In this document: one piece after another, positions 1 through 64,000 of the stretch
How the letters are laid out: the number at the start of each line of letters is the position of its first letter
How positions within the stretch are numbered: position 1 is the stretch's first letter
Source: an uncultured Fluviicola sp.
GTDB lineage: Bacteria; Bacteroidota; Bacteroidia; Flavobacteriales_D; Crocinitomicaceae
Length of the DNA stretch: 64,000 nucleotides
Direction of reading: 5' to 3'
NCBI RefSeq assembly: GCF_902168135.1
Contig: NZ_CABHOL010000015.1
Span: 248,001-312,000 of the forward strand
Position numbers and translations under genes: made by a program
The notes under the pieces: model-generated
Database searches by the model: none
What the model saw: only the letters and a program-made list of their open reading frames with translations
Told to the model about the DNA's origin: nothing

Positions 1-207
1 CACGTTCGCGACCCTAACCCGGTAGAATTCATCCAGGTTATTGGAATAGATACCCAAAAAACGCAGTCTTTCCACCAGCGGGACTTCATCGTCCAGGGCT
101 TCCTGCAATACGCGGTCGTTAAAAGCGAGCCAGCTTAATTCTCGGTTGAAATATTTTGCATTATGCGTTTTCTGTTTTGAAGAACCGGTTTCCAGACTTT
201 TTACCAT
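1..207 (-). CDS. ppk1: Polyphosphate kinase 1, N-terminal part (runs off the window)
   Basis: This is the first 69 codons of a minus-strand gene whose remainder lies before base 1. The translation from the ATG at 207 contains [19 protein letters not shown] and a stretch reading [19 protein letters not shown], the hallmark N-terminal domain of polyphosphate kinase 1, which polymerises the gamma phosphate of ATP into polyphosphate. The catalytic histidine region is outside the window. A short polar leader of about 17 residues precedes the conserved start, as is common in the family. Nothing downstream can be said. Confidence 0.9.
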
Positions 208-286
208 GGATTTATTATAAAAGTGACAAACTTAACAGGTTGGATTTGATTCTAAGTTAAGAAATTTTTCAGATTTTGTTAAGGCA

Positions 287-318
287 ATAAAAAAGGCAAT
301 CCGCCTTGGACTGCCTTT
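287..318 (-). terminator. Rho-independent terminator of the OppA-type gene
   Basis: Arms 292-298 and 312-318 pair (AAAGGCA with TGCCTTT), and an inner TCC/GGA pairing tightens the stem. On the minus strand the hairpin is followed by a run of T. It lies about 30 bases past the stop codon at 351. Confidence 0.75.
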
Positions 319-350
319 AACTTTTTGCAAGCTGAGAGTTAGTTAAAAAT

Positions 351-2069
351 TTAATTTGAACCCTTTGGTTCTTTTATAAATATACTTGAAAAATCTAAAT
401 TCTCCAAGGAATTTGTTTTAAAATTTCGAATGCGCGAGTTGATCATCGTGATAAAGTCATCATTTACAAGAGGAGTGACTACTGCATCATCTACAATTTG
501 CTGATCACATTCAACCATAATATCCGTGCGTTTTTTGGAGTCAAGTTCTTTGTTGAGACGAACATACAAATCATCGAATTTGGCATTTCTGTACTTGAAC
601 GGATTCATAAATTCGGAATTCAGGTTGGCATACTTTCCATAGAAAATGCTCAGGAAGCTCTCTCCGTCCGGGTAATCGGCAATCCAACCGGAAACCCAAA
701 GACTGGCTTTACCGGATTTTACATATTCATTGCGCTTTTCGAAATTAACTAATTCAACGGTAGTTACAATTCCGAGATTTTCCTTCAATTGTTTCGAGAT
801 TCCTTTTGCCAGCAAATGATTTGCGGCATCTTTATTACCGCTTACATAAATCACCAGTTGAGGGAATCCATTCCCATTGGCATAACCTGCCTTGGCAAGC
901 AGGGCATTTGCCTTGTTTACATTAAAGTCCGGTCCTTTTACACGGCTTGCGGGGAAGAATTCGGTATTCGGGATAAATCCGTTGGAAACCGGGTAACCTT
1001 CGCCTTGCAAGGTATGGTTCACCAAACCTTCACGATCTATTGCATGGTTGATAGCTTTTCTTACGAGTACGTCCTTTAAAACGGGGTTTTGCTGAGACAT
1101 ACCCAAAAACGTTACCGAGAATGACTGTTTGGAATCTACCTTGTGCTTGACCGTTTTTCCTTCCTGGGCTTCCTGCAGGGATCCCAGGATATTGTCGACT
1201 TCTTCGGTAGGGATCTCCAATACCAGGTCAATTTTTCGTTCTCTGAATGCAATCAGCTCACTGCGTTTATTTTTGGTATAGCTCAATTCGATAGCGGCCA
1301 GGAACGGAAGTTGGTTCCCGAATTGGTCTTTTGCCCAATAATTGGGATTTCTTTTCAGCTTCAGGCCTTTATTAGAGAATTCTTCCAGCATAAAAGGTCC
1401 TGTTCCGACAGGATGGTTTTTGATATCTTCCTTGTAGAAATCATATGCTTCTTTTGGAAAAATCCCAAAACCCGAATAAGTCAATAACTTATCAAAACCG
1501 GCAAAGGCTTCTACGAGGCTAATCTGAACTTTGTAGCGGTCCAGGACTTTAATCCCGGAAACTCCACCCGCTTTAAATTGTGTTTTTGTCGCTTTGTTGA
1601 ATTCGGAAGCACCAACTACACGATCATTGAGCATGAAGCTGATCTCGTTTAATTTCAAACCGCTGCAAGACATATCCAGTGTGAACTTAACATCCTCTGC
1701 GGTAAGTTCTCTTCCCTCGCCATCCAGACATTCATCCGGGTGGAAATAGATCCCTTTTCGGATATTTAAGGTGTAAGATTTCCCGTCAGGAGAAACCGTA
1801 AAGCTTTCGGCAACCGATGGAATTACTTTTGTTCCGGATGCATCCAGGCGCAGGATCGGGTCAAAGATCTGGGATGTAATCCGCTGGATGTAAAGGGTCG
1901 TGGCTTGTAGCGGGAGAATTGTTTCGATCTTTTCGGACGACATGAACCGGAAAGTTCCTCCGTATTTTGCGCCACCTATTGCTTTTAGGTTTTCAACATT
2001 CACAGAGTCATCCGAGCAGCCGGCAAATCCGACAGCAATCATGGAAATAAGAACGAACTGTTTAAACAT
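351..2069 (-). CDS. ABC transporter substrate-binding lipoprotein, SBP_bac_5 (peptide) family
   Basis: A 572-residue extracytoplasmic solute receptor of the OppA/DppA type. It begins with a lipoprotein signal ending in VGFAGC, so Cys18 would be acylated, followed by an Asp/Ser-rich linker. The body matches the family layout: GGTFRFMSSEKIETILPLQ near the start, VAESFTVSPDGKSYTLNIR with LTAEDVKFTLD for lobe one, and GPFMLEEF with a NPNYW motif in the hinge region. Oligopeptides are the usual ligand, but specificity cannot be read from sequence. No permease or ATPase gene adjoins it, so it stands alone here, with its own terminator at 292-318. Confidence 0.85.
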   Translation of the reverse strand: MFKQFVLISMIAVGFAGCSDDSVNVENLKAIGGAKYGGTFRFMSSEKIETILPLQATTLYIQRITSQIFDPILRLDASGTKVIPSVAESFTVSPDGKSYTLNIRKGIYFHPDECLDGEGRELTAEDVKFTLDMSCSGLKLNEISFMLNDRVVGASEFNKATKTQFKAGGVSGIKVLDRYKVQISLVEAFAGFDKLLTYSGFGIFPKEAYDFYKEDIKNHPVGTGPFMLEEFSNKGLKLKRNPNYWAKDQFGNQLPFLAAIELSYTKNKRSELIAFRERKIDLVLEIPTEEVDNILGSLQEAQEGKTVKHKVDSKQSFSVTFLGMSQQNPVLKDVLVRKAINHAIDREGLVNHTLQGEGYPVSNGFIPNTEFFPASRVKGPDFNVNKANALLAKAGYANGNGFPQLVIYVSGNKDAANHLLAKGISKQLKENLGIVTTVELVNFEKRNEYVKSGKASLWVSGWIADYPDGESFLSIFYGKYANLNSEFMNPFKYRNAKFDDLYVRLNKELDSKKRTDIMVECDQQIVDDAVVTPLVNDDFITMINSRIRNFKTNSLENLDFSSIFIKEPKGSN

Positions 2070-2165
2070 AGTAAGCGCGTTGCAGTGTTTTTACAAAAAT
2101 AACATTTAAAACAAATGTTAGTGGTTTTGAAGGAAATACACCAGAATTTTAGTCCTTTCCTTCCT

Positions 2166-2195
2166 AAAAAGGCAAAAGCCCCATAAGAGGAGCTT
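2166..2195 (-). terminator. Probable terminator downstream of trpS
   Basis: On the minus strand, arms at 2195-2189 and 2182-2176 pair over 7 bp (AAGCTCC with GGGGCTT, one G-T pair) and are followed by TTGCCTTTTT. It lies about 100 bases past the trpS stop. A second perfect 7-bp inverted repeat (2222-2228 with 2234-2240) sits between it and the gene. Confidence 0.55.
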
Positions 2196-2295
2196 CAGCA
2201 TGTTGGTTTAATAAGAGTAGTTTATGTTGGTGTAACATAAGTTGATTCAAATATAGTATTTTTTGATTAAACGGTAGCGTCGATTAAAAATATTT

Positions 2296-3264
2296 TTAGT
2301 AACCAACTTTACTTCGAACGCGTTTCAGAGTTTCACGGGCGATCAATCTAGCTTTAGAAGCCCCTATTTCCAAGGCTTTATCAATCTGAGATTTATCAGC
2401 CATTAAAGCATCATATTTTTCCCGTTGTGTTGAAAATTTGGTCAAAATCAACTCTAAAAGTGAATTTTTCGCGTGACCATATCCGTAATTTCCACCCAAA
2501 TAGTTTGCTCTCATCGTTTCGATCTCGGAAGGAGAAGCCAGTAATTCGTACAAACGGAAAATATGGCAGGTATCAGGATCTTTAGGTTCTTCCAGTCCTT
2601 TACTGTCTGTAACGATCGACATCACTTGTTTTTTCAGCTGTTTTTCAGGCAGGAAAATATTGATCGTGTTGTTCCTGGATTTACTCATTTTCTCACCATC
2701 CGTACCGGGAACGATTTGGGTTGCTTCATTAATCTTAACATCCGGTAATACGAATGTTTCTCCCATTTTGAGATTGAATTTATCGGCTACATCTCTGGAT
2801 ATTTCCAGGTGCTGTTTTTGATCTTTCCCAACCGGAACAATCTCCGCATCGTATAAAAGGATGTCGGCAGCCATCAGGATCGGGTAGGTAAACAGCCCGG
2901 CATTCACGTCCGATAAGTAATCTGCCTTGTCTTTAAAACTGTGAGCAAGCGTTAAGCGCTGATATGGAAAGAAACACAACAAATGCCACATGAGTTCGGT
3001 CACTTCTGCTACATCACTTTGTCTGTAGAAAGTTGTTTTTTCGGGATCCAATCCGCAGGCTAACCAAACAGCAGCGGTGGAATACGTGTTTTCGCGCATC
3101 AGCTCTGCATCTTTGATCTGTGTCAGCGTATGCAGGTTTGCGATGAAAAGAAAGGAATCATTCTGCTGATCCTTTGCCATCTCAATTGCAGGCAAGATCG
3201 CACCGAGCAAATTCCCCAAATGCGGGGTTCCCGTGCTTTGTATACCTGTAAGAACTCGTGCCAT
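2296..3264 (-). CDS. trpS: Tryptophanyl-tRNA synthetase
   Basis: A class I aminoacyl-tRNA synthetase that charges tRNA-Trp. The ATP-binding HIGH-like motif is TPHLGN at residues 13-18 and the KMSKS loop is at residues 192-196 in the context DGEKMSKSRNNT. The length (322 residues) is usual for bacterial TrpRS. The start is the only ATG before LTGIQSTG, the conserved N-terminal strand. It stands alone, divergent from the PlsC-family gene at 3387, with 122 bases between them. Confidence 0.96.
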   Translation of the reverse strand: MARVLTGIQSTGTPHLGNLLGAILPAIEMAKDQQNDSFLFIANLHTLTQIKDAELMRENTYSTAAVWLACGLDPEKTTFYRQSDVAEVTELMWHLLCFFPYQRLTLAHSFKDKADYLSDVNAGLFTYPILMAADILLYDAEIVPVGKDQKQHLEISRDVADKFNLKMGETFVLPDVKINEATQIVPGTDGEKMSKSRNNTINIFLPEKQLKKQVMSIVTDSKGLEEPKDPDTCHIFRLYELLASPSEIETMRANYLGGNYGYGHAKNSLLELILTKFSTQREKYDALMADKSQIDKALEIGASKARLIARETLKRVRSKVGY

Positions 3265-3374
3265 TTAAAATTGTTTTTTGCGAATTTAGGGGTTTCTTTC
3301 AGCTAAAAGGAAGGAATTGGATAGAAATTCCAAGAATGAATGTTTTTTTGTAACTGAATTTTGATTCGAAACGT

Positions 3375-3382
3375 TATTTTTG
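3375..3382 (+). promoter_or_regulatory. TAnnTTTG minus-7 box directly before the plsC-like gene
   Basis: TATTTTTG matches the Bacteroidota minus-7 consensus, and a TTTG occurs 24 bases upstream (3347-3350). The GTG start codon at 3387 follows the final G by 5 bases, so transcription would begin at or very near the start codon. Confidence 0.5.
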
Positions 3383-3386
3383 ATCG

Positions 3387-4145
3387 GTGAAGCAGTTCCT
3401 GGGAGTACTAAGTTTATGTTATAAGTTTTACGTAGGGCTGATCTTCGTAATCACTTTGCTGTTCTTTTATCCCTTTATTTTTATAACGCTTACCCGCACC
3501 TCGTGGAGAAAATGGAGTTTTCCCATTAACGTGGTCTGGAGTTTTACTGTTCGCCTTCTTTGCGGGATTTGGGTGCATCGGCTTAGGAGGGTAAAACTGC
3601 CGAAAGGCCCATACCTGATTGTTTCGAATCATACTTCTTATTTCGACATTTTTGTGATGTATTCCATTCTTCCCAGGCATTGCTTTTTGTTTATGGGGAA
3701 AAGTGAGATTCTCAGTTATCCGCTGGTAAAAACTTTTTTCAAAAAACTGAACATCCCCGTTCACCGCAACGATCGAATGAAAGCTGCGAAATCATTTATC
3801 CAGGCAAAAAATGCGATACAGGACGGTTGGTCTATCGTCATTTTCCCGGAAGGTGGAATTCCGGACGATAACCTGCCGGAAATGGTGGAATTTAAATCCG
3901 GAGCATTCAAATTGTCCAAGAACGCACAGATTCCGATCGTTCCCATTACGTTTTTGGACCATTACCACATGTTTTCCGATCCGGATGAGGTTTTGGGACA
4001 TGCACATCCGGGAGTTTCCCGCATTTACATGCACGATGCCATTTCTGTTGAACAGCAGAACGCATTAACGGAAGCTGAATTATCCGATTACGTTTTCAAC
4101 GTTTTGGCCGGACCGCTGAGAGAAAGAGGTTTAATGAAGAAATGA
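3387..4145 (+). CDS. 1-acyl-sn-glycerol-3-phosphate acyltransferase (PlsC family)
   Basis: A 252-residue membrane acyltransferase that transfers an acyl group to lysophosphatidate or a related lysolipid. A hydrophobic segment spans about residues 12-40. The catalytic HX4D motif is NHTSYFD at 81-87, and the glycerol-phosphate site is FPEGG at 153-157. The start is GTG at 3387, because an in-frame TGA lies two codons upstream and no ATG occurs before residue 90. It stands between trpS (divergent) and gatC (27 bases downstream, same strand, with its own promoter box). The exact acyl acceptor is not determinable. Confidence 0.85.
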   Translation: MKQFLGVLSLCYKFYVGLIFVITLLFFYPFIFITLTRTSWRKWSFPINVVWSFTVRLLCGIWVHRLRRVKLPKGPYLIVSNHTSYFDIFVMYSILPRHCFLFMGKSEILSYPLVKTFFKKLNIPVHRNDRMKAAKSFIQAKNAIQDGWSIVIFPEGGIPDDNLPEMVEFKSGAFKLSKNAQIPIVPITFLDHYHMFSDPDEVLGHAHPGVSRIYMHDAISVEQQNALTEAELSDYVFNVLAGPLRERGLMKK

Positions 4146-4160
4146 TTCGTTCAAATTTTG

Positions 4161-4168
4161 TAATTTTG
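4161..4168 (+). promoter_or_regulatory. TAnnTTTG box 4 bases before gatC
   Basis: TAATTTTG ends 4 bases before the gatC ATG at 4173, which suggests a leaderless or near-leaderless message. Confidence 0.45.
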
Positions 4169-4172
4169 CACC

Positions 4173-4466
4173 ATGGAAAAGATTTCAGAAGAAACAATTG
4201 ATCACATTGCGCACTTGTCAAGACTGCGTTTTGAAGGAGACGATAAAGTCGCTATCCGCCAGGATTTGGATAAAATTATCGGTTTCATGGGCAAATTGTC
4301 TGAAATACCTACGGATGATGTAGAACCATTAATTTTTATGAGCGACGAAGTAAACGTGCTTCGTGACGATGAGCCTGAAGTAACCATTACGCAGGTTGAA
4401 GCATTGAAAAATGCCCCTAAAAAAGATTCCGATTATTTCCGTATTCCAAAGGTTTTGGATAAATAG
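4173..4466 (+). CDS. gatC: Asp/Glu-tRNA amidotransferase subunit C
   Basis: A 97-residue GatC, the small belt-like subunit of the GatCAB amidotransferase that converts Glu-tRNA(Gln) and Asp-tRNA(Asn) to the amidated forms. The helical N-terminal half with HIAHLSRLRF and DLDKIIGFMGKLSEI, then the extended DVEPLIF...NVLRDDEP segment, is characteristic. The partner gatA lies 7 kb away at 11297-12703 on the other strand, and gatB is not in this window, so the complex genes are dispersed. Its 3' end overlaps the convergent cytochrome gene by 50 bases. Confidence 0.93.
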   Translation: MEKISEETIDHIAHLSRLRFEGDDKVAIRQDLDKIIGFMGKLSEIPTDDVEPLIFMSDEVNVLRDDEPEVTITQVEALKNAPKKDSDYFRIPKVLDK

Positions 4467-4773
4467 ATTTCCGTTTAATTTTCTTTTTTTCAGTAGAATT
4501 GCCGGTTACCTGTTTGTGGCAGTTCATACAAACATTCGCAGCTGGAATGCCCTCCTTTTTTCCATCAACACTTGCATTGTGGCAGTATTTACAATCAATT
4601 TCGAGTTTACCTGCGTGAATATCGTGTGGAAATTCAATGGGTTGATCGGGTTTGTAACTTTCTTCAACGGGTAGAATTTCCGGATCAGCTCCACTCGTGC
4701 AGCGATTTACTCCCAATCCGCATACCGTAAAGAGAAGTAAGAACAGAAAACAGTGTTTTTGAAATCGTTTCAT
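4417..4773 (-). CDS. Short dihaem c-type cytochrome, ActA-like
   Basis: A 118-residue exported protein with two haem c motifs, CKYCH and CMNCH, about 20 residues apart, preceded by PIEFPHDIHAGKLEIDC. This layout resembles the N-terminal part of the multihaem cytochrome subunit (ActA) of the alternative complex III, but only two of its haem sites are present. A hydrophobic N-terminus (about residues 7-20) would export it, and a Cys at 25 could be a lipid anchor, though the lipobox is poor. The C-terminal tail is basic and overlaps gatC by 50 bases, convergently. It may be a stand-alone electron carrier or a remnant of a longer gene. Confidence 0.7.
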   Translation of the reverse strand: MKRFQKHCFLFLLLFTVCGLGVNRCTSGADPEILPVEESYKPDQPIEFPHDIHAGKLEIDCKYCHNASVDGKKEGIPAANVCMNCHKQVTGNSTEKKKIKRKSIYPKPLEYGNNRNLF

Positions 4774-4812
4774 TGGATGGTTAATGCTTAACTTGAAGGG
4801 TGGAAATAAAAA

Positions 4813-4839
4813 TCCCCGATCTGCTGAACAAACCGGGGA
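4813..4839 (-). terminator. Bidirectional-type terminator after pgk
   Basis: Arms TCCCCG (4813-4818) and CGGGGA (4834-4839) form a hairpin with T-rich tracts on both sides. It lies 20 bases past the pgk stop. Confidence 0.75.
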
Positions 4840-4858
4840 ATCTTTTTTATGCTTTTGA

Positions 4859-6052
4859 TTAAGAACGAATAGCCTTTATACCCGGTAATTCAATTCCTTC
4901 CAAATATTCTAACATCGCTCCGCCTCCCGTGGAAACGTAGCTTACTTTATCTGCCAATCCGAACTGGTTGATTGCTGCAACGGAATCACCACCGCCGATC
5001 AGAGAGAATGCACCTTTTTCGGTTGCACGAACGATTGCTTTAGCGACTTCTGCCGTTCCTTTTTGGAAATTGCTCATCTCAAACACACCCATCGGTCCGT
5101 TCCACAGGATCAATTTGGAGTTCTCAATGATCTCAGCACAAGCTTTAACAGATTCCGGACCAACGTCCAACCCCATCCATCCGGAAGGAATTTGCCCGAT
5201 CGGAACCAATTGCGTGCTCGCATTGTTATCGAATTTATCTGCTACGATCGTATCTGTAGGAATGTACAAGTTCACTCCTTTCGCTTTTGCTTTTTCCAGG
5301 ATCTCGTTTGCTGTTGTCAGGAAATCGTCTTCCACCAAAGAGCTTCCAACGGATCCTCCCTGAGCTTTCACGAAGGTATAAGCCATCCCGCCGCCAACGA
5401 TCAGGTTGTCTACTTTTTCCAGTAAACGCTCTATGATCGTAATCTTGGAAGAAACTTTCGCCCCGCCAACAATCGCAGTTAATGGTTTGTCATCGCTGTT
5501 TAATACGCGGTCAACACTTTTGATCTCGGCTTCCAATAAATACCCGAACATTTTATCATTCGGGAAATAGTTGGCAACAACGGTTGTAGAAGCATGGGCA
5601 CGGTGCGCGGTTCCGAAAGCATCATTTACGTAACAGTCTCCGTGCTTTGCCAAATCTGCCGCAAAAGATTCTGTTCCAGCTGTTTCCTGCTTGTAAAAAC
5701 GCACATTTTCCAGCAATAATACTTCTCCCGGTTTCAGGGCTGAGCTCATTTCAAGTGCACTGGAACCAATGCAATCTGAAGCAAACTTTACGTGTTTCCC
5801 CAACAGACTTTCAATTTTTCCAACGATGTGTCTCAACGAGAATTTGTCTTCCGGACCTTCTTTCGGTCTCCCCAGGTGGGACATTAAAACTACGCTTCCG
5901 CCTTTTTCCAAAATATGCTTGATAGTCGGCAGTGCTGCGCGAATTCGCGTATCGTCTGTAACTTCCAGCGTTTCTTTGTTCAGAGGAACATTAAAATCTA
6001 CGCGTACCAGCGCACGCTTGTTTTGAAAATCGTAAGTTGCTATTGTTGCCAT
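4859..6052 (-). CDS. pgk: Phosphoglycerate kinase
   Basis: The glycolytic enzyme that makes ATP and 3-phosphoglycerate from 1,3-bisphosphoglycerate and ADP. The N-domain signature RVDFNVPL and the substrate loop SHLGRPK are present. The nucleotide-binding C-domain shows [20 protein letters not shown] and GGGDSVAA. At 397 residues it has the normal bacterial length. It is a single gene with a strong promoter (6075-6105) and a terminator (4813-4839). Confidence 0.97.
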
Positions 6053-6074
6053 TAATGGAATCTTAATTTTGAGG

Positions 6075-6105
6075 CAAAGTTAGGTTAAAGATCGAAATTG
6101 GCAAA
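6075..6105 (-). promoter_or_regulatory. pgk promoter, TTTG-N19-TAnnTTTG
   Basis: On the minus strand TTTG (6105-6102) is followed after exactly 19 bases by TAACTTTG (6082-6075). This matches the Bacteroidota primary sigma consensus in both boxes and spacing, 22 bases before the pgk ATG. It is the best promoter in the window. Confidence 0.75.
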
Positions 6106-6126
6106 CTGAAATTCCGTACAGAACCA

Positions 6127-6156
6127 AAAATGGCGACAAGTAACCGCCGCCATTTT
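6127..6156 (-). terminator. Terminator hairpin after the 6186-6986 gene
   Basis: A perfect 9-bp stem pairs AAAATGGCG (6127-6135) with CGCCATTTT (6148-6156) and has T tracts on either strand. It separates the exported-protein gene from pgk. Confidence 0.75.
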
Positions 6157-6185
6157 TTGAAGAACCTTAAAAAGACTGAAAATCA

Positions 6186-6986
6186 CTATTCAGACCACAA
6201 AACCAGGTCTACAAGAATAATACCATCTTCATTTACAAGTGCATTTGAAAGTGTAACGGTGTTTGAATTGGTCCCGCTCCAGTATCCGTTGAAGGAATCG
6301 AAGGTGTAAGTTCCGGCCGGAAGATAAAATGTTTCGGTTGGATAACCGTGATCATCCTGCGGATAAATGTATTCGCCGGTAGTGTGGTCGTAAGCATAAT
6401 ATCCGAAAAGATCGTTGGTAGAAGTGGGATTCCCCTGAGCATCTATCAAACGGATTTCAACCTGGTAGATGGTTGTTGTTTGTTTGATCCCTTCGATTAC
6501 TGAAATGATATCTTCCGAAACTGCAGACTGCGAAGCAATCGCATTGCGAAGATCCGGGATCAATCCATTTGCATCGCTGTAACGGTTTTCAAGAACAGCA
6601 TCTTTGATTTGCCCTGTCAGGACAATCACATCGTCATTCAATACGACCAACTGAGCTGTGAGATTATTTACCGGTGCGGTTGAAAAGGGAACAATACTTT
6701 CATCTGCTGCCAGACTTACAAAATAATCGATGTCGTCTGCATTGTTCTGAATGTGGTTTACAAGTACAAACAAATCGTTGTAAAATGCATTTGCATCCGG
6801 AGTTCCCGAGATATTTACTTCGTAAACCAGGCGGTCAATTGCATTTGAAGCATTTTGTACATCCTGTGGAATGTTTTCGGCCGTTTGGATCGCATTGTTA
6901 AGATCCGCCTGTACATTGTTCTGAGCAAAAGAAGTGCTCAATCCTGTCAGCATAAGAGCTGCTGCATAAGTAACCAGTTTTTTCAT
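6186..6986 (-). CDS. Exported protein of unknown function
   Basis: A 266-residue protein with a clear Sec signal (hydrophobic residues 6-20 ending SFAQN, so cleavage near residue 21). After it comes a region of about 150 residues rich in Asn, Asp, Ile and Ala (VQADLNNAIQTAENI, SNAIDRLVYEVNI) that looks helical. A C-terminal domain of about 95 residues follows, with beta-strand pattern and many Gly, Tyr and Thr residues (VEIRLIDAQG, YLPAGTYTFDSF), like the transthyretin-like or carboxypeptidase-regulatory fold. No enzymatic motif is seen. It is monocistronic, with its own terminator. Confidence 0.7.
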   Translation of the reverse strand: MKKLVTYAAALMLTGLSTSFAQNNVQADLNNAIQTAENIPQDVQNASNAIDRLVYEVNISGTPDANAFYNDLFVLVNHIQNNADDIDYFVSLAADESIVPFSTAPVNNLTAQLVVLNDDVIVLTGQIKDAVLENRYSDANGLIPDLRNAIASQSAVSEDIISVIEGIKQTTTIYQVEIRLIDAQGNPTSTNDLFGYYAYDHTTGEYIYPQDDHGYPTETFYLPAGTYTFDSFNGYWSGTNSNTVTLSNALVNEDGIILVDLVLWSE

Positions 6987-7072
6987 AGTGGAATTATTTT
7001 TTATTTGTCCGAATTTACGCCATTGGTATTTAGGCTTTCGGAAGCGGGAATTAAATAATGGTTAAATTGCGG

Positions 7073-7103
7073 CAGGTAGGGAAAAATTTTTCGCCCCTAC
7101 CTG
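7073..7103 (-). terminator. Hairpin ending the tatA-gatA operon
   Basis: A perfect 9-bp stem pairs CAGGTAGGG (7073-7081) with CCCTACCTG (7095-7103) and has an A5T5 loop. It lies immediately after the stop codon of the gene at 7106. The flanking T tract is weak. Confidence 0.55.
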
Positions 7104-7105
7104 AA

Positions 7106-7921
7106 TCAGGCTATAAGAAACCACAACCCCATCAGTCCGAGAGGTAATTCCCACATAAATTCCAGTCGTAGTTGATAACCCACCATGAAAGGAATTAAAT
7201 GCCCGACGGCTCCGCAAAAAACGGTAAACGGAAGCAGCCAGTGAAAACCCAATAACCCCGTTTGTATACCCAGGGCAAGGATCAAAAGTGCAAATCCGGC
7301 ATAGCGTGCTTTTTGTGACCCGATCAATTGAGGAATTGTCGCCAGGGATTTCGGATCGTGTGGAAGATCCCGGCTGTCGAAAGGGATAATTTGGGCAAAA
7401 ACAGCAATGAATACGAGCAGGGGTATTTCCCAGCCGACTCTTGCCAGGTGTTTATCGGACGCGAAGGGAATGAGGATGATCAATACCCAGCTGATCGAGA
7501 TCAGGATATTTTTAGCGAAAGGAATATGACGAATTCCGTTTCCAATGATGGGAAGCGGCAGTGCATAAAGTGCAACGATGATGGCATTTAATCCGGTCAG
7601 GACGAGAAATTCCTTCGTTATTGGAATGTAAAGCATACATGCCAGGCAAGTCAGAAAATTGAGAATGAACCAGGCAATTTGGAAGGAGTAGGTATTCTGC
7701 ATCCAGAGCAGGCGACGGTTAGAACGCACGGTGTAATTTAACTGCCGTAAACGAAATAAACGATGAAGCTGGTAGGCACTGACAGTTCCCGTGAAACTCC
7801 AGAGTGCAAATAATTCCAGGTGATCCAGTCGAAAATAACTCCCGATTCCATATACAAGACTTGTCACACATAAAGCAACCCAGCTGTTTGTATAAATCAA
7901 TATGCTGAGAGTAGGTCTCAT
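7106..7921 (-). CDS. UbiA-like polytopic membrane protein
   Basis: A 271-residue integral membrane protein with seven to nine hydrophobic segments. The segment PFDSRDLPHDPKSLATIPQLIG resembles the second Asp-rich motif of UbiA-superfamily prenyltransferases (DxxDxxxD). LPIIGNGIRHIPFAKNILISI resembles the usual basic loop and helix before it. The first Asp-rich motif, normally NDxxDxxxD after helix two, is absent: the aligned stretch reads AYQLHRLFRLR. It may therefore be a non-catalytic or functionally divergent member. It is the last gene of the run that starts at tatA, one base after the GT9 gene. Confidence 0.6.
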   Translation of the reverse strand: MRPTLSILIYTNSWVALCVTSLVYGIGSYFRLDHLELFALWSFTGTVSAYQLHRLFRLRQLNYTVRSNRRLLWMQNTYSFQIAWFILNFLTCLACMLYIPITKEFLVLTGLNAIIVALYALPLPIIGNGIRHIPFAKNILISISWVLIILIPFASDKHLARVGWEIPLLVFIAVFAQIIPFDSRDLPHDPKSLATIPQLIGSQKARYAGFALLILALGIQTGLLGFHWLLPFTVFCGAVGHLIPFMVGYQLRLEFMWELPLGLMGLWFLIA

Positions 7922-7922
7922 G

Positions 7923-8939
7923 TTAGTTCCCGATTTTGCTGAAAACTGTTTCTACGGAGATTTCAGAAATACAGTCACAGGTTTTCTTTTCTTTACATTT
8001 CTCGCATTTCGGATCAAAGACAAGTGCAGTTGAATGCTCACCCAAAGGCCTCCATCTTCCGGGATGAATGGGAATTCTTGGGGAGAACAGCCCAATTGCC
8101 TTTATGTTTAAAAAACCGGCAATATGAAGCGGTCCGGTACTGCAGGCCACCAGTGAAGCAGCGTTTTTAATCAGCCAGATCAATTGGTCAATACTCAGTT
8201 TTCCGGTTGAATCATGGCATTTTTCATCTTGCGGGATTAAATTGCGGAATTGCTGGCCTTCTGATTCCGTACCTGTAAAAACAACTTCGTAACCGTTTCC
8301 GATCAACTTAGAGGCAAGCTGGGTATATTTTTCGATCGGCCATTCGCGGGCACTTCCCTGCGACTTAGGATGAAGAACGACGTATTTTTTATCCAAAAGT
8401 GTTTGGAATTCCTCCGGGAGCTCTTGTGCTTCGACGGAGAAAAAGGAAATCAGCTTATTAACCAGCTCAAAGGTTGGAATTTCCTCTAACCCGAATGGGC
8501 GCAGTAATTCAAAATTCAGCTGTGACTCGTGAAGCAGTGATTTTTTACGCGTGAAATTAGGTCTTACATTACAGGTGTTTAAATGAAAAAGACGGTGGGA
8601 AGTTCCGATTCGGGTCGGTACTTTTGCTTTTTTGAACACTTTAGCCAGTTCCTTTTTCGGGAAAACATGAATAACCGCATCAATTCCGAGACTTTCTATG
8701 GCATCAGCTTGTTCGCTTTTTGATAAGGTAAAAAGATCATCGACTTTTACGATATCATCGATTGCCGCGTAATATTTTACTATAGGGGCAGTATAATTCT
8801 TACAGATGAAAGTAATGCGGCAAGTGGGAAATTGTTCCTTCAGCCAGGCTGCTATCGGAAGAGTCAGAAGTACGTCGCCTATGCTGTCTACACGGCTGAT
8901 TGCAATGTGTTTCCCGTTCCAATTCTTATTTTCCCTCAC
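7923..8939 (-). CDS. Glycosyltransferase family 9 (heptosyltransferase-like)
   Basis: A 338-residue soluble GT-B enzyme of the ADP-heptose:LPS heptosyltransferase family. The N-terminal SRVDSIGDVLLTLPIAAWLK is the family signature. The C-terminal donor site shows VVLHPKSQGSAREWP and ACSTGPLHIAGFLNIKAIGLF. A Cys cluster near the end (CEKCKEKKTCDC) is common in this family. The start is GTG at 8939, overlapping the end of the upstream GT2 gene by 14 bases, so the two are probably translated together. It likely adds a sugar to the LPS core; the exact donor is unknown. Confidence 0.85.
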   Translation of the reverse strand: MRENKNWNGKHIAISRVDSIGDVLLTLPIAAWLKEQFPTCRITFICKNYTAPIVKYYAAIDDIVKVDDLFTLSKSEQADAIESLGIDAVIHVFPKKELAKVFKKAKVPTRIGTSHRLFHLNTCNVRPNFTRKKSLLHESQLNFELLRPFGLEEIPTFELVNKLISFFSVEAQELPEEFQTLLDKKYVVLHPKSQGSAREWPIEKYTQLASKLIGNGYEVVFTGTESEGQQFRNLIPQDEKCHDSTGKLSIDQLIWLIKNAASLVACSTGPLHIAGFLNIKAIGLFSPRIPIHPGRWRPLGEHSTALVFDPKCEKCKEKKTCDCISEISVETVFSKIGN

Positions 8940-9681
8940 GATTCAGTCTTCTTAGTTCTTTGTACTTTAAAATGTTGGATTGGGCGCTGATCCGGGCAAT
9001 TTTGAATCCTTTCCAGCCGTCCAGGAACCCTAATTTAATAAAATACATCGCAACAAAACGACCCAAAGCACTAATTGCGGGTTTCAATGGCCCTACCTTC
9101 TTACCTCGAGCATGGAATTTTTTCGCTGTTAGAAGCGAATATTTATCGGCTCTTGCACGGTGGTCTTCGTAAGAATAGTAAGAGTAATGTTCCAGTATAC
9201 CTTTAAAGACCTTTGCTTCGGAGGGAGGGTGGACCAATTCTTCGTGAACGAATTCTCCCGACCAGTAAGAACCTTCTTTCGGGAATAAACGTGGTTTGAT
9301 GTCCGGAAACCAGCCGCTGTGACGGATCCATTTTCCCATGTAGTTGGTCATGCGGTTCACAGAATAAGTTCCGGCGAACCCTTTTTCTTTCTCGGTTTTG
9401 ATCTCTTTGTACAGTTCTTCACTCAAAGCTTCATCTGCATCCAATGAAAGAATGTAATCGGAAGAAGCAAGGCTGTTCAGGTAATTTTTGCTGGCGGAAT
9501 AACCTTCCCAGGCTCTTTGTTCGAAACGAACACCATACTTTGTACAGATTTCGGCTGTTCTGTCGGTGGAAAAAGCATCGAGTACAATGATCTCATCTGC
9601 CAGGTCACGGATAGATTTCAGGCAGCGCTCTATGTTGCGCTCTTCGTTTAAAGTGATGATAACAACTGCAAGCGAATTCAT
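8926..9681 (-). CDS. Glycosyltransferase family 2 (LPS core type)
   Basis: A 251-residue GT-A enzyme of the WaaE/KdtX-like group. The nucleotide-sugar fold begins with LAVVIITLNEERNIERCLKSI. EIIVLDAFSTDRT and the metal-binding DADEAL (DxD-type) follow, then RHSGWFPDIKPRLFPK, which is typical of glucosyltransferases acting on inner-core heptose or Kdo. It sits between the lytic transglycosylase and GT9 genes in one operon, which points to envelope assembly. Confidence 0.85.
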   Translation of the reverse strand: MNSLAVVIITLNEERNIERCLKSIRDLADEIIVLDAFSTDRTAEICTKYGVRFEQRAWEGYSASKNYLNSLASSDYILSLDADEALSEELYKEIKTEKEKGFAGTYSVNRMTNYMGKWIRHSGWFPDIKPRLFPKEGSYWSGEFVHEELVHPPSEAKVFKGILEHYSYYSYEDHRARADKYSLLTAKKFHARGKKVGPLKPAISALGRFVAMYFIKLGFLDGWKGFKIARISAQSNILKYKELRRLNREGK

Positions 9682-9687
9682 ATGTGA

Positions 9688-11283
9688 TTATTTTACCCGT
9701 AAACGCTGTCCGACACGAATGCGGCTAGGAGAAACTCCCGGATTTAAACGGGATAATTGGTTCATTGTTAAACCATGTCGGGAAGCAATTTTGGAAAATG
9801 TATCTCCGCTTCGGACGGAATAATACCTTTTGGCAACAACCGGTGTATTCTGAACAGGAGGAACCGTTTTTATCGTTGCATTCTGAATACTGTCCGCAAC
9901 GGCTTCCAGGTATTCCTCATTTTCCACCGTTGTACTGACTTTTGTCTGTATCTTCAGCAGTTGATTTACAGTTATCCGGGCTGTAGTCAAATCGTTCCAG
10001 TCCATTAGTTCCTGGATGGATACATTGTATTGTGCAGCGATACTTCCAAGGCTTTCTCCGGCTTTAACCTTATGATAAGTATAATTAATGGTTGTAATGA
10101 CCTTGGTTTTGGGAACGTCAATTTTGGTATTCACGGGATTTGAAACCACCAGCTGGTCGTTTTGAGGATCAATCGCAACATCTGTTGGCAATTTATAATT
10201 ACCCAAACCATAGATACGCTGTTCCAATGCATAAAGAGAATCTTCCAGGCTCACCAGTAACCCGATTTTTTGGAGCGGCCCTGTTACACATTGTGGTGGG
10301 AATGTGGGTGGAATATAGGAAGTTTTATAAACGGGGTTTAAACTCTGAATATCTTCAACCGACCAGGAAACCAGTTTTTCAATGGTTTGCATGTGAATCC
10401 CGCGATTCAGACAAAGTGTATCTAATTGATAGAAATGTATTTTTGGTTCAGCCGGTAGCAAATTGTGCTCCGCGTGGTAAGTCATCAAATAAGTTGCGGC
10501 GATGAAATTCGGAACATATCCCTGGGTTTCGCGCGGAAGGTAGGGTCTAACTTCCCAATAGGTTCTTTTTCCTCCGGAGCGGCGGATTGCTTTGTTTACA
10601 TTCCCCGGTCCTGCATTGTATGCAGCTAATGCCAGGTTCCAGTCACCGTAGATATCATACAGTTTTTTCAGGTAACGGCAGGCAGCGTCTGTTGCTTTTA
10701 CAGGATCCATGCGTTCATCCATGTATGAATTTTCCTTTAAGCCGTATTGCTTTCCGGTTGCATACATGAATTGCCACAAACCAAGTGCTCCGGCTCTGGA
10801 TTTCACCTGGGGTCTCAAACCGCTTTCTATAACAGACAAGTATTTCAATTCAAGCGGGAGTCCGTATTCGGAAAGTTTTTCTTCATACAGGTCAAAGTAT
10901 AAACGGCCGCGCCCTAAAGCTATACGAACGAAATTTCGGCGGTTTTGAGCAAAAAACTTGATAGTTGTCAGCGAAACGTTGTTACAGTCGAAGCCAAAGG
11001 TGGAAACTTCATTCAGTTTTGCAAGTCGTTTGCAGTAATCTTCGTCAGAAAATGAAGGAATAGTTCCTGCCTCATAATCCAGGGCATCGACAATAGAATC
11101 GTAATTCGCACCCTTTGAAAAATCGTCGTAGTAAAGATTTAAGCTTTGATCTACTATTCGGATAAATACTTCCCCGGTTACTGTATCCTTTACAGGAGGT
11201 TTCTGTCTGCGTTGCGCCAGCAAATCGGGCGAATTAAGCAGCGTGATAAAAAGTAGAAGAAGTACTGTTCCGAATCGTTTCAT
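9688..11283 (-). CDS. mltD: Membrane-bound lytic murein transglycosylase D-like
   Basis: A periplasmic enzyme of 531 residues that cleaves the glycan strands of peptidoglycan. After a signal sequence (hydrophobic residues 6-18, ending LLAQ) there is an SLT domain with the catalytic Glu153 in SVIESGLRP, then GALGLWQFMYATGKQYGL and AAYNAGPGNVNKAI. Two LysM domains that bind peptidoglycan lie at about 405-450 (YHKVKAGESLGSIAAQYNVS) and at the C-terminus (YYSVRSGDTFSKIASRHGLT). The start is ATG at 11283; the longer frame would need a TTG two codons earlier. It is co-transcribed with gatA upstream (13-base gap). Confidence 0.92.
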   Translation of the reverse strand: MKRFGTVLLLLFITLLNSPDLLAQRRQKPPVKDTVTGEVFIRIVDQSLNLYYDDFSKGANYDSIVDALDYEAGTIPSFSDEDYCKRLAKLNEVSTFGFDCNNVSLTTIKFFAQNRRNFVRIALGRGRLYFDLYEEKLSEYGLPLELKYLSVIESGLRPQVKSRAGALGLWQFMYATGKQYGLKENSYMDERMDPVKATDAACRYLKKLYDIYGDWNLALAAYNAGPGNVNKAIRRSGGKRTYWEVRPYLPRETQGYVPNFIAATYLMTYHAEHNLLPAEPKIHFYQLDTLCLNRGIHMQTIEKLVSWSVEDIQSLNPVYKTSYIPPTFPPQCVTGPLQKIGLLVSLEDSLYALEQRIYGLGNYKLPTDVAIDPQNDQLVVSNPVNTKIDVPKTKVITTINYTYHKVKAGESLGSIAAQYNVSIQELMDWNDLTTARITVNQLLKIQTKVSTTVENEEYLEAVADSIQNATIKTVPPVQNTPVVAKRYYSVRSGDTFSKIASRHGLTMNQLSRLNPGVSPSRIRVGQRLRVK

Positions 11284-11296
11284 AGGCAAAATGGGA

Positions 11297-12703
11297 TTAA
11301 TTATGAGTGATCTGATCCGCCAAAGAGAAAATAATCTCTTCGTTGAAATCGTCAGCCATAATTTGTAAACTCATTGGTAATCCGTTGCTGTGCGTACCCC
11401 GAGGAATGGCAATTGCCGGATTTCCTGTTAAGTTAGCATGCACGGTAAAAATATCTTGTAAATACATTTGGATCGGGTCGTTGATTGATCCGAACTCGAA
11501 TGCAGTAGAAGGGGTCGTCGGTAAAATCATCAGGTCATACTGACTGAAGATCTCTTTGGTCTTGTTTTTCAAAACACGTCTCACCTTCATTCCTTTGGTG
11601 TAGTAAGCATCGTAATATCCGTGAGACAATACGAAAGTTCCGGCCATGATGCGTCTTTTAACTTCTTTTCCGAATCCTTCCGAGCGGGAAAGCGTATAGG
11701 TTTGTTCAACTCCTTTTGCTTCCGGAGATTGATACCCATAATGAACACCGTCGAATCGTGAAAGGTTGGAAGATGCTTCTGCGGTTGTTAATACATAATA
11801 GGTCGGAACCAAATATTCCAGATACGGGAAGCTCACTCCTTCAACGGTATGGCCTAAAGCACGTAGGTCTGCGATGGTTTTTTCCATCATGGTGCGAACT
11901 TCAGTATCTATGTTTTCGTTTTCAAGTGCTTCCTTCAAATAAGCAATTTTCTTTTTCCCGATAGCAGGAATGGCCGTAGAAAAACCAAGCGGTCTGGAAG
12001 AACTGGTGGCATCCATCGGATCTTTACCGGCAATGATTTCCATTACCAAAACAGTGTCTTCCAGGTTGTTTGCAAACGGACCGATCTGATCGAAAGAAGA
12101 TGCGTAAGCAATTAAACCGTAGCGGCTCACTCTTCCATAGGTCGGTTTAAATCCATAAGTTCCGGTAAAAGAAGCCGGCTGTCTGATTGAACCACCGGTA
12201 TCTGATCCCAATGCAACGGTGCACATTCCTGAAGAAACAGCAACTGCCGAACCTCCGGATGAACCTCCCGGAACATGTGTTGGTCTCAGGTTGTTTTTTA
12301 CCGGACCATAGGCGGAAGTTTCATTGGAACTTCCCATGGCGAATTCGTCACAATTCAAACGGCCGATGATCACAGCATCTTCCGCCAAAAGCCGTTCTAC
12401 AACGGTTGCGGAATAAAGCGATTCAAACCCTTTCAGGATTTTGGAACTTGAGCTCACTGCGTGGCCTTTGTAGCAAATGTTATCTTTTAATCCGATAACC
12501 ATTCCAGCCAATCTACCTGCTTTTCCGGAAGTTCGTTTTTGATCCACCAATCGAGCCTGTTCCAAAGCGCTTTCTGTAAATACTTCCAAAAAGGCGTTCA
12601 GATCTTTATTTTTTTCAATTTGCTCTAAGTAGGAATGCACGATACTCTCCACAGTTTTCCCTGCGGAGAGTGCAACTTTAACTTCCGAAAATGTTTTATA
12701 CAT
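11297..12703 (-). CDS. gatA: Glu-tRNA(Gln)/Asp-tRNA(Asn) amidotransferase subunit A
   Basis: The catalytic amidase of GatCAB, 468 residues, which releases ammonia from glutamine. The amidase signature is complete: the catalytic Lys in GLKDNICYKG, the Gly-Ser loop PGGSSGGSAVAVS, and the Ser-cis-Ser segment DTGGSIRQPASFTG. It follows tatA by 20 bases and precedes mltD, so a translation gene is embedded in an envelope operon. gatC is at 4173-4466 and gatB is elsewhere. Confidence 0.96.
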   Translation of the reverse strand: MYKTFSEVKVALSAGKTVESIVHSYLEQIEKNKDLNAFLEVFTESALEQARLVDQKRTSGKAGRLAGMVIGLKDNICYKGHAVSSSSKILKGFESLYSATVVERLLAEDAVIIGRLNCDEFAMGSSNETSAYGPVKNNLRPTHVPGGSSGGSAVAVSSGMCTVALGSDTGGSIRQPASFTGTYGFKPTYGRVSRYGLIAYASSFDQIGPFANNLEDTVLVMEIIAGKDPMDATSSSRPLGFSTAIPAIGKKKIAYLKEALENENIDTEVRTMMEKTIADLRALGHTVEGVSFPYLEYLVPTYYVLTTAEASSNLSRFDGVHYGYQSPEAKGVEQTYTLSRSEGFGKEVKRRIMAGTFVLSHGYYDAYYTKGMKVRRVLKNKTKEIFSQYDLMILPTTPSTAFEFGSINDPIQMYLQDIFTVHANLTGNPAIAIPRGTHSNGLPMSLQIMADDFNEEIIFSLADQITHN

Positions 12704-12723
12704 GTAGAATGGATTGGCTTAAT

Positions 12724-12900
12724 CTATTTTTTCTCTTCTGTGGTGGATGGAGCAGAAGAAGCCTCTTCGCCTTTACTAGCGTCCTTGAATTCTCTGATCC
12801 CTTTTCCAAGACCTTTCATCAATTCAGGAATTTTTTTACCTCCGAATAACAAAAGAACTACTGCAAGAATTAAAATAATTTCTGTTGCACCTAATTTCAT
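12724..12900 (-). CDS. tatA: Twin-arginine translocase subunit TatA/E
   Basis: A 58-residue protein. It has one N-terminal membrane helix ([21 protein letters not shown]) with the FGGKKIPEL hinge and an amphipathic helix ([15 protein letters not shown]), then an acidic-basic tail rich in Glu, Ser and Lys. This is the TatA/E layout that forms the Tat protein-conducting assembly. It is the first gene of the operon ending at 7106, with a TAnnTTTG box at 12918-12925. TatB and TatC are not in the window. Confidence 0.93.
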
Positions 12901-12917
12901 AACATACTAATTTGTTG

Positions 12918-12925
12918 CAAAATTA
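12918..12925 (-). promoter_or_regulatory. TAnnTTTG box before tatA
   Basis: TAATTTTG on the minus strand lies 17 bases before the tatA ATG. No clear minus-33 box is seen. Confidence 0.4.
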
Positions 12926-13047
12926 AGGAAATATAAGTTAAGATGAGTGTTAAAAATACATTCAGAGGTGATTTTGATCTAAAAAATGAAGGCTTTTTTA
13001 TAATCAGCGATCAGATTAATGAAGTGTATAAAAGCAAACGGTTGGAC

Positions 13048-13392
13048 TTATGAGAATTCTACGATTGCTTTTTCGAGTGCCTTTAAGATTCGTTCACGCT
13101 TGGTACCCCCGATTAATCCTGCGGGTAAGCGCTCATACCAACTCTGCCAGTAATGTTCTAACCCGTTGTTAAATCGTTTGGTAGAAGGATGAACTTTCAC
13201 TGAAAAATACTCTTTTGCAATTTTTAATTGGTTTAGAGATACAAATTGAAAGGTAAACGAACATTCCCTTACAAAATAAACCCACTCACCTTTTTCCGGG
13301 GAATTTTGAACAGACAGGCCTTGCACATGAGTGGTAGACATATAATCTATATGTTCTTCCGGGTTTGTTTTCTCTTTCCAGTGCTTTGACAT
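13048..13392 (-). CDS. Conserved-looking small protein, function unknown
   Basis: A 114-residue cytoplasmic protein without signal or membrane segment. The N-terminal part has alternating aromatic strands (EWVYFVRECSFTFQFVS), and the C-terminal part is basic and helical, with HYWQSWYERLPAGL and TKRERILKALEKAIVEF. I do not recognise the family. It lies 13 bases after the exported-protein gene at 13406, so the two probably share a message. Its 3' end meets the intergenic region upstream of tatA. Confidence 0.6.
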   Translation of the reverse strand: MSKHWKEKTNPEEHIDYMSTTHVQGLSVQNSPEKGEWVYFVRECSFTFQFVSLNQLKIAKEYFSVKVHPSTKRFNNGLEHYWQSWYERLPAGLIGGTKRERILKALEKAIVEFS

Positions 13393-13405
13393 GCTATTTT
13401 GAATG

Positions 13406-14050
13406 CTATTCTTTGATATAGATCAGCTTTTTGCCGGTAAACAAGGTTGCCTCAAGCCTTTCCCATTGCTCATACGTTGGAGCAAGGATGGCTACTTCCG
13501 AGCCGTAACGTGTAATGGTGCTAACCTGTAGAATGGACTGGAACAGCGGCTGGTAGTTCAGTTCGCTGTGTATAATGGTCATTTTTCCTCCCGCAAAAGT
13601 CACAATGCTTGGCTCGAAATAAGAACCTTCATGAAAATTGATTACGTATTTATTTGAATTGATCTTTGTAAAGGTATTCAGAGAACCTTCGCCTGCAATC
13701 ATTAGTTTGGATTCTATCCCATAATAGTAATTTTCTCCTTCGAGTACGCATGGAACGGAGTCATTGGCTTTGATCCCGAACAAATAGTCTCCTTTTACCT
13801 GTAGTTTGGAAGATTCCCGCACCTGTTCCCGCGTAATACTGGCAATCGCAACAGTGACAATCGAGATGCCTTTTTCATCAATGATATAGGTCACTTGCGA
13901 ATCACTACTTTTGTATTTTCCAAAATGAGATTTATCGGTAGTTAACTGTGAAGGACTTCCAAATGGAAGCGGATCTGAAAACTGGACGGTTTTTTGGGAA
14001 AAACTTAAAAATTGAAGGGAAAGGGTAAAAACAAGAAGAACTTTTTTCAT
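13406..14050 (-). CDS. Exported protein of unknown function
   Basis: A 214-residue protein with a short Sec signal (hydrophobic residues 4-16 ending SFSQK) and no lipobox. The mature part is rich in beta-forming residues (VTYIIDEKGISIVTVAIAS, NKYVINFHEGSYFEPSIVTF), without cysteine pairs or catalytic motifs that I can identify. It is divergent from recJ with only 25 bases between the two start codons, so their promoters must overlap or lie inside the opposite coding regions. Confidence 0.6.
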   Translation of the reverse strand: MKKVLLVFTLSLQFLSFSQKTVQFSDPLPFGSPSQLTTDKSHFGKYKSSDSQVTYIIDEKGISIVTVAIASITREQVRESSKLQVKGDYLFGIKANDSVPCVLEGENYYYGIESKLMIAGEGSLNTFTKINSNKYVINFHEGSYFEPSIVTFAGGKMTIIHSELNYQPLFQSILQVSTITRYGSEVAILAPTYEQWERLEATLFTGKKLIYIKE

Positions 14051-14075
14051 AACTTATATTAGAAAACGGAAATTT

Positions 14076-15800
14076 ATGCAAAAACACTGGTTTATCAAAC
14101 AAACACCAAGCCCCGACAAAATTCAAGCCGCAGTTGACGACCTAAAAGTGAGTCCGATCATGGCATCCATCCTTACTCAAAGAGATCTTACAACACTGCC
14201 GCAAATTCGTTCATTTTTCACTCCGCAGCTAAGTGATCTGCACGACCCTTTTCTAATGTTACATATGGACAAAGCGGTAGAAAGGTTACAATTGGCCGTT
14301 GAAAAAAAAGAACGAATTACAATTTTTGGAGATTATGATGTAGACGGAACAACATCCGTGGCTTTGGTTTACAGTGTTTTAAAAGAGTATGTTTCGGTGG
14401 ATTTTTACATTCCGGACCGTTATGAAGAGGGATATGGCCTTTCTTACAAAGGAATTGATACTGCAATTGAGAACGGATGCAGTCTTTTAATTGCACTGGA
14501 TTGCGGAATTAAAGAAGTCGATAAAGTCAGTTATGCGAAGGAAAAAGGCCTGGATATCATTATTTGTGATCACCATACGCCTGGAGCAATCATTCCGGAC
14601 TGCATTGTTCTGGATCCCAAGCAGGTTGGCTGTGAGTATCCGTTCAAGGAATTGTGCGGTTGCGGTGTCGGCTTTAAGTTACTGCAGGCCTGGTTTACAA
14701 AAACCGGGAAAAATGCAGATGAATTGTTTGATTACCTGGATTTGGCGGCTATCGCAATTGGTGCCGACATTGTTTCGGTTACGGGGGAAAACCGCATTTT
14801 GTGCAAACACGGGATTCAGCGGATGAATGAAAATCCTCGTCCGGGCATTGCAGCACTGGTGGAACAGGCGCAGCGTTCCTTCCCGCTTGATCTGTCGAAT
14901 GTAGTTTTTACCATTGCACCGCGTATCAACGCGGCTGGTCGTTTGAAAAGTGGTTCACGGGCAGTTGAATTGCTGCTTTCGGAATCCAAACAAGCAGCGA
15001 AACAGATCGCGCTGGAAATTGATGAGTACAATTCGGAAAGGCGAATACTCGATGCCCAAACAACCGTGGAAGCTTTGGCAATTATTGAGCAGGATGAGCT
15101 TTTTATAGGTCGGAAATCAACAGTCGTTTTTCAATCCGACTGGCACAAAGGAGTGGTGGGTATTGTTGCTTCACGTTTGATCGAACACCATTACAGACCA
15201 ACAATTGTTCTTACCCAGAACAAGGGAGAAGCAACTGGTTCAGCCCGTTCGGTTTCCGGTTTTAATGTTTACGAGGCAATTTCAGCCTGCGAACACCTAT
15301 TAACTCAGTATGGCGGTCATCAGCACGCGGCCGGACTGACGCTGCCTTTGGAGAATATAGGATTATTCACCGAACATTTTGATGCGTACGTGCAGCAAAA
15401 CATTCAGCCTTTGGATGAGGTGGAAGATTTGGTTATTGACCTGGAAATTGCTGCCTCTGATTTATTTCTTGCAGGAGAATCAGTGCACCAGGTACCTAGA
15501 ATTTACAGGATGCTGGAACAAATGGAACCTTTTGGACCCGGAAACGATAAACCGGTTTTCTGTATCCGGAATGCCTATGCGAATAAGCAAAAGGTATTAA
15601 AAGAAGCGCATTTGAAATTTGATCTGGTGGATCCTGTTTCGGGAATCGAGCTTTCGGCAATTGGTTTCAACATGGCCGATAAAGCTGATTTGATTGCTTC
15701 GGGTTGTGCGTTTGACTGTGCCTTTACCCTGGAAACAAATACCTGGCAAAACCGCACAACTTTGCAGATCCAGGTTCGGGATATTCGGGAAACTCTTTAA
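14076..15800 (+). CDS. recJ: Single-stranded-DNA-specific exonuclease RecJ
   Basis: A 574-residue 5'-3' ssDNA exonuclease used in recombination and mismatch repair. DHH-family motifs are in order: DYDVDGTTS (motif I), LDCG (II), CDHHTPG (III) and CGCGVGFKLLQ. The DHHA1 nucleic-acid-binding part follows, with APRINAAGRLKSG and GGHQHAAGLTL. The length fits RecJ of Bacteroidota. The gene is single and ends at a 17-bp perfect hairpin (15807-15849). Confidence 0.95.
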   Translation: MQKHWFIKQTPSPDKIQAAVDDLKVSPIMASILTQRDLTTLPQIRSFFTPQLSDLHDPFLMLHMDKAVERLQLAVEKKERITIFGDYDVDGTTSVALVYSVLKEYVSVDFYIPDRYEEGYGLSYKGIDTAIENGCSLLIALDCGIKEVDKVSYAKEKGLDIIICDHHTPGAIIPDCIVLDPKQVGCEYPFKELCGCGVGFKLLQAWFTKTGKNADELFDYLDLAAIAIGADIVSVTGENRILCKHGIQRMNENPRPGIAALVEQAQRSFPLDLSNVVFTIAPRINAAGRLKSGSRAVELLLSESKQAAKQIALEIDEYNSERRILDAQTTVEALAIIEQDELFIGRKSTVVFQSDWHKGVVGIVASRLIEHHYRPTIVLTQNKGEATGSARSVSGFNVYEAISACEHLLTQYGGHQHAAGLTLPLENIGLFTEHFDAYVQQNIQPLDEVEDLVIDLEIAASDLFLAGESVHQVPRIYRMLEQMEPFGPGNDKPVFCIRNAYANKQKVLKEAHLKFDLVDPVSGIELSAIGFNMADKADLIASGCAFDCAFTLETNTWQNRTTLQIQVRDIRETL

Positions 15801-15806
15801 ATTATC

Positions 15807-15849
15807 AATTATGAATTATCAAGGATGTTCTTCTTGATAATTCATAATT
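15807..15849. repeat. 17-bp perfect hairpin between convergent recJ and pccB-like genes
   Basis: Arms 15807-15823 and 15833-15849 are perfect reverse complements with a 9-base loop. The A/T-rich word ATTATCAA/TTGATAAT recurs just outside the arms (15801-15808 and 15854-15861). It can terminate both convergent genes, although no long T tract follows the stem. Confidence 0.7.
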
Positions 15850-15863
15850 AAAATGCTTGATAA

Positions 15864-17408
15864 TTATAAAGGTATGTTCCCGTGTTTTTTCTTCGGTAAT
15901 GTTTCCGATTTTTTCTCCAGGGATTTAAATGCGGCGATCAAAGTTGCGCGCGTTTCTTCCGGTAAAATAACAGCGTCAACGAACCCTCTTTCAGCTGCAC
16001 GGTACGGATTGGCAAACATATCTGCATATTCCGCTTCTTTCTCTTTCCATTTCGCTTCCTTGTCTTCCGCAGCAGCGATTTCGGATTTAAAGATAATTTC
16101 CGCAGCACCTTTTGCTCCCATTACCGCAATTTCTGCAGTTGGCCAGGCATAGTTCAAGTCTGCACCGATGTTTTTGGAGTTCATTACATCGAATGCACCC
16201 CCGTAAGCTTTACGTGTGATTACCGTAATTCTCGGAACAGTTGCTTCAGAGAAGGCGTATAATAATTTTGCTCCGTGAGTAATAATCCCTCTCCATTCCT
16301 GGTCTGTTCCCGGCAAGAATCCCGGTACGTCTTCCAATACCAAAAGCGGAATGTTGAACGAGTCACAGAAACGCACGAAACGTGCACCTTTTCGGGAAGA
16401 ATCAATATCGAGTACTCCGGCCATAGAAGCAGGCTGGTTTGCAACAACTCCAATGGATCTTCCGTCTAAGCGTGCAAATCCAACTACAATGTTAGGTGCA
16501 AAATCGGCTTGTACTTCGCGGAAAGTATCGTCGTCGATCAAACAATCAACGATCTCACGGATGTCATAAGGTAAATTTGAATTGTCAGGAACAATGTTCT
16601 GGATGCGGCTCAATTTTTCTTTTGCAAACAAAGCAGTTCCGAATTGCGGAGCCAGCTCCATAGCGTTTTGAGGCATGTATGTCAACAGTTCACGAACTTT
16701 GCGCAAACATTCCACATCATTTGAAGCCGTGAAGTGTGTCACACCGGATTTTTCAGCATGAGCCTTTGCTCCACCCAGATCTTCCGAACTAACTTCTTCG
16801 TGGGTTACTGTTTTCACTACGTTTGGTCCGGTTACGAACATATACGAAGTATCTTCTACCATGAAAACGAAATCCGTTAATGCAGGTGAGTAAACGGCCC
16901 CTCCGGCACATGGTCCCATAATCACGGAAATCTGTGGAATTGCTCCCGAAGCACGTGTATTGCGGTAGAAAATATCCGCATAACCTGCTAATGATACAAC
17001 ACCTTCCTGGATACGGGCACCGCCCGAATCATTTAATCCGATAACCGGAGCACCATTTTTCATGGCCAAATCCAGTACTTTACAGATTTTCTGAGCATGA
17101 GTTTCAGAAAGAGAACCGCCAAGCACTGTAAAATCCTGGGAAAAAACGTAAACTACTCTTCCGTGTATCGTACCGAAACCGGTAATTACGCCATCTCCCG
17201 GACTTTTTGTTTTGTCCAGTCCGAATGAAGTAGCGCGGTGCTCCACAAGCATCCCGATTTCCTGGAATGATCCTTCATCCATCAGTAAGGTTACTCGTTC
17301 TCTTGCGCTTAGTTTTCCCTGTGCATGTTGTTTGTCGATTCGTGCCTGACCACCGCCTAATTTCGCGGCTTCGCGTTTTTGAATCAATTCAGCATTCTTT
17401 TCTTTCAT
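15864..17408 (-). CDS. Acyl-CoA carboxylase, carboxyltransferase beta subunit (propionyl-CoA type)
   Basis: A 514-residue carboxyltransferase of the PccB/AccD5 family, moving CO2 from carboxybiotin to an acyl-CoA. Family landmarks include [66 protein letters not shown] and the C-terminal [17 protein letters not shown]. The biotin carboxylase and biotin carrier partners are not adjacent. The substrate (propionyl-, methylcrotonyl- or acetyl-CoA) cannot be fixed from sequence, but the N-terminus and motif spacing fit the propionyl group best. A TAnnTTTG box lies 21 bases before the ATG. Confidence 0.88.
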
Positions 17409-17428
17409 GAAAAAAGGTTTGTGGGCAC

Positions 17429-17436
17429 CAAAGATA
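17429..17436 (-). promoter_or_regulatory. TAnnTTTG box for the carboxyltransferase gene
   Basis: TATCTTTG on the minus strand lies 21 bases before the start codon at 17408. Confidence 0.45.
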
Positions 17437-17525
17437 CACTTTCAGCTTAAAAATCATGATAACGATTTAAAACGGGTATTTTTTTCTTTCAGGAAAAGTG
17501 ATATCTTTCAAAAAAAAGATTCAGT

Positions 17526-18284
17526 ATGCGCACTCTCCAGCTCGCTTTTGTATTCTTCCTGGCATTTTTGCCTTATTCCTGCAAAAAAGACAGTGACCGC
17601 CGAATCCGGAAATTTCACCGGCAGGAGGTAGGCTATTCGGCTAACGATATTCTTTCGGACAAGAAGTATAAGTCTATCACGATCGAAATTATTTACATGA
17701 CCGGATTTAAACCCACCGATCAGGCAATTGATAATCTGAAACAATTAGTTACAACAACTTGCAATAAGCCGGATGGGATCAATGTGGTTTTTAAGGAAAT
17801 TCCTGCACAGGGTAAAAGTGCTTATTCAATTGATGATGTAAAAACAATCGAAAATGACCACAGGGAAGAATTCACCTATCGAAAAGATCTCGCAACCTGT
17901 TTTATCTTCCTGGACGGTCCGTCGAATGAGAACCAGGGTACGGCTATGGTTTTGGGTCATGCTTATTTCAACACTTCCATGGTGATTTATGAGAAATCGT
18001 TGAAAGATAACTCCGGTGGTTTTGGTGAACCTGAATTATACAAGTTGGAAACTACGGTTATCAATCATGAATTCGGTCATATTCTGGGCCTGGTAAATTT
18101 AGGTTCTACCATGTATAGTTCTCACCAGGATACAGAGCACGGCGCTCATTGTGATAATACGAATTGCCTGATGTACTGGGAGGTTGAGACCGGGAATGTC
18201 TTCGATAACCTGATCGGAAACTCACCGATCCCAACCTTTGACCAGAACTGCAAAAGGGACTTAACCGAAAACGGCGGGAGATAA
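17526..18284 (+). CDS. Archaemetzincin-like zinc metalloprotease lipoprotein
   Basis: A 252-residue lipoprotein: hydrophobic signal, then LPYSC with acylatable Cys19. The zinc site is HEFGHILGL at 181-189 (HExxHxxG). The usual third ligand ten residues after the first His is Asn191. A later GAHC segment supplies His208, and Cys209-x4-Cys214-x-Met216 follows, which is the HCx4CxM pattern of archaemetzincins with about 17 extra residues between G and H. Such lipoproteins are often named membrane metalloproteases in Bacteroidota. It probably acts in the periplasm or at the outer membrane. The gene is single, divergent from the carboxyltransferase gene. Confidence 0.72.
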   Translation: MRTLQLAFVFFLAFLPYSCKKDSDRRIRKFHRQEVGYSANDILSDKKYKSITIEIIYMTGFKPTDQAIDNLKQLVTTTCNKPDGINVVFKEIPAQGKSAYSIDDVKTIENDHREEFTYRKDLATCFIFLDGPSNENQGTAMVLGHAYFNTSMVIYEKSLKDNSGGFGEPELYKLETTVINHEFGHILGLVNLGSTMYSSHQDTEHGAHCDNTNCLMYWEVETGNVFDNLIGNSPIPTFDQNCKRDLTENGGR

Positions 18285-18396
18285 ATTAGGCTTTTTTAAA
18301 ATTTCTTTTTTACCTGTTTTTGTAATTTGTAACAGTCTATTGTTGCAGTTTCCTCGATTTGCCTGATTGGATAACCGAAACCAATTAGCAGCTTGT

Positions 18397-18858
18397 ATGA
18401 AAAGAGGAAATAAGATTTTATCAATTATTTTGATCCCCGTAATGGTTTTGCAATCCTGCATTGTGTCTGCACCGAAGTATACGCACGTGGAACAGGTGAT
18501 GGAGCTTAAAACTGGCATGACCCTGGATTCGGTGAATAGCAAACTGGGAATTAAACCTTATGATATCGATATCATTGATTCGACCGGGTACCGCTCATAT
18601 ATTTATAAATATCGTACAACTGATCGTAAAACGATCCCTTTTAGATTAAAGGAAACCAATGGGAAAGAAAAAATCGGGAAGTACATGGATTTGGTCGCTT
18701 ATTTCGATTCTACGGATGTTGCTTACCGGTTTGAATCCAGGTCGACCGATTCCCAGGTAACCCAAAAGAAATTCAATGTGAACACTATTGTGACCATTGT
18801 GACTGTGATTGTACCGGCATTGTTGGTTTATTTGGGAATCCAGAAAACAACCAAGTAA
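18397..18858 (+). CDS. Small lipoprotein with BamE/SmpA-like segment
   Basis: I chose the ATG at 18397, which gives 153 residues; a longer frame exists only from a TTG at 18367. The N-terminus is a lipoprotein signal ending VLQSC. The next segment, VMELKTGMTLDSVNSKLGIKPYDI, has the GMT-x-V-x-LG pattern of SmpA/OmlA-type outer-membrane lipoproteins. A hydrophobic helix (IVTIVTVIVPALLVYLGI) near the C-terminus is unusual for that group and may anchor it. The function is unknown. Confidence 0.6.
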   Translation: MKRGNKILSIILIPVMVLQSCIVSAPKYTHVEQVMELKTGMTLDSVNSKLGIKPYDIDIIDSTGYRSYIYKYRTTDRKTIPFRLKETNGKEKIGKYMDLVAYFDSTDVAYRFESRSTDSQVTQKKFNVNTIVTIVTVIVPALLVYLGIQKTTK

Positions 18859-18875
18859 ATGCGCTGTCCCGGGTA

Positions 18876-18921
18876 AGGTGATTTTTGTCTCTTTTTTGCC
18901 TTTAAACAGGTGATTTTTGTC
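18876..18921. repeat. Two 14-bp direct repeats in the intergenic region before hemA
   Basis: AGGTGATTTTTGTC occurs at 18876-18889 and again at 18908-18921, 32 bases apart (three helical turns). The remaining sequence up to 19073 holds a weak CAATTTTG box and nothing else I can name. Confidence 0.45.
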
Positions 18922-19073
18922 ATCTATTCCGCAGGCGGTTTTTAGCTTTGCTTTTGTTTATGAGACTTTGCGAGTTGTTTATATCGATTCTAAATTAAAC
19001 CTCTGACAATTTTGTGACAAAACTTATCAATCCAAGAGCCAATTTTGCACGTAAGTAGGGAAACTCTGCACAA

Positions 19074-20300
19074 GTGATAAAACAACTACATACAATCGCA
19101 TTTACGCACAGAAATTTGGAAGTCTCCAAAATCGGAGCTTTGCATATTGAGCAGGATTCTGTTCAGTCGCGTTTTCAGTCACTTAAGGACCGTTTACACA
19201 TCGATGAGATTATGTTCTTATCGACATGCAACCGCGTTGAGTACTTCCTGGTAACCAATGAAACGGTTTCCCCGGAATTTTTGCATGATTTCTTTTCAGC
19301 GCTTTATCCGGATTTCGATGAGGAAAAAGTAAACTTCTTTGCTTCCAAAGCAGTTGTTTATGCAAAGATGGAATCTGTGAACCATGCATTGCGTGTTGCA
19401 GCTTCCATTGATTCCCTGGTAATCGGGGAGCGCGAGATCATTACACAGGTGCGACAGGCTTATGAGCAGTCGCGTGATTTGGGTCTTTCCGGAGATACGC
19501 TGCGTATTTTGTTCCGTCATACGATCGAAACCGCAAAACGTGTTTATACCGAAACAAAAATCTCTTTAAAGCCGGTTTCTGTAGTTTCCATCGCTTATCA
19601 GCGCCTGGTGGGCATGGATGCTCCGAAAGATGCACGTGTTTTGGCTATCGGTGCAGGTGTTACCAATACCGCAATGCTCCGTTTCCTGAAGAAACACGGG
19701 ATGAACAATTTCGTAATCTTCAACAGAACACTTGAAAAGGCAGCAGTTTTAGCAGAAGAATTGGGCGGTAAAGCCTATCCTTTAAGTGAATTGGAAAACT
19801 ACTCGGAAGGTTTCGATATTTTGGTTTCCTGCACAGGTTCCGAAGATATTATCGTTAATGAACAGCTTTATACCAAATTGCTGAATGGCGAAACCAACCC
19901 TAAGATTACGGTAGATCTGGCTTTACCGAATGATATTGCACCGGAAGTTCACAGCAATTTCCCGACAAGAGCAATTTCCATCGAAGTGCTTCAGCGCATT
20001 TCAGACAGTCACCTGCAGGAACGCTCACAGGAAGTGATCCATGTGGAGCAGATTTTGGAAGAAGCAAATAATGAATTCCGCAACATCGCTAAGATGCGTG
20101 CAATAGAAGTTGCCATGAGACCTGTTCCGCAAATGGTCAAAGAAATCCGTGCCACAGCTTTCAATGAGATCTTTAAGAATGAATTGGACCAACTGGATCC
20201 GTCTTCCAAAGAGATCCTGGAAAAAGTAGTCGGTTATATGGAGAAAAAATACATGAGCATGCCAATGATTATGGCTAAGGAAATCATGTTTAAATCGTAA
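19074..20300 (+). CDS. hemA: Glutamyl-tRNA reductase
   Basis: The first committed enzyme of C5 tetrapyrrole synthesis, reducing Glu-tRNA to glutamate-1-semialdehyde; 408 residues. The catalytic Cys52 lies in LSTCNRVEYF, and VIGEREIITQVRQAYEQS is the conserved substrate-binding segment. An NADPH-binding domain (VLAIGAGVTNTAMLRFL) and a C-terminal helical dimerisation domain follow. The start is GTG at 19074, because a stop lies in frame just upstream and no ATG precedes the conserved HTIAFTHRN. It heads the hemA-hemC-hemD operon (9 bases to hemC). Confidence 0.95.
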   Translation: MIKQLHTIAFTHRNLEVSKIGALHIEQDSVQSRFQSLKDRLHIDEIMFLSTCNRVEYFLVTNETVSPEFLHDFFSALYPDFDEEKVNFFASKAVVYAKMESVNHALRVAASIDSLVIGEREIITQVRQAYEQSRDLGLSGDTLRILFRHTIETAKRVYTETKISLKPVSVVSIAYQRLVGMDAPKDARVLAIGAGVTNTAMLRFLKKHGMNNFVIFNRTLEKAAVLAEELGGKAYPLSELENYSEGFDILVSCTGSEDIIVNEQLYTKLLNGETNPKITVDLALPNDIAPEVHSNFPTRAISIEVLQRISDSHLQERSQEVIHVEQILEEANNEFRNIAKMRAIEVAMRPVPQMVKEIRATAFNEIFKNELDQLDPSSKEILEKVVGYMEKKYMSMPMIMAKEIMFKS

Positions 20301-20309
20301 TTTTACTTC

Positions 20310-21224
20310 ATGAGAAAAATTCGTATCGGTTCGCGCGGAAGTGATTTAGCACTTTGGCAGGCCAATCATGTAAAAACCCAGTTGGAAGCTCTTGGAGCAG
20401 AAGTAACCATCACCATTATTAAAACGCAGGGAGATGAAATCCAGCACTTAAGTTTTGATAAACTGGAAGGCAAGGGTTTTTTCACTAAAGAAATCGAACA
20501 GGCTTTGCTTCAGAATACGATAGACCTGGCAGTGCATTCTCATAAGGATTTGGAAACTAATCCACCCGAAGGATTAATCATTGCGGCAGTTTCCGAAAGA
20601 GAGAACCCGGCTGATGTATTGTTGATACACCCGAAAGCTCTCGACGAAAATGCATTCTGGAACCTAAAGAGCGGAGCGGTTGTAGGAACTTCTTCTGCCC
20701 GGCGTAAATCGCAACTGGTTGCTTTCCGGTCAGATGTAGAAATCAAGGACCTGCGTGGAAATGTCCCGACACGCCTTCAAAAGCTGGTGGATGGTGAATA
20801 CGATGCAATTCTCTTAGCAAAAGCAGGTTTAGACCGCCTGAAGCTTGATCTGAAAGGGATGCATGAAGTAGTTCTGGACCCGGAACAATTTATTCCTGCT
20901 CCTGCACAGGGAGTTTTAGCGTTGCAAATCCGTGAAGATGATCACGAATTGAATAATTTCATGCAAGCCATGAACCACGAAGATATTCAATCACAAATTG
21001 CATTGGAAAGAACAGTTTTGAATCGTCTGCAGGGCGGTTGCCAGCTTCCGCTTGGTGCATATTGCCCGGAAGAAGGACGATTGTTGGTTGCTTTCGCTCA
21101 CGAATGGGAGCAGGGAGCACAGTGGTTCGAATTTGAAGGTCCGCACGACCTGGATATGGTGGATGTAGTGCTGGAAGCTTTATTGGAAGAAGAAGAAGAT
21201 GAAGACCCGGAGTATCTTTCTTAG
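20310..21224 (+). CDS. hemC: Porphobilinogen deaminase (hydroxymethylbilane synthase)
   Basis: Joins four porphobilinogens into hydroxymethylbilane. IGSRGSDLALWQANHV at the start, DLAVHSHKDLE, KDLRGNVPTRLQKL and the cofactor loop LQGGCQLPLGAY are all present. Cys244 is the dipyrromethane attachment site. The C-terminus is an acidic tail (EEEEDEDPEYLS) within which the hemD start codon lies, giving a 26-base overlap. 304 residues is normal. Confidence 0.96.
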   Translation: MRKIRIGSRGSDLALWQANHVKTQLEALGAEVTITIIKTQGDEIQHLSFDKLEGKGFFTKEIEQALLQNTIDLAVHSHKDLETNPPEGLIIAAVSERENPADVLLIHPKALDENAFWNLKSGAVVGTSSARRKSQLVAFRSDVEIKDLRGNVPTRLQKLVDGEYDAILLAKAGLDRLKLDLKGMHEVVLDPEQFIPAPAQGVLALQIREDDHELNNFMQAMNHEDIQSQIALERTVLNRLQGGCQLPLGAYCPEEGRLLVAFAHEWEQGAQWFEFEGPHDLDMVDVVLEALLEEEEDEDPEYLS

Positions 21225-21879
21225 TTCAGAAAGCGATTCCTCTCTTCCGATTGTTGATTTTTGCCAGGAGAATGATCTTCTGCTGGTACGTAAATCATTT
21301 ATTTCTTTCGGAAAAATCCCTTTTGAGATTCCCGCAGATTGGGATGTTGTTTTTTTCTCATCCCCGAGGTCATTTGACTTTTTCATCTCTGAAGGCTTTA
21401 AACCGGAAGCCGGCCAACAAATAGCCTGTATTGGTTTGGAAACCAAAAAGCATATAGAAAATTCAGGATATGAAGTTTCTTTTTTTGGTGAGAATGCCGG
21501 AAATCCTAAGGAAGTTGCTATTGAATTTAGGGCCTGGCTTGGAGATCGGAAAGCTGTTTTCCCGCAATCGACGAAATCGAATAAGACAATTGAATCGGAA
21601 CTTCCCGAAACGCAAAGAATTCCCTTGCTGGTTTATGATACGATACCGGATCCGGTGCCATTTCTAAATGCTTTTTCCGTGTATATATTTACGAGTCCTT
21701 CTAATTACGAAAGCTTTGTTTCTTTGAATACTATTCCGGAAGATGCTAAAGTGATTGCCTGGGGTCGCTCAACAGCAGAAATGATGATGGATGATGATAC
21801 TCCCGTACATTTTATCCTGGATACTTCAACCTATTCCGAGCTTCTGACGATTCTTCGAAAATTATCGGATAAAAATTAG
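21199..21879 (+). CDS. hemD: Uroporphyrinogen-III synthase
   Basis: A 226-residue HemD-like protein, closing hydroxymethylbilane to uroporphyrinogen III. The family is poorly conserved, but two Rossmann-like halves are visible: WDVVFFSSPRSFDFFIS with IACIGLETKKHIENSGYEV, and YIFTSPSNYESFVSLN with KVIAWGRSTAEMM. Position after hemC confirms it. The ATG overlaps hemC by 26 bases, suggesting translational coupling. Confidence 0.87.
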   Translation: MKTRSIFLSSESDSSLPIVDFCQENDLLLVRKSFISFGKIPFEIPADWDVVFFSSPRSFDFFISEGFKPEAGQQIACIGLETKKHIENSGYEVSFFGENAGNPKEVAIEFRAWLGDRKAVFPQSTKSNKTIESELPETQRIPLLVYDTIPDPVPFLNAFSVYIFTSPSNYESFVSLNTIPEDAKVIAWGRSTAEMMMDDDTPVHFILDTSTYSELLTILRKLSDKN

Positions 21880-21943
21880 TTTTTTTTAACGAAAACCCCT
21901 ACATTTTAGTTATGTTTTAAAACTGATGACTTCTAAAGTTGAT

Positions 21944-21951
21944 TAACTTTG
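21944..21951 (+). promoter_or_regulatory. TAnnTTTG box before the fatty-acid-hydroxylase gene
   Basis: TAACTTTG lies 73 bases before the ATG at 22025. The minus-33 region is not clear. Confidence 0.35.
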
Positions 21952-22024
21952 TTGTAGGTTGTGATAGAACAACTGAGTGCCAAATTGAAATATTCAAAAA
22001 GTAATACTCACTAAATTCTATTCT

Positions 22025-22684
22025 ATGGGAGCAAATAATGAAAATTATGAATTCCGAGTTTATCCTGATGAAAAATCGCCTAAACTATTCAAGTCGCCTC
22101 TATTGGAGGTTTTAACAAAAACAAAGCTTTGGATCATTATCGTATTGTATAGCACAGTTGCTGCTGTATGGATCTGGATGTACATGTATTATTTTCACGG
22201 AACAGCAATCAGTGCCATTTTATTGTTCTTCCTTGGGTTTTTAGCATGGACATTCGGCGAATACACCTTACATCGCTTTGTCTATCATAAGTTGAAGGAT
22301 GCGTCTTATGATACGGGAATGCAGTATGTGTTCCACGGAATTCACCATCAGTATCCAAGTGATGAAGACCGCATCATTTTGCCGCCAATTCCCGGATTGG
22401 CAATAGCAAGTGCTTTCCTGGGGGTTTTTTACCTGATGATGGGAAGTGCCGCATTTACTTTTGGAGCGGGATTCCTGATCGGTTACCTGGTTTACATCAG
22501 TATCCATTGGATGGTGCATAGTAAGCCGGTACCTGCGCGATTTAATTTTTGGTGGACTCATCACAATATTCACCATTACCAGCAGCATGATAAAGCTTTT
22601 GGGGTGTCAACGCCGATTTGGGATATTGTGTTCCGTACCATGCCTGTAAAGGGCCGTAAAACGATTACAATCCTGAAGAAATAA
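22025..22684 (+). CDS. Fatty acid hydroxylase superfamily protein (FA2H/Scs7-like)
   Basis: A 219-residue membrane di-iron oxygenase, with four hydrophobic helices and the histidine boxes in order: HRFVYH, HGIHHQYPSDEDR, HWMVHSK and HHNIHHYQQH. The last box followed by KAFGVSTPIWDIVF is typical of sterol-desaturase-like and fatty acid 2-hydroxylases. It probably hydroxylates a membrane lipid acyl chain, for example in sphingolipids or hydroxy-fatty-acid lipids of Bacteroidota. It lies between the hem operon and the flexirubin locus; a role in the pigment is possible but unsupported. Confidence 0.82.
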   Translation: MGANNENYEFRVYPDEKSPKLFKSPLLEVLTKTKLWIIIVLYSTVAAVWIWMYMYYFHGTAISAILLFFLGFLAWTFGEYTLHRFVYHKLKDASYDTGMQYVFHGIHHQYPSDEDRIILPPIPGLAIASAFLGVFYLMMGSAAFTFGAGFLIGYLVYISIHWMVHSKPVPARFNFWWTHHNIHHYQQHDKAFGVSTPIWDIVFRTMPVKGRKTITILKK

Positions 22685-22695
22685 TACTCTTTATC

Positions 22696-22779
22696 AAACA
22701 TAGGTCACATAGAAACGTAGGAATCAGTGAATTGTCTATCCACTTCATTTGAATTTCTAAGAATATGTGATCTATGTTT
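22696..22779. repeat. Imperfect 16-bp inverted repeat, probable bidirectional terminator
   Basis: Arms 22696-22711 and 22764-22779 match in 15 of 16 positions with a 52-base loop between. They separate the convergent hydroxylase gene and the first cluster gene. The 13-mer TCTATGTGACCTA within it (minus strand, 22713-22701) occurs again at 32572-32584, so it belongs to a dispersed intergenic motif. Confidence 0.6.
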
Positions 22780-22795
22780 CGATTGTGGTATTAGA

Positions 22796-23833
22796 TCATT
22801 TTTGGAGCAGGATCAAGCTGTGGCGAACAGCATCAAAATGATTGTAGATAAGGACGGTGCGCGGTTTTTCCGTTGCACCATTTTCCATTAAATACCCTGC
22901 TTGTCCGTTTAGCAGACGAACAGCCAAATAACTTGCGAATGCGCTCACTGTGCGGTATTCACCAACAGATTTCTTAAAATAGACTTTGGGTTTATCACTA
23001 AATAATTGTTCTACCTGCTCATACCAGGAGTCGGTAGAAACATCGCCGTTCTTTCCAAGCAGCAAACAATCAATAGATGTAGTATCGAGCTTTTGTTCGT
23101 CCAGGAAACTTTTTACGAATTCCCCGATCTCATTTTCAGAAAGATAAGAAGACTGCTTAAATGCTTTGAATTCCGCAAGACTATTTTCCGGATTATTGCT
23201 CAGATAGAATTGGGCTGACCCTTCTCCACAGTAAGAACCCTTCGTTCCTGAACTCAAAAGATCCACATTGGGAACCAATTCTTCCTTGAAGCGTTCTCCT
23301 AAACGGTCAATGTTATAGTTGTAATCGGATATTTCTTCAACAGCTCCCACTAACAGATTTTTTTCTTCTCCGTGATATTCATCGAAGTATAGGGAAGCAT
23401 CCAGTAGGGCAGATTCAAATGCCAGGGAACCATTGACATGTGTCATACTGTAACCCTGGTTCTCAGAGAGAAGTGCAACCTGCCCGGCCAACGCGTTAGG
23501 GGTACTTTGTACAAAATTGGTAGGGGTTAATGTTCCTTCGTTGTATTCGACAATTTGATTTAAAAACTTGATACAATCTTCCAATCCGCCATTTGCCGTG
23601 CCGAAAATAATTCCGTCAGGTTTCGGATTCCTTCCCAATATAGGGAGTGAAACGCCTATTCCCATACGTACAGCTTTACCCATTCTTCGCAATTGGGCAT
23701 TCGGGATTAAATCCTGGTAAGAAGGCTCGACAGCTTTGTATATGTACTCATTCAACACCTGCCATTCTCCGTTTTCGAAGGATAGATCGTGTGTCTTTTG
23801 AGGAGAAATAGCGTAGAGGTCTTTTATATACAT
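22796..23833 (-). CDS. Ketosynthase-like chain-length factor (no active-site Cys)
   Basis: A 345-residue thiolase-fold protein related to beta-ketoacyl synthases. The family segment LTPTNFVQSTPNALAGQVAL is present, but where a ketosynthase has its nucleophilic Cys this protein reads YSMTHVNGSLAFESAL, so it cannot condense. Such proteins pair with an active KS and set chain length. It overlaps the upstream KS gene (23824-25023) by 10 bases, which makes that KS its likely partner. Together with the ACP at 25029 they form a cassette repeated at 34339-36706. It is the last gene of the darA operon. Confidence 0.82.
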   Translation of the reverse strand: MYIKDLYAISPQKTHDLSFENGEWQVLNEYIYKAVEPSYQDLIPNAQLRRMGKAVRMGIGVSLPILGRNPKPDGIIFGTANGGLEDCIKFLNQIVEYNEGTLTPTNFVQSTPNALAGQVALLSENQGYSMTHVNGSLAFESALLDASLYFDEYHGEEKNLLVGAVEEISDYNYNIDRLGERFKEELVPNVDLLSSGTKGSYCGEGSAQFYLSNNPENSLAEFKAFKQSSYLSENEIGEFVKSFLDEQKLDTTSIDCLLLGKNGDVSTDSWYEQVEQLFSDKPKVYFKKSVGEYRTVSAFASYLAVRLLNGQAGYLMENGATEKPRTVLIYNHFDAVRHSLILLQK

Positions 23834-25023
23834 GCAGAAAAGATTAGAGAAGTGCAGTTCCCTCCAAACCCGAAAGAATTGGAAAGCACGTGTCTGATAG
23901 CAACCCCGGGTGTATAATTCAAAGTGGGCCGGAATGGGAATTCCAAAATGGGTTTTTCTACGCGAAGACTGGGATATACTTCCCGGTTCTGAATGGAAAA
24001 AATGCTGTATATTGCTTCCAAAACACCTGCTGCCGCCAGTGTATGTCCAACATAAGATTTGGTTGAACTGAAATGAGGAACTGTATCGAAAAGCTTTGAA
24101 AAAGCAAAAGATTCCGTCACATCGTTGTTAGGAGTTCCTGTTCCATGAGCATTGATGTACTGGATGTCTTCCGGTTTCAGCTTAGCACGTTTAAGAGCTA
24201 ATTCCATGGCCATTCTGGGGCCTCTCGCATCGTCAGAGGTGGCTGAAGGGTGGAAAGCGTCATTACAAATACCGAATCCTGAAAATACGGCCTGGATCTT
24301 TGAGGTATCAGAAACATCTGCTCTGCGTTCCAGAACAACATATCCTGCAGCTTCTCCCAGGCTCAATCCTTCCCGATTTGCATCAAAAGGCTTACAGGGT
24401 TCTTCGCTCAAAATTCGAAGTGAATTGAATCCGTTTACGGTAAATTTTGCCAGGCAGTCACTTCCACCGGCAATTACGCGGTCTACTTTACCTGTTTCCA
24501 GCAATCGTGCTCCGAGAGCAATGGCATTGGCGGAAGAAGAACAAGCAGTATTCACCACATCTGTGATTCCTTTCATTCCGTACAAACGCACAATTTGTAA
24601 AGCATGGTCCGAACCTTCGTAATGCTTTACGTACTCGGATGGTGCACCCTGCATATTTGCGTCGTGGTAAAGGTCATCGGTATAACACATCCCACCGACT
24701 GTGCTTGAACTGATAAAAGCTGTACGGGTGGACGCGATATCTTCCGGACTCAACCGGGCATTTGCAACCGCCTCGCGAAAGGCCTTTATTGCAATGAGTG
24801 TTGTGCGTGTAAATCCACGTCCTTTTTCAAGGCCCAGTTCATTCAGCAAGGACTCGTCGCTTTGGTCAATTTCACCGAATACCAATGAATCCGAATAATG
24901 GGATTTGAAATGTTTGGCTTTTTTGATTCCTGAAATTTCGTGTTTCAGGGAATGAAGATTTTCAGCAATTGTCAATCCAATTGAACTGATTGCACCCATT
25001 CCCGTTACAACAATTTCAGTCAT
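23824..25023 (-). CDS. Beta-ketoacyl-ACP synthase, FabF-like
   Basis: A 399-residue decarboxylating condensing enzyme. The nucleophile Cys161 is in VNTACSSSANA, and the two catalytic histidines are in NAHGTGTPNND and STKSYVGHTLAAAG. The C-terminal glycine loop SNSFGFGGN is intact. It is encoded directly after the ACP (5 bases) and overlaps the Cys-less partner, so a KS/CLF heterodimer is likely. From its place in the darA/darB operon I infer that it builds the acyl chains that feed the dialkylresorcinol half. Confidence 0.9.
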   Translation of the reverse strand: MTEIVVTGMGAISSIGLTIAENLHSLKHEISGIKKAKHFKSHYSDSLVFGEIDQSDESLLNELGLEKGRGFTRTTLIAIKAFREAVANARLSPEDIASTRTAFISSSTVGGMCYTDDLYHDANMQGAPSEYVKHYEGSDHALQIVRLYGMKGITDVVNTACSSSANAIALGARLLETGKVDRVIAGGSDCLAKFTVNGFNSLRILSEEPCKPFDANREGLSLGEAAGYVVLERRADVSDTSKIQAVFSGFGICNDAFHPSATSDDARGPRMAMELALKRAKLKPEDIQYINAHGTGTPNNDVTESFAFSKLFDTVPHFSSTKSYVGHTLAAAGVLEAIYSIFSIQNREVYPSLRVEKPILEFPFRPTLNYTPGVAIRHVLSNSFGFGGNCTSLIFSACI

Positions 25024-25028
25024 AGATC

Positions 25029-25298
25029 TTACTTTGTTCTATTCGCAATGATGTAGTCTACGATTGTATTGACGTCAACCAAAATTTGTCTACCCTCAGT
25101 TGGATTTTTGATCTTGATCCCGTACTCACGGTCCAGTAAAACGATCAATTCCACAGAATCAATAGAATCTAAACCTAGTTCTTCCCCGAATAACGGAACA
25201 TCATTCTGAATATCTGCAGGAGTTAAATCCAACAGGTTCAAATACTTGATCAAATGTTCTTTGAACTCAACGATTAATTCTTCTCTGTTTGTAGTCAT
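25029..25298 (-). CDS. Acyl carrier protein
   Basis: An 89-residue ACP. Ser45 in LGLDSIDSVEL carries the phosphopantetheine arm, which the Sfp-type transferase at 56791 could supply. It closely resembles the ACP at 36452 (shared LTPADIQ, LGLDSID, YGIKI), showing duplication of an ACP-KS-CLF cassette. It lies 3 bases after the ABC permease gene and 5 bases before the KS gene. Confidence 0.93.
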   Translation of the reverse strand: MTTNREELIVEFKEHLIKYLNLLDLTPADIQNDVPLFGEELGLDSIDSVELIVLLDREYGIKIKNPTEGRQILVDVNTIVDYIIANRTK

Positions 25299-25301
25299 AT
25301 T

Positions 25302-26579
25302 TTAAATATAATTTTGAATTCTCAACTTGATGAATATCAAGATCTGACAAATTACTGTGAACAAAAATAAGAAAGTTATAGTACCAATTAATTCACTCCA
25401 CGCACCATTTTTCAAGAAAAGCGTATAATAACCTTCCAAACACCATTTCAAGGGCGAGATATTTCCGATTGCCTGCATGTAATCCGGCATGACGAAATTC
25501 GGGACCCAAATACCGCCGATGGCTGCAAAAATAATAATTGAAATGGCTCCGAACCCATTGGCTTGTTCCTGGGTTTTGGCGTAAGTACCTACTAAAACGG
25601 CATAGGAGATAGCTGAAAGGGCAGAAAGAAGCGTTACGACCAGGAACGGTAAAAAAGCATTCGGCATAGCAAGCTGCGGAAGTCCGATGTGCGGGAAGAT
25701 GTAAATTCCCATCAGGAAAAGCAATAGCAGCTGCGACAATGCAACGAACAGGTAAACCAGGAATTTGGAAACCAGGGTCAATGCAAATCCTTTAGGAATG
25801 GTTTGTAATCTTAAAAAACTTCCCGACAGACGTTCTTTCACAATATTTCCACCTAATGAAATGACCATGAAGAACATGGCAAAAATAGACCATGCAGGTA
25901 CATTGTGCTGGCTCGAATTCGGGATAAGCTCCGCTACATCACTTAAGCTTGCATTCGCAATTTTTAATTTGGTTTCGCGATTTATAATTGCTTGCCGGAT
26001 GTTGGAAGGGATGGAGTCATATCCCATTTCCTGGAATAGTTTCCCAACCATTTCTTCGTTCTCAATACCGTTGGTAATCGCCTGAATGCCATTGTTTACG
26101 GAAATCCGGAAATTCTCCTGTACAACCGGATCAAAGTAGATCGCGATTTCCTGTTTTTTGGGTGTTACCCTGGGAGCTTCTTCAATAACGCCCATTTGTT
26201 CCAACATCAATTTGGAAATGTTGTCCGCATTGCTGGCAAGCCGCTCGCTAAAATTCGAAGGAATGTAAATCCCCAGCATGGCATCTTCGTCAATGGTTGT
26301 GCGTTTTACTGCACTTTCGGAAAGCTTGTTGTTTTGCTTGATGTCAAAGCTTCCGGAGTAAACCAGCGCTTTTACCAGGGAATCACCCAGTGGGCCATTG
26401 TCCCTGTTAGAGATCAAAACCGTCAATTTGTTTTCATTGACGATCTGAAAGGCACTGTTTTGTACGATTGTAATGATAAAAACCAATAGCAGAGGCATCA
26501 GGTACATCAGCAGCAACCCCACTTTATCGTGGAGTACCAACAGGATTTCTTTCCATATGGATGCCTTTAATTTTCTCAT
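25302..26579 (-). CDS. ABC-2 type transporter permease
   Basis: A 425-residue permease: one N-terminal helix (VGLLLMYLMPLLLVFIITIV), a large extracytoplasmic domain of about 200 residues, then five or six helices beginning near NVPAWSIFAMFFMVISLGGNIV. This is the layout of ABC-2/YhgE-type exporters. The ATG at 26579 shares one base with the stop of the ATPase gene (TGATG), so the two are coupled. It probably moves a pigment intermediate or lipid across the inner membrane. Confidence 0.87.
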   Translation of the reverse strand: MRKLKASIWKEILLVLHDKVGLLLMYLMPLLLVFIITIVQNSAFQIVNENKLTVLISNRDNGPLGDSLVKALVYSGSFDIKQNNKLSESAVKRTTIDEDAMLGIYIPSNFSERLASNADNISKLMLEQMGVIEEAPRVTPKKQEIAIYFDPVVQENFRISVNNGIQAITNGIENEEMVGKLFQEMGYDSIPSNIRQAIINRETKLKIANASLSDVAELIPNSSQHNVPAWSIFAMFFMVISLGGNIVKERLSGSFLRLQTIPKGFALTLVSKFLVYLFVALSQLLLLFLMGIYIFPHIGLPQLAMPNAFLPFLVVTLLSALSAISYAVLVGTYAKTQEQANGFGAISIIIFAAIGGIWVPNFVMPDYMQAIGNISPLKWCLEGYYTLFLKNGAWSELIGTITFLFLFTVICQILIFIKLRIQNYI

Positions 26580-27322
26580 CAATCGCGTAATAAGGTTCCG
26601 GTTAACTTTAAAATGAGTTCTTCCAGGTTGCCAACCTCATGCTCACGGAGCAGGTTCGTTAATGTTTCACTCGCAATAATCTTTCCGTGATCAATCAAAA
26701 TGATCTGGTTGCAAAATTCTTCAGCTTCTTTTAAATGATGGGAGGTGTAGATAATTGTTGTTCCCTGCCTGTTCAATTCCTGCAGCAGGCTCATAATGGC
26801 AATTTTGCTTTGAACATCTACGCCCACGGTCGGTTCGTCCAAAAATAGTACAGAAGGATCGTGAAGCAAAGAAATGATAAGGTTCAGCCTGCGCTTCATT
26901 CCTCCTGAAAAAGTAGATACTTTTTGGTTTTTCACATGAAAAAGCCCCACTTTTTGTAATAAGTCATCGATTTTTTGCTCTAAATCTTCCTTTTTGAGAT
27001 TGTAGAGATTTCCAAAATAGGATAAATTTTGTTTGGCTGTCAATTCCGGAAAGAAGGAGAAGTCCTGCGGTACAAAACCAAGTTTGTTTCGGATTTCCCG
27101 TGGACTTTTTTCACCTTCCAAATGATAAACCACCGAACCGAGTGTTGGTTCCAAAATACTGCAGAGAATGGAAATGAGTGTTGTTTTCCCGGCGCCATTC
27201 GGCCCGAAAATTCCTACGATTTCTCCTTTTGCAATAGTAAAATCAATGCCTGCTAAACTTGGAACGGCACTTTTACCATAGGATTTGTAAACCTTTGAAA
27301 CATGCAAAAGAGTCTCCGGCAT
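26579..27322 (-). CDS. ABC transporter ATP-binding protein
   Basis: A 247-residue ATPase with Walker A GPNGAGKTT, Q-loop FVPQDFSFFPELT, signature FSGGMKRRLNL, Walker B VLFLDEPTVGVD and an H-loop in IYTSHHLKE. It pairs with the permease at 25302. The daunorubicin/ABC-2 exporter class is the nearest type. It is 4 bases after the BtrH-like gene in the darA operon. Confidence 0.92.
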   Translation of the reverse strand: MPETLLHVSKVYKSYGKSAVPSLAGIDFTIAKGEIVGIFGPNGAGKTTLISILCSILEPTLGSVVYHLEGEKSPREIRNKLGFVPQDFSFFPELTAKQNLSYFGNLYNLKKEDLEQKIDDLLQKVGLFHVKNQKVSTFSGGMKRRLNLIISLLHDPSVLFLDEPTVGVDVQSKIAIMSLLQELNRQGTTIIYTSHHLKEAEEFCNQIILIDHGKIIASETLTNLLREHEVGNLEELILKLTGTLLRD

Positions 27323-27326
27323 TTCA

Positions 27327-28334
27327 TTAGAATTTAATTCTTGACAGTTCCTGGAAGGCTTGTTTTTCTACTGCACTGATCTCAACTAATAAATCGGCAC
27401 AGGCATCAAAGTCTTTTTGTTCAGTTAAACGTCCTTTATAGATACCGGACATCTGCAAAGCGCTGTCTCTCCATAAATCACCGGCCTTAGTCATTGTTTC
27501 GGAAACTTTAGCCAATTGCTCATTTTGCATGATAACAGCGGCTTCTTCAAGGAATGCTGCGTAAAGGAACCGGAATCCGCCGCCGCCGGTACCAATTTCT
27601 TCCTGCATGCGGACTATTTGTCCCAAATGAAGACCAGCCTGGCGCGGACCTAGTTTCTCTCTCCAGGTTCGGATTTTTTTGGAAGTGTGGACAATTCCTT
27701 TAACTCCGGCAATTCCACCCGGAATTTTCAGCATATCCCTGCAATTGCGTTTAATGCCTTTTTCAATTCCTCTTCTTATCTGTTCCTGGGTAATATTCCC
27801 GATTTCAACCGGGTAATAAATATGTCCTTTCGGGGCAAGTGCACCTTTTGCAAAACGCACGCGCTCCAATTCTTCTGTGCTTAAAGAAGTGGTTACTTCC
27901 ATCACCGGATCACTTACCAAATAACGGTCACCTTCCTTACCAAAAACGATCAGGTTGTGAGCATTGAAGTGAAAACGATATTCTTTCGGGAAATAAGGCA
28001 GGTGGAAAACCCCTACCTGACAGCCAACCTGTATTCCCTGTGCGATCTTTTCATCCAGGAAACGGGTTGCTTCCTTCGGATCCTTGAATTTCTTACGTTC
28101 TACTTTGACATCCAATGCTTTACAAGTGCGCTTGAAAATAGCTCCCGGCATTGTACGGAACGAAATCGCGGGCCCGTTGTTTACTTTCATAAACGGGATG
28201 TGAATATAGAACAACCCTGAACCCATGCCGAAAGCCAGTGGCTCAGTCATAAAGTCCACCCCATGGTGCTGTAATAAGCTCATGGTTACGCCATTTTCGC
28301 AATGGGCAGTTTGGTGATGAATAAATTCTGACAC
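27327..28334 (-). CDS. BtrH-like (butirosin H N-terminal domain) protein
   Basis: A 335-residue protein. The N-terminal HCENGVTMSLLQHHG with Cys12, then NAHNLIVFGKEGDRYLVSDPV around residues 125-145, reproduces the papain/C39-like BtrH_N fold. In butirosin synthesis BtrH moves an acyl chain from an ACP to an amine, which makes this a candidate acyltransferase here. The C-terminal half is helical (DUF4872-like). The start is a GTG that shares its G with the stop codon of the gene before it (TAGTG). Its acceptor in this cluster is not known to me. Confidence 0.75.
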   Translation of the reverse strand: MSEFIHHQTAHCENGVTMSLLQHHGVDFMTEPLAFGMGSGLFYIHIPFMKVNNGPAISFRTMPGAIFKRTCKALDVKVERKKFKDPKEATRFLDEKIAQGIQVGCQVGVFHLPYFPKEYRFHFNAHNLIVFGKEGDRYLVSDPVMEVTTSLSTEELERVRFAKGALAPKGHIYYPVEIGNITQEQIRRGIEKGIKRNCRDMLKIPGGIAGVKGIVHTSKKIRTWREKLGPRQAGLHLGQIVRMQEEIGTGGGGFRFLYAAFLEEAAVIMQNEQLAKVSETMTKAGDLWRDSALQMSGIYKGRLTEQKDFDACADLLVEISAVEKQAFQELSRIKF

Positions 28335-28732
28335 TAAGCTTTAAAGTTTTTGAGTTCATCCACGGAGATTTCAAAAGCATCTGCATAGCGTTTTAAAGTG
28401 CTGTCGCTCAATTTTTTGAACCCGTTTGGTTTTAAATGTCTTTTGATACGGAATTTCCAAATGCCTGTATAGCCTGATAATACAGTGAAATCCATCAATT
28501 TTTCTTCCATGAAATAAAGAATCGGACTTGCCAAACCTTTTTTGATCTGTTCCCGCGCATCCAGCGTTCTTCGTTCAATTTCTTTCCAGGCTTCATCCAG
28601 TGCAACCTTTTTGGCTTCCCAGCCTGTGCTTAATTCGGTATCGTAATGACCGTCTTCGTTCTTCACATAACAAACTTCTCTTGTAAAATTTTCAAGAGCA
28701 CTTTTATCTTGAGGAACTTCAGACTTTTTCAT
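28334..28732 (-). CDS. Small flexirubin-cluster protein, unknown function
   Basis: A 132-residue soluble protein without signal. The middle is a charged helix (EAKKVALDEAWKEIERRTL), then IKKGLASPILYFMEEKLMDF, and the end (KLSDSTLKRYADAFEISVDELKNF) looks like a small helix-turn-helix-like unit. I do not recognise a catalytic motif. Its position between darB and the BtrH-like gene, with one-base spacing on each side, suggests a structural or adaptor role with those enzymes. Confidence 0.65.
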   Translation of the reverse strand: MKKSEVPQDKSALENFTREVCYVKNEDGHYDTELSTGWEAKKVALDEAWKEIERRTLDAREQIKKGLASPILYFMEEKLMDFTVLSGYTGIWKFRIKRHLKPNGFKKLSDSTLKRYADAFEISVDELKNFKA

Positions 28733-29881
28733 TTAACACACTGTTAAGTAAGCAAATACGTATGAGAATCTAGAGCTTTCGGGAACAGCAAGCAGGATAG
28801 TATCTCCGACTTTCAGTTTTCCGCTGTTAAATAGTTCGTCCACCATTAAATAGATCGATCCGGCACCTACGTTTCCGTGAGTTGCCAAATTGGAGAACCA
28901 GCGTTCTTTTGGAATGTGCATTCCATTTTCGGCTAAGTGCGTATAGATTTTGTCTTCGAAAAAGTAACTGGACATGTGTGGTAAAAACCAGGTTACATCA
29001 TCACCACTTAGATTAGTATCCTGGAATTTGGCTTTCAATTTATTGAATCCAAGCTTCACGATGTACTCGTCCAGCAGCTTTACATCCTGTTTAATGCTCA
29101 GAATAGATTTTTCGATCATATCCTGAGGCTCATAATCCATGTAGCTTTTTAATGTACCATCTTCCATTTTGTCTGAAGCCATGTACATGCATGCTTCAAC
29201 TTCATTGGCAAAAGAAATTCCTTCGATCCAATCAATGCGTAATGAAATTCCTTCAGCACTTTTCTGATCTTCCAGCATGCATACTGCAGCACCGTCTGAT
29301 AACATCCACCGAAGGAAATCCTTGTCGAATGACAAGTACGGATTTTCCTCTAATTCCGTTAGTTTTTGAATTTCCAATTCGAACTTATCGGCACTCAATA
29401 CACGCGAAAGCCTTTCAGAACCGGTAGAGATTGCTTTTTTACTCATTCCGGATTTGATAGCCATGTATGCATACTTCATAGCGTGCATTCCCGAGCAACA
29501 AACCCCTGAAGGGGAAACGACTTCAATATTTCCGGATTCCGGCAACCATCCGTGGACCATCACACCATGTGAAGGCATCATCTGGTCGGGAGAAGAGGTT
29601 CCGCAGCTTAGCAGATCCACTTCTTTAATTTCCTGCGGATTCTTTTGAAACAAATTGCGAATGGCTAAAGCAACCATTTCGGAATTTGTATGTGTAGGTG
29701 TTCCGTCTTTACGAATGGCATAATAGCGGTTTTTAATTCCGTTATTGCGCAAAACGATTCTTCTTGACTTAGAAGCACGGTCGTTAATTAATCCCAGGTA
29801 ATCCTCCATTTCATCATTTGAAATGGGTTCATTCGGTAAAAAAGATGCCGTACGTGTTATGTATACTTCCTTCAAACTCAT
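28733..29881 (-). CDS. darB: DarB-type ketoacyl-ACP synthase III
   Basis: A 382-residue FabH-fold condensing enzyme. The catalytic Cys is at 128/129 in SGVCCSGMHAM, His lies in LPHMSS and Asn in LATHGNVGAGS. In characterised DarA/DarB systems DarB condenses two beta-ketoacyl units to the ring precursor of 2,5-dialkylresorcinols. The darA-like neighbour (2-base gap) supports that assignment over ordinary FabH. It is the second gene of the minus-strand operon starting at 30795. Confidence 0.82.
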   Translation of the reverse strand: MSLKEVYITRTASFLPNEPISNDEMEDYLGLINDRASKSRRIVLRNNGIKNRYYAIRKDGTPTHTNSEMVALAIRNLFQKNPQEIKEVDLLSCGTSSPDQMMPSHGVMVHGWLPESGNIEVVSPSGVCCSGMHAMKYAYMAIKSGMSKKAISTGSERLSRVLSADKFELEIQKLTELEENPYLSFDKDFLRWMLSDGAAVCMLEDQKSAEGISLRIDWIEGISFANEVEACMYMASDKMEDGTLKSYMDYEPQDMIEKSILSIKQDVKLLDEYIVKLGFNKLKAKFQDTNLSGDDVTWFLPHMSSYFFEDKIYTHLAENGMHIPKERWFSNLATHGNVGAGSIYLMVDELFNSGKLKVGDTILLAVPESSRFSYVFAYLTVC

Positions 29882-29883
29882 TC

Positions 29884-30795
29884 TTATCTCAATTGAGTGC
29901 TTCTGTAATATGCTAATTCGCGTTTAATGTGTTGTCCCTTAAAAGGGCGTACAAAGATATGATATATCATTAAAACAATGGGCGAAACAATGAATAAAGC
30001 GAAAATCAAATAGTACTTAAAGAAGTTTACCCAAAATTTACGGCTTCCTCCTTTAGCGGTTTTCTTTGTGATCAGGTTTGCCCAGATCCTAAAAAGCATT
30101 TTCGCCCTTGATTCTATGAATAAAATGGATACGGGTATGATAACTCCACCTCGGGAAACAATTCCTTCCTGGAATTTTTCTTCCTGCCCTGTACTTAGTT
30201 TCTCCTTTAGTAAAGCACCGAATTGGCTGACATTCCGAATGTCCTCATCCGAAACTCCCGGCTTTGGAAAAATTCCCCACTTCTTTGTTTTCTGCCCTGT
30301 CAACATCCAATGTAAAATGGTAACTACACTGATTAAGTTACTTGTTTTATCAATTAATGGCACATTACCGATCAATTTTCCACCTGCAGAAGCAATTTGT
30401 ATCTTAACTGCTTCCTGAGCGTTGATCCACATATTTCTGCAGCCAAGCACGGATACAATATTTGTACCATTCATGATTTTGCGGAATGATTCATCCTGTA
30501 GGATAGCAGATGCCGGCAGAGAAGGAGACAAAAACCACGGCTGGTATCCAAAAATAATCAGGTCATACCGTTCTCTTTCAAAGTGCAGCGGTTTGATGGG
30601 AACGGGTTTTTCCAATACTGTTTCGGGCATCGCATCAAAGAATTTTGCGCTTGTCCATGGAAAAGGGAATGGCGTTTCGGGTTCAACTTTTACCCATTCT
30701 ATTGTGCTGTCAGTAAATGGTTTACAGAAATTTTGGAGGATTTCGGTAAGCTGTCCTGATTGGGAATAATGTATAACTAAGATGTTTTGTGCCAT
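29884..30795 (-). CDS. darA: DarA-type dialkylresorcinol condensing enzyme
   Basis: A 303-residue protein. The N-terminus is flavodoxin-like: ILVIHYSQSGQLTEIL has the phosphate-loop pattern SxSGxxT (residues 11-17). YDLIIFGYQPWFLSPSLPA and VLGCRNMW follow as later strands. A C-terminal membrane helix (YYLIFALFIVSPIVLMIYHI) ends in a basic tail. Proteins of this type next to DarB are called dialkylresorcinol condensing enzymes and act in ring closure or aromatisation. It is first in its operon, with a TAnnTTTG box 44 bases before the ATG. Confidence 0.8.
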   Translation of the reverse strand: MAQNILVIHYSQSGQLTEILQNFCKPFTDSTIEWVKVEPETPFPFPWTSAKFFDAMPETVLEKPVPIKPLHFERERYDLIIFGYQPWFLSPSLPASAILQDESFRKIMNGTNIVSVLGCRNMWINAQEAVKIQIASAGGKLIGNVPLIDKTSNLISVVTILHWMLTGQKTKKWGIFPKPGVSDEDIRNVSQFGALLKEKLSTGQEEKFQEGIVSRGGVIIPVSILFIESRAKMLFRIWANLITKKTAKGGSRKFWVNFFKYYLIFALFIVSPIVLMIYHIFVRPFKGQHIKRELAYYRSTQLR

Positions 30796-30839
30796 AGTTA
30801 ATCGTGGATCTTAGCAAATTGTTTAACCTTTTGCCCTTA

Positions 30840-30847
30840 CAAATTTA
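30840..30847 (-). promoter_or_regulatory. Minus-7 box of the darA operon
   Basis: TAAATTTG on the minus strand lies 44 bases before the darA ATG. No clear minus-33 TTG is at the right distance. Confidence 0.45.
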
Positions 30848-30935
30848 ACAAGGTTTTGTTTCTAAACTACTTTTTTATGCTCTTTTGAAATGGTGATCCG
30901 GTGATTTTAGCTGTGAATTCTTGAAAAGTTATGAT

Positions 30936-30943
30936 TAATTTTG
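30936..30943 (+). promoter_or_regulatory. TAnnTTTG box 6 bases before the GT2-DUF2062 gene
   Basis: TAATTTTG ends 6 bases before the ATG at 30950, implying a leaderless message. It is divergent from the darA promoter. Confidence 0.45.
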
Positions 30944-30949
30944 CCGCTC

Positions 30950-32116
30950 ATGGATTCAAGTCTGGTATCAATCACAAGCATAAACGGTTGCGTAATTATT
31001 CCCACCTACAATAATGAGCGAACTTTGGAACGCGTTATCCGCGAAGTGCTGGAACATGTTCCTGCCGAATGTGTAATTATTGTAAATGACGGTGCTACAG
31101 ATTCTACACCCGAAATTTTGAAAGCTTTTGAGAATGAGGTTACCATTCTGATGAATGAAGTGAACAAGGGAAAGGGTTATTCACTTCGAAAGGCCTTTAA
31201 ATTTGCAAAGGAAAAAGGGTATGAAAATGCGTTGACGATTGATTCTGACGGACAACATTACCCAAGCGATATCCCCGTATTGATAGAGCAGGCCATTCTG
31301 TGTCCCGGAGCAGTTATTATGGGATCCAGGAACATGGAGCAGGAAGGGGTTCCTCAAAAAAGTTCGTTCGGGAATAAATTCTCCAATTTTTGGTTCAAAG
31401 TTGAAACCTGGATCACTTTACCGGATACCCAAACGGGATTCCGTATTTATCCGTTGAAACCGTTAAAGAAGATTTGGCTGTTTACCAATAAATTCGAATT
31501 GGAAATAGAAGTCATTGTGAAATTGGCCTGGCGCTTCGTGCCTTTTGTCGCGGTTCCCATACAGGTCAAATATGATCCTTCGGAGCGGGTTTCCCATTTT
31601 AGGCCGGCGCGTGATTTTACACGAATCAGTATTCTAAATACGTTTTTGGTTCTTACCGCTTTGATTTGGTACTATCCCCGCAAATTATTTTCCGTCCGCA
31701 CCTGGAATGTTATCAAGCATGAAGCAATCAAACCTGAAGAATCAAATTTCAGGAAAGCGCTTTCCATTGGATTTGGCTTTTTTATGGGGATCGTTCCGCT
31801 TTGGGGTTTTCAATTGCTGATTGGAATTCCACTTGCTATTTTGTTCCGGATGAATAAAGTATTGTTTATTGCTGCAGCCAATATTTCCATTCCGCCTATG
31901 ATCCCGTTTATTATTTATGGAAGTTTCATTTGCGGACAATTATTCCTGACGGGAACAACAAATACAACTCAATTAACAGATTTAAGCCTGGAAGCAATCC
32001 GGAAAAATGTTTACCAATATGCAATCGGGGCGTGTATTTTTGCAACAATAGCCTTTATTGCTTCCTTTTTGGTAAGTTTTATCCTGCTGAAGATTTTCCG
32101 GAAAGAACCGAGATAA
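30950..32116 (+). CDS. Glycosyltransferase family 2 fused to DUF2062 membrane domain
   Basis: I took the ATG at 30950 (388 residues); a TTG three codons earlier is less likely. Residues 10-230 form a GT-A domain: CVIIPTYNNERTLERVI, VNDGATDST, the metal site DSDGQHY and DTQTGFRIYP, like dolichyl-phosphate-mannose-type synthases. After about residue 255 the DUF2062 region begins (SIGFGFFMGIVPLWGFQLL) with three or four membrane helices. GT2 genes of this kind accompany aryl polyene and flexirubin loci. It may glycosylate the lipid or a carrier; the substrate is unknown. Confidence 0.8.
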   Translation: MDSSLVSITSINGCVIIPTYNNERTLERVIREVLEHVPAECVIIVNDGATDSTPEILKAFENEVTILMNEVNKGKGYSLRKAFKFAKEKGYENALTIDSDGQHYPSDIPVLIEQAILCPGAVIMGSRNMEQEGVPQKSSFGNKFSNFWFKVETWITLPDTQTGFRIYPLKPLKKIWLFTNKFELEIEVIVKLAWRFVPFVAVPIQVKYDPSERVSHFRPARDFTRISILNTFLVLTALIWYYPRKLFSVRTWNVIKHEAIKPEESNFRKALSIGFGFFMGIVPLWGFQLLIGIPLAILFRMNKVLFIAAANISIPPMIPFIIYGSFICGQLFLTGTTNTTQLTDLSLEAIRKNVYQYAIGACIFATIAFIASFLVSFILLKIFRKEPR

Positions 32117-32182
32117 TTTACCACATAATGCACATAAAACAAATGGGAAATGTGCTGAATTGTTTTTTTGAGTATGTCCTGT

Positions 32183-32195
32183 CCTAAAATTTAGG
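32183..32195 (+). terminator. Possible terminator after GT2-DUF2062
   Basis: CCTAAAATTTAGG is a 13-base palindrome followed by TGATTTTGTTTT. A second palindrome, GCCTGCTAGCAGGC, lies at 32212-32225. Either may end the transcript. The evidence is weak because the loop would be only 3 bases. Confidence 0.35.
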
Positions 32196-32275
32196 TGATT
32201 TTGTTTTATTAGCCTGCTAGCAGGCACTCTTTGTTTCTCTGCGGTTATAAATTTCGCCTTGTTTAACCGCTAAGA

Positions 32276-32510
32276 GTGAACGCTTGCGCTATAGCTTGTG
32301 CCACCGCTAAAGCTTTGGCGACATGCGGTTAGCGAAGGAGCAAAGAACACAAAGGTTTGAGTAGTTATCTTGTTAAAAAGCAGTCTACTAATTTTCAATA
32401 TTCGTTACTTTCTTTCTCACTTTTTGGCACTACCTGTCTTAAGTACATAATTCCCCCTACAGGACGCATAATGCGAGTCCGGTAGTCTCGCTTTTTATCT
32501 GTGCATCTGA
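32276..32510 (+). repeat. Intergenic repeat, copy A (inverted partner at 53560-53792)
   Basis: Bases 32276-32360 match the reverse complement of 53708-53792 in 82 of 85 positions. Weaker, gapped similarity continues to about 32510, with shared words such as TCTTGTTAAAAAG and ATCTGTG/ATCTG. The 496-base stretch 32117-32612 holds no gene. It contains this repeat, the palindromes before it and a 13-mer (32572-32584) shared with the repeat at 22696. Copy A lies just beyond the 3' end of block C. Confidence 0.85.
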
Positions 32511-32612
32511 GTGAAATATCTTCTCTAATCCAGGACAAGACATTTAGAATAAAAGGGTTCTCAAAAAGAAATCTATGTGACCTAATTATCAATGTGGTTG
32601 AAAAAAGCCACT

Positions 32613-32978
32613 TTATTGGTAAGTTCCACTGAATTTCAAACAAACTCCTTCTGCTGTACTCAGCTGCCCGGAAACTTTCAGTGTTTGATCATCTTGCTCT
32701 GTTACGGTCATCTTAAAAGTTGCTTCCGGTGTATTTACCGGATTTAAAACTGCTAGGAATTTGCTGGTTGCAAGTGTTTTTAACCGGATCGGCTTGTTAA
32801 ATTGTGTTCCAAGGATTTCTTTCACCAATTCTAACTGCACAACTCCGGGAGTAACAGGATTATTTGGAAAATGCCCCTCGTAAATGCGGTGTTTCGGATC
32901 AATTGAAATACTTGCTTCAAGAACATTGTCTTCAAAATTCAAGGAATTGATCGTATAAAAAGTGTCTTTTAAAATCAT
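32613..32978 (-). CDS. 3-hydroxyacyl-ACP dehydratase, FabZ-like hotdog protein
   Basis: A 121-residue single-hotdog enzyme. The catalytic His36 is in YEGHFPNNPVTPGVVQLELV and Glu50 follows 14 residues later, the same spacing as in FabZ. It would remove water from each 3-hydroxyacyl intermediate to give the polyene double bonds. It is the last gene of the long minus operon that starts at 44901, and overlaps the LolA-like gene by one base. Confidence 0.87.
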   Translation of the reverse strand: MILKDTFYTINSLNFEDNVLEASISIDPKHRIYEGHFPNNPVTPGVVQLELVKEILGTQFNKPIRLKTLATSKFLAVLNPVNTPEATFKMTVTEQDDQTLKVSGQLSTAEGVCLKFSGTYQ

Positions 32979-33601
32979 TAGAATGTAGTGAATTTAGAGT
33001 CATTAATTGTACCGTTGACCTCCATGTTTGAAAAACTGTAAACCAATTTGTTGTCTTTATCGGTTTGCATAGTCAATTCTTTGATGGTGAGTTCTTTCTT
33101 TCCGAAAACAAGATTGATCTCAGAAACGTAACGCTTCATTTTATCGCTTTTCGGGGTAAGTACCAATTTGTAGTTTGATTTATTTTCGAAATAACTGATC
33201 CTGAATTCCTTTTCATTCAAAAATTCTCCGGTCATCATTTGTACCATCAGGCCTTGAATCTTCTTCACGACCATTTTGGAAGAAGCACTGCTTACTTCTT
33301 TACCTTTTTCCTGGAGTTTGACAGTTTTTCCGTTGATTAGTATGATCTGGTTTTCCGGCTTTGTTTTTTCCCAGCGGATTTTGTTTTCGCTTTTGTACCA
33401 CATTTTTCCCGAACCTTTTTGAGCATTGGTTAAAAGGGCGGAAGTGGCGGTTTCAGTGAAGTCTGCCTTGATTGCCTTGGTTTCTTTATGTTGTTTTTCC
33501 AGGGCCGTTTTGCATGCTTTAGGATCAGGGATTTTTGAATAATCCTGTGCAGATGCATTTACAGCAAGCAGAAAAAGGAGGAAACTACTTATTAATTTCA
33601 T
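32978..33601 (-). CDS. LolA-like outer-membrane lipoprotein carrier protein
   Basis: A 207-residue periplasmic protein with a Sec signal ending NASAQD. The mature part has the LolA half-barrel pattern: KAIKADFTETATSALLTNAQK, SGKMWYKSENKIRWEKT and PENQIILINGKTVKL. In aryl-polyene and flexirubin loci LolA-like proteins are thought to carry the hydrophobic product across the periplasm, rather than lipoproteins. It overlaps the deacetylase gene by 17 bases. Confidence 0.85.
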   Translation of the reverse strand: MKLISSFLLFLLAVNASAQDYSKIPDPKACKTALEKQHKETKAIKADFTETATSALLTNAQKGSGKMWYKSENKIRWEKTKPENQIILINGKTVKLQEKGKEVSSASSKMVVKKIQGLMVQMMTGEFLNEKEFRISYFENKSNYKLVLTPKSDKMKRYVSEINLVFGKKELTIKELTMQTDKDNKLVYSFSNMEVNGTINDSKFTTF

Positions 33602-34355
33602 GAATGAATTTTTTCAGATGTTCTTGCTTTGCAAAGATAATACCATTTGCTTGTGCCTGGGTAATGTATTCCTCCAGGATATCCGCAGTCTGCTCTAAAT
33701 TATCATGCAGCAGAACAATGCTTCCGGGTTTGGTTTTCATCAAACGTTTCAGCAAAGATTCCCGGTTTTTAAAAGAATCATACGAACGAACACTCCATGC
33801 AACAATCTTGAATTTCCGTCTCCTCAGTGCACGGGCAATTTTCGGATTTGTATAACCGATCGGAGGGCGGAAAATGGTGATTTTTTCCGATACCAGCGGC
33901 TCTATGTTTTTTGTAAACTGATCTATTTCGGTTGCTATTTTTTCGCTGTGAAGCATAGCAAAGAAAAGGGAATGATTTTGCGTATGATTGCCGATGCTGT
34001 GCCCTTCGGAAATGATCCGCTTTACAATTTCGGGGTGTTCCTGGGCTTTGTTGCCAATCATAAAAAAGATCGCTTTAATATCATGTTTTTTAAGCGTGTC
34101 CAAAATGCGTGGTGTCTGAACCGGATCAGGACCATCATCAAAAGTGAGAATGACTTCAGGACTGCTGTTCCGGAAAATGGACGGGTAGAAGTATTGAAAA
34201 CGCAGGAATACGATCCCGAAAACGAGAAAAACGCAGAAGTTGGAGATAACAAATGCTATCCAAAGCCACAGATAAGGACTGTTCCGGAAAATTAGAATAA
34301 CGATCAAAAGCGTGCTTAATGCAACTGCAATATTGAGTCTATGCTTCCACCTCAT
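33585..34355 (-). CDS. Polysaccharide deacetylase (NodB domain), membrane-anchored
   Basis: A 256-residue protein. Two hydrophobic segments within residues 10-50 anchor it. The NodB domain starts at EVILTFDDGPDP (metal-binding Asp pair), with HSIGNHTQNHS giving the HxxxH metal ligands and RPPIGYTNPKIARAL later. It is a family 4 carbohydrate esterase fold, so it removes an N- or O-acetyl group, or hydrolyses another small ester. Its role in pigment synthesis is not known to me. It overlaps both neighbours by 17 bases. Confidence 0.85.
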   Translation of the reverse strand: MRWKHRLNIAVALSTLLIVILIFRNSPYLWLWIAFVISNFCVFLVFGIVFLRFQYFYPSIFRNSSPEVILTFDDGPDPVQTPRILDTLKKHDIKAIFFMIGNKAQEHPEIVKRIISEGHSIGNHTQNHSLFFAMLHSEKIATEIDQFTKNIEPLVSEKITIFRPPIGYTNPKIARALRRRKFKIVAWSVRSYDSFKNRESLLKRLMKTKPGSIVLLHDNLEQTADILEEYITQAQANGIIFAKQEHLKKFIHEINK

Positions 34356-35274
34356 TTCTATTGATGAGCGTCAAGCCCAATTTATTGGATTCTAAATTAT
34401 TTACGATCAATATGCGCTTGTCGTCTGCATTCCCGATCAGCCAATCATTTGCCATATGCAGTGCGAAAGCAGATGCACTTTGGTAAAAACCGGTATAATC
34501 TGTGAAAGAAATATGGTTCTTGGCCAGGAATCTGAAGTCAGAACGCGCTTCCAGGATAAGATCAAGGTCTCCGGAACTGCAATTGTTTGCATCCAGGAAC
34601 TGATTGATAAGTGTTACAAGTGTTTCCTGGCTTTTGGTGGAAAAATAAACCTCACATGCCTGCACAAATGCAATGGAATTCCCCTTTTCACCGGACAATA
34701 CTGCAAACGTAGCACCGGATGTGAAAGGAAGATGCGTTAGGATCAGGGAACCGCGCAGTCTTTCCAAAAATGGAATGGCTTCATCAGCTGCCCCCACCAA
34801 AACTGATTTTTTCCCTTCATCGATGCACAAAAGACCATCTTTCAAGGCAACTTCGAATGAAAGTGCATTTTGAGTATGAGTCATGTTGTAAGCATGATTC
34901 TTGAGATCCAGGGAAATCTGTCCTGAAATAGTATTGTGTGTGCTTTGGATAAAAGCAGTCGGTGAAAGTACATCACCACTCACGGTATTAATAGTTACCA
35001 GGAACTTTTCGGTGTCTGTTAAACAGCCCAATGCCGTTCCTACGGAAATGGAATCAAATTCATTTGGGACTTTTTCCTGGCAGGCTTTGGAAGCCGTAAT
35101 TCCCATGCGTAAGATGGTACTCAGTCTTCGAAGTGCGGCAACCGGAATATAGTTCTTGTAATCCGGAGATATTAATTGGTTTTCAGCAGTTAAGGGCTTC
35201 AATTCATCCCAGATGTTCTCCTTTTGGAAGGAGTTCTGGTGTGTAATCGATTCGATATGTTGAATGAAGTACAT
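34339..35274 (-). CDS. Ketosynthase-like chain-length factor (second copy, no Cys)
   Basis: A 311-residue paralogue of the protein at 22796. It keeps DVLSPTAFIQSTHNTISGQISL but has YNMTHTQNALSFEVAL where a KS carries Cys. It follows its probable partner KS by one base. With the ACP at 36452 this forms the second ACP-KS-CLF cassette; here it lies with the polyene genes, so it may set polyene length. It is about 35 residues shorter than the first copy. Confidence 0.8.
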   Translation of the reverse strand: MYFIQHIESITHQNSFQKENIWDELKPLTAENQLISPDYKNYIPVAALRRLSTILRMGITASKACQEKVPNEFDSISVGTALGCLTDTEKFLVTINTVSGDVLSPTAFIQSTHNTISGQISLDLKNHAYNMTHTQNALSFEVALKDGLLCIDEGKKSVLVGAADEAIPFLERLRGSLILTHLPFTSGATFAVLSGEKGNSIAFVQACEVYFSTKSQETLVTLINQFLDANNCSSGDLDLILEARSDFRFLAKNHISFTDYTGFYQSASAFALHMANDWLIGNADDKRILIVNNLESNKLGLTLINRNEVEA

Positions 35275-35275
35275 A

Positions 35276-36451
35276 TTAAACTGCGCTTAAAATGATGCTT
35301 GAATTATTTCCCCCGAACCCGAAAGAGTTGGATAGGATGTGTTTGATTTCATGACCTTCCGAATAGTTCTTAACAGGAATAAGTCCTGTTTCTTCAATGG
35401 CCTGACCGAAGTTCAGGTTAGGAAGTAAAATTCCCTTATTCAGGGCTAAAATAGCAAACACAGCCTCAATTCCTCCTGAAGCCGCTAAGGTGTGTCCCGT
35501 ATATGATTTGGTGGAACTGAATGGAGGTACGGATGAACCAAAAACGGTTTTAATCCCGTGTGATTCTGAAAGGTCGTTGTTAGGCGTTGCGGTTCCATGT
35601 GCATTGATATAATCAATATCTGCCGGATTTAATCTTGCAACTTTCAGGGCACTTTTCATAGCAAGTGTTGCGCCGTATCCTTCCGGTGAAGAGGCTGTTT
35701 GGTGATAAGCATCTGAAGCATTTGCCCAGCCAGAAAGAACAGCCAAGGGCTTTTTACCGGTTTTCCGCATTGTTTCTTCGGTTTCCAGAACTAAAAAAGC
35801 GGCTCCTTCTCCCAGGTTGATCCCTTTGCGCGTTTCATCAAATGGCCTGCACCACTCTTCGTCGAAGATCATCAGTGATCGAAATCCTGCAATGGTAAAC
35901 TGGGAAAGTCCGTCTGTTCCACCAACCACCACACGGTCTAATTGCCCGCTTAAAAGCATTCTGGCGCCCAGCATAATGGAATTTGCGGCAGATGAGCACG
36001 CTGTGGAGATGGTATTGACATACCCCCTGATTCCAAGTTCTTGCGCAATTTGCTCGCTGGTAGTTCCGCTGGAATGGTTTTTATAAACATTCAGATCATC
36101 GCTTTCATCCTTCAGATAGTCCTTGTATGCAATTTCACTGACATCCATTCCGCCTACGGAAGTTCCGGAGATTAACCCGGTGCGGACCTCGGAGCTCAAT
36201 TCGTGTTCCCCGAAGGCTTCTTTTGCAGCGATCATTCCAAGCAGGGCCGTTCTGGATGCATTTTGGGTCAAACCGAAGCGCTCGATCAATTCCTGGTTGG
36301 TCCAACTGATTTCACCCACCTTAAAACGTTCCGTATAGGGTTTTCTGCCCTGTTTGATGCCTGTTTTTTCAGACTTCAAAGCAAGCAGGGTCTCTTCCAC
36401 ATTTTCACCGATGGAGGAAATAACGCCATATCCGGTAACGTAGATGCGCAT
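35276..36451 (-). CDS. Beta-ketoacyl-ACP synthase, FabF-like (second cassette)
   Basis: A 391-residue active condensing enzyme. Cys152 is in ISTACSSAANS, with His in NAHGTATPNND and STKSYTGHTLAASG, and it ends with SNSFGFGGNNSS. It is nearest in sequence pattern to the KS at 23824. The ATG follows the ACP stop immediately. Confidence 0.9.
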   Translation of the reverse strand: MRIYVTGYGVISSIGENVEETLLALKSEKTGIKQGRKPYTERFKVGEISWTNQELIERFGLTQNASRTALLGMIAAKEAFGEHELSSEVRTGLISGTSVGGMDVSEIAYKDYLKDESDDLNVYKNHSSGTTSEQIAQELGIRGYVNTISTACSSAANSIMLGARMLLSGQLDRVVVGGTDGLSQFTIAGFRSLMIFDEEWCRPFDETRKGINLGEGAAFLVLETEETMRKTGKKPLAVLSGWANASDAYHQTASSPEGYGATLAMKSALKVARLNPADIDYINAHGTATPNNDLSESHGIKTVFGSSVPPFSSTKSYTGHTLAASGGIEAVFAILALNKGILLPNLNFGQAIEETGLIPVKNYSEGHEIKHILSNSFGFGGNNSSIILSAV

Positions 36452-36706
36452 TTATTGATGTTTAGAAATGTAATCCGCTAAAGTATTCACCGATTGGAAG
36501 ATCTCTTTTCCTTCATTCGGGTCTGAGATTTTAATCCCGTAGTTCGAATCCAGCAAAACGATGAACTCAAGGGCGTCGATCGAATCCAATCCGAGTCCCT
36601 GATCTCCGAATAGCGGAGCATCGTCCTGAATGTCTGCAGGAGTAAGGTCTTCCAGGTTTAATTGCTCAATAATCTGAGCCTTTAGGTTTTCTTTTAAGTC
36701 ACTCAT
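36452..36706 (-). CDS. Acyl carrier protein (second cassette)
   Basis: An 84-residue ACP with Ser42 in LGLDSIDALEF as the pantetheine site. It is strongly similar to the ACP at 25029. It overlaps the shrunken ketosynthase-like gene by 8 bases and abuts the KS gene. Confidence 0.93.
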   Translation of the reverse strand: MSDLKENLKAQIIEQLNLEDLTPADIQDDAPLFGDQGLGLDSIDALEFIVLLDSNYGIKISDPNEGKEIFQSVNTLADYISKHQ

Positions 36707-37307
36707 TTCTGTATTGTTTAATTAGTGTTGACAGTTCAAGCTCCATTGAATATGCTTCTTTTTCAGAATCAGTTAGCAAAAATAGGAAACATTCTTGTTC
36801 ACCATTCGTTTTTGCCTCTATCCAGGCGCATAAACAGCAATTATTACCTTTATTTAACGCCATTTGTGCCCATTCGGAAAAATGTGCCGGATTAAAAGTT
36901 TCTTCTATGAAAAAACAATTTTCTCCGTACCACTTATGACGAATGCACAGTTCACCGGTAACAATATTCGGTAGAGTATAAACGAAAAGGGAAGGGCTTG
37001 GGTTTTTCAACTGTTCGTAGCTTTCTACAAACAGGTTGTCCGTATTCTGACTGGCAGAACTATTTGCAAAGATCAATTGCAGGTCGTTTTCCAGGTCTGC
37101 GTCTTTGGGAAAAAACGGAAGCAGCAATTCTGTTCCGATGAACGCCATTTTGGAAAGAACATCCATCTTGTAGAACTTCGGGTACTCAGCTCCGAGCTGC
37201 TGGTAAGCAGATTTCAGCGGATTCTCTTCTCCGGCTGTATTGTAAACCAGTTTTCCGTTCAGGAAAGTTCCTTTCGGGCATACATAACTATGTGCTAAAA
37301 TCTTCAC
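36699..37307 (-). CDS. Shrunken ketosynthase-like protein without active site
   Basis: A 202-residue protein. The segment FYKMDVLSKMAFIGTELLL, then LIFANSSASQNTD and NPSPSLFVYTLPNIVTGEL, matches the pattern of the first half of ketosynthase and chain-length-factor proteins. After CIRHKWYGENCFFIEE, however, the fold seems to end and no nucleophile motif follows. The start is GTG at 37307, overlapping the KS stop by 4 bases (GTGA). It may be a scaffold for one of the KS dimers or ACPs. I am confident that it is coding, less so of its relation to KS. Confidence 0.65.
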   Translation of the reverse strand: MKILAHSYVCPKGTFLNGKLVYNTAGEENPLKSAYQQLGAEYPKFYKMDVLSKMAFIGTELLLPFFPKDADLENDLQLIFANSSASQNTDNLFVESYEQLKNPSPSLFVYTLPNIVTGELCIRHKWYGENCFFIEETFNPAHFSEWAQMALNKGNNCCLCAWIEAKTNGEQECFLFLLTDSEKEAYSMELELSTLIKQYRNE

Positions 37308-38377
37308 GATTGTTTTTGTAAAATTAAACTGGCATTTCCTCCTCCGAAACCGGAAGCGGTTTTCAGCACGGTATTCAAGGCTTTCTGCTCTATGTGCTGA
37401 ATAATATTGAGTGGAACTGAAGTTCCGGTTTCTTTAAATCCAAGGTTCGGGAATAGGGTGTTTTTCTCCATGGAAACAATACTCATAATGATTTCCAAAA
37501 CACCTGCAGCCCCAAGTGTATGTCCGAAATAACCCTTCATGCTGTTCAACGGGACCTGGTCTAGGTTCATTCTGCCAAAAGCAATGCTCTCCATTTCATC
37601 ATTGAATACGGTAGCTGTGCCATGGGCAGAAATAAAATCGATATCCGAAGCCTTTTTACCGCTCCGGCGGAAAGTTTTTTTAATAGAACGCACAAGACCT
37701 TCACCTGTTCTGGAAGGCCCGGAAATGTGATTGGCATCGTTGGATGACGAACCACCCTTATACAGAACGGCAAAATCGGCTGGTTTCTGTGTCGAAACCA
37801 ATACAATGCCGCATCCTTCTCCCAATACGGTTCCGTTCCGGCTTTTATCAAATGGTTTGCAGGTCTCGTTGCTTAAAGCAAACAAGCTTTGAAATCCGTA
37901 TGAAACAAATTCGGAAACAGCATCAATCCCGATCACCAGTACTTGGTCATATTTCCCTGCAAACAGGTAGTCTGCTGCTGTATTGATGGCAATTACTCCC
38001 GAAATACAAGCATTTGAAATGATCAGTACGTCTGTTGCCGGGAAAAATTCATGAACGATGGAAGCCGTCTCTGCGAAAGTATCACCGGGAAGCAAGTCGA
38101 TATTTCCCTTAGTGGAACTTACGATAACTGCTGTTTTCCCGGAGATTTCCGGGTACGCGTTTTTAGCTTTCTCAAGTGCCTCACGCAGAAGTGTATCGTA
38201 ACGGTTACCTGTAATTTCTTCTCTTTTGGCCAAAGGAATTGCTGTTTGCTGGAAACCTGCTTTTTCATGAATCTTAATTCCTGAAATGCCGTTTTCGAAC
38301 GCATCGAAATGCTGTTCAATTGTATTTCCTAATGGAGTGACCAATGAAAGTGCCGATATGTAAATGGGTTTATCCAT
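37304..38377 (-). CDS. Beta-ketoacyl-ACP synthase (short form)
   Basis: A 357-residue KS. The nucleophile Cys124 is in ISNACISGVIA, with catalytic His in SAHGTATVFND and SMKGYFGHTLGAAG. It is about 40 residues shorter than the other FabF-like enzymes, mainly at the N-terminus. It overlaps the thioesterase gene by 8 bases and the shrunken KS-like gene by 4, so the two KS-fold proteins are made next to each other and may form a heterodimer. Confidence 0.87.
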   Translation of the reverse strand: MDKPIYISALSLVTPLGNTIEQHFDAFENGISGIKIHEKAGFQQTAIPLAKREEITGNRYDTLLREALEKAKNAYPEISGKTAVIVSSTKGNIDLLPGDTFAETASIVHEFFPATDVLIISNACISGVIAINTAADYLFAGKYDQVLVIGIDAVSEFVSYGFQSLFALSNETCKPFDKSRNGTVLGEGCGIVLVSTQKPADFAVLYKGGSSSNDANHISGPSRTGEGLVRSIKKTFRRSGKKASDIDFISAHGTATVFNDEMESIAFGRMNLDQVPLNSMKGYFGHTLGAAGVLEIIMSIVSMEKNTLFPNLGFKETGTSVPLNIIQHIEQKALNTVLKTASGFGGGNASLILQKQS

Positions 38378-38798
38378 CGATCCAGTCTTGCTTTTCTTCC
38401 CAAATACGGTAGAATTCGGGTTTGATTAATTCCAGGGTACGATCAGAAGTAAACATGAATACCTGCATGGTCATTCCTGTTGCTGCAATCTGTTTGGTTG
38501 CGTTATTGATTACTTCGTAACGAAACACGATTTTCGCTGAATCGTGTTGTTCCAAAATAACATTGACTAAAGCTCCTTCTCCGTAAAAGATGGAAGCTTT
38601 GTGTGAGATCTCTGATTTTACAATCGGAATGAAATATCCCTGGGCGTGGACATCCAGGTACTCGATCCCGTAATCCCTTCCGAATTGCTCGCGTGCATCC
38701 TCGAAGAATTTCAGATAATTTCCATGCCAAACAACGCCCATAGCGTCTGTTTCACTGAAACGGATCGGAATAAGAATGGATGATTTCAGGATTTTCAT
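38370..38798 (-). CDS. Acyl-CoA/acyl-ACP thioesterase, 4-hydroxybenzoyl-CoA type
   Basis: A 142-residue hotdog protein. IRFSETDAMGVVWHGNYLKFFEDAREQF has the catalytic Asp (ETDAMG) and the HGNY signature of the YbgC/4HBT family. Thioesterases of this kind occur in aryl-polyene loci, where they may release or edit the aryl acyl chain. It overlaps both neighbours (8 and 4 bases). Confidence 0.86.
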   Translation of the reverse strand: MKILKSSILIPIRFSETDAMGVVWHGNYLKFFEDAREQFGRDYGIEYLDVHAQGYFIPIVKSEISHKASIFYGEGALVNVILEQHDSAKIVFRYEVINNATKQIAATGMTMQVFMFTSDRTLELIKPEFYRIWEEKQDWIDG

Positions 38799-39214
38799 GC
38801 CAAAACAATTTTCATTTGACAGGTCAAAAGCACTTTTCCGTTGGATTTCGCAGTTCCTTCCACCAGGTGAATGGTATCAAAAGTACTGAGTACTTTAACG
38901 GATGTCTCAATCCGGTCATTTTCTTTTGCGGCATCTTCTACCTGCACCTGGGTTACAGCTCCGATAAAACCTAGTTTTGGTTCGCCGCCTTCTTCCAGGC
39001 TGTTCAAATAACCAAAACCTGCCGCACAGGTTTGTGCAATATTCTCAATCAATGCTGATTCGGACAGGACCTGACTTTCCAGGAACAAATTGTCCGGTGC
39101 AACCTGGAATTCGGTTTTGAAACCCGCTTCGTCTGCCGACAAAAGGCTGTCTATCATCACGAAAGGAGCTCTTTGCGGAATGATGGATGTGATGTTTTCT
39201 TTGTTAATCAACAT
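38795..39214 (-). CDS. ApeP-like hotdog dehydratase family protein
   Basis: I took the ATG at 39214 (139 residues); the longer frame begins with TTG. The fold is hotdog: IPQRAPFVMIDSLL, then ALIENIAQTCAAGFGYL with the conserved Glu, and LGFIGAVTQVQV. Where FabZ has its catalytic HFP loop, this protein reads FLESQVLSES, so the His is missing, as in the ApeP group of aryl-polyene dehydratases. It may act with the FabZ-like protein at 32613. Confidence 0.75.
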   Translation of the reverse strand: MLINKENITSIIPQRAPFVMIDSLLSADEAGFKTEFQVAPDNLFLESQVLSESALIENIAQTCAAGFGYLNSLEEGGEPKLGFIGAVTQVQVEDAAKENDRIETSVKVLSTFDTIHLVEGTAKSNGKVLLTCQMKIVLA

Positions 39215-40076
39215 AGTATTCAAAAAAGTTAAACCATTGAGTGGGACTTGCTTTCACTTGTTCTTCCAGGTGTTTGGCATAAATTTCTGCAATTTTTTCA
39301 GGGGATTCGAACGTTGTGATCGGATCCGTAGCGCTTAATTCATAGTGCGTACTTCCTGCTTTGACTGCGTATACAAAGGTAAGCGGAACTTTGAATTTAT
39401 GTGCCATAATAAATGGTCCGGCAGGGAATTCTGCAAATCCGTTCAGAAAAGGCAGTTTAAAGTTCTTTTGGCCGGCTGTTGTTCTGTCCGCATGCAGAGC
39501 GATGAGTTCGTTGCGTTTTAAAGCCTGGTGGATCAAAATCAGGTGGGAAAGATCGTCTTTGATAGGAATCAGCTGGTATTGGGATTTTCCGGCAGAATCT
39601 TCTATAAAAGCCTTAATCTTTTGGACTTCGGCATCAAGCATCAATATATTGATCTTGAGGGTAATTCTTTCTCCAAGCAGGTTTCCGGCATTTTCCCAAT
39701 TTCCCAGGTGCGCCGAAAACAAGAATCCGCCCTTTCCGGCTTCATTCATTTTGATTAAGGCTTCTTCGTTGTTAAAACGAAAGGTAAAAATCTTTTTTCG
39801 CGGAGTTTTAAGTGCTATCCGGTCAATCAATGTCTGTCCGAAAACATACAAATTCCGTGCGGTTGCTCTTAATGCTTTTCCTTTGCTATAATTAAATCCT
39901 TTTTGGTAAAAGGAAACTAAAGCTTTACGCGGTTTGCGCGAAAATAACAGGAAATAACCGGAAACTCCGATGCAGAAAAAGTAAGCAAAGCGAACCCCTA
40001 AAAATCGAATAGAGTAAATAAAGAACTTATATCCCCAAAGAGAACCTTTGGTTTTACCATCCCATTTTTGTTCCAT
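39204..40076 (-). CDS. Lysophospholipid acyltransferase, LpxL/HtrB-like
   Basis: A 290-residue membrane-associated acyltransferase. The N-terminal hydrophobic helix is FAYFFCIGVSGYFLLF. The HX4E catalytic motif is in SAHLGNWENAG, and HADRTTAGQKNFKLPFLNG and FPAGPFIMAHKFKVPL follow, as in LpxL homologues. In aryl-polyene loci such an enzyme is thought to attach the polyene acyl chain to a lipid. It overlaps the ApeP-like gene by 11 bases. Confidence 0.86.
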   Translation of the reverse strand: MEQKWDGKTKGSLWGYKFFIYSIRFLGVRFAYFFCIGVSGYFLLFSRKPRKALVSFYQKGFNYSKGKALRATARNLYVFGQTLIDRIALKTPRKKIFTFRFNNEEALIKMNEAGKGGFLFSAHLGNWENAGNLLGERITLKINILMLDAEVQKIKAFIEDSAGKSQYQLIPIKDDLSHLILIHQALKRNELIALHADRTTAGQKNFKLPFLNGFAEFPAGPFIMAHKFKVPLTFVYAVKAGSTHYELSATDPITTFESPEKIAEIYAKHLEEQVKASPTQWFNFFEYYVD

Positions 40077-40082
40077 CCACTA

Positions 40083-40328
40083 TTAAGCGTTCAAACGTTG
40101 TTCAACTAAATCGTAGAAATCGTTGAAAGTCTCAATGGTTTTGAAATCTTCTGCAGTAGGTTTAATCCCTAAATTCTCTTCGATAACAACTACCAGATCC
40201 ACATAGTCAAGACTATCAAGATCTAAGGTTTGCTGCAGGTTATTCTCAGGTTGGATCAATGCCGCATCAACTTCAAATTCGTCAGATAAAAACTGTTTTG
40301 TAGTAAGAATGATGTCTTCTCTTTTCAT
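40083..40328 (-). CDS. Acyl carrier protein (third)
   Basis: An 81-residue ACP with Ser39 in LDLDSLDYVDL. It is clearly different from the other two (FEVDAALIQPENNLQQTLDLDSL, GIKPTAEDF) and nearer to the ACP type of the E. coli aryl-polyene locus. It sits between the acyltransferase and the FabB-like KS, so it is probably the carrier of the growing polyene. Confidence 0.93.
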   Translation of the reverse strand: MKREDIILTTKQFLSDEFEVDAALIQPENNLQQTLDLDSLDYVDLVVVIEENLGIKPTAEDFKTIETFNDFYDLVEQRLNA

Positions 40329-40345
40329 CGTTTGTAGGTAACTCT

Positions 40346-41569
40346 TTATTTTTTAAACTTTTTGATAATCAGGGAGGAATTTGTTCCTCCGAATCCAAAT
40401 GAATTGGAAAGGAAACAGTCAATATTCTGCTCTTTGTAGCTTGGAATAATGTTGATCTTTTCCGAATGTTCATCCGGGTTTTCAAAATTGATATTCGGAG
40501 CAATAAAATCATTATTCATCATTAAGAGAGAATAAACGACCTCACTTGCTCCGGCCATCCAGCATTCGTGTCCGGTCATACTTTTAGTAGAACTAACAGG
40601 AACTTTGGAGCCCAGTACATTGAAAATGGCTTCTGCTTCCGTAGAATCCCCGATAGGAGTGGAAGTAGCATGCGCATTTACATAGTCAATATCTTTTGGT
40701 GTCAAATTAGCTTGTTTCAAAGCCATGCTCAGGGATCTGAACTGACCGTCGAAATTCGGATTGGAAATATGGTCGCCATTCGAAGAAAACCCGAATCCCA
40801 CAATTTCACCGTAAATCGGAGCATTTCTTTTCAACGCAGATTCTAAAGATTCGATGATCACAGTAGCAGCACCTCCGGAAGGGACCAATCCGTCGCGGTC
40901 TCTGTCGAAAGGACGGCTTGCCATGGAAGGAGCGGCATCTCTTACCGAAAATGTGCCCAAACCATCAAAACTTGCCATTGCATAGGGATTAATTTCCTGT
41001 GCTCCGCCGCAAACTACGCGTTCCTGAAGCCCTTGTTTGATCAGCAAGTATCCCATTCCGATAGAGTGAGATCCGGAAGCGCAGGCTGCAGAGATGGTGA
41101 AATTCATTCCTTTCAATTTGTAAATCGTTGAAAGGTTCATATTCACCGTCGAATTCATGTTTTGAAAGATGTCACCACTCCCGATAAGTGTGGTGTTCTT
41201 CTTGGCACGGACTTTATCAACTGTTTCCACAACAGCTCCAGCCGTAGAATCATTTCCGAATATAATTCCGGTCTCGGTTTTATCCAAAAAGTCAGCATCC
41301 AGGCCTGAACCTTCCATCGCCTCTTTGGTTGACATGAAAGCGAACCGCGCTGGCTGGTGCATTCCAATACGCTGACGGCGTGAAAGGAAAGGATTCAAAT
41401 CAGGTTCCGCAACCATTCCGGTGAAGCAGGAACGGTAACCGAAGTCTTTACGCTGCTCATCGTAAATAACCCCACTGCGGCCATGACGCAGTGATTCCAG
41501 AACTGTGTCCAGGTCTTCACCCAAACACGAGTAGGCACCAATTCCGGTAATTACTACACGATGTTCCAT
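40346..41569 (-). CDS. Beta-ketoacyl-ACP synthase, ApeO/FabB-like
   Basis: A 407-residue KS. Cys163 is in ISAACASGSHSIGMGY, with His in NAHATSTPIGD and STKSMTGHECWMAGA. SNSFGFGGTNSSL closes the fold. The ACASGSH and GHECWMAGA variants separate it from the FabF-like cassette enzymes and resemble the iterative KS of aryl-polyene clusters. It is followed by the ACP (17 bases) and preceded by FabG (1 base). Confidence 0.9.
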   Translation of the reverse strand: MEHRVVITGIGAYSCLGEDLDTVLESLRHGRSGVIYDEQRKDFGYRSCFTGMVAEPDLNPFLSRRQRIGMHQPARFAFMSTKEAMEGSGLDADFLDKTETGIIFGNDSTAGAVVETVDKVRAKKNTTLIGSGDIFQNMNSTVNMNLSTIYKLKGMNFTISAACASGSHSIGMGYLLIKQGLQERVVCGGAQEINPYAMASFDGLGTFSVRDAAPSMASRPFDRDRDGLVPSGGAATVIIESLESALKRNAPIYGEIVGFGFSSNGDHISNPNFDGQFRSLSMALKQANLTPKDIDYVNAHATSTPIGDSTEAEAIFNVLGSKVPVSSTKSMTGHECWMAGASEVVYSLLMMNNDFIAPNINFENPDEHSEKINIIPSYKEQNIDCFLSNSFGFGGTNSSLIIKKFKK

Positions 41570-41570
41570 T

Positions 41571-42302
41571 CTAAGCGTAAATTCCTCCGTTAATATTAAT
41601 AACCTCTCCGGTTATGTAAGCTGCTTTTTCCGATGCCAAAAAACTCGCAAGATACGCTACTTCTTCCACTTTTCCAAAGCGGTTTGCAGGAACCATCCGT
41701 TTTAATTCATTCATATCCAGGTCACTGGTCATGTCCGACTCAATAAATCCGGGAGCGATTGCATTTACGGTAATGTTCCGTTTAGCGATTTCCTGCGAAA
41801 GTGCTTTCGTTGCAGCAATCATGCCACCTTTGGCAGCTGAATAATTGGTTTGTCCGGGAACACCCTTTAAACCGCTTAAAGAGGCAATATTGATGATGCG
41901 TCCGCTTCGTTGTCTCAACATACGTTGTATAATTGCTTGTGTGCAGTTATACATTCCTTTCAAAGAAGTGTTCAATACAGCGTCCCAATCCTCTTCGGTT
42001 ACCCACGGGAATAAATTATCTTTTGTGATACCTGCATTATTTACCAAAACATGGATAATTCCTTCAGGGTTAGCTGAATACCAGTTCTCAACGGCAGTTT
42101 TAACGGCTGCGCCGTCTTTCACGTCAAAATGCATCAATTCGCCCGTACCACCTGCCTGCTGAATCAAACGAAGCGTTTCTTCCGCAGCAGCTTTGTTGGA
42201 AGCATAATTGATTAATATATGGAGGTTTAAGTCCTGGGATATTTGCAGCGCGATCGCACGTCCAATTCCTCGGGATGCACCTGTGATTAGAGCACATTTC
42301 AT
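41571..42302 (-). CDS. 3-oxoacyl-ACP reductase, FabG-like
   Basis: A 243-residue short-chain dehydrogenase. The NADPH loop is TGASRGIGRAIAL, NNAGITKDNLF follows, the catalytic Ser lies in NIASLSGLKG and the YxxxK motif in TNYSAAKGGM. ITGEVININGGIYA ends the protein. It would reduce the 3-ketoacyl intermediates of polyene elongation. Its start overlaps the stop of the ammonia lyase gene by 4 bases. Confidence 0.93.
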   Translation of the reverse strand: MKCALITGASRGIGRAIALQISQDLNLHILINYASNKAAAEETLRLIQQAGGTGELMHFDVKDGAAVKTAVENWYSANPEGIIHVLVNNAGITKDNLFPWVTEEDWDAVLNTSLKGMYNCTQAIIQRMLRQRSGRIINIASLSGLKGVPGQTNYSAAKGGMIAATKALSQEIAKRNITVNAIAPGFIESDMTSDLDMNELKRMVPANRFGKVEEVAYLASFLASEKAAYITGEVININGGIYA

Positions 42303-43828
42303 AGGGCAAGAGTTGTTTTCTTAAGGGTGTTTGTTACGTTTCGGATAGCTTCAAATTGTGGAACATCTTCGTTGATAGTTGGAGAGACCGCACGAATTTG
42401 ATTATAAATTTCTTTTGTTTTCGAAGAAAGTTTGTTTTTCCTGGTTTCATCCAGTAAATCAATCGCCTGGCAAACAGACATCATGTGGATGGCCATTACC
42501 TGGAATCCATTCTCAATTACCTTTTTAGTAATCACGGCGCTGTTCGTTCCCATACTTACGATATCCTGGTTGTCGTTGTTGTTGGAAATACTGTGAACGT
42601 ACATCGAATTGGAAAGCATCTGGTTTTCAGCAGTTGTGGAAGTCGCCGTAAACTGCATTCCCTGGATCCCGAAATTCAAACCTAAGGTCTGTGTATTCAG
42701 GAATGGAGGAAAAACGCCGTTGATTTTGCTGTTCAACAAGAAGTTTAACTGTCTTTCCGCAAGCATCGTCAATTTGGTTATTACCAGTTTGATCTTATCC
42801 ATTTCCAGTGAAATATAGTCCCCGTGGAAGTTACCTCCATGGAATACATTCTCACGCTCCAGGCTCACAACCGGGTTGTCATTGGTGGAATTGATCTCGT
42901 TCTCGATAATTGTCTTCGCGTAGTCCAAAGTGTCTTTTACAGGACCAAGGATTTGCGGAATACAGCGAATGGAGTAATATTCCTGGATTTTTTTCTTGAA
43001 TTCGGTTGTTTCAGCAACTTTGTCGTCGGTGAAAAGCTCTTCGCGTTTTTTGATCAGGGTGCTGTCTTTCAGGAAGTCACGCATGGATTTGGCAACAAAT
43101 TGCTGACCGGCGTGCAATTTTACCTCATTCAGGCCTACAGAGAATGAATCGTCATAAGCCTCCACAATTTCGTTGATCATAGTTGAAGCTGCGATTGCCC
43201 AATCCAATAAGCGGTATGAGTAGATCAAATTCACCGAACCGATTCCAGACATGCAGGAAGTTCCGTTCATCAATCCCAATCCGTCGCGCAATTTTACTTT
43301 TAGAGGGGTAATGTTCTTTTCGGCTAAAACTTCAGAAGTCTTTCTGCGAACACCATCGATGTAAACATATCCTTCGCCGATGAGGTTTAATGCCAAATGA
43401 GCCAATTGGACCAAATCACCGCTTGCACCTACACCCCCGTGTTCGTAGATCTCGGGAATAATATCGTGGTTCAGGAACTGGACTAACTTCTCAATCACTC
43501 CATAACTGACTCCGGAGTTCCCCTGCATGAAATTCGTTAAACGGGAAAGCACAACTGCTCTCGCGGATTCGGCATCCAATACATTTCCTGTCCCCGAAGA
43601 GTGGCTTCGGATCAGGTTATACTGAAGCTGGTTTAATTTGTCTTCATCGATCTTGAACTGAGCCATAGGCCCGAACCCGGTATTGATACCATAGATAATC
43701 TTATCGCTTGAAAATTCCTGCAGGAATGAAAACGAACGCTCCAATTCCTTACGGACATCGTCGGAAATTACGTATTCCTTTTTTTCAAGGCTAAAAGCTT
43801 CTATCTGTTTTAGATCCAGTTTGTTCAT
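42299..43828 (-). CDS. Aromatic amino acid ammonia lyase, probably tyrosine ammonia-lyase
   Basis: A 509-residue lyase with the MIO prosthetic group formed from Ala135-Ser136-Gly137 (GGVGASGDLVQLAHLAL). YGINTGFGPMAQF holds the catalytic Tyr loop, and NNNDNQDIVSMGTNSAV and STTAENQMLSNSMYVHS are also conserved. The His-lyase-type SH pair in LIRSHSSGTG does not by itself tell Tyr from His. The overall pattern is close to the Flavobacterium johnsoniae tyrosine ammonia-lyase as I remember it, and no hut genes adjoin. It would supply 4-coumarate as the polyene starter. Confidence 0.87.
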   Translation of the reverse strand: MNKLDLKQIEAFSLEKKEYVISDDVRKELERSFSFLQEFSSDKIIYGINTGFGPMAQFKIDEDKLNQLQYNLIRSHSSGTGNVLDAESARAVVLSRLTNFMQGNSGVSYGVIEKLVQFLNHDIIPEIYEHGGVGASGDLVQLAHLALNLIGEGYVYIDGVRRKTSEVLAEKNITPLKVKLRDGLGLMNGTSCMSGIGSVNLIYSYRLLDWAIAASTMINEIVEAYDDSFSVGLNEVKLHAGQQFVAKSMRDFLKDSTLIKKREELFTDDKVAETTEFKKKIQEYYSIRCIPQILGPVKDTLDYAKTIIENEINSTNDNPVVSLERENVFHGGNFHGDYISLEMDKIKLVITKLTMLAERQLNFLLNSKINGVFPPFLNTQTLGLNFGIQGMQFTATSTTAENQMLSNSMYVHSISNNNDNQDIVSMGTNSAVITKKVIENGFQVMAIHMMSVCQAIDLLDETRKNKLSSKTKEIYNQIRAVSPTINEDVPQFEAIRNVTNTLKKTTLAL

Positions 43829-43851
43829 GTAAATTATGAGTGGGGAGTGAC

Positions 43852-44901
43852 TTATTTCGGTAATTTAACTTCAAGGATTGTGTGGAAACGGTCCTCGTGA
43901 AGCGGGTGTTCTTTGACAGTTTCGAATCCTGCTTTCTCAATAATGTATTTCATCGCAGTGGAAGAATACATTTTACTGTTTCCGTTTGCCAGGGCTGTAA
44001 AATAAAGCGAGGTAGCAATTAAGCTGAATTCTGCTGCCGGAAAGCGCTGATCATCAATGAAAGTTTCCATGATGAAGATCGTAGCGTCCGGTTTCATATG
44101 CTTCTTGATTTTCAATAAGATCGCTTCGATTTCTTTTTCACTGAAACAGTCCAGGAACTGGCTCATCCAATAAACGTCTGCTCCTGCAGGAATCTCCGAA
44201 TCCGGGTCCAGCATGTTGCGTTCGTTGTAGTCTACCCGGTCTTTAATTTCGGAAATAGCTTCGATATTTGCCTGAGCGACTTTTAATTGTACACCCAAAT
44301 CAAAAATACTTACACGAACATTCGGATCGTGCTGTGTACTTGCAATTGCCCATTTTCCGGTATTTCCACCGATATCGTAAATGTGTTTCGGCTGGTGCTG
44401 GAAAATGATTTTCAGTGCTTCTCCGAATGAATTGTCGGAATAATGGTGGTCGAATTCAAACCACGATTTTTTCAACTGTTCCGGTAAAAGTGATAAGCCC
44501 TCATAAATGGTATTCCACGGACCGATTTCTTTTAAACCTTCCGGCTTTCCGTTCAAAATAGAATCTTTTAAATGGAAAAGCCCTTTATAACAGATATCCT
44601 GAGTGAACATCATGTTCACTTTTGTCATCTCATCTCTTGTTAAAAAGTAACCGATTTTAGAAAGGGTATACTTGTCTTCATTCAGTTCAAGCACGTCTGC
44701 TGCTTTAGCCATTTCAACCAAAACGCGAACCCCGTATTCACTGATGTTTTTGCGCTTGGCAATTTCCTCAATGGTTAAACCGGCTCTTTCTTCGTACAAT
44801 TCATCCATGATTCCAAGGCTGGACATCGTATAAACGGTTTGGAATACAAACGGGCTAAAGGCAATTTTTTGTGCCTCATACAAAGAGTTTAATGCTTTCA
44901 T
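43852..44901 (-). CDS. SAM-dependent O-methyltransferase
   Basis: A 349-residue enzyme of the dimeric O-methyltransferase class. An N-terminal winged-helix part (MDELYEERAGLTIEEIAKRK) precedes the Rossmann domain. The SAM-binding motif is IYDIGGNTGKWAIAST, followed by FDLGVQLKVAQANI and DVYWMSQFLDCFSEKEI. It probably methylates a phenolic or other hydroxyl of the aryl polyene. It is first in the long minus operon; its promoter box lies at 44972-44979. Confidence 0.82.
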   Translation of the reverse strand: MKALNSLYEAQKIAFSPFVFQTVYTMSSLGIMDELYEERAGLTIEEIAKRKNISEYGVRVLVEMAKAADVLELNEDKYTLSKIGYFLTRDEMTKVNMMFTQDICYKGLFHLKDSILNGKPEGLKEIGPWNTIYEGLSLLPEQLKKSWFEFDHHYSDNSFGEALKIIFQHQPKHIYDIGGNTGKWAIASTQHDPNVRVSIFDLGVQLKVAQANIEAISEIKDRVDYNERNMLDPDSEIPAGADVYWMSQFLDCFSEKEIEAILLKIKKHMKPDATIFIMETFIDDQRFPAAEFSLIATSLYFTALANGNSKMYSSTAMKYIIEKAGFETVKEHPLHEDRFHTILEVKLPK

Positions 44902-45313
44902 GGGTTCAATCTATACCGAATTTGAGTTTAGTTACTTGTCGTTCGATCAGGGTTAATTTAAAACGTGGCGTCAAAGTTAGAAAAAAAAATAGTTTCTTGT
45001 TTGTATGTTAATTCTTCATAGCAAGCAAATTAACGTGAGTTCGGGAAAGGCGTGTCTTCAGATCGCTTGGAAGTGGTGTGTTACGAGCGTAAATAAGACG
45101 CAATATCGGGTTGTTTCGATGAAATTTTCAGTAAGCAGACTGCTGTTTACCGGCAATCACAAGTTTTATTCATAGAAGGAAATAATTTACCGGCTGAAGG
45201 ATTAAAACATTTTTGATATCCATTAATTGCATTATTTCTGAGGGATCACCTTAATTACTAAAATCGGGAATTTTGAAGCGCCGAAAGCTCTATTTCATTA
45301 ATTTTGAACCCGA
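44902..45313. promoter_or_regulatory. Divergent control region of the two main cluster operons
   Basis: A 412-base gene-free stretch between the minus operon starting at 44901 and the plus operon starting at 45314. On the minus strand TAACTTTG lies at 44979-44972, 70 bases before the ATG. On the plus strand TAATTTTG lies at 45299-45306, 7 bases before the ATG, with a TTG at 45273-45275, 23 bases upstream of it. A 9-bp direct repeat TTTACCGGC occurs at 45146-45154 and 45186-45194, 40 bases apart (close to four helical turns), and may be an operator. No regulator gene is present in the cluster itself. Confidence 0.55.
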
Positions 45314-46909
45314 ATGAACGAAGAATTTGACGTTACCATCATCGGCTCGGGTGTAAGCGGTTTACTTTCCGCAGCATTATTGTCCAGATCAGGAATGAAA
45401 GTCCTTGTATTGGAAAAACACTACCTGATCGGGGGATATTTACAGGGTTTTGAACGCAAAGATTTTGTTTTTGATACTGCTATTCACTGGTTAAATCAAT
45501 ACAACGAGGAAGGAACAGTAACCCGTGTTTTTAAAATGCTGGGAGAGGATTACCCGAAACCTCAATTGATGAAACGTATTCAACGGCATATTTCCACCAA
45601 TCACGATTACCTGCTTACGAATAATCCGGATGAATTGAGGGATCGGTTGATTTTGGATTTTCCGCATGAAAAGAAAGGAATTGAGCGATTTTTTAAAGTT
45701 GCCAGGCGTATTGCGAAGGTTTCACTCCGGTTTCCGGAATTCTTCCAATCCATAGAAACCAAGTCTCCACTGGAAATACCATTCTTTCGGTTGAAACAGC
45801 TTGGAATCATCTATCCGTTGATTCCTTATGCTATCGGTGGTGACGATGTGAAAAAAGGATTGAGCAAATTTTTCAAGGACCCGGCGCTGCAGGAACTTTT
45901 CTGCACGGAGCGCGATCTGCTTTCATGCATCTTCCCGATTGCCTGGGCATATAATTCGGACTACCAAAACCCGCCCATCGGTGGAAGCCAGGTGATTCCT
46001 GCATGGCTCGAAAAACAGGTTGTGCCGGAGAAATGCGAGATCCGATTAAGCTCTGAAGTAGTTGGATTTGATTTTGAGAATGAACTCATAACAGCGGTCC
46101 GCTATAAAAATCGCGGGAAAGAATACCAGGTAAAAACGAACTATGTTATTGCGGCCTGTGATGTCGACTTCCTGTACCGGAAATTAGTACCACAGCACCT
46201 GGTTCCGCCAAAATTCTTCGAAACATTGAATGAATCGGAGATGTACAGTTCTTCGGTGACTATATCCGTGGCTTTGGACTGTACGGCAGAAAGTTTAGGT
46301 TTCGGGCACGAATTGACCCTTGTTTGTGAGGAATCCAGTACCCGTGATGAGCACAGTTCCGGTGATCCGCACAAATCTGCGATTTCTGTTTTGGCGCCTA
46401 CTGTCCGCGATCATACACTTGCCCCGGAAGGAATGGGCACTGTTACGCTGTATGTTCCGGCGTGGATGGATTATATGAACAACTGGCAGACAGAAAAGAA
46501 TGCCAAGGGAGATTTTGTTCGGACCGAAGCCTATAAGAAATTGAAGGATGACTTTGCCCGGATCATTTTTGAACGGGTAGAAGCTAAAATGTGTCCGGAC
46601 CTGCGTAAACACATCTTGTTTTACGAAGTGGCTACTCCGGTTACTTATTACCGCTATACGGGTAATAAGAACGGTTCCATGATGGGAACACGTCCCGGGA
46701 AGAAAAACATGCAGAGCAAAATTGCGCATTACCGAACGCCGGTGAAAAATTTAATTGTGGGCGGTCAGTGGGCAGAATTGGGCGGTGGTGTTCCGATTGC
46801 CGTTAAAACAGCTTTCAATGCATCCTTAATTGTGCTGAAGAAATGGGACAAACCCAAATTCAAAAAACTGCTAAATGCATACAAAAAAGGTACAAAACTC
46901 ACAGCATGA
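45314..46909 (+). CDS. CrtI/CrtISO-like FAD-dependent oxidoreductase
   Basis: A 531-residue flavoprotein of the phytoene desaturase and carotenoid isomerase family. The N-terminal dinucleotide fold is TIIGSGVSGLLSAALLSRSG, then VLVLEKHYLIGGYLQGF. The C-terminal FAD site is NLIVGGQWAELGGGVPIAV. It may desaturate or isomerise the polyene chain. It heads the plus-strand operon that runs to 53507. A near neighbour at 50771 is of the same superfamily but clearly different in sequence. Confidence 0.83.
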   Translation: MNEEFDVTIIGSGVSGLLSAALLSRSGMKVLVLEKHYLIGGYLQGFERKDFVFDTAIHWLNQYNEEGTVTRVFKMLGEDYPKPQLMKRIQRHISTNHDYLLTNNPDELRDRLILDFPHEKKGIERFFKVARRIAKVSLRFPEFFQSIETKSPLEIPFFRLKQLGIIYPLIPYAIGGDDVKKGLSKFFKDPALQELFCTERDLLSCIFPIAWAYNSDYQNPPIGGSQVIPAWLEKQVVPEKCEIRLSSEVVGFDFENELITAVRYKNRGKEYQVKTNYVIAACDVDFLYRKLVPQHLVPPKFFETLNESEMYSSSVTISVALDCTAESLGFGHELTLVCEESSTRDEHSSGDPHKSAISVLAPTVRDHTLAPEGMGTVTLYVPAWMDYMNNWQTEKNAKGDFVRTEAYKKLKDDFARIIFERVEAKMCPDLRKHILFYEVATPVTYYRYTGNKNGSMMGTRPGKKNMQSKIAHYRTPVKNLIVGGQWAELGGGVPIAVKTAFNASLIVLKKWDKPKFKKLLNAYKKGTKLTA

Positions 46910-46919
46910 GATATTTTTG

Positions 46920-46927
46920 TAGCTTTG
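46920..46927 (+). promoter_or_regulatory. Possible internal promoter box before the trifunctional gene
   Basis: TAGCTTTG, with another match TATTTTTG just upstream at 46912-46919, lies 38 bases before the ATG at 46966. The 56-base gap to the preceding gene allows independent transcription. Confidence 0.4.
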
Positions 46928-46965
46928 CCGCCTAATAATTTCTCCTCTTTCCGAAACTAACACTC

Positions 46966-49900
46966 ATGATCGGTCAAATTTGTGCTCGAATAGTTGAATT
47001 TTTTCTTAAAAAAAGACTTGTTTTTTGGGGAAGTTTCATGCTTGTGCTTGCTTTTTTGTTTGTTGGTGTTTCCAAATTGAAGATCAACGAAGATCTCTAT
47101 GCCATTTTTCCGCAGGGAAAGGAATTCAAAAAGTTTAGCGACATCGTTCAGAAGAATAAACTGAATAAGCAGGTAGTTTTCTCTATCGAAGCGCAGGAAG
47201 ATGAGGAAGTCACGCTTGAAAAACTGGAAGAACTGAAAGCTGACCTGGAAAAGCAATTCTCCAAAGAACTAAAAGATGTGGAGGTTGTAAAGTCAGTAGA
47301 TGAGGGTGCCTTGATCGCATTCCTTCAGAAAAGTTCGCTGTACAACCTGACAAATAAGGATTACGAAAAGTTACAGGAAAAACTTCAAAAAGATTCCATT
47401 GCAAGGGGATTGAAACGAACTGCGGATTTATTAACCGGACCAAATGCTTTCTTCGTAAGCAAATTGGCTGCAAACGATCCACTGGGATTGTTTTACGGAC
47501 AATTGAAGCAGTTGAATCCGAATGGTGATTCCAGTACCTATATTGTAAAGGACGGGGTTGTTTACTCACAGGATGAACGCTATGCTTTTTTCTTCGGAAC
47601 TATTGACCTGAACCAGAAGGACACCAAAAAGCTGGAGAAATTTGCGGACCGTTTGGAAGGTTTTAAGCAAACGAAAGCCAAGGAAAAAGGACTGAACTTT
47701 GATTATTTCGGAACTTTCCAGATCGCTGTTGCAAACGCAAAACAAGTCAAGTCGGATTCGTTTCTAACTGCAATTATCAGTATAACAGCTATTTTGCTGC
47801 TGCTGATTTTTTATTACAGAAGTGTTTTGGCTCCTTTCTATTTTCTGCTTCCCGGCTTTTTCGGAATCCTGAGCGGGGCTGGATTGGTGGGTTACCTGCA
47901 TCCTGAGATATCGGCAATTTCGCTGGCTACCTCTTCTGTTTTACTTGGAATTGTACTGGATTATTCTTTCCACTTCTTTACGCATTTGAAGCATTTGGGA
48001 AGCGTGGTTAAAACGGTGAAAGAGATCAGTTCACCGATGATGCTTGGTAGTTTTACAACCATTGCTGCACTTGGGGCTTTACTTTTCACTAATTCTGTAG
48101 TTCTTCAGAATTTCGGATTAATTGCACTTTGTACTTTGTCGGGATCGGTGCTTTTTACCCTGCTTTTCCTTCCGGTATTGATCGAAAGCCTGGGAATCCG
48201 AATCAAGGACAAAAACAACTACAAAGTTAATTTTAAACTAAAAAAATCGTTTGTAAGAGTCTCGTTTTTACTGATCACCCTGGTCTCATTGGTGTTTTTA
48301 TATAGGTCATCCGATGTGAATTTTGATTCGGATATGAACAACTTGTCGTTCCATACTCCGGAGCTAAAAGAGAAAGAGAAGTTTTATACAGGCATCAACC
48401 CGAATTCGGATAAAAAACTCTTTGTTTTTTCATCTGCTCCAACGAAAGAAGCAGCCCGCGCTCAAAACGACGCGGTTTATCAAACATTTGTATCTGCAAA
48501 AGAACAATACGGGATTTCGGAATTTGTTTCGTTGTCGCCTTATCTTCCTTCCGATAGAACGCTGAATGAATCACAAAAGAACTGGCGTCAATTCTGGAGT
48601 GCCAATCCGAAGGTGGCAGCTGAAATCAAAGAGCTTGCTCCAAACTACGGATTGAATGCAGCGGGTTTTGAACCGTTTTTTAGTTCCACCGAATCACTTT
48701 CTTTCGATAAAAAGGAAGGTGAGAACCTGGCAAAGGAAATCGGGCTGAGTAAATTTGTTTCGGAGGACGAGGGAAGACATACTTATGTGACTTCTATTAC
48801 CGTTAAGAAAGACAAACAGGAACTTGTTAAAGGAGAACTCGATCGAATCGATGGAATTTTTGTCCTGGATATTTCAGAAATGGCCAAATCGATGCTGAAT
48901 GTAGTGAAACAGGATTTCGATTACCTGTTCTTGTTCTCATCACTGCTTGTATTCTTTTCCCTTTTGATCATTTACGGAAGGATCGAATTGACTTTATTTG
49001 CGTTCTTCCCAATGGTTTTGGGCTGGATCTGGATCCTGGGAATTGCAAGCATTTTTGATATTCCGTTCAACTTCATCAATATCATTGTTGCAACCTTCAT
49101 TTTCGGTTTGGGAGACGACTTCAGTATCTTCACCACCGACGGACTGATCCAGCAGGCCAGAACAGGAGTGAATTCCCTGAAATCAACACAATCGGGAATC
49201 ATCCTTTCGGGAATTGCAACCATGATCGGGACAGGAGTGCTCATTTTCGCAAAACATCCTGCTATTCATTCCATCGGAACGATAAGTGTTATTGGGATCG
49301 GGTCTATCATGCTGATTACTTTATACGTTCAGCCCCGGGTTTACAACTTTTTTGTGCTGAACAGGAAGAAAAAGGGCCGGGGACCGATTACCTTTTTCTA
49401 CTTCATTTATAGTTTGCTCTTATTTTTCTACTTCTTTGTCGGAAGTCTGATCCTGAATATCCTGTTGATCTTCGTGTTGATTCCAACTCCAATCAGCCGC
49501 ATTAAGAAACAGGAAATACTGAACTTCTCCATTTCCAAATTGGCGAAATCTACCTTGTATGCCGGTCTGCATGTTGAAAAGAGAATTATTGACAGGCAAC
49601 GGTTGAATTACAGGGATCCAAGTATCATCATCCCGAATCACACCTCGTTTTTGGATATTTTGGTAGTGCTGATGCTTAATCCCAAAACGATTATTATGGT
49701 TAAGAAATGGGTATACAATTCGCCTATTTTTGCTCCTTTTATTCGGTATGGGGGTTATTTATTTGCAGAAGAGGGTGCCGACGGAAATTTGGGAGAAATC
49801 AAAAAACGGATCGGCGAAGGTTATTCCATCGTTATTTTTCCTGAAGGAACACGTAGTCCGGATGGTGAAATCAAGCGTTTTCATAAAGGAGCATTTTATA

Positions 49901-50769
49901 TTTCAAAGGAACTGAATATTCCGGTTCAGCCTTTACTGATTTTAGGCAATCACGAAGTGAACCCGAAGAATGACCTGATCATCAATCAGGGGAAAATTTT
50001 GGTAAAACCACTGAGACGCATGCGCGCATTGGAAAGAGAGTCTTACAGTGATTTTTCCAAACGGGCAATGAAGGTAATGCGTGCCGAAATGGTAGAATTC
50101 CGAAAAGAATACGCGGATACATCTTTTTATACCCGCAAGGTACTTGAGAATTACTTGCTAAAGGGTCCGGTTTTGGAATGGTATGTCCGTGTAAAATGGA
50201 TGATGGAACGCAAGAATTTTGATTTCTACAACCACTTGATCGGTGATCGAAAACGTATTGTGGATGTGGGTTGCGGCTATGGTTATCTTTCTGTTTTCCT
50301 GCATTATTTCGATCCTTCACGTGAAATAATCGGGATGGATTACGACGAAGACAAGGTTGCTGTTGCAGATAACTGCATTAAGAAATCTTCCGGGTTGAGT
50401 TTCCACGCTGCCGATATTCGGGAATGGGACATGCCGGAAGCGGACGTTTATTTCTTTAATGATGTGATCCACTACCTGCGTCCGGAAGAACAGCTGGAGT
50501 TATTGAAAAAAGTCAATACGAAACTGGGAGCAAATGGAATTATCGTAATCCGTGATGGAATCATCGAGTTCCGTGACCGATTGAAAAACACCAAATTAAC
50601 AGAGACGCTTTCCACAAAATGGTTTAATTTTAATAAGACGACGAATGATCTGTCATTCCTGTCTGCAAAAGAAATAGAGCGTTTTGCAAACGAGAACGGA
50701 TTTGGTTTCGAATTGATCGAGCATTCATCCAAGACTTCGAATGTATTGATGATCCTAAAAAAACTTTGA
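46966..50769 (+). CDS. Trifunctional MMPL transporter - PlsC acyltransferase - SAM methyltransferase
   Basis: A 1267-residue fusion. Residues 1 to about 800 are an MMPL/RND exporter: a helix at 20-40, a periplasmic domain, helices from about 265, a second periplasmic domain, and helices from about 648 with FIFGLGDDFSIFTTDG. Residues about 850-1060 are a PlsC-type acyltransferase (NHTSFLD at 889-895, FPEGTRSPDGE near 957). Residues about 1090-1267 are a class I methyltransferase (IVDVGCGYGYL near 1099, FFNDVIHYL). In E. coli aryl-polyene loci such functions are separate genes. It would export, acylate and methylate the lipid product. Confidence 0.9.
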   Translation: MIGQICARIVEFFLKKRLVFWGSFMLVLAFLFVGVSKLKINEDLYAIFPQGKEFKKFSDIVQKNKLNKQVVFSIEAQEDEEVTLEKLEELKADLEKQFSKELKDVEVVKSVDEGALIAFLQKSSLYNLTNKDYEKLQEKLQKDSIARGLKRTADLLTGPNAFFVSKLAANDPLGLFYGQLKQLNPNGDSSTYIVKDGVVYSQDERYAFFFGTIDLNQKDTKKLEKFADRLEGFKQTKAKEKGLNFDYFGTFQIAVANAKQVKSDSFLTAIISITAILLLLIFYYRSVLAPFYFLLPGFFGILSGAGLVGYLHPEISAISLATSSVLLGIVLDYSFHFFTHLKHLGSVVKTVKEISSPMMLGSFTTIAALGALLFTNSVVLQNFGLIALCTLSGSVLFTLLFLPVLIESLGIRIKDKNNYKVNFKLKKSFVRVSFLLITLVSLVFLYRSSDVNFDSDMNNLSFHTPELKEKEKFYTGINPNSDKKLFVFSSAPTKEAARAQNDAVYQTFVSAKEQYGISEFVSLSPYLPSDRTLNESQKNWRQFWSANPKVAAEIKELAPNYGLNAAGFEPFFSSTESLSFDKKEGENLAKEIGLSKFVSEDEGRHTYVTSITVKKDKQELVKGELDRIDGIFVLDISEMAKSMLNVVKQDFDYLFLFSSLLVFFSLLIIYGRIELTLFAFFPMVLGWIWILGIASIFDIPFNFINIIVATFIFGLGDDFSIFTTDGLIQQARTGVNSLKSTQSGIILSGIATMIGTGVLIFAKHPAIHSIGTISVIGIGSIMLITLYVQPRVYNFFVLNRKKKGRGPITFFYFIYSLLLFFYFFVGSLILNILLIFVLIPTPISRIKKQEILNFSISKLAKSTLYAGLHVEKRIIDRQRLNYRDPSIIIPNHTSFLDILVVLMLNPKTIIMVKKWVYNSPIFAPFIRYGGYLFAEEGADGNLGEIKKRIGEGYSIVIFPEGTRSPDGEIKRFHKGAFYISKELNIPVQPLLILGNHEVNPKNDLIINQGKILVKPLRRMRALERESYSDFSKRAMKVMRAEMVEFRKEYADTSFYTRKVLENYLLKGPVLEWYVRVKWMMERKNFDFYNHLIGDRKRIVDVGCGYGYLSVFLHYFDPSREIIGMDYDEDKVAVADNCIKKSSGLSFHAADIREWDMPEADVYFFNDVIHYLRPEEQLELLKKVNTKLGANGIIVIRDGIIEFRDRLKNTKLTETLSTKWFNFNKTTNDLSFLSAKEIERFANENGFGFELIEHSSKTSNVLMILKKL

Positions 50770-50770
50770 G

Positions 50771-52294
50771 TTGAACCCGGGACAAAAGATAATAGTAATC
50801 GGTAGTGGTATCGGCGGCTTGGTGAGCGCTTTGGTACTTGCTAAACATGGTTATAAAGTTCAGGTCCTGGAAAAAAATCACCAGATCGGTGGTTCTCTGC
50901 AGGTGTTCAGCCGTGACAAAAAAGTATTCGATACCGGTGTTCACTATGTCGGCGGATTGGATAAAGGAGAAAATCTCTACCGCATTTTCAAGTATTTGGG
51001 AATCTATGACGACTTAAAGATGAAACGCCTGGATGAGCAAGCGTTTGACATCATCCGCCTGGCAAACGGCAAAACAGTAAGTCATGGAATAGGTTATCAA
51101 AACTTTACGGAACAATTGAAAGCCAGTTTCCCGGAAAATGCCGGTGATATCGACCAAATTGTTCATGAAATACAAGTATATTGTACCTATTTCCCGCTTT
51201 ACAATATTGAACTGGAATCGGAGATCAATTACGTGGAACATACGGAAGTATTGGAAGTTGGTGCCTGGGAGCATCTTGCCTCTTTAACCGACAATGAAGA
51301 TCTCATCAAAGTAATCCTGGGTTCAGGGCCGCTTTATGCCGGAATAAAAGGAGTTACGCCATTTTACGTGGTTGCCCTGATATTGAATAGTTTCATCAAA
51401 GGCAGTTATCGTTTTATCAATGGAGGTTCACAGATCGCCAAACTGCTGAAGAAGAAAATTTCAGAGAATGGCGGAGAAGTTTTGAAAAGGAAAGAAGTAA
51501 CAGGCGCAAATTTCAATGAGTCGGGAACAATAGAGTCCGTTATCTGTTCAGACGGAAGCGAGTTTTCCTGTGATTTTGTGATCTCAAACTTACATCCGAA
51601 GGAAACTATCAGCCTGCTGGGAAAAGAGCGTTTTAAAACCGCTTACACGAATCGGGTGAATGCATTACCGAACACGATCGCATCATTTATGGTGTATTTA
51701 TCGCTGCATGAAAATACCCTTCCGTATTTCAACTCCAATTATTACGATTATTTCACCGATAACATTTGGAACGAAGAGTTCCATTTTTCGGAAGAGTGGC
51801 CTCAGATGACCTTTACCTCTGCCCAGGTTTCCAAAAACACGAAGGAATATGCAGAATCTCTTTCAGTGATGTGTTACCTCGACTTTAATGAATTTAAGAC
51901 CTGGGAAGATTCCGTTCGGACCATTGTTAAGGAAGGAACACGTGAGGAGGCTTATGAAGCCTTTAAAAGAGCATGTGAAGAGCGTATTTTGGTCCGCCTT
52001 GAAGAACGTTTTCCCGGAATCAGATCGAAAGTAAAAAATTGCTATTCTTCTACTCCGGTTACTTACCGGGATTACGTTTCCACCCCAAATGGTTCCATGT
52101 ATGGGATACAGAAGGACTTCAAACACACCCACAAGACACAGATTAATACAAAAACGCATATTCCGAATTTGTTCCTTACAGGGCAAAACATCATTTTCCA
52201 CGGAATTTTGGGAGCTACCATTGGTGCTCTTGTAACATCTTTTAATTTTGTAAACAATAAGCAAGTAATAGAAAAAATCAAAATGTATGACTAA
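50771..52294 (+). CDS. Phytoene-desaturase-like FAD-dependent oxidoreductase
   Basis: A 507-residue flavoprotein. The start is a TTG one base after the stop of the trifunctional gene, so translation is probably coupled; an ATG in a useful position is lacking. The FAD fold is IIVIGSGIGGLVSALVLAKHG, with VLEKNHQIGGSLQVF, and TFTSAQVSKNTKEYAE and NLFLTGQNIIFHGILGAT follow at the C-terminal FAD site. The substrate is presumably a polyene or resorcinol intermediate. Confidence 0.83.
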   Translation: MNPGQKIIVIGSGIGGLVSALVLAKHGYKVQVLEKNHQIGGSLQVFSRDKKVFDTGVHYVGGLDKGENLYRIFKYLGIYDDLKMKRLDEQAFDIIRLANGKTVSHGIGYQNFTEQLKASFPENAGDIDQIVHEIQVYCTYFPLYNIELESEINYVEHTEVLEVGAWEHLASLTDNEDLIKVILGSGPLYAGIKGVTPFYVVALILNSFIKGSYRFINGGSQIAKLLKKKISENGGEVLKRKEVTGANFNESGTIESVICSDGSEFSCDFVISNLHPKETISLLGKERFKTAYTNRVNALPNTIASFMVYLSLHENTLPYFNSNYYDYFTDNIWNEEFHFSEEWPQMTFTSAQVSKNTKEYAESLSVMCYLDFNEFKTWEDSVRTIVKEGTREEAYEAFKRACEERILVRLEERFPGIRSKVKNCYSSTPVTYRDYVSTPNGSMYGIQKDFKHTHKTQINTKTHIPNLFLTGQNIIFHGILGATIGALVTSFNFVNNKQVIEKIKMYD

Positions 52295-53507
52295 AGAAGT
52301 TGATGTTGTTGTAATTGGTGCAGGTCCTGCCGGTTCTGTAGCTTCCTCTAAATTGATTAAAGAGGGTTTAAAAGTTTTGGTTTTGGAAAAGATGCAGTTC
52401 CCGCGATTTGTAATCGGTGAAAGCTTATTGCCGCACAGTATGGATTATTTGGATGAGTTAAATCTTCTTCCGGCTGTAGAAGCTTTGAATTTCCAGGTGA
52501 AAACCGGAGCATGCTTCTATCATGACGGTGAGCGCTGTGATTTCTTGTTCGAAAACCAATTCACGGATGGCTGGTCATACACATTCCAGGTTAAACGCGC
52601 TGATTTTGATCACGCATTGATTAAAGAAGTTGAAAAACAGGGGGCGGAAGTAGAATTCCAGGCTGAGGTGACAAATGTAAATACTTCTGCAACGACACAA
52701 GTAGTTACTTACCGCGACAGCAACGGCGATATTCATGAAGTTCATTGCCGCTTTGTTATGGATGCAAGTGGATACGGACGTGTACTTCCGCAAATGTTCA
52801 ACCTGGAAGTTCCGGTTTCAACACCACCTCGCGGAGCAGTTTTCGCACACCTGGATGACACCAGAAGAACCCCGGAAGACGGAAGGAATATCTTTGTTCA
52901 CGCATTCAATGACAATACTGCCTGGATTTGGTCCATTCCTTTTTCGGATGGAACCGCGTCTGTAGGGATTGTCGGAAATAAAGACTTTGTGGAGGAATGC
53001 TATGCAGACGGTGGAAAGCTTTTCAAGCAAAAAGTAGCTGAATTCCCGGGATTGAACGGACGTTATGATGGTGTTGAGTTTATGTTCGAGCCGCGTCTGA
53101 TCGTTAATTATGCGGTTTCTGTAAAACAGGTTTACGGAGAAGGTTACGTGCTTTGCGGAAACAGTACGGAATTCCTGGACCCAATCTTTAGCTCCGGAGT
53201 AACATTAGCGATTTCTTCAGGTTACAAGGCTGCTGCCCTGGTTGCCAAGCAATTGAACGGCGGACAAGTGGATTGGGAAAATGATTACAGCGCTGTTCTT
53301 AAGAAGGGGATTGATGTATTCCGAACTTATGTACTTGCTTGGTATGAAGGGACATTGGGTGATATTTTCTTTAGCGAGAAGATCGATGAAACGATCAGAC
53401 AACAAATTTGTTCGGTATTGGCAGGTTACGTTTGGGATGAAACGAATCCATTTGTCAAAAAGCACAATACACTGGTAAATGCGGTGGCACACATTGTGAA
53501 AATGTAA
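52287..53507 (+). CDS. Halogenase-type FAD-dependent monooxygenase (WxWxIP)
   Basis: A 406-residue enzyme. The FAD loop is VVVIGAGPAGSVASSKL (residues 8-24) with FPRFVIGESLLPHSMDYL. Lys72 is in NFQVKTGACFYHDG, where flavin-dependent halogenases carry the lysine that directs hypochlorous acid. W213-I-W-S-I-P218 in TAWIWSIPFSDG is the WxWxIP motif that separates halogenases from ordinary monooxygenases. Chlorinated flexirubins are known, so ring chlorination is the likely reaction; this is inference. It overlaps the preceding gene by 8 bases and is followed by a strong terminator. Confidence 0.72.
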   Translation: MTKEVDVVVIGAGPAGSVASSKLIKEGLKVLVLEKMQFPRFVIGESLLPHSMDYLDELNLLPAVEALNFQVKTGACFYHDGERCDFLFENQFTDGWSYTFQVKRADFDHALIKEVEKQGAEVEFQAEVTNVNTSATTQVVTYRDSNGDIHEVHCRFVMDASGYGRVLPQMFNLEVPVSTPPRGAVFAHLDDTRRTPEDGRNIFVHAFNDNTAWIWSIPFSDGTASVGIVGNKDFVEECYADGGKLFKQKVAEFPGLNGRYDGVEFMFEPRLIVNYAVSVKQVYGEGYVLCGNSTEFLDPIFSSGVTLAISSGYKAAALVAKQLNGGQVDWENDYSAVLKKGIDVFRTYVLAWYEGTLGDIFFSEKIDETIRQQICSVLAGYVWDETNPFVKKHNTLVNAVAHIVKM

Positions 53508-53528
53508 GAATATAATTGGAATCTTGCA

Positions 53529-53557
53529 GGCGCGCAATGCATTGCGCGCCTTTTTTG
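53529..53557 (+). terminator. Strong terminator of the plus-strand operon
   Basis: A perfect 22-base palindrome (53529-53550, G+C-rich arms GGCGCGCAA/TTGCGCGCC) is followed by TTTTTTG. It is 21 bases after the halogenase-type gene. Confidence 0.9.
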
Positions 53558-53559
53558 TT

Positions 53560-53792
53560 TACCACAGATACACAGATTAAAAGGGCACTTACCAGTTGCC
53601 CTATGGGAAGCAAAGAGACGACCAGTATTAAGACAGTTAACACCAAAAAAGTACATAAGAAGGTAACAAAGATTGAAATTTAGATTACTTTTTAACAAGA
53701 AGGATATTCAAACCTTTGCGTTCTTTGCTCCTTCGCTAACCGCATGTAGCCAAAGCTTTAGCGGCGGCACAAGCTATAGCGCAAGCGTTCAC
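53560..53792 (-). repeat. Intergenic repeat, copy B (inverted partner at 32276-32510)
   Basis: The reverse complement of 53708-53792 matches 32276-32360 in 82 of 85 positions. The rest is related but decayed. It lies between the operon terminator and the 3' end of the PaaK-like gene and encodes nothing I can recognise. Copies A and B point in opposite directions and bracket blocks C and D (32613-53507). Confidence 0.85.
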
Positions 53793-53801
53793 AACCACAA
53801 T

Positions 53802-55043
53802 TTATTTAAATACAATTTTCTCCGGTTTGCGCATGTGGTTCTTAAACACCTGGCTTCTCAGGTAATCTGTTTCAAGGAACACAAAATGCGGAACCACTCG
53901 CAATTTTGCTTTGCAATCTTCGATAATCTGGTTCATTACCGGGTGATGTTCTATCCGGTTTTCAAGAAGGATTGTAATGGTATCATGGCCCAGGTAATCT
54001 TTTGCAACCTCAATTTTGTAGCAGGCGATCTCTGATCTGCTGTCGAATATTTCATAGATCGAAGGTGGGAAAATAGTGGTTCCCTTAAACTTGATCATTT
54101 GGTTCTTGCGTCCTAAAATAGGTCCGATCCGTGGAGATGTTCTTCCACACCTGCAGGCCTCCCGATAAATTCGGGCAACGTCACCTGTTTTATAGCGTAT
54201 TAACGGAGTTCCTTCAGTTCCCAAAGTTGTGATAACAATTTCTCCTTTTTCGCCGTGAGGAACCTCTTTTCCTTCTTCGTCCAATACTTCCAGGTAAATC
54301 AGATCTTGATTTAAATGACCACCCTGGTGTGCGGTACATTCCGTAAATGCAGCTCCCATTTCCGTAGAGGCATAGGTAGAGAACAATTCAATGTTCCAAT
54401 CTGCATGAATTCGTTTTGCCAATACATTCTCGGAAAGATCGTCCTCGCGAATAGGTTCTCCGATACAGATTGCTGCACGAACCGAGGTTTGATTGATGTC
54501 AATGCCGTTTTGCTTCGCATAATCGATTAGATTCACTAAGAAACTCGGGACTGCGATCAGGATAGTCGGTTTGTTCTCCAAAATGGAATTCCATTGCAAT
54601 GCCGGAACTCCGGGCCCAATGCGGATCATTCCTGCGTTCAGTTCCTGAACACCTAAATAATAAGCCAGCCCGGCCATGAATTGCTTGTCGATGGTTGTCA
54701 TCAGCTGGAAAAGATCCCCGGCCTTTGCACCTGTCAGTTCAAAAGATTCTTTTTCGTTTTTCGCCAAACGAACCAAATCTTTCTTTGTAAGATAGATTGT
54801 TACGGGTTTTCCGGAAGTGCCTGAAGTAGTTACGTATTCAGCTACCTGGTGCGAAGGAACACACAAAAAATCGCGGTTATTTTGCGACAGATCTTCTTTC
54901 GTTGTAAAGGGAAGTTCTTTAAATGCTTCCCAGCTTAATGAGTCCAACGCATTTTTTGAAAAATGTCTTTGGTAAAATGGGGCATGATTTACCGCATAGC
55001 GAATTGTTTTATCTACTTGTTCAAGGATCTTGCTACTTTCCAT
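53802..55043 (-). CDS. PaaK-like acyl-CoA/acyl-ACP ligase
   Basis: A 413-residue adenylate-forming enzyme. The P-loop is YVTTSGTSGKPVTIY, and YASTEMGAAFTEC, RYKTGDVARIY, CGRTSPRIGPILGRKNQMIK and FKGTTIFPPSIYEI are landmarks of phenylacetate-CoA ligases. In this setting it would activate 4-coumarate, 4-hydroxybenzoate or a fatty acid and load it on CoA or an ACP. It overlaps the C45-family gene by 11 bases. Confidence 0.87.
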   Translation of the reverse strand: MESSKILEQVDKTIRYAVNHAPFYQRHFSKNALDSLSWEAFKELPFTTKEDLSQNNRDFLCVPSHQVAEYVTTSGTSGKPVTIYLTKKDLVRLAKNEKESFELTGAKAGDLFQLMTTIDKQFMAGLAYYLGVQELNAGMIRIGPGVPALQWNSILENKPTILIAVPSFLVNLIDYAKQNGIDINQTSVRAAICIGEPIREDDLSENVLAKRIHADWNIELFSTYASTEMGAAFTECTAHQGGHLNQDLIYLEVLDEEGKEVPHGEKGEIVITTLGTEGTPLIRYKTGDVARIYREACRCGRTSPRIGPILGRKNQMIKFKGTTIFPPSIYEIFDSRSEIACYKIEVAKDYLGHDTITILLENRIEHHPVMNQIIEDCKAKLRVVPHFVFLETDYLRSQVFKNHMRKPEKIVFK

Positions 55044-56718
55044 TTTTTCGACATTCTTTGATCAAATTTCGCAATTCTTCTTCAATTTGAGGTGATGCAA
55101 CGTGTTTTGTAAGCGCAACCTGGTAGTAATGAACAGCCTTTTTATATTGCTTCTTCTTTTGGAAATACTTTCCTAATTGCTCATAAGTAACATAAGACTC
55201 CGAATTGTCTGCAATGAATTTGTCAACCTCATTTGCTGAGAGATTCAAAGGTTTATCAAACATCAGGTAAGCAGTGATTTGCTGTTTAACGAGTTTAAAT
55301 GCTTTGAATTTGCTGTACGCTCCGGAAGTTAGGAACGGATCCCGTGAAATGGTGTCTACCAGCTGAATGTGTTTGGTCTTGAATGTTTTTGTCAGATCAT
55401 AGCCCAGGAAAGTTCCCAATTGATAATCCGAGCTGGAGATATAGTACATTTTGCTTTCCGGCTGCATAACTACGCTGTGATGTGCCAGCAGTTGATTAAT
55501 AGCTCGCGGGTTTCCCATTCCGATTGTATCTCCGGATTTTGTGTTCAGGGAACCATACTGATCTCTCAGAATAGAAGCTGCGTCATTACGATCCAGTGAG
55601 GTTGATCCTCTGAGTAATTGCTGCATGCGGTCAAAACGGTATTTGGAATCACTGTTTGCGATGTTCTTCACATTTGCGTCGTCTTTTTTGAAAACATCTG
55701 ATTGATAGTGATTGGCACAAACCAGGACATCCGTTTTACTTTCATAAACACCTAATTTTTTAGGTGATTTTTCAATCAGGACAGCTTTTCCGTCTTCAGC
55801 AGAGGAAACCATTAGTGTTTCGGAAACAAAGGTGTGCCGTTTTTTAGCAATAGCCACAGCTTCGTCGATATTTTTTGCATATTGCAGGATCTCGCGTGCC
55901 AGCAGGGATATTGGCATTTTTGAGCTGGTCGGCAAATCGGATTTGGAAGCATTGATCGTTACCGTCAATCCTTTTTCGTTCATTCCGGATGCTACACCCG
56001 TAAATCCCGCCCAGGAATAGGACGTGAACTTGTAGCCTTTGCTCGGATTCACAAAAATGACCAATTTGTTCTTCGCGAAATCATCGCCCACATAGAAATC
56101 AAAATTCCTTCCGACCAACAATTCTTTATCGGCACTTTTCTGCCCTTTTACTGCAAAAGAAGTACAGCCGACTACGCTGTAATCATTCAAAGCATGCCCG
56201 ATATCGTGGGCAGCGTGGTAATTCAGGATGCGAGTGTATTTGGAAGCAATGTAATCGTAACGATCAGAAAAGGCCAGGGAAATACCGTAAATTTCCTGTT
56301 GGTTCTCTAATGGAATATTCTCCGGTAAGTCACTGTTGAAGAATCCGACCATTAGTTTAATGACATGTCTCCACAATTTATTCGGCAGGAAATTGTTGAT
56401 TTGACCAACGAAGATATCTTCCTGTTCCTGCACCAGCTCTTTGGCAAGTTTGCCATAAATAACACCTCTTTCGTAAGGTTCACCCTCCAGGTACATTTCC
56501 CAAACGCCGTATTGGTTTTTTTTGAGGTAAGAATTTCCGAGTACGTAGTGATCTTTCCCAACTTTTTTGCGTTCTCCAATGTGTATTTCCGGAACTTCAG
56601 GAGTGTCAATTTGGGCATTGAACAAAACGATTGTAAACAAGACAAAAATGAAGGCGAAAAGCAACTCTGTGGGTATCCAAATAAGACGGAACAGGTATTT
56701 AAAAATGGTTTTGATCAC
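55033..56718 (-). CDS. C45-family autoproteolytic acyltransferase/hydrolase with C-terminal TPR
   Basis: A 561-residue protein. An N-terminal membrane helix is at 12-34 (LIWIPTELLFAFIFVLFTIV). The Ntn-hydrolase core begins at Cys185 in SVVGCTSFAVKGQ, so autocleavage before Cys185 is expected, and VGRNFDFYVGDD and GMNEKGLTVTINASKS are family landmarks. The C-terminal 60 residues (YEQLGKYFQKKKQYKKAVHYY) look like TPR helices. It is related to acyl-CoA:6-aminopenicillanate acyltransferase, so it could join the polyene acid and the dialkylresorcinol as an ester. The start is GTG at 56718. Confidence 0.82.
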   Translation of the reverse strand: MIKTIFKYLFRLIWIPTELLFAFIFVLFTIVLFNAQIDTPEVPEIHIGERKKVGKDHYVLGNSYLKKNQYGVWEMYLEGEPYERGVIYGKLAKELVQEQEDIFVGQINNFLPNKLWRHVIKLMVGFFNSDLPENIPLENQQEIYGISLAFSDRYDYIASKYTRILNYHAAHDIGHALNDYSVVGCTSFAVKGQKSADKELLVGRNFDFYVGDDFAKNKLVIFVNPSKGYKFTSYSWAGFTGVASGMNEKGLTVTINASKSDLPTSSKMPISLLAREILQYAKNIDEAVAIAKKRHTFVSETLMVSSAEDGKAVLIEKSPKKLGVYESKTDVLVCANHYQSDVFKKDDANVKNIANSDSKYRFDRMQQLLRGSTSLDRNDAASILRDQYGSLNTKSGDTIGMGNPRAINQLLAHHSVVMQPESKMYYISSSDYQLGTFLGYDLTKTFKTKHIQLVDTISRDPFLTSGAYSKFKAFKLVKQQITAYLMFDKPLNLSANEVDKFIADNSESYVTYEQLGKYFQKKKQYKKAVHYYQVALTKHVASPQIEEELRNLIKECRKNGK

Positions 56719-56738
56719 GCGTATGGAATAATTGAGTA

Positions 56739-56746
56739 CAAATATA
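56739..56746 (-). promoter_or_regulatory. Minus-7 box for the C45-PaaK operon
   Basis: TATATTTG on the minus strand lies 20 bases before the GTG at 56718. It is set back-to-back with the plus box at 56750-56757, three bases apart. Confidence 0.45.
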
Positions 56747-56749
56747 CGC

Positions 56750-56757
56750 TATTTTTG
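56750..56757 (+). promoter_or_regulatory. Minus-7 box for the phosphopantetheinyl transferase gene
   Basis: TATTTTTG lies 33 bases before the ATG at 56791. Confidence 0.45.
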
Positions 56758-56790
56758 AGGGGAATGTCAGCGATTTCACTCACTTAAGCT

Positions 56791-57336
56791 ATGATAAGCA
56801 TTATTAACAACCCAAATTCTACCGTGGCTTACTTCAAACAGGAAGATTATGAGAAGCTGCTCAAAGACGGTATTCACAAACGTGCAGTGGAGAAAGGGAG
56901 TGTCCAAATGCTAATGGAAAAATTGGGTTATGATGGTTTGGAAATTCAGTATAAGCAAACAGGTCAGCCCTTTTTCAGGAACAATCCGGAATTGTTTTTA
57001 TCGATTTCACATGCGAAAGGCTGGTATGCTGTAAGTGTTGGTACGGAACCTGTTGGAGTTGATATTGAACCATTCTCATCCCGATTAAAGCAAGGACAGG
57101 ATTATTTTCGCAATGAGCGGGAACTTCCGTTTTCTGAAAATGAAACAGCGCTTCAATTAATGTGGGGGGCAAAGGAGGCTTTTTACAAATGGAAGGAAGG
57201 CCAAATTGCTGATCTGAAGGAAGAAGTAACTTTGGTAAGAATTTTAGAAGAAAAATTGGTAATTGAATTTGAATCAGATGAATACCAATTGGGGTTTCGT
57301 GTTTTTGGAGAAGTTTTCCTGGTGTTCACCCTTTAA
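56791..57336 (+). CDS. 4'-phosphopantetheinyl transferase, Sfp-like
   Basis: A 181-residue enzyme that attaches the CoA-derived arm to carrier proteins. The magnesium-binding GVDIEPF (Asp91, Glu93) and the WGAKEAFYKWKEG motif are present, preceded by SISHAKGWYAVSVG. It is shorter than Sfp itself but in the range of cluster-linked enzymes. It very likely activates the three ACPs of the locus. It is divergent from the C45 gene, with facing-away promoter boxes. Confidence 0.9.
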   Translation: MISIINNPNSTVAYFKQEDYEKLLKDGIHKRAVEKGSVQMLMEKLGYDGLEIQYKQTGQPFFRNNPELFLSISHAKGWYAVSVGTEPVGVDIEPFSSRLKQGQDYFRNERELPFSENETALQLMWGAKEAFYKWKEGQIADLKEEVTLVRILEEKLVIEFESDEYQLGFRVFGEVFLVFTL

Positions 57337-57390
57337 AAACAATATTTTAAGCTCATTAGTCGATTTCCTTTCAAAATCCGTTATTAATCA

Positions 57391-57398
57391 TAATTTTG
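57391..57398 (+). promoter_or_regulatory. TAnnTTTG box before the small lipoprotein gene
   Basis: TAATTTTG lies 21 bases before the ATG at 57420. Confidence 0.4.
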
Positions 57399-57419
57399 AA
57401 GCGTTAATGAATACTACCT

Positions 57420-57653
57420 ATGAAAAAATTGACTTTTGGAATTTTACTTATCACAGCCCTGGCTTCCTGTAAGAAAGATTATAACTGCTCTTGCGATTAC
57501 TATGTGGATGGAGAATATCAGGTGACTAATGATACAAAGATTAACGCCACCAAATACAAAGCAAAAAAGGAATGTAAAGAGATGAATTCCGATCTGACTT
57601 TCGGTTTTGGCGGATCCAGCTACTACGCAGAAACAAGATGCAGCTTGAAATAA
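57420..57653 (+). CDS. Small Cys-rich lipoprotein, unknown function
   Basis: A 77-residue protein. The signal ends ITALASC, so Cys17 would be acylated. The mature part has four further cysteines (CSCDYYV, KKECKEM, ETRCSLK) that could form two disulphides. No family is recognised. It lies 60 bases before the next exported-protein gene. Confidence 0.65.
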   Translation: MKKLTFGILLITALASCKKDYNCSCDYYVDGEYQVTNDTKINATKYKAKKECKEMNSDLTFGFGGSSYYAETRCSLK

Positions 57654-57712
57654 TTTTTTGAATACTTTTGGGAAAGCTGTTTGTTTTTAAAATGGTATTT
57701 TTTAATTGTATT

Positions 57713-58375
57713 ATGAAGCACTTGATATTCTCCCTCAGCCTGTTTTTGTCCCTTACTGCCCGGACACAGGTTTTCCATATTCCCGATACCTCGGCTTTAC
57801 TGGTGAAAACCACTAGTCAGTCTCCGGCGCATTGGTACATTGAAGTTGTTTCTGATATCTCAACAGATACCGTATTGAGATGGAAAGCAACACATTATGA
57901 TAATGTTCCTGTCGAATGGCAGATATCTATAGACGACCAAACAACTTTTCATTCGAATGTTCAGGTTGGAGACAGTGGTGACTTTAATTTATTGGCGAAT
58001 CAGCCATTCGCAACTAAATTAATTATCGGCGCAATGTTGAACGGAACTCCCGGACATGGGATTTGTTATTTTGATGTTTACGATCCGGATAATCCTGCAG
58101 TTGTACAAGCAATCAGCTACGAGTTTATCGTTACACCTTCTACAAACGGAATTGCAGATTTGAATGATGATTCATTCCTTGAATGGAAGAATGGGATGCT
58201 GCTGGTGAAAAACGGGCGGGAAGCTGAATTTGAAGTTTATGATCTTGCTGGAAAAATTGTTGTGAAAAACAAACTAACAAATGCGTTGAAAATTTCTGAT
58301 CTGCTGAAGGATCAGACTTTATTGATTAAAGTTAAGCTTGAAGATAAAGTTGCTATGATTAAGATTTACAACTGA
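57713..58375 (+). CDS. Exported protein with degenerate T9SS C-terminal domain
   Basis: I chose the ATG at 57713 (220 residues), because it places the signal peptide (MKHLIFSLSLFLSL, cleavage after ARTQ) at the N-terminus; longer frames begin with TTG or another ATG. A beta-rich domain (HWYIEVVSDISTDTVLRWKA, VEWQISIDDQTTFHSNVQ) follows. The last 75 residues (LEWKNGMLLVKNGREAEFEV, YDLAGKIVVKNKL, ...KIYN) have the pattern of a type IX secretion sorting domain. It meets the convergent dehydrogenase gene 6 bases downstream. Confidence 0.68.
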   Translation: MKHLIFSLSLFLSLTARTQVFHIPDTSALLVKTTSQSPAHWYIEVVSDISTDTVLRWKATHYDNVPVEWQISIDDQTTFHSNVQVGDSGDFNLLANQPFATKLIIGAMLNGTPGHGICYFDVYDPDNPAVVQAISYEFIVTPSTNGIADLNDDSFLEWKNGMLLVKNGREAEFEVYDLAGKIVVKNKLTNALKISDLLKDQTLLIKVKLEDKVAMIKIYN

Positions 58376-58381
58376 TTCCAA

Positions 58382-59329
58382 TCAATTGTTTTCTTTATCA
58401 AGTATTTTGTCAGCTAAAACAGAACTAAGTTTGTAGTAGCTTTCGGAGGTCCAGCCTCCAACATGCGGAGTAAGCAATATTCTGTCGGATTCCAACAGAA
58501 ACTTCAGTTCTTCATTATCTGTTTGATCAAAGAATTGTTCGAAGGATTTTTTCTCGAATTCATTGACATCTAATCCGGCTGAAATGATTGTTCCTTTTGT
58601 TATAGAATCAATTAATGATTTAGTTTCAACTATTTTTCCTCTTGAAAGATTCAGTAAGTAAATTGGTTTGCCCAAAGCATCAAAAAATTCCTGATCGGCG
58701 AAGTAAATGGTTTCTTCGTTTTGGGGAATGTGAAAAGAAATCACGTCTGATTTACGCAGAAGGGCTTCTAAAGTTGCTTCGATTACAAAATCATCTCCGA
58801 ACCCTGTTCTATACTTGTCGTAAGCAAGCAGTGTAATATCAAAACCGCGTAATTTCTTTGCGAAAGCCTTTCCGTTATTCCCATAACCGATTATTCCAAC
58901 AGTTTTTCCATCCAGTTCGGTTCCCCTGTTTCCTTCACGGTCCCAAATTCCGTTTTTCACATCTCTGTTCGCAGTATGTATCTTATTCATCATGGATAAG
59001 AGCATTCCAAGAGCGTGCTCCCCGACTGCATTGCGGTTTCCTTCCGGGGCATTGTAAAGCTTAATTCCGCGACCCGAACAATACATTTCGTCGATGTTTT
59101 CCATTCCGGCACCTGAGCGTGCTATGAATTGAAGAGCCGGCGTGAATTTCAGGAAAGATTCGTCCATGGTGAAGCGGGATCTGATTACAAGACCATGCGC
59201 ATCGCCTAATTGCGATTCACAGTGTTCTCTTGTCCAGTCATGAGCTTCAATGCATTCGTATTCACCGCTTTGTGTGAGCCTTTCGGAAAGAATAGGGTGT
59301 ACGGTATCAAGAAAGAATACTTTTTTCAT
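58382..59329 (-). CDS. D-2-hydroxyacid dehydrogenase (phosphoglycerate dehydrogenase-like)
   Basis: A 315-residue NAD-dependent oxidoreductase. The Rossmann loop is VGIIGYGNNGKAFAKKL, the catalytic Arg lies in LLNLSRGKIVET and the catalytic His in LLTPHVGGWTSES. There is no ACT or other regulatory domain, so it is the short form. 3-Phosphoglycerate, glyoxylate and hydroxypyruvate are all possible substrates. It is monocistronic. Confidence 0.87.
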   Translation of the reverse strand: MKKVFFLDTVHPILSERLTQSGEYECIEAHDWTREHCESQLGDAHGLVIRSRFTMDESFLKFTPALQFIARSGAGMENIDEMYCSGRGIKLYNAPEGNRNAVGEHALGMLLSMMNKIHTANRDVKNGIWDREGNRGTELDGKTVGIIGYGNNGKAFAKKLRGFDITLLAYDKYRTGFGDDFVIEATLEALLRKSDVISFHIPQNEETIYFADQEFFDALGKPIYLLNLSRGKIVETKSLIDSITKGTIISAGLDVNEFEKKSFEQFFDQTDNEELKFLLESDRILLTPHVGGWTSESYYKLSSVLADKILDKENN

Positions 59330-59358
59330 GGAATGAATTTAGTACTCCGAAGTTAGGT

Positions 59359-59604
59359 TTATTCTTTGAACGGTTTGACCACAAACTGTAAAATTATCTT
59401 GATCACCTGTTCGATCAGGGAAAAGGTCGTGCGGTTAGTTTCCCCGATATAACCTTCAAGCAGATTTATTGGTCGAAGGTTTTCCCCGGTCTTCTCCAGG
59501 TTTAGTTTTATTTTTTGCGCATGGATTTCACGCTGCACCTTTAAAATCTGGAGATCCAGTTCGATTTCTTCAAACGAAGAATATATTTTCGGTTTTTTTT
59601 CCAT
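59359..59604 (-). CDS. Small soluble protein of the YtxH/holin-like operon
   Basis: An 81-residue protein with a helical, charged N-terminal half (SFEEIELDLQILKVQREIHAQ) and an amphipathic C-terminal end (FSLIEQVIKIILQFVVKPF) that may contact the membrane. Its start overlaps the stop of the holin-like gene by one base. I do not know its function. The three-gene order YtxH, holin-like and this protein is one I have seen in Bacteroidota. Confidence 0.65.
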   Translation of the reverse strand: MEKKPKIYSSFEEIELDLQILKVQREIHAQKIKLNLEKTGENLRPINLLEGYIGETNRTTFSLIEQVIKIILQFVVKPFKE

Positions 59605-59954
59605 CAGTCGTTGAAGAAGTGTTTGGAAAATGTCCGCAAAAGCGGACGTTCAATGAATTTAAGACGCAGGAACAGGATCAGGATGACCAGGATGAAATAT
59701 CCTCCGGCGATGATCAAAAACCCCAGGGCCATACTATCCAATGCATTTCCGATGGCCATAGCTGCGGCAATGGATCCGAAAAGGAAAGCAATCATCAGGA
59801 AGAAACCAATCACCATCAGCCTGACAACAGTTCTGGTAGATTTCATTACAAACTGAAATCCCCATAACTTATAGTATTGTACGGTGCTTTCTACGTAAGC
59901 TTTGGTTTCTTTCTGAATCTTTTGAGTACTTTCTTTTAGTTCTTCAAATGCCAT
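59604..59954 (-). CDS. Phage-holin-family (Holin-X-like) membrane protein
   Basis: A 116-residue protein with a helical N-terminal part, two membrane helices (LMVIGFFLMIAFLFGSIAAAMAIG and ALGFLIIAGGYFILVILILFL) and a basic end. The pattern fits the holin superfamily III/Actinobacterial Holin-X domain. No other phage gene is near, so it is more likely a house membrane protein tied to envelope stress. It is 2 bases after the YtxH gene. Confidence 0.78.
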   Translation of the reverse strand: MAFEELKESTQKIQKETKAYVESTVQYYKLWGFQFVMKSTRTVVRLMVIGFFLMIAFLFGSIAAAMAIGNALDSMALGFLIIAGGYFILVILILFLRLKFIERPLLRTFSKHFFND

Positions 59955-59956
59955 AC

Positions 59957-60274
59957 TTATTTAGCTGATGCTTTTTTAGGTCCCTTCAAAAGTTCCAGTT
60001 TTTCTTCCAGAAGGGAGATTAATTCGTCTTTTTCATGAACTCCGCTTGAAATGGCATTATCTAAAAAGTCTCCTACATCCTCACCTTTGCGATGAAGCAG
60101 CTGGGCCAGTTCATGATATTTATCCATCAGGTTATCTTTTCCCTTGCCTAAATTATCTTTTAATTTTTGACGGGTTACAGAACCTTTATCGGGAGCTAAC
60201 AAAATTCCGATACCTGCACCTATTACAGCACCTGCAAGAAGCGCGACGATGATATTTCCTGTGTTACTTGACAT
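59957..60274 (-). CDS. YtxH-domain protein
   Basis: A 105-residue protein. The N-terminal helix is IIVALLAGAVIGAGIGILLAPDKG, the YtxH hallmark with its glycine-rich turn and LAPDKG, followed by a long charged coiled part (KLKDNLGKGKDNLMDKYHEL). Such proteins are induced by general stress in other bacteria; the role here is unknown. It is first of three genes ending at 59359. Confidence 0.85.
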   Translation of the reverse strand: MSSNTGNIIVALLAGAVIGAGIGILLAPDKGSVTRQKLKDNLGKGKDNLMDKYHELAQLLHRKGEDVGDFLDNAISSGVHEKDELISLLEEKLELLKGPKKASAK

Positions 60275-60507
60275 GATACTTTGTTTTATGTGTTCCTAAT
60301 AAATTTAACCAAAAAATCGAGGCAATGTTGAAACCGGTGAATCTTTTAACGTTAATTTTCAGTTTTATACAAACGGAGTTTGCCGGAGCCTATGATTTCA
60401 TAAGCTTCACTTTCTAATATTAAATGCTTCATTTACATTAATAAAAAAACATGTTGGGTAAAAAAGGCGAGCGTATTACCCGAGCCAAAGAAATTCGTGG
60501 CAAAACC

Positions 60508-60948
60508 CTATTTCAGCTCCGACATCACAAAACTACTGTTTACCTGTCCGATGTGCGGGATCTGTGAGAGTTGGTTCTTCAGGAAATCATGGTAAACTTC
60601 CATATTCGCAACTTCAATGATAAGCATGTAGTCCGTTGCACCGGCCACGTGATAAGCATGGATGACCTCCTGAAGCTCTTTTATGGCAGTTTCAAAGATA
60701 TCGATTCCTTCTTTTTCATGACTTTTCAGGCTCACCTGGCAAACAACTTTCAGTTCTTTTCCAACTGCTTTCCGATTAATACGTGCCGTATATCCTTGTA
60801 TGACACCCATTCGCTCGAGGCGTTTGATGCGTTCAAAAGTTGGAGTAACCGATAAACCGATCTTACCCGCAACTTCTTTGTTGTTCATTTTTCCATTGGA
60901 TTGAAGAAGTGTGATTATCTGATAATCAATCGAATCTAATGCCGACAT
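60508..60948 (-). CDS. Lrp/AsnC family transcriptional regulator
   Basis: I chose the ATG at 60948 (146 residues), since LDSIDYQIITLLQSNGKM is the usual beginning of the family; a 24-residue extension from 61020 is possible. A winged helix-turn-helix (NNKEVAGKIGLSVTPTFERIKRLERMGVIQGY) and the effector-binding RAM domain (CQVSLKSHEKEG, VIHAYHVAGATDYMLIIEV) are complete. It probably senses an amino acid. The target genes are not evident; the neighbours are unrelated. Confidence 0.9.
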   Translation of the reverse strand: MSALDSIDYQIITLLQSNGKMNNKEVAGKIGLSVTPTFERIKRLERMGVIQGYTARINRKAVGKELKVVCQVSLKSHEKEGIDIFETAIKELQEVIHAYHVAGATDYMLIIEVANMEVYHDFLKNQLSQIPHIGQVNSSFVMSELK

Positions 60949-61396
60949 AGTAGTAAGTTTGAGAAAAAAATTCTGGTTTAGACCCTTAAACGGATCAAAA
61001 ACAGAATGAATAGTCTTCATTTTTCATAAAAATAGAATAATATTCCGTTAATCACGAATCAAGCCAAATTTGATTTTACTTAGCGGTGCTCTTTAGCGGA
61101 TAAAAATCTGAATTTAAACAGTATGATTCGAATTTTTGTCAAACTGCTCTAAGAGCCGGAATGTTAAAAGATCTTTGTTTTTAGTTGATTTATGTCCTGG
61201 TTTTAAACCGGACGCAAATATTTCCACAAAAATTTAACAAACGTCCACACAACGTTTGGTATTACTCTCCGTCATAGGAAGGTGAAAGTGGGGAATTGAA
61301 ATTAATTAATCACAAAAACAAGAACCCCGGTTTAGGCACTGCTGTCTAAATTACTACTGCTTTAAAACCCGGTTGACGAAATTCGGCCGGGATTTT
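60949..61396. other. Gene-free region with possible plus-strand small RNA
   Basis: 448 bases without a credible reading frame. The right end holds a hairpin (CCCGG at 61367-61371 with CCGGG at 61383-61387) followed on the plus strand by ATTTTTTATT. Two other C/G-rich words, CCCCGG near 61327 and the one at 61367, could pair in alternative ways. As no plus-strand gene precedes it, it may end a small RNA, or simply serve the minus-strand acyltransferase gene at 61397. Confidence 0.3.
61367..61392. terminator. Terminator hairpin at the end of the gene-free region
   Basis: The stem CCCGG/CCGGG is followed by six T on the plus strand, and by TTTTAAA on the minus strand just after the acyltransferase stop at 61397. 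Confidence 0.5.
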
Positions 61397-62587
61397 TTAT
61401 TCTGATAAATCACCATTGGTAATCAATTTCCCCATCTTTTCTGAGAACCGGATACTGGTCTTATCAATATACTTATAGTAGAAATGTGAAATAAGAAAAG
61501 TCGCAGCCATGGATGCAATGAATGAAATGAAGAAGGGAATGAAATAGGTCCCCGGTTTCCATAATCGGAGAAAAATGGTGCATCCCAGTGAACACATCAC
61601 TGCCAAATGGATCAGGTAAAAGGAAAACGAGATTTTTCCCAGGTATAAGAAGGGTTTTATTGAAAAGAACCGTTTGAAATTTTTCTCAAAACAGATCAAA
61701 AACAGCAGGCAAAAGGAACCCAATACATGGAATAGGTCGTAACTATTGGTCCAACCCCAAGCCAAAGGTTTCCAAATACTTTGCTGTACGAACGATCCTT
61801 GTGGGTAGGAGCTGAAATAAATTCCTGCAACAAGAAGGAACAGTTTTATAGTGATGCCTTTCCAGCTTTTTGGAAAAGAAAACCCGTCAGCGAAAAGCCT
61901 GCTTATGAGTGATCCGAGAATGAAAGCGGCGTAGAATTTTTTATCTGTAAGGAGGATAAGAAATGCGACGATAATATGGAGCAAGATGGATTTTTTATTG
62001 TTACCGGATAGTGTCAGAAAGGAAAACAATAATAGCGAACCCAAAAATTCAATGGTCATAGTCCATAATACCGGATTGTAACGGTTGTCATTATTTAGAA
62101 ATACATCAATGAACACGTTTTTTATCATCACTGCAACAGTTTTCATGTCGGTGAAAAGGCAGTTCAACCAATCTTTTGATTTGGTAATATCTCCCAATTC
62201 CCTGTGAGTGAAAAGTCCTGCCTCATGCAGCATATAACACAGAATGATTGATGCGCCAACAGGAATAAGCAGCCTGAAGTAACGTTTGGCGGCATATTCT
62301 CTCAAAAGTTTATGACTTCCGGAGCGGTGAAATTTATAACTGAGCACAAAACCACTTAGTACGAAGAAAATAGAAACCGCAAACCCACCGTTGAAAAAGA
62401 GATTGAGCGGTGTTCTGGCAATGAGTAGTTCTACCTCGCCATTTCCCAGGTGTATCTGATCCGGATTCAGATAATTAATTGCCGGGAAAAATCCCAAACC
62501 GAAATGGTGGAATACGACTATTATCATAGCCACACCACGCACACCATCCAGGAAAGCCAGTTTGTTTTGGGGAGGTTCGCTATTCAT
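61397..62587 (-). CDS. Acyltransferase family 3 (OafA/YrhL-like) membrane protein
   Basis: A 396-residue polytopic enzyme from the ATG at 62587; a GTG six codons earlier is less likely. The signature LAFLDGVRGVAMIIVVFHHF has the catalytic His region, and SIFFVLSGFVLSYKF and the conserved RYFRLLIPV follow. There are about ten membrane helices. It transfers an acyl group, commonly acetyl, to an envelope sugar. It is unlinked to the pigment locus. Confidence 0.87.
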   Translation of the reverse strand: MNSEPPQNKLAFLDGVRGVAMIIVVFHHFGLGFFPAINYLNPDQIHLGNGEVELLIARTPLNLFFNGGFAVSIFFVLSGFVLSYKFHRSGSHKLLREYAAKRYFRLLIPVGASIILCYMLHEAGLFTHRELGDITKSKDWLNCLFTDMKTVAVMIKNVFIDVFLNNDNRYNPVLWTMTIEFLGSLLLFSFLTLSGNNKKSILLHIIVAFLILLTDKKFYAAFILGSLISRLFADGFSFPKSWKGITIKLFLLVAGIYFSSYPQGSFVQQSIWKPLAWGWTNSYDLFHVLGSFCLLFLICFEKNFKRFFSIKPFLYLGKISFSFYLIHLAVMCSLGCTIFLRLWKPGTYFIPFFISFIASMAATFLISHFYYKYIDKTSIRFSEKMGKLITNGDLSE

Positions 62588-62653
62588 TGCAAAGCTAGAA
62601 TGCACAAATAATGAAATGGTTGGGAATCGGGAAACAATTTTATTTCTGTAAAA

Positions 62654-64000
62654 CTATTCCCGGAGATTCAATTTCTTGATTCGTGAACGAATTGCTCCAC
62701 TTGTTCTTCCGAAGTGAGCGGACAATTCTTTGACTTTAGTTCCGCCGGCAACTAATGCTGAAAGCTCTGAATCAAAATCAACAGTCCAGGGCTTATAAGC
62801 ATCCTGGTGCCTGGTTCTGAATTCCTCCACAGAATAAGCTTTCTTCGGGCTGGTTTCGGGAACCGTCAATTCTTCATAAGGCAAATCATGCAGCTCTTCC
62901 GGGGAAGGAATGCTTAAAACAGTTATAGTTTGAGAGTTTTCGACAGGTTGGAAAGAAGTGGGAATTAATTTCTGTGGAATGAGCAGTTTGTTTTTGGTTC
63001 TGGTAATTGCAACATACAACAGGTTAATTTCTTCATTCAATTTGATTAGGTCAGGCTTGGATGCTTTGAGCTCAGGATGCAGTTTCATCAATTTTTCTTC
63101 GGATATAAAATCATTTGCCAATTCGATTGAATCGTATTCCATGCCCTTGCATCGATGTACCGTGGAAAAAATCATTTCAGCCTGGTCCTTGTCATCGTTG
63201 GTCAGGTGCTTTTCTTTAATTGTTTTGATAATCTTGGGAATTTCATTGCCATATTCCTTTACGATTTCAACCATCATCCCTAATTCGATATCTTCGGTCT
63301 TGGAAATGTATTCCTCCAGTTCCTTCAGTGATTGCATTTCCCGGATCAGTTTATCCCGGATCAATCTTCTGTTATTGTTGTATAAGTTTAGTACGTCATA
63401 AAGAGATGCTCCGTCTTCCGCATACGTGTAGGAGTGAAAGTTGCCCTCAAAGTAGATTTTTTGGACGTTTCTGTTATCAGTGACATACTGAATTGCCTTC
63501 AATAATAGACCCAAATTGCTACGTGCAATAATTGCTTTGGATTTTAGATCGGTGGTTTTTCCCTGTCCTGAAACGACCGGATTGTTTTCAAAACCCAACA
63601 GCTTTTTCCAATTTAATACAGACATTGCAAGATGGGCTATTTCCTCGTTGAATCGAAAGCTGGCAGTCAGGAAAAGGGTTTTGTAATCTGTTTTTTCAAG
63701 GGAGTTAACAGCAAACCGCCAGCTGTAAATCTGTTGATGGGTATCGCCCACAATTAGTTTAACGGCTTCTTGCTTAAAGAAAACGTCCAGCATAGCTGCA
63801 GAAGCATCCTGGCCTTCGTCGAAAAGAATATAATTGTAATGGAGTATCGGTTTGGATAACTGGAATTTTTTGAGGTAAAAATCATGGGTGATCTCTATTT
63901 TTCCGGCGTCCATTTTTTGGTACAGCTCGATTGTTTTCTTTTGAATGTAGCGATAGTGCATCCTTACAAACGCTTTGGCCTTTCGACCTGTAACAATCTC
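62654..64000 (-). CDS. UvrD-like superfamily I helicase, C-terminal part (runs off the window)
   Basis: The frame stays open to base 64000 (13 codons beyond its first ATG at 63961), so the N-terminus with Walker A is outside. Walker B is YILFDEGQDAS, then VGDTHQQIYSWR (motif III), TASFRF (IV), TVHRCKGMEYDSIEL (V) and YVAITRTKNKL (VI). The last 60 residues (WTVDFDSELSALVAGGTKVKELSAHFGRTSGAIRSRIKKL) add a SANT/Myb-like helix-turn-helix, probably for DNA contact. The length and the full domain plan are unknown because of the truncation. Confidence 0.88.
   Translation of the reverse strand, partial: EIVTGRKAKAFVRMHYRYIQKKTIELYQKMDAGKIEITHDFYLKKFQLSKPILHYNYILFDEGQDASAAMLDVFFKQEAVKLIVGDTHQQIYSWRFAVNSLEKTDYKTLFLTASFRFNEEIAHLAMSVLNWKKLLGFENNPVVSGQGKTTDLKSKAIIARSNLGLLLKAIQYVTDNRNVQKIYFEGNFHSYTYAEDGASLYDVLNLYNNNRRLIRDKLIREMQSLKELEEYISKTEDIELGMMVEIVKEYGNEIPKIIKTIKEKHLTNDDKDQAEMIFSTVHRCKGMEYDSIELANDFISEEKLMKLHPELKASKPDLIKLNEEINLLYVAITRTKNKLLIPQKLIPTSFQPVENSQTITVLSIPSPEELHDLPYEELTVPETSPKKAYSVEEFRTRHQDAYKPWTVDFDSELSALVAGGTKVKELSAHFGRTSGAIRSRIKKLNLRE

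Follow-up and report, generated by a model that had tools for sequence, protein, structure and literature searches.

Inverted repeats bracketing a polyene gene cluster of an uncultured Fluviicola as probable members of a dispersed family with a 32/33-nt palindromic core

Invertible DNA segments are characterised by inverted repeats at both ends and a site-specific recombinase, and single-strand transposition of the IS200/IS605 type by the absence of target duplication and a fixed left flank. Among short palindromic repeats, REP elements and REPINs, which RAYT (TnpA-REP) mobilises, include a GTAG type, recognised as palindromic repeats of 20-40 bp in many copies, with an unpaired GTAG end tag and a RAYT gene flanked by the same unit. 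Atypical REPs devoid of GTAG are described as lying mostly beside Bacteroidetes genes (PMC6006769). The CGTC-type REPs, including RPE-4 and RPE-6, carry a terminal CGTC, a stem of 8-9 bp and a CCA tail, and occur in some Bacteroidetes. Rickettsia palindromic elements and other intragenic REPs are presented as in-frame insertions in unrelated proteins (PMC3733652, PMC10969869).

The window considered here is the whole stretch of 64,000 nucleotides analysed from an uncultured Fluviicola sp., in which a 21-kb block of two polyene operons occupies the segment between a pair of inverted repeats. The left operon (32613..44901, minus strand) encodes FabA-like and LolA proteins, a deacetylase, ketosynthases, a thioesterase, an acyltransferase, a reductase, an aromatic amino acid lyase and an O-methyltransferase, and the right operon (45314..53507, plus strand) FAD oxidoreductases, an MMPL/acyltransferase/methyltransferase fusion and a Trp_halogenase-like protein. 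The outer neighbours are a glycosyltransferase family 2 gene on the left (30941..32116, plus strand) and an AMP-binding (PaaK-like) gene on the right (53802..55043, minus strand). The preliminary description had reported 82 of 85 identical positions between 32276-32360 and the reverse complement of 53708-53792, a value reproduced on recomputation, and its placement of the repeats in intergenic DNA around the polyene genes also holds: each arm sits between convergent genes, the left in a gap of 496 nt (32117..32612, between gene ends at 32116 and 32613) and the right in one of 294 nt (53508..53801, between 53507 and 53802). A repeat search of the window gave ungapped arms of 112 nt at 32276-32387 (plus strand) and 53681-53792 (minus strand), 91% complementary with a spacer of 21,293 nt, as the longest of the 4 inverted pairs listed; the longest exact word common to both is 28 nt. 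Gapped alignment reaches 32276-32446 and about 53625-53792, and a laxer one runs on across both gaps with no clear end; thus the decayed similarity noted earlier does extend past 85 nt, but its figure of about 235 bases was not confirmed as a boundary. Within the arms lie 32-nt palindromic REP-like units at 32298..32329 (plus strand; 57.8 bits with the model R1) and 53739..53770 (minus strand; 51.3 bits), both preceded by CTT and followed by TAG. The similarity of the pair is far above chance within the window, and genome-wide it is one pair among many.

A search of the own genome matched the 85-mer at 23 places, 19 of them with a core of about 60 nt, and the window pair holds a tied rank of 4-6 by identity among the 171 copy pairs. 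Among 200 genomes from the host's family, 14 gave matches to the 85-mer family, the own genome being one of them; both counts favour the dispersed intergenic family that had been offered as one possible reading of the pair. Model searches for the 32/33-nt unit, the counts of which per genome are lower bounds, gave at least 35 matches in the own genome and at least 26 in the sister metagenome-assembled genome (MAG) UBA5869, with at least 106 matches in 10 of the 14 genomes for R1 at E 0.01. One exact 22-mer recovered UBA5869 only (3 stretches) from the GTDB r220 contigs, in a scan that may omit the own or very near genomes. The unit was analysed in detail in a set of 80 copies that includes 34 of the 35 own-genome matches; among the 26 matches outside it, 15 are from UBA5869, 13 of these scoring below 40 bits and one being the copy in a helicase gene. 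Simulation of 19 random copies on a circle placed some neighbouring pair within 21.5 kb in 83% of cases, and oppositely oriented in 57%. No preference for convergent gaps was seen among the 23 own-genome matches (4 convergent, 2 divergent, the rest tandem or inside an open frame, as called by simple ORF calling in place of a gene finder). Since the repeats form a scattered family with in-frame copies in unrelated genes, they are probably not a flip switch specific to the cluster. The dispersed-family answer is favoured, and the repeats are no guide to the boundaries or the insertion history of the cluster.

The core of the repeat is an imperfect palindrome of 32/33 nt, directly preceded by TT in 77 of the 80 units (by GCTT in 51) and directly followed by C in 67. 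In size and copy number it agrees with the GTAG-type REPs, and like REP elements and REPINs in general it is a short palindrome in tens of copies lying mostly outside long open frames, leaves no visible target duplication and occurs in a genome with two Y1_Tnp genes (loci L034 and L035). It differs from them in having no conserved GTAG or CGTC tag, an ordinary folding energy and Y1 genes unflanked by the unit. Most of the 34 aligned copies start with GTGCC or GCGCC in place of an unpaired GTAG, and neither the CGTC tag nor a stem of 8-9 bp was seen by eye in the same alignment. The loci of about 3 kb around both Y1_Tnp genes gave no R1 match, and the palindromes around L034 differ from the unit; ownership of the unit by a RAYT gene was therefore rejected. 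A 5-bp stem proposed by eye (ACCGC/GCGGT) is paired in all 30 sequences, 12 of which carry a double change from C-G to U-A, giving one covarying pair; an inner stem gave little, the RNAalifold consensus of 30 copies showed no double changes, and the folding of five single DNA strands did not surpass that of shuffles (z -0.63 to 0.97). The shuffle-level folding, the lack of double changes in RNAalifold, the Y1 transposase genes unflanked by the unit and the missing preference for convergent gaps were recorded as observations that count against the explanation of the pair favoured below. As in IS200/IS605 elements, target duplication is absent (two comparisons) and the left flank, TT, is nearly constant; unlike them, the unit encodes no transposase. 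Movement would probably be a single-strand, REP-like transposition by a transposase of Y1/HUH type acting in trans. No published description of the unit was found among the matches listed in the open-licence literature, as judged from titles and the beginnings of abstracts.

Filled and empty sites differing by 33 nt were found in two comparisons, the own genome against UBA5869 (loci L169/L170) and both of these against seven relatives (loci L160-L168), with target duplication visible at neither. The mobile core is very probably the palindrome itself, which inserts between TT and C without duplication, as observed at both of these filled and empty sites and in agreement with the flank statistics. 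Nineteen of the 80 units lie inside long open frames (200 codons or more, the unit having over 30 residues to either side), all in one frame, and 17 of them split a Glu (GAA) codon; the count takes orthologous copies separately, and by eye corresponds to about 12 genes. Orthologs without the insert exist for two genes that carry an in-frame unit. Under a looser rule (more than 150 codons), three further units, L006, L015 and L058, also fall within open frames, though not in the frame of the 19; these were judged to be non-coding, two being within about 27 residues of the frame start and one in a frame of 170 codons. The unit of L047 is in a 199-codon frame, below the threshold, and in the same frame as the 19, and L045, from another genus and outside the 80, has two in-frame units in one gene. 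Rickettsia palindromic elements are similar in their in-frame insertion into otherwise conserved proteins; the flavobacterial unit is of another phylum and sequence, measures only 33 nt and, in its 19 long-frame copies, keeps to one frame, 17 of them splitting GAA. The repeat core is probably a mobile peptide cassette of 33 nt, so far undescribed, that flavobacteria carry and that is convergent with the Rickettsia elements. It would enter between TT and C and persist within genes almost exclusively at positions where a Glu (GAA) codon is split, with E changed to D-RMSPTASAMA-Q or something very close to it. Some dozen unrelated proteins would thereby have gained an almost identical stretch of 11 residues, among them a helicase-like protein in which it lies beside a conserved stretch. 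Since sister genomes offer both occupied and empty sites of the 33-nt unit, the insertion of the smallest mobile units becomes directly testable, as does the tolerance of proteins for nearly the same inserted peptide.

The synteny comparison proposed in the preliminary description bears on its two other readings, namely that the repeats let the segment invert or mark how it was inserted. Seven relatives show both edges of the cluster, and in all of them it lies between the same two neighbours in the orientation of the window, with the unit at neither edge; the left gap measures 56-322 nt in six relatives and 12 kb in another (G030), the unit being found in none of these seven, and the right gap holds other dispersed repeats in some relatives and the unit in 0 of 8. 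Since these relatives hold the cluster in place without the units, the repeats look younger than the position of the cluster. A working switch, with the arms recombining to turn the 21-kb segment around, would fit the inverted orientation, the 82/85 identity, the location of the arms at both outer ends, as in invertible DNA segments, and the block found inverted (and moved) in UBA5869; it is nevertheless very improbable, as the seven relatives show a single orientation and no form inverted in place, neither their edges nor the two UBA5869 sites hold the unit, the repeats are dispersed, the longest exact run is 28 nt, and no recombinase was found among the 28 window proteins scanned with Pfam. 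Flipping both divergent operons together would also presumably leave their promoters unchanged. Delivery of the cluster by a composite element, with the arms as its terminal repeats or scars, is suggested by the position of the arms near the block ends and by one relative without the block at the site, but is less credible still: that relative looks derived, the seven more distant genomes are occupied without the unit, and the family of the arms has numerous other copies in the genome. Both readings were rejected on the synteny of the relatives; the single orientation was, however, seen in genomes that lack the repeats, and in the strain of the window an inversion may occur, if improbably. Very probably, both members of the inverted pair are copies of a composite, dispersed repeat, which arrived after the cluster was in place and have no job specific to the cluster. 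Each copy would have come to lie in one of the convergent gaps at the 3' ends of the divergently transcribed polyene operons, so that the bracketing would reflect operon layout and chance, and the pair could serve rare homologous inversion only as a weak substrate, if at all. The window copies share flank beyond the unit, which makes them closer relatives than most copies; this shared flank could also stem from gene conversion between the cluster ends, which counts against this explanation, and in the same sense a link between the block move in the sister MAG and the end repeats is not wholly dismissible.

UBA5869 (G129), of a sister species, is 96-98% identical to the own genome in the compared stretches, yet, unexpectedly, a whole pigment cluster of 21 kb appears moved and inverted in one with respect to the other. 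The block (corresponding to 32612..53596) is gone from the old site, where the glycosyltransferase family 2 gene adjoins the AMP-binding gene, and is found in inverted orientation some 90 kb away, its left end next to metG and its right end next to a glyoxalase-like gene. Apparently, then, the block can relocate. The unit is absent from both the old and the new site, and nothing links the relocation to these repeats; with seven more distant genomes keeping the block in place, UBA5869 looks to be the derived state. In one route, which is unlikely, older dispersed repeats in the intergenic DNA of the cluster end would have recombined with others at the metG site, perhaps through two nested inversions. 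At the new right junction lies a repeat from a different family, short stretches of which match the right cluster gap of one relative, G096 (19 nt at 95%, 14 nt exact), and by eye a similar repeat begins at this very point in the target as found in G104; against this, BLAST at E 0.01 gave no link between the two repeats, a 25-nt BLAST match appears to be ordinary flank common to the own genome, G104 and UBA5869, no repeat shared by the three junctions was found, and the MAG is fragmented. The fragmentation (320 contigs, 84% complete) could point to an artefact of assembly or binning: the moved block is spread over two contigs that abut within it, with none covering it whole, and all three contigs contain short N runs. 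One of these runs lies within the AMP-binding gene, 33 nt from its end, which leaves the closed old site dependent on those 33 nt and a scaffold link. Such an artefact is nonetheless improbable, and somewhat more so than the recombination route, as the three junctions (old site closed, new left and new right) are mutually consistent, none has N within the joining stretch, and each marker gene has one strong match in UBA5869. The hunch of a movable block was right in another way, the block of UBA5869 having moved and inverted without these repeats.

The inverted pair reported in the preliminary description at 32276-32360 and 53708-53792 was borne out, its arms being identical at 82 of 85 positions; the ungapped arms measure 112 nt (32276-32387 and 53681-53792) with 91% complementarity, and similarity with gaps spans about 170 nt. 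The left arm is flanked by a family-2 glycosyltransferase gene (30941-32116, plus strand) on its outer side and a FabA-like gene (32613-32978, minus strand) on its inner side, and the right arm by a gene for a halogenase-like flavoprotein (52287-53507, plus strand) on the inner side and an AMP-binding gene (53802-55043, minus strand) on the outer. The segment between the arms consists of two operons, the first on the minus strand and the second on the plus strand, and encodes ketosynthases, an aromatic amino acid lyase, an O-methyltransferase and an MMPL fusion, a content consistent with the polyene blocks of the preliminary description. Since the two operons are divergent and both outer neighbours are transcribed towards the block, each block end is a convergent 3' gap, the type of site where dispersed repeats should be tolerated; a preference for such gaps was not seen across the copies in this genome.

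The pair had been considered a possible means of inversion, a mark of insertion, or simply two members of a dispersed intergenic family, and a genome-wide copy count upheld the dispersed family. In the present genome (4.38 Mb, 56 contigs; the window is C15:248001-312000), the 85-mer matches 23 places, 19 of which contain a core of about 60 nt, and a 371-nt query gives 41 matches at E 1, some of them to other modules of a composite repeat. With gapped alignments counted, the window pair (82 identities in the 85-nt frame) is tied 4th to 6th among the 171 pairs formed by the 19 copies. When 19 copies were placed at random on a circle of the genome's size, neighbouring pairs no more than 21.5 kb apart occurred in 83% of trials and inverted ones in 57%. 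The inverted pair is real, yet ordinary as a pair. Matches to the repeat were found in 14 genomes (the present one included) and 6 of 24 genera in a family-level sample of 200 genomes, in which at most four candidates were scored per genome.

The palindromic core of the composite, a unit of 32 or 33 nt with the approximate consensus GTGCC(A/G)(C/T)CGCTAAAGCT(A)TTGGCGACATGCG(G/A)T in the aligned copies, is also found apart from the rest of it. Both window units (32298-32329 and 53739-53770) have the 32-nt form, whose length is not divisible by three. In all 30 sequences the stem ACCGC/GCGGT pairs, U-A taking the place of C-G in 12, and its covariation score was reached by none of 500 shuffles; few events may underlie this covariation, because kinship among sequences can produce it without structure. 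The DNA folding energies are ordinary. Across 14 genomes, a unit-only model gave 35 matches in the present genome, 26 in the sister MAG UBA5869, 10, 9, 7, 6, 6 and 5 in six others, a single weak match in two and none in four. Among 80 units taken from 106 matches for flank statistics, TT lies directly 5' in 77 and C directly 3' in 67. At one orthologous composite repeat (UBA5869 contig C182; present genome C21:238209-238307), the palindromic inserts differ at the same point as judged by eye, one genome having the unit and the other an CTTGCCTTTG...CAAAGCAAGG insert.

The block was traced through 13 other genomes of the genus. Both edges are present with the same neighbours and orientation in seven (G010, G104, G080, G088, G096, G030, G059) and only the right edge in G118, while the 1267-aa marker protein has no strong counterpart in G070, G124, G046 and G112. 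The unit model (default filters, E up to 1) found only the two window copies and none in the cluster stretches of eight relatives; judging from this absence, the cluster was most likely in place before the repeats. Other dispersed repeats occur in the right-hand gaps of some relatives, and a second dispersed family whose ends resemble TTTACCACAAATGCGCAAAT...ATTTGTGGTAAA was noticed in cluster-edge gaps of several (L122, L126, L127, L117). In G030 (C49, L129), about 12 kb of additional DNA in the left gap separates the glycosyltransferase from the cluster's left end.

In UBA5869 the block appears to have moved. At the old site the glycosyltransferase gene adjoins the AMP-binding gene with less than 100 nt between stop codons; an N run interrupts the latter 33 nt before its end, so that these last 33 nt are tied to the rest of the gene by a scaffold join. 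The block itself, at 96-97% identity, lies in inverted orientation some 90 kb away, between homologs of C15:189297 and C15:189844, which we take to be a glyoxalase-like gene and metG. Contig C207 carries its right end down to window position 43566, and C109 starts at 43589 and runs down to 32612, then metG (loci L116, L117 and L153, on C104, C207 and C109). The joining stretches are free of N. Because the target region lacks the block in G010 and G104, the UBA5869 arrangement is, on this comparison of sequences, taken as the derived state. A repeat from a different family occupies the new right junction and resembles the right cluster gap of G096 over short stretches, and inspection by eye suggests a similar repeat in the empty G104 target. 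The unit model detected the unit at neither the old nor the new site. This relocated block is worth following.

The unit also occurs inside genes. A helicase-like gene (AAA_12) has 11 residues in the present genome and UBA5869 that are absent in seven relatives; the filled form reads NPD-RMSPTASAMVQ-GSF, and of the seven, four have the empty NPEGSF and the other three close variants of it. A second gene contains the unit in this genome but not in UBA5869, and the two versions differ by exactly 33 nt (VV-DRMSPTASAMAQ-APKT against VVEAPKT). Neither filled/empty site shows a target duplication; empty orthologs are known for these two genes carrying in-frame 33-nt units. Long open frames contain 19 of the 80 units, all 19 being 33 nt long as against 29 of the 61 others, and all in an identical reading frame, with a GAA codon split in 17 and GAT in two orthologs, although each of these units has between three and five stop-free frames out of six. 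A looser rule adds three units (L006, L015, L058) in open frames of another phase, which were judged non-coding. In unrelated proteins, the in-frame units encode D-R-[MV]-x-P-x-A-S-A or variants of it, and almost every one splits a GAA codon (C25:62270-64087, L022/L160, and C26:53393-54589, L020/L169, of the present genome; L208, L209, L210, L212, L213, L218). A TPR/SpoIIE-domain protein of another genus (G020, L045:1445-1543) has two tandem in-frame units just before the SpoIIE domain. Base 12 is G in 17 of the 19 long-frame copies and A in 55 of the 61 others; because of this difference, the intragenic units look like a separate lineage or are under selection. The in-frame habit of the unit is worth following.

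Beside what is directly observed (dispersed copies, a near-constant flank, two duplication-free insertions, a single frame in long-frame copies and absence at the relatives' cluster edges), a Y1/HUH transposase may mobilise the unit in trans, as happens with REPs. Against such mobilisation, neither the GTAG nor the CGTC tag, the defining marks of the two described REP superfamilies (PMC3733652), is present in the unit, and neither of the two Y1 genes of this genome has a flanking unit; in its favour, PMC6006769 describes tnpA-REP genes, mostly in Bacteroidetes, with tagless atypical REPs beside them, and REPs inside tnpA-REP genes that keep the reading frame. Among REP/RPE-like elements the 32/33-nt unit is new. 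One Y1_Tnp gene (L034, C15 at about 505 kb) has palindromes of its own, AAGCTAGC...GCTAGCTT on one side and GAGCGA...TCGCTC on the other, which are unrelated to the unit. Another (L035:1222-1821, C36) contains a seeming palindromic stretch inside its frame, like that of tnpA-REP subclass 2.4 (PMC6006769).
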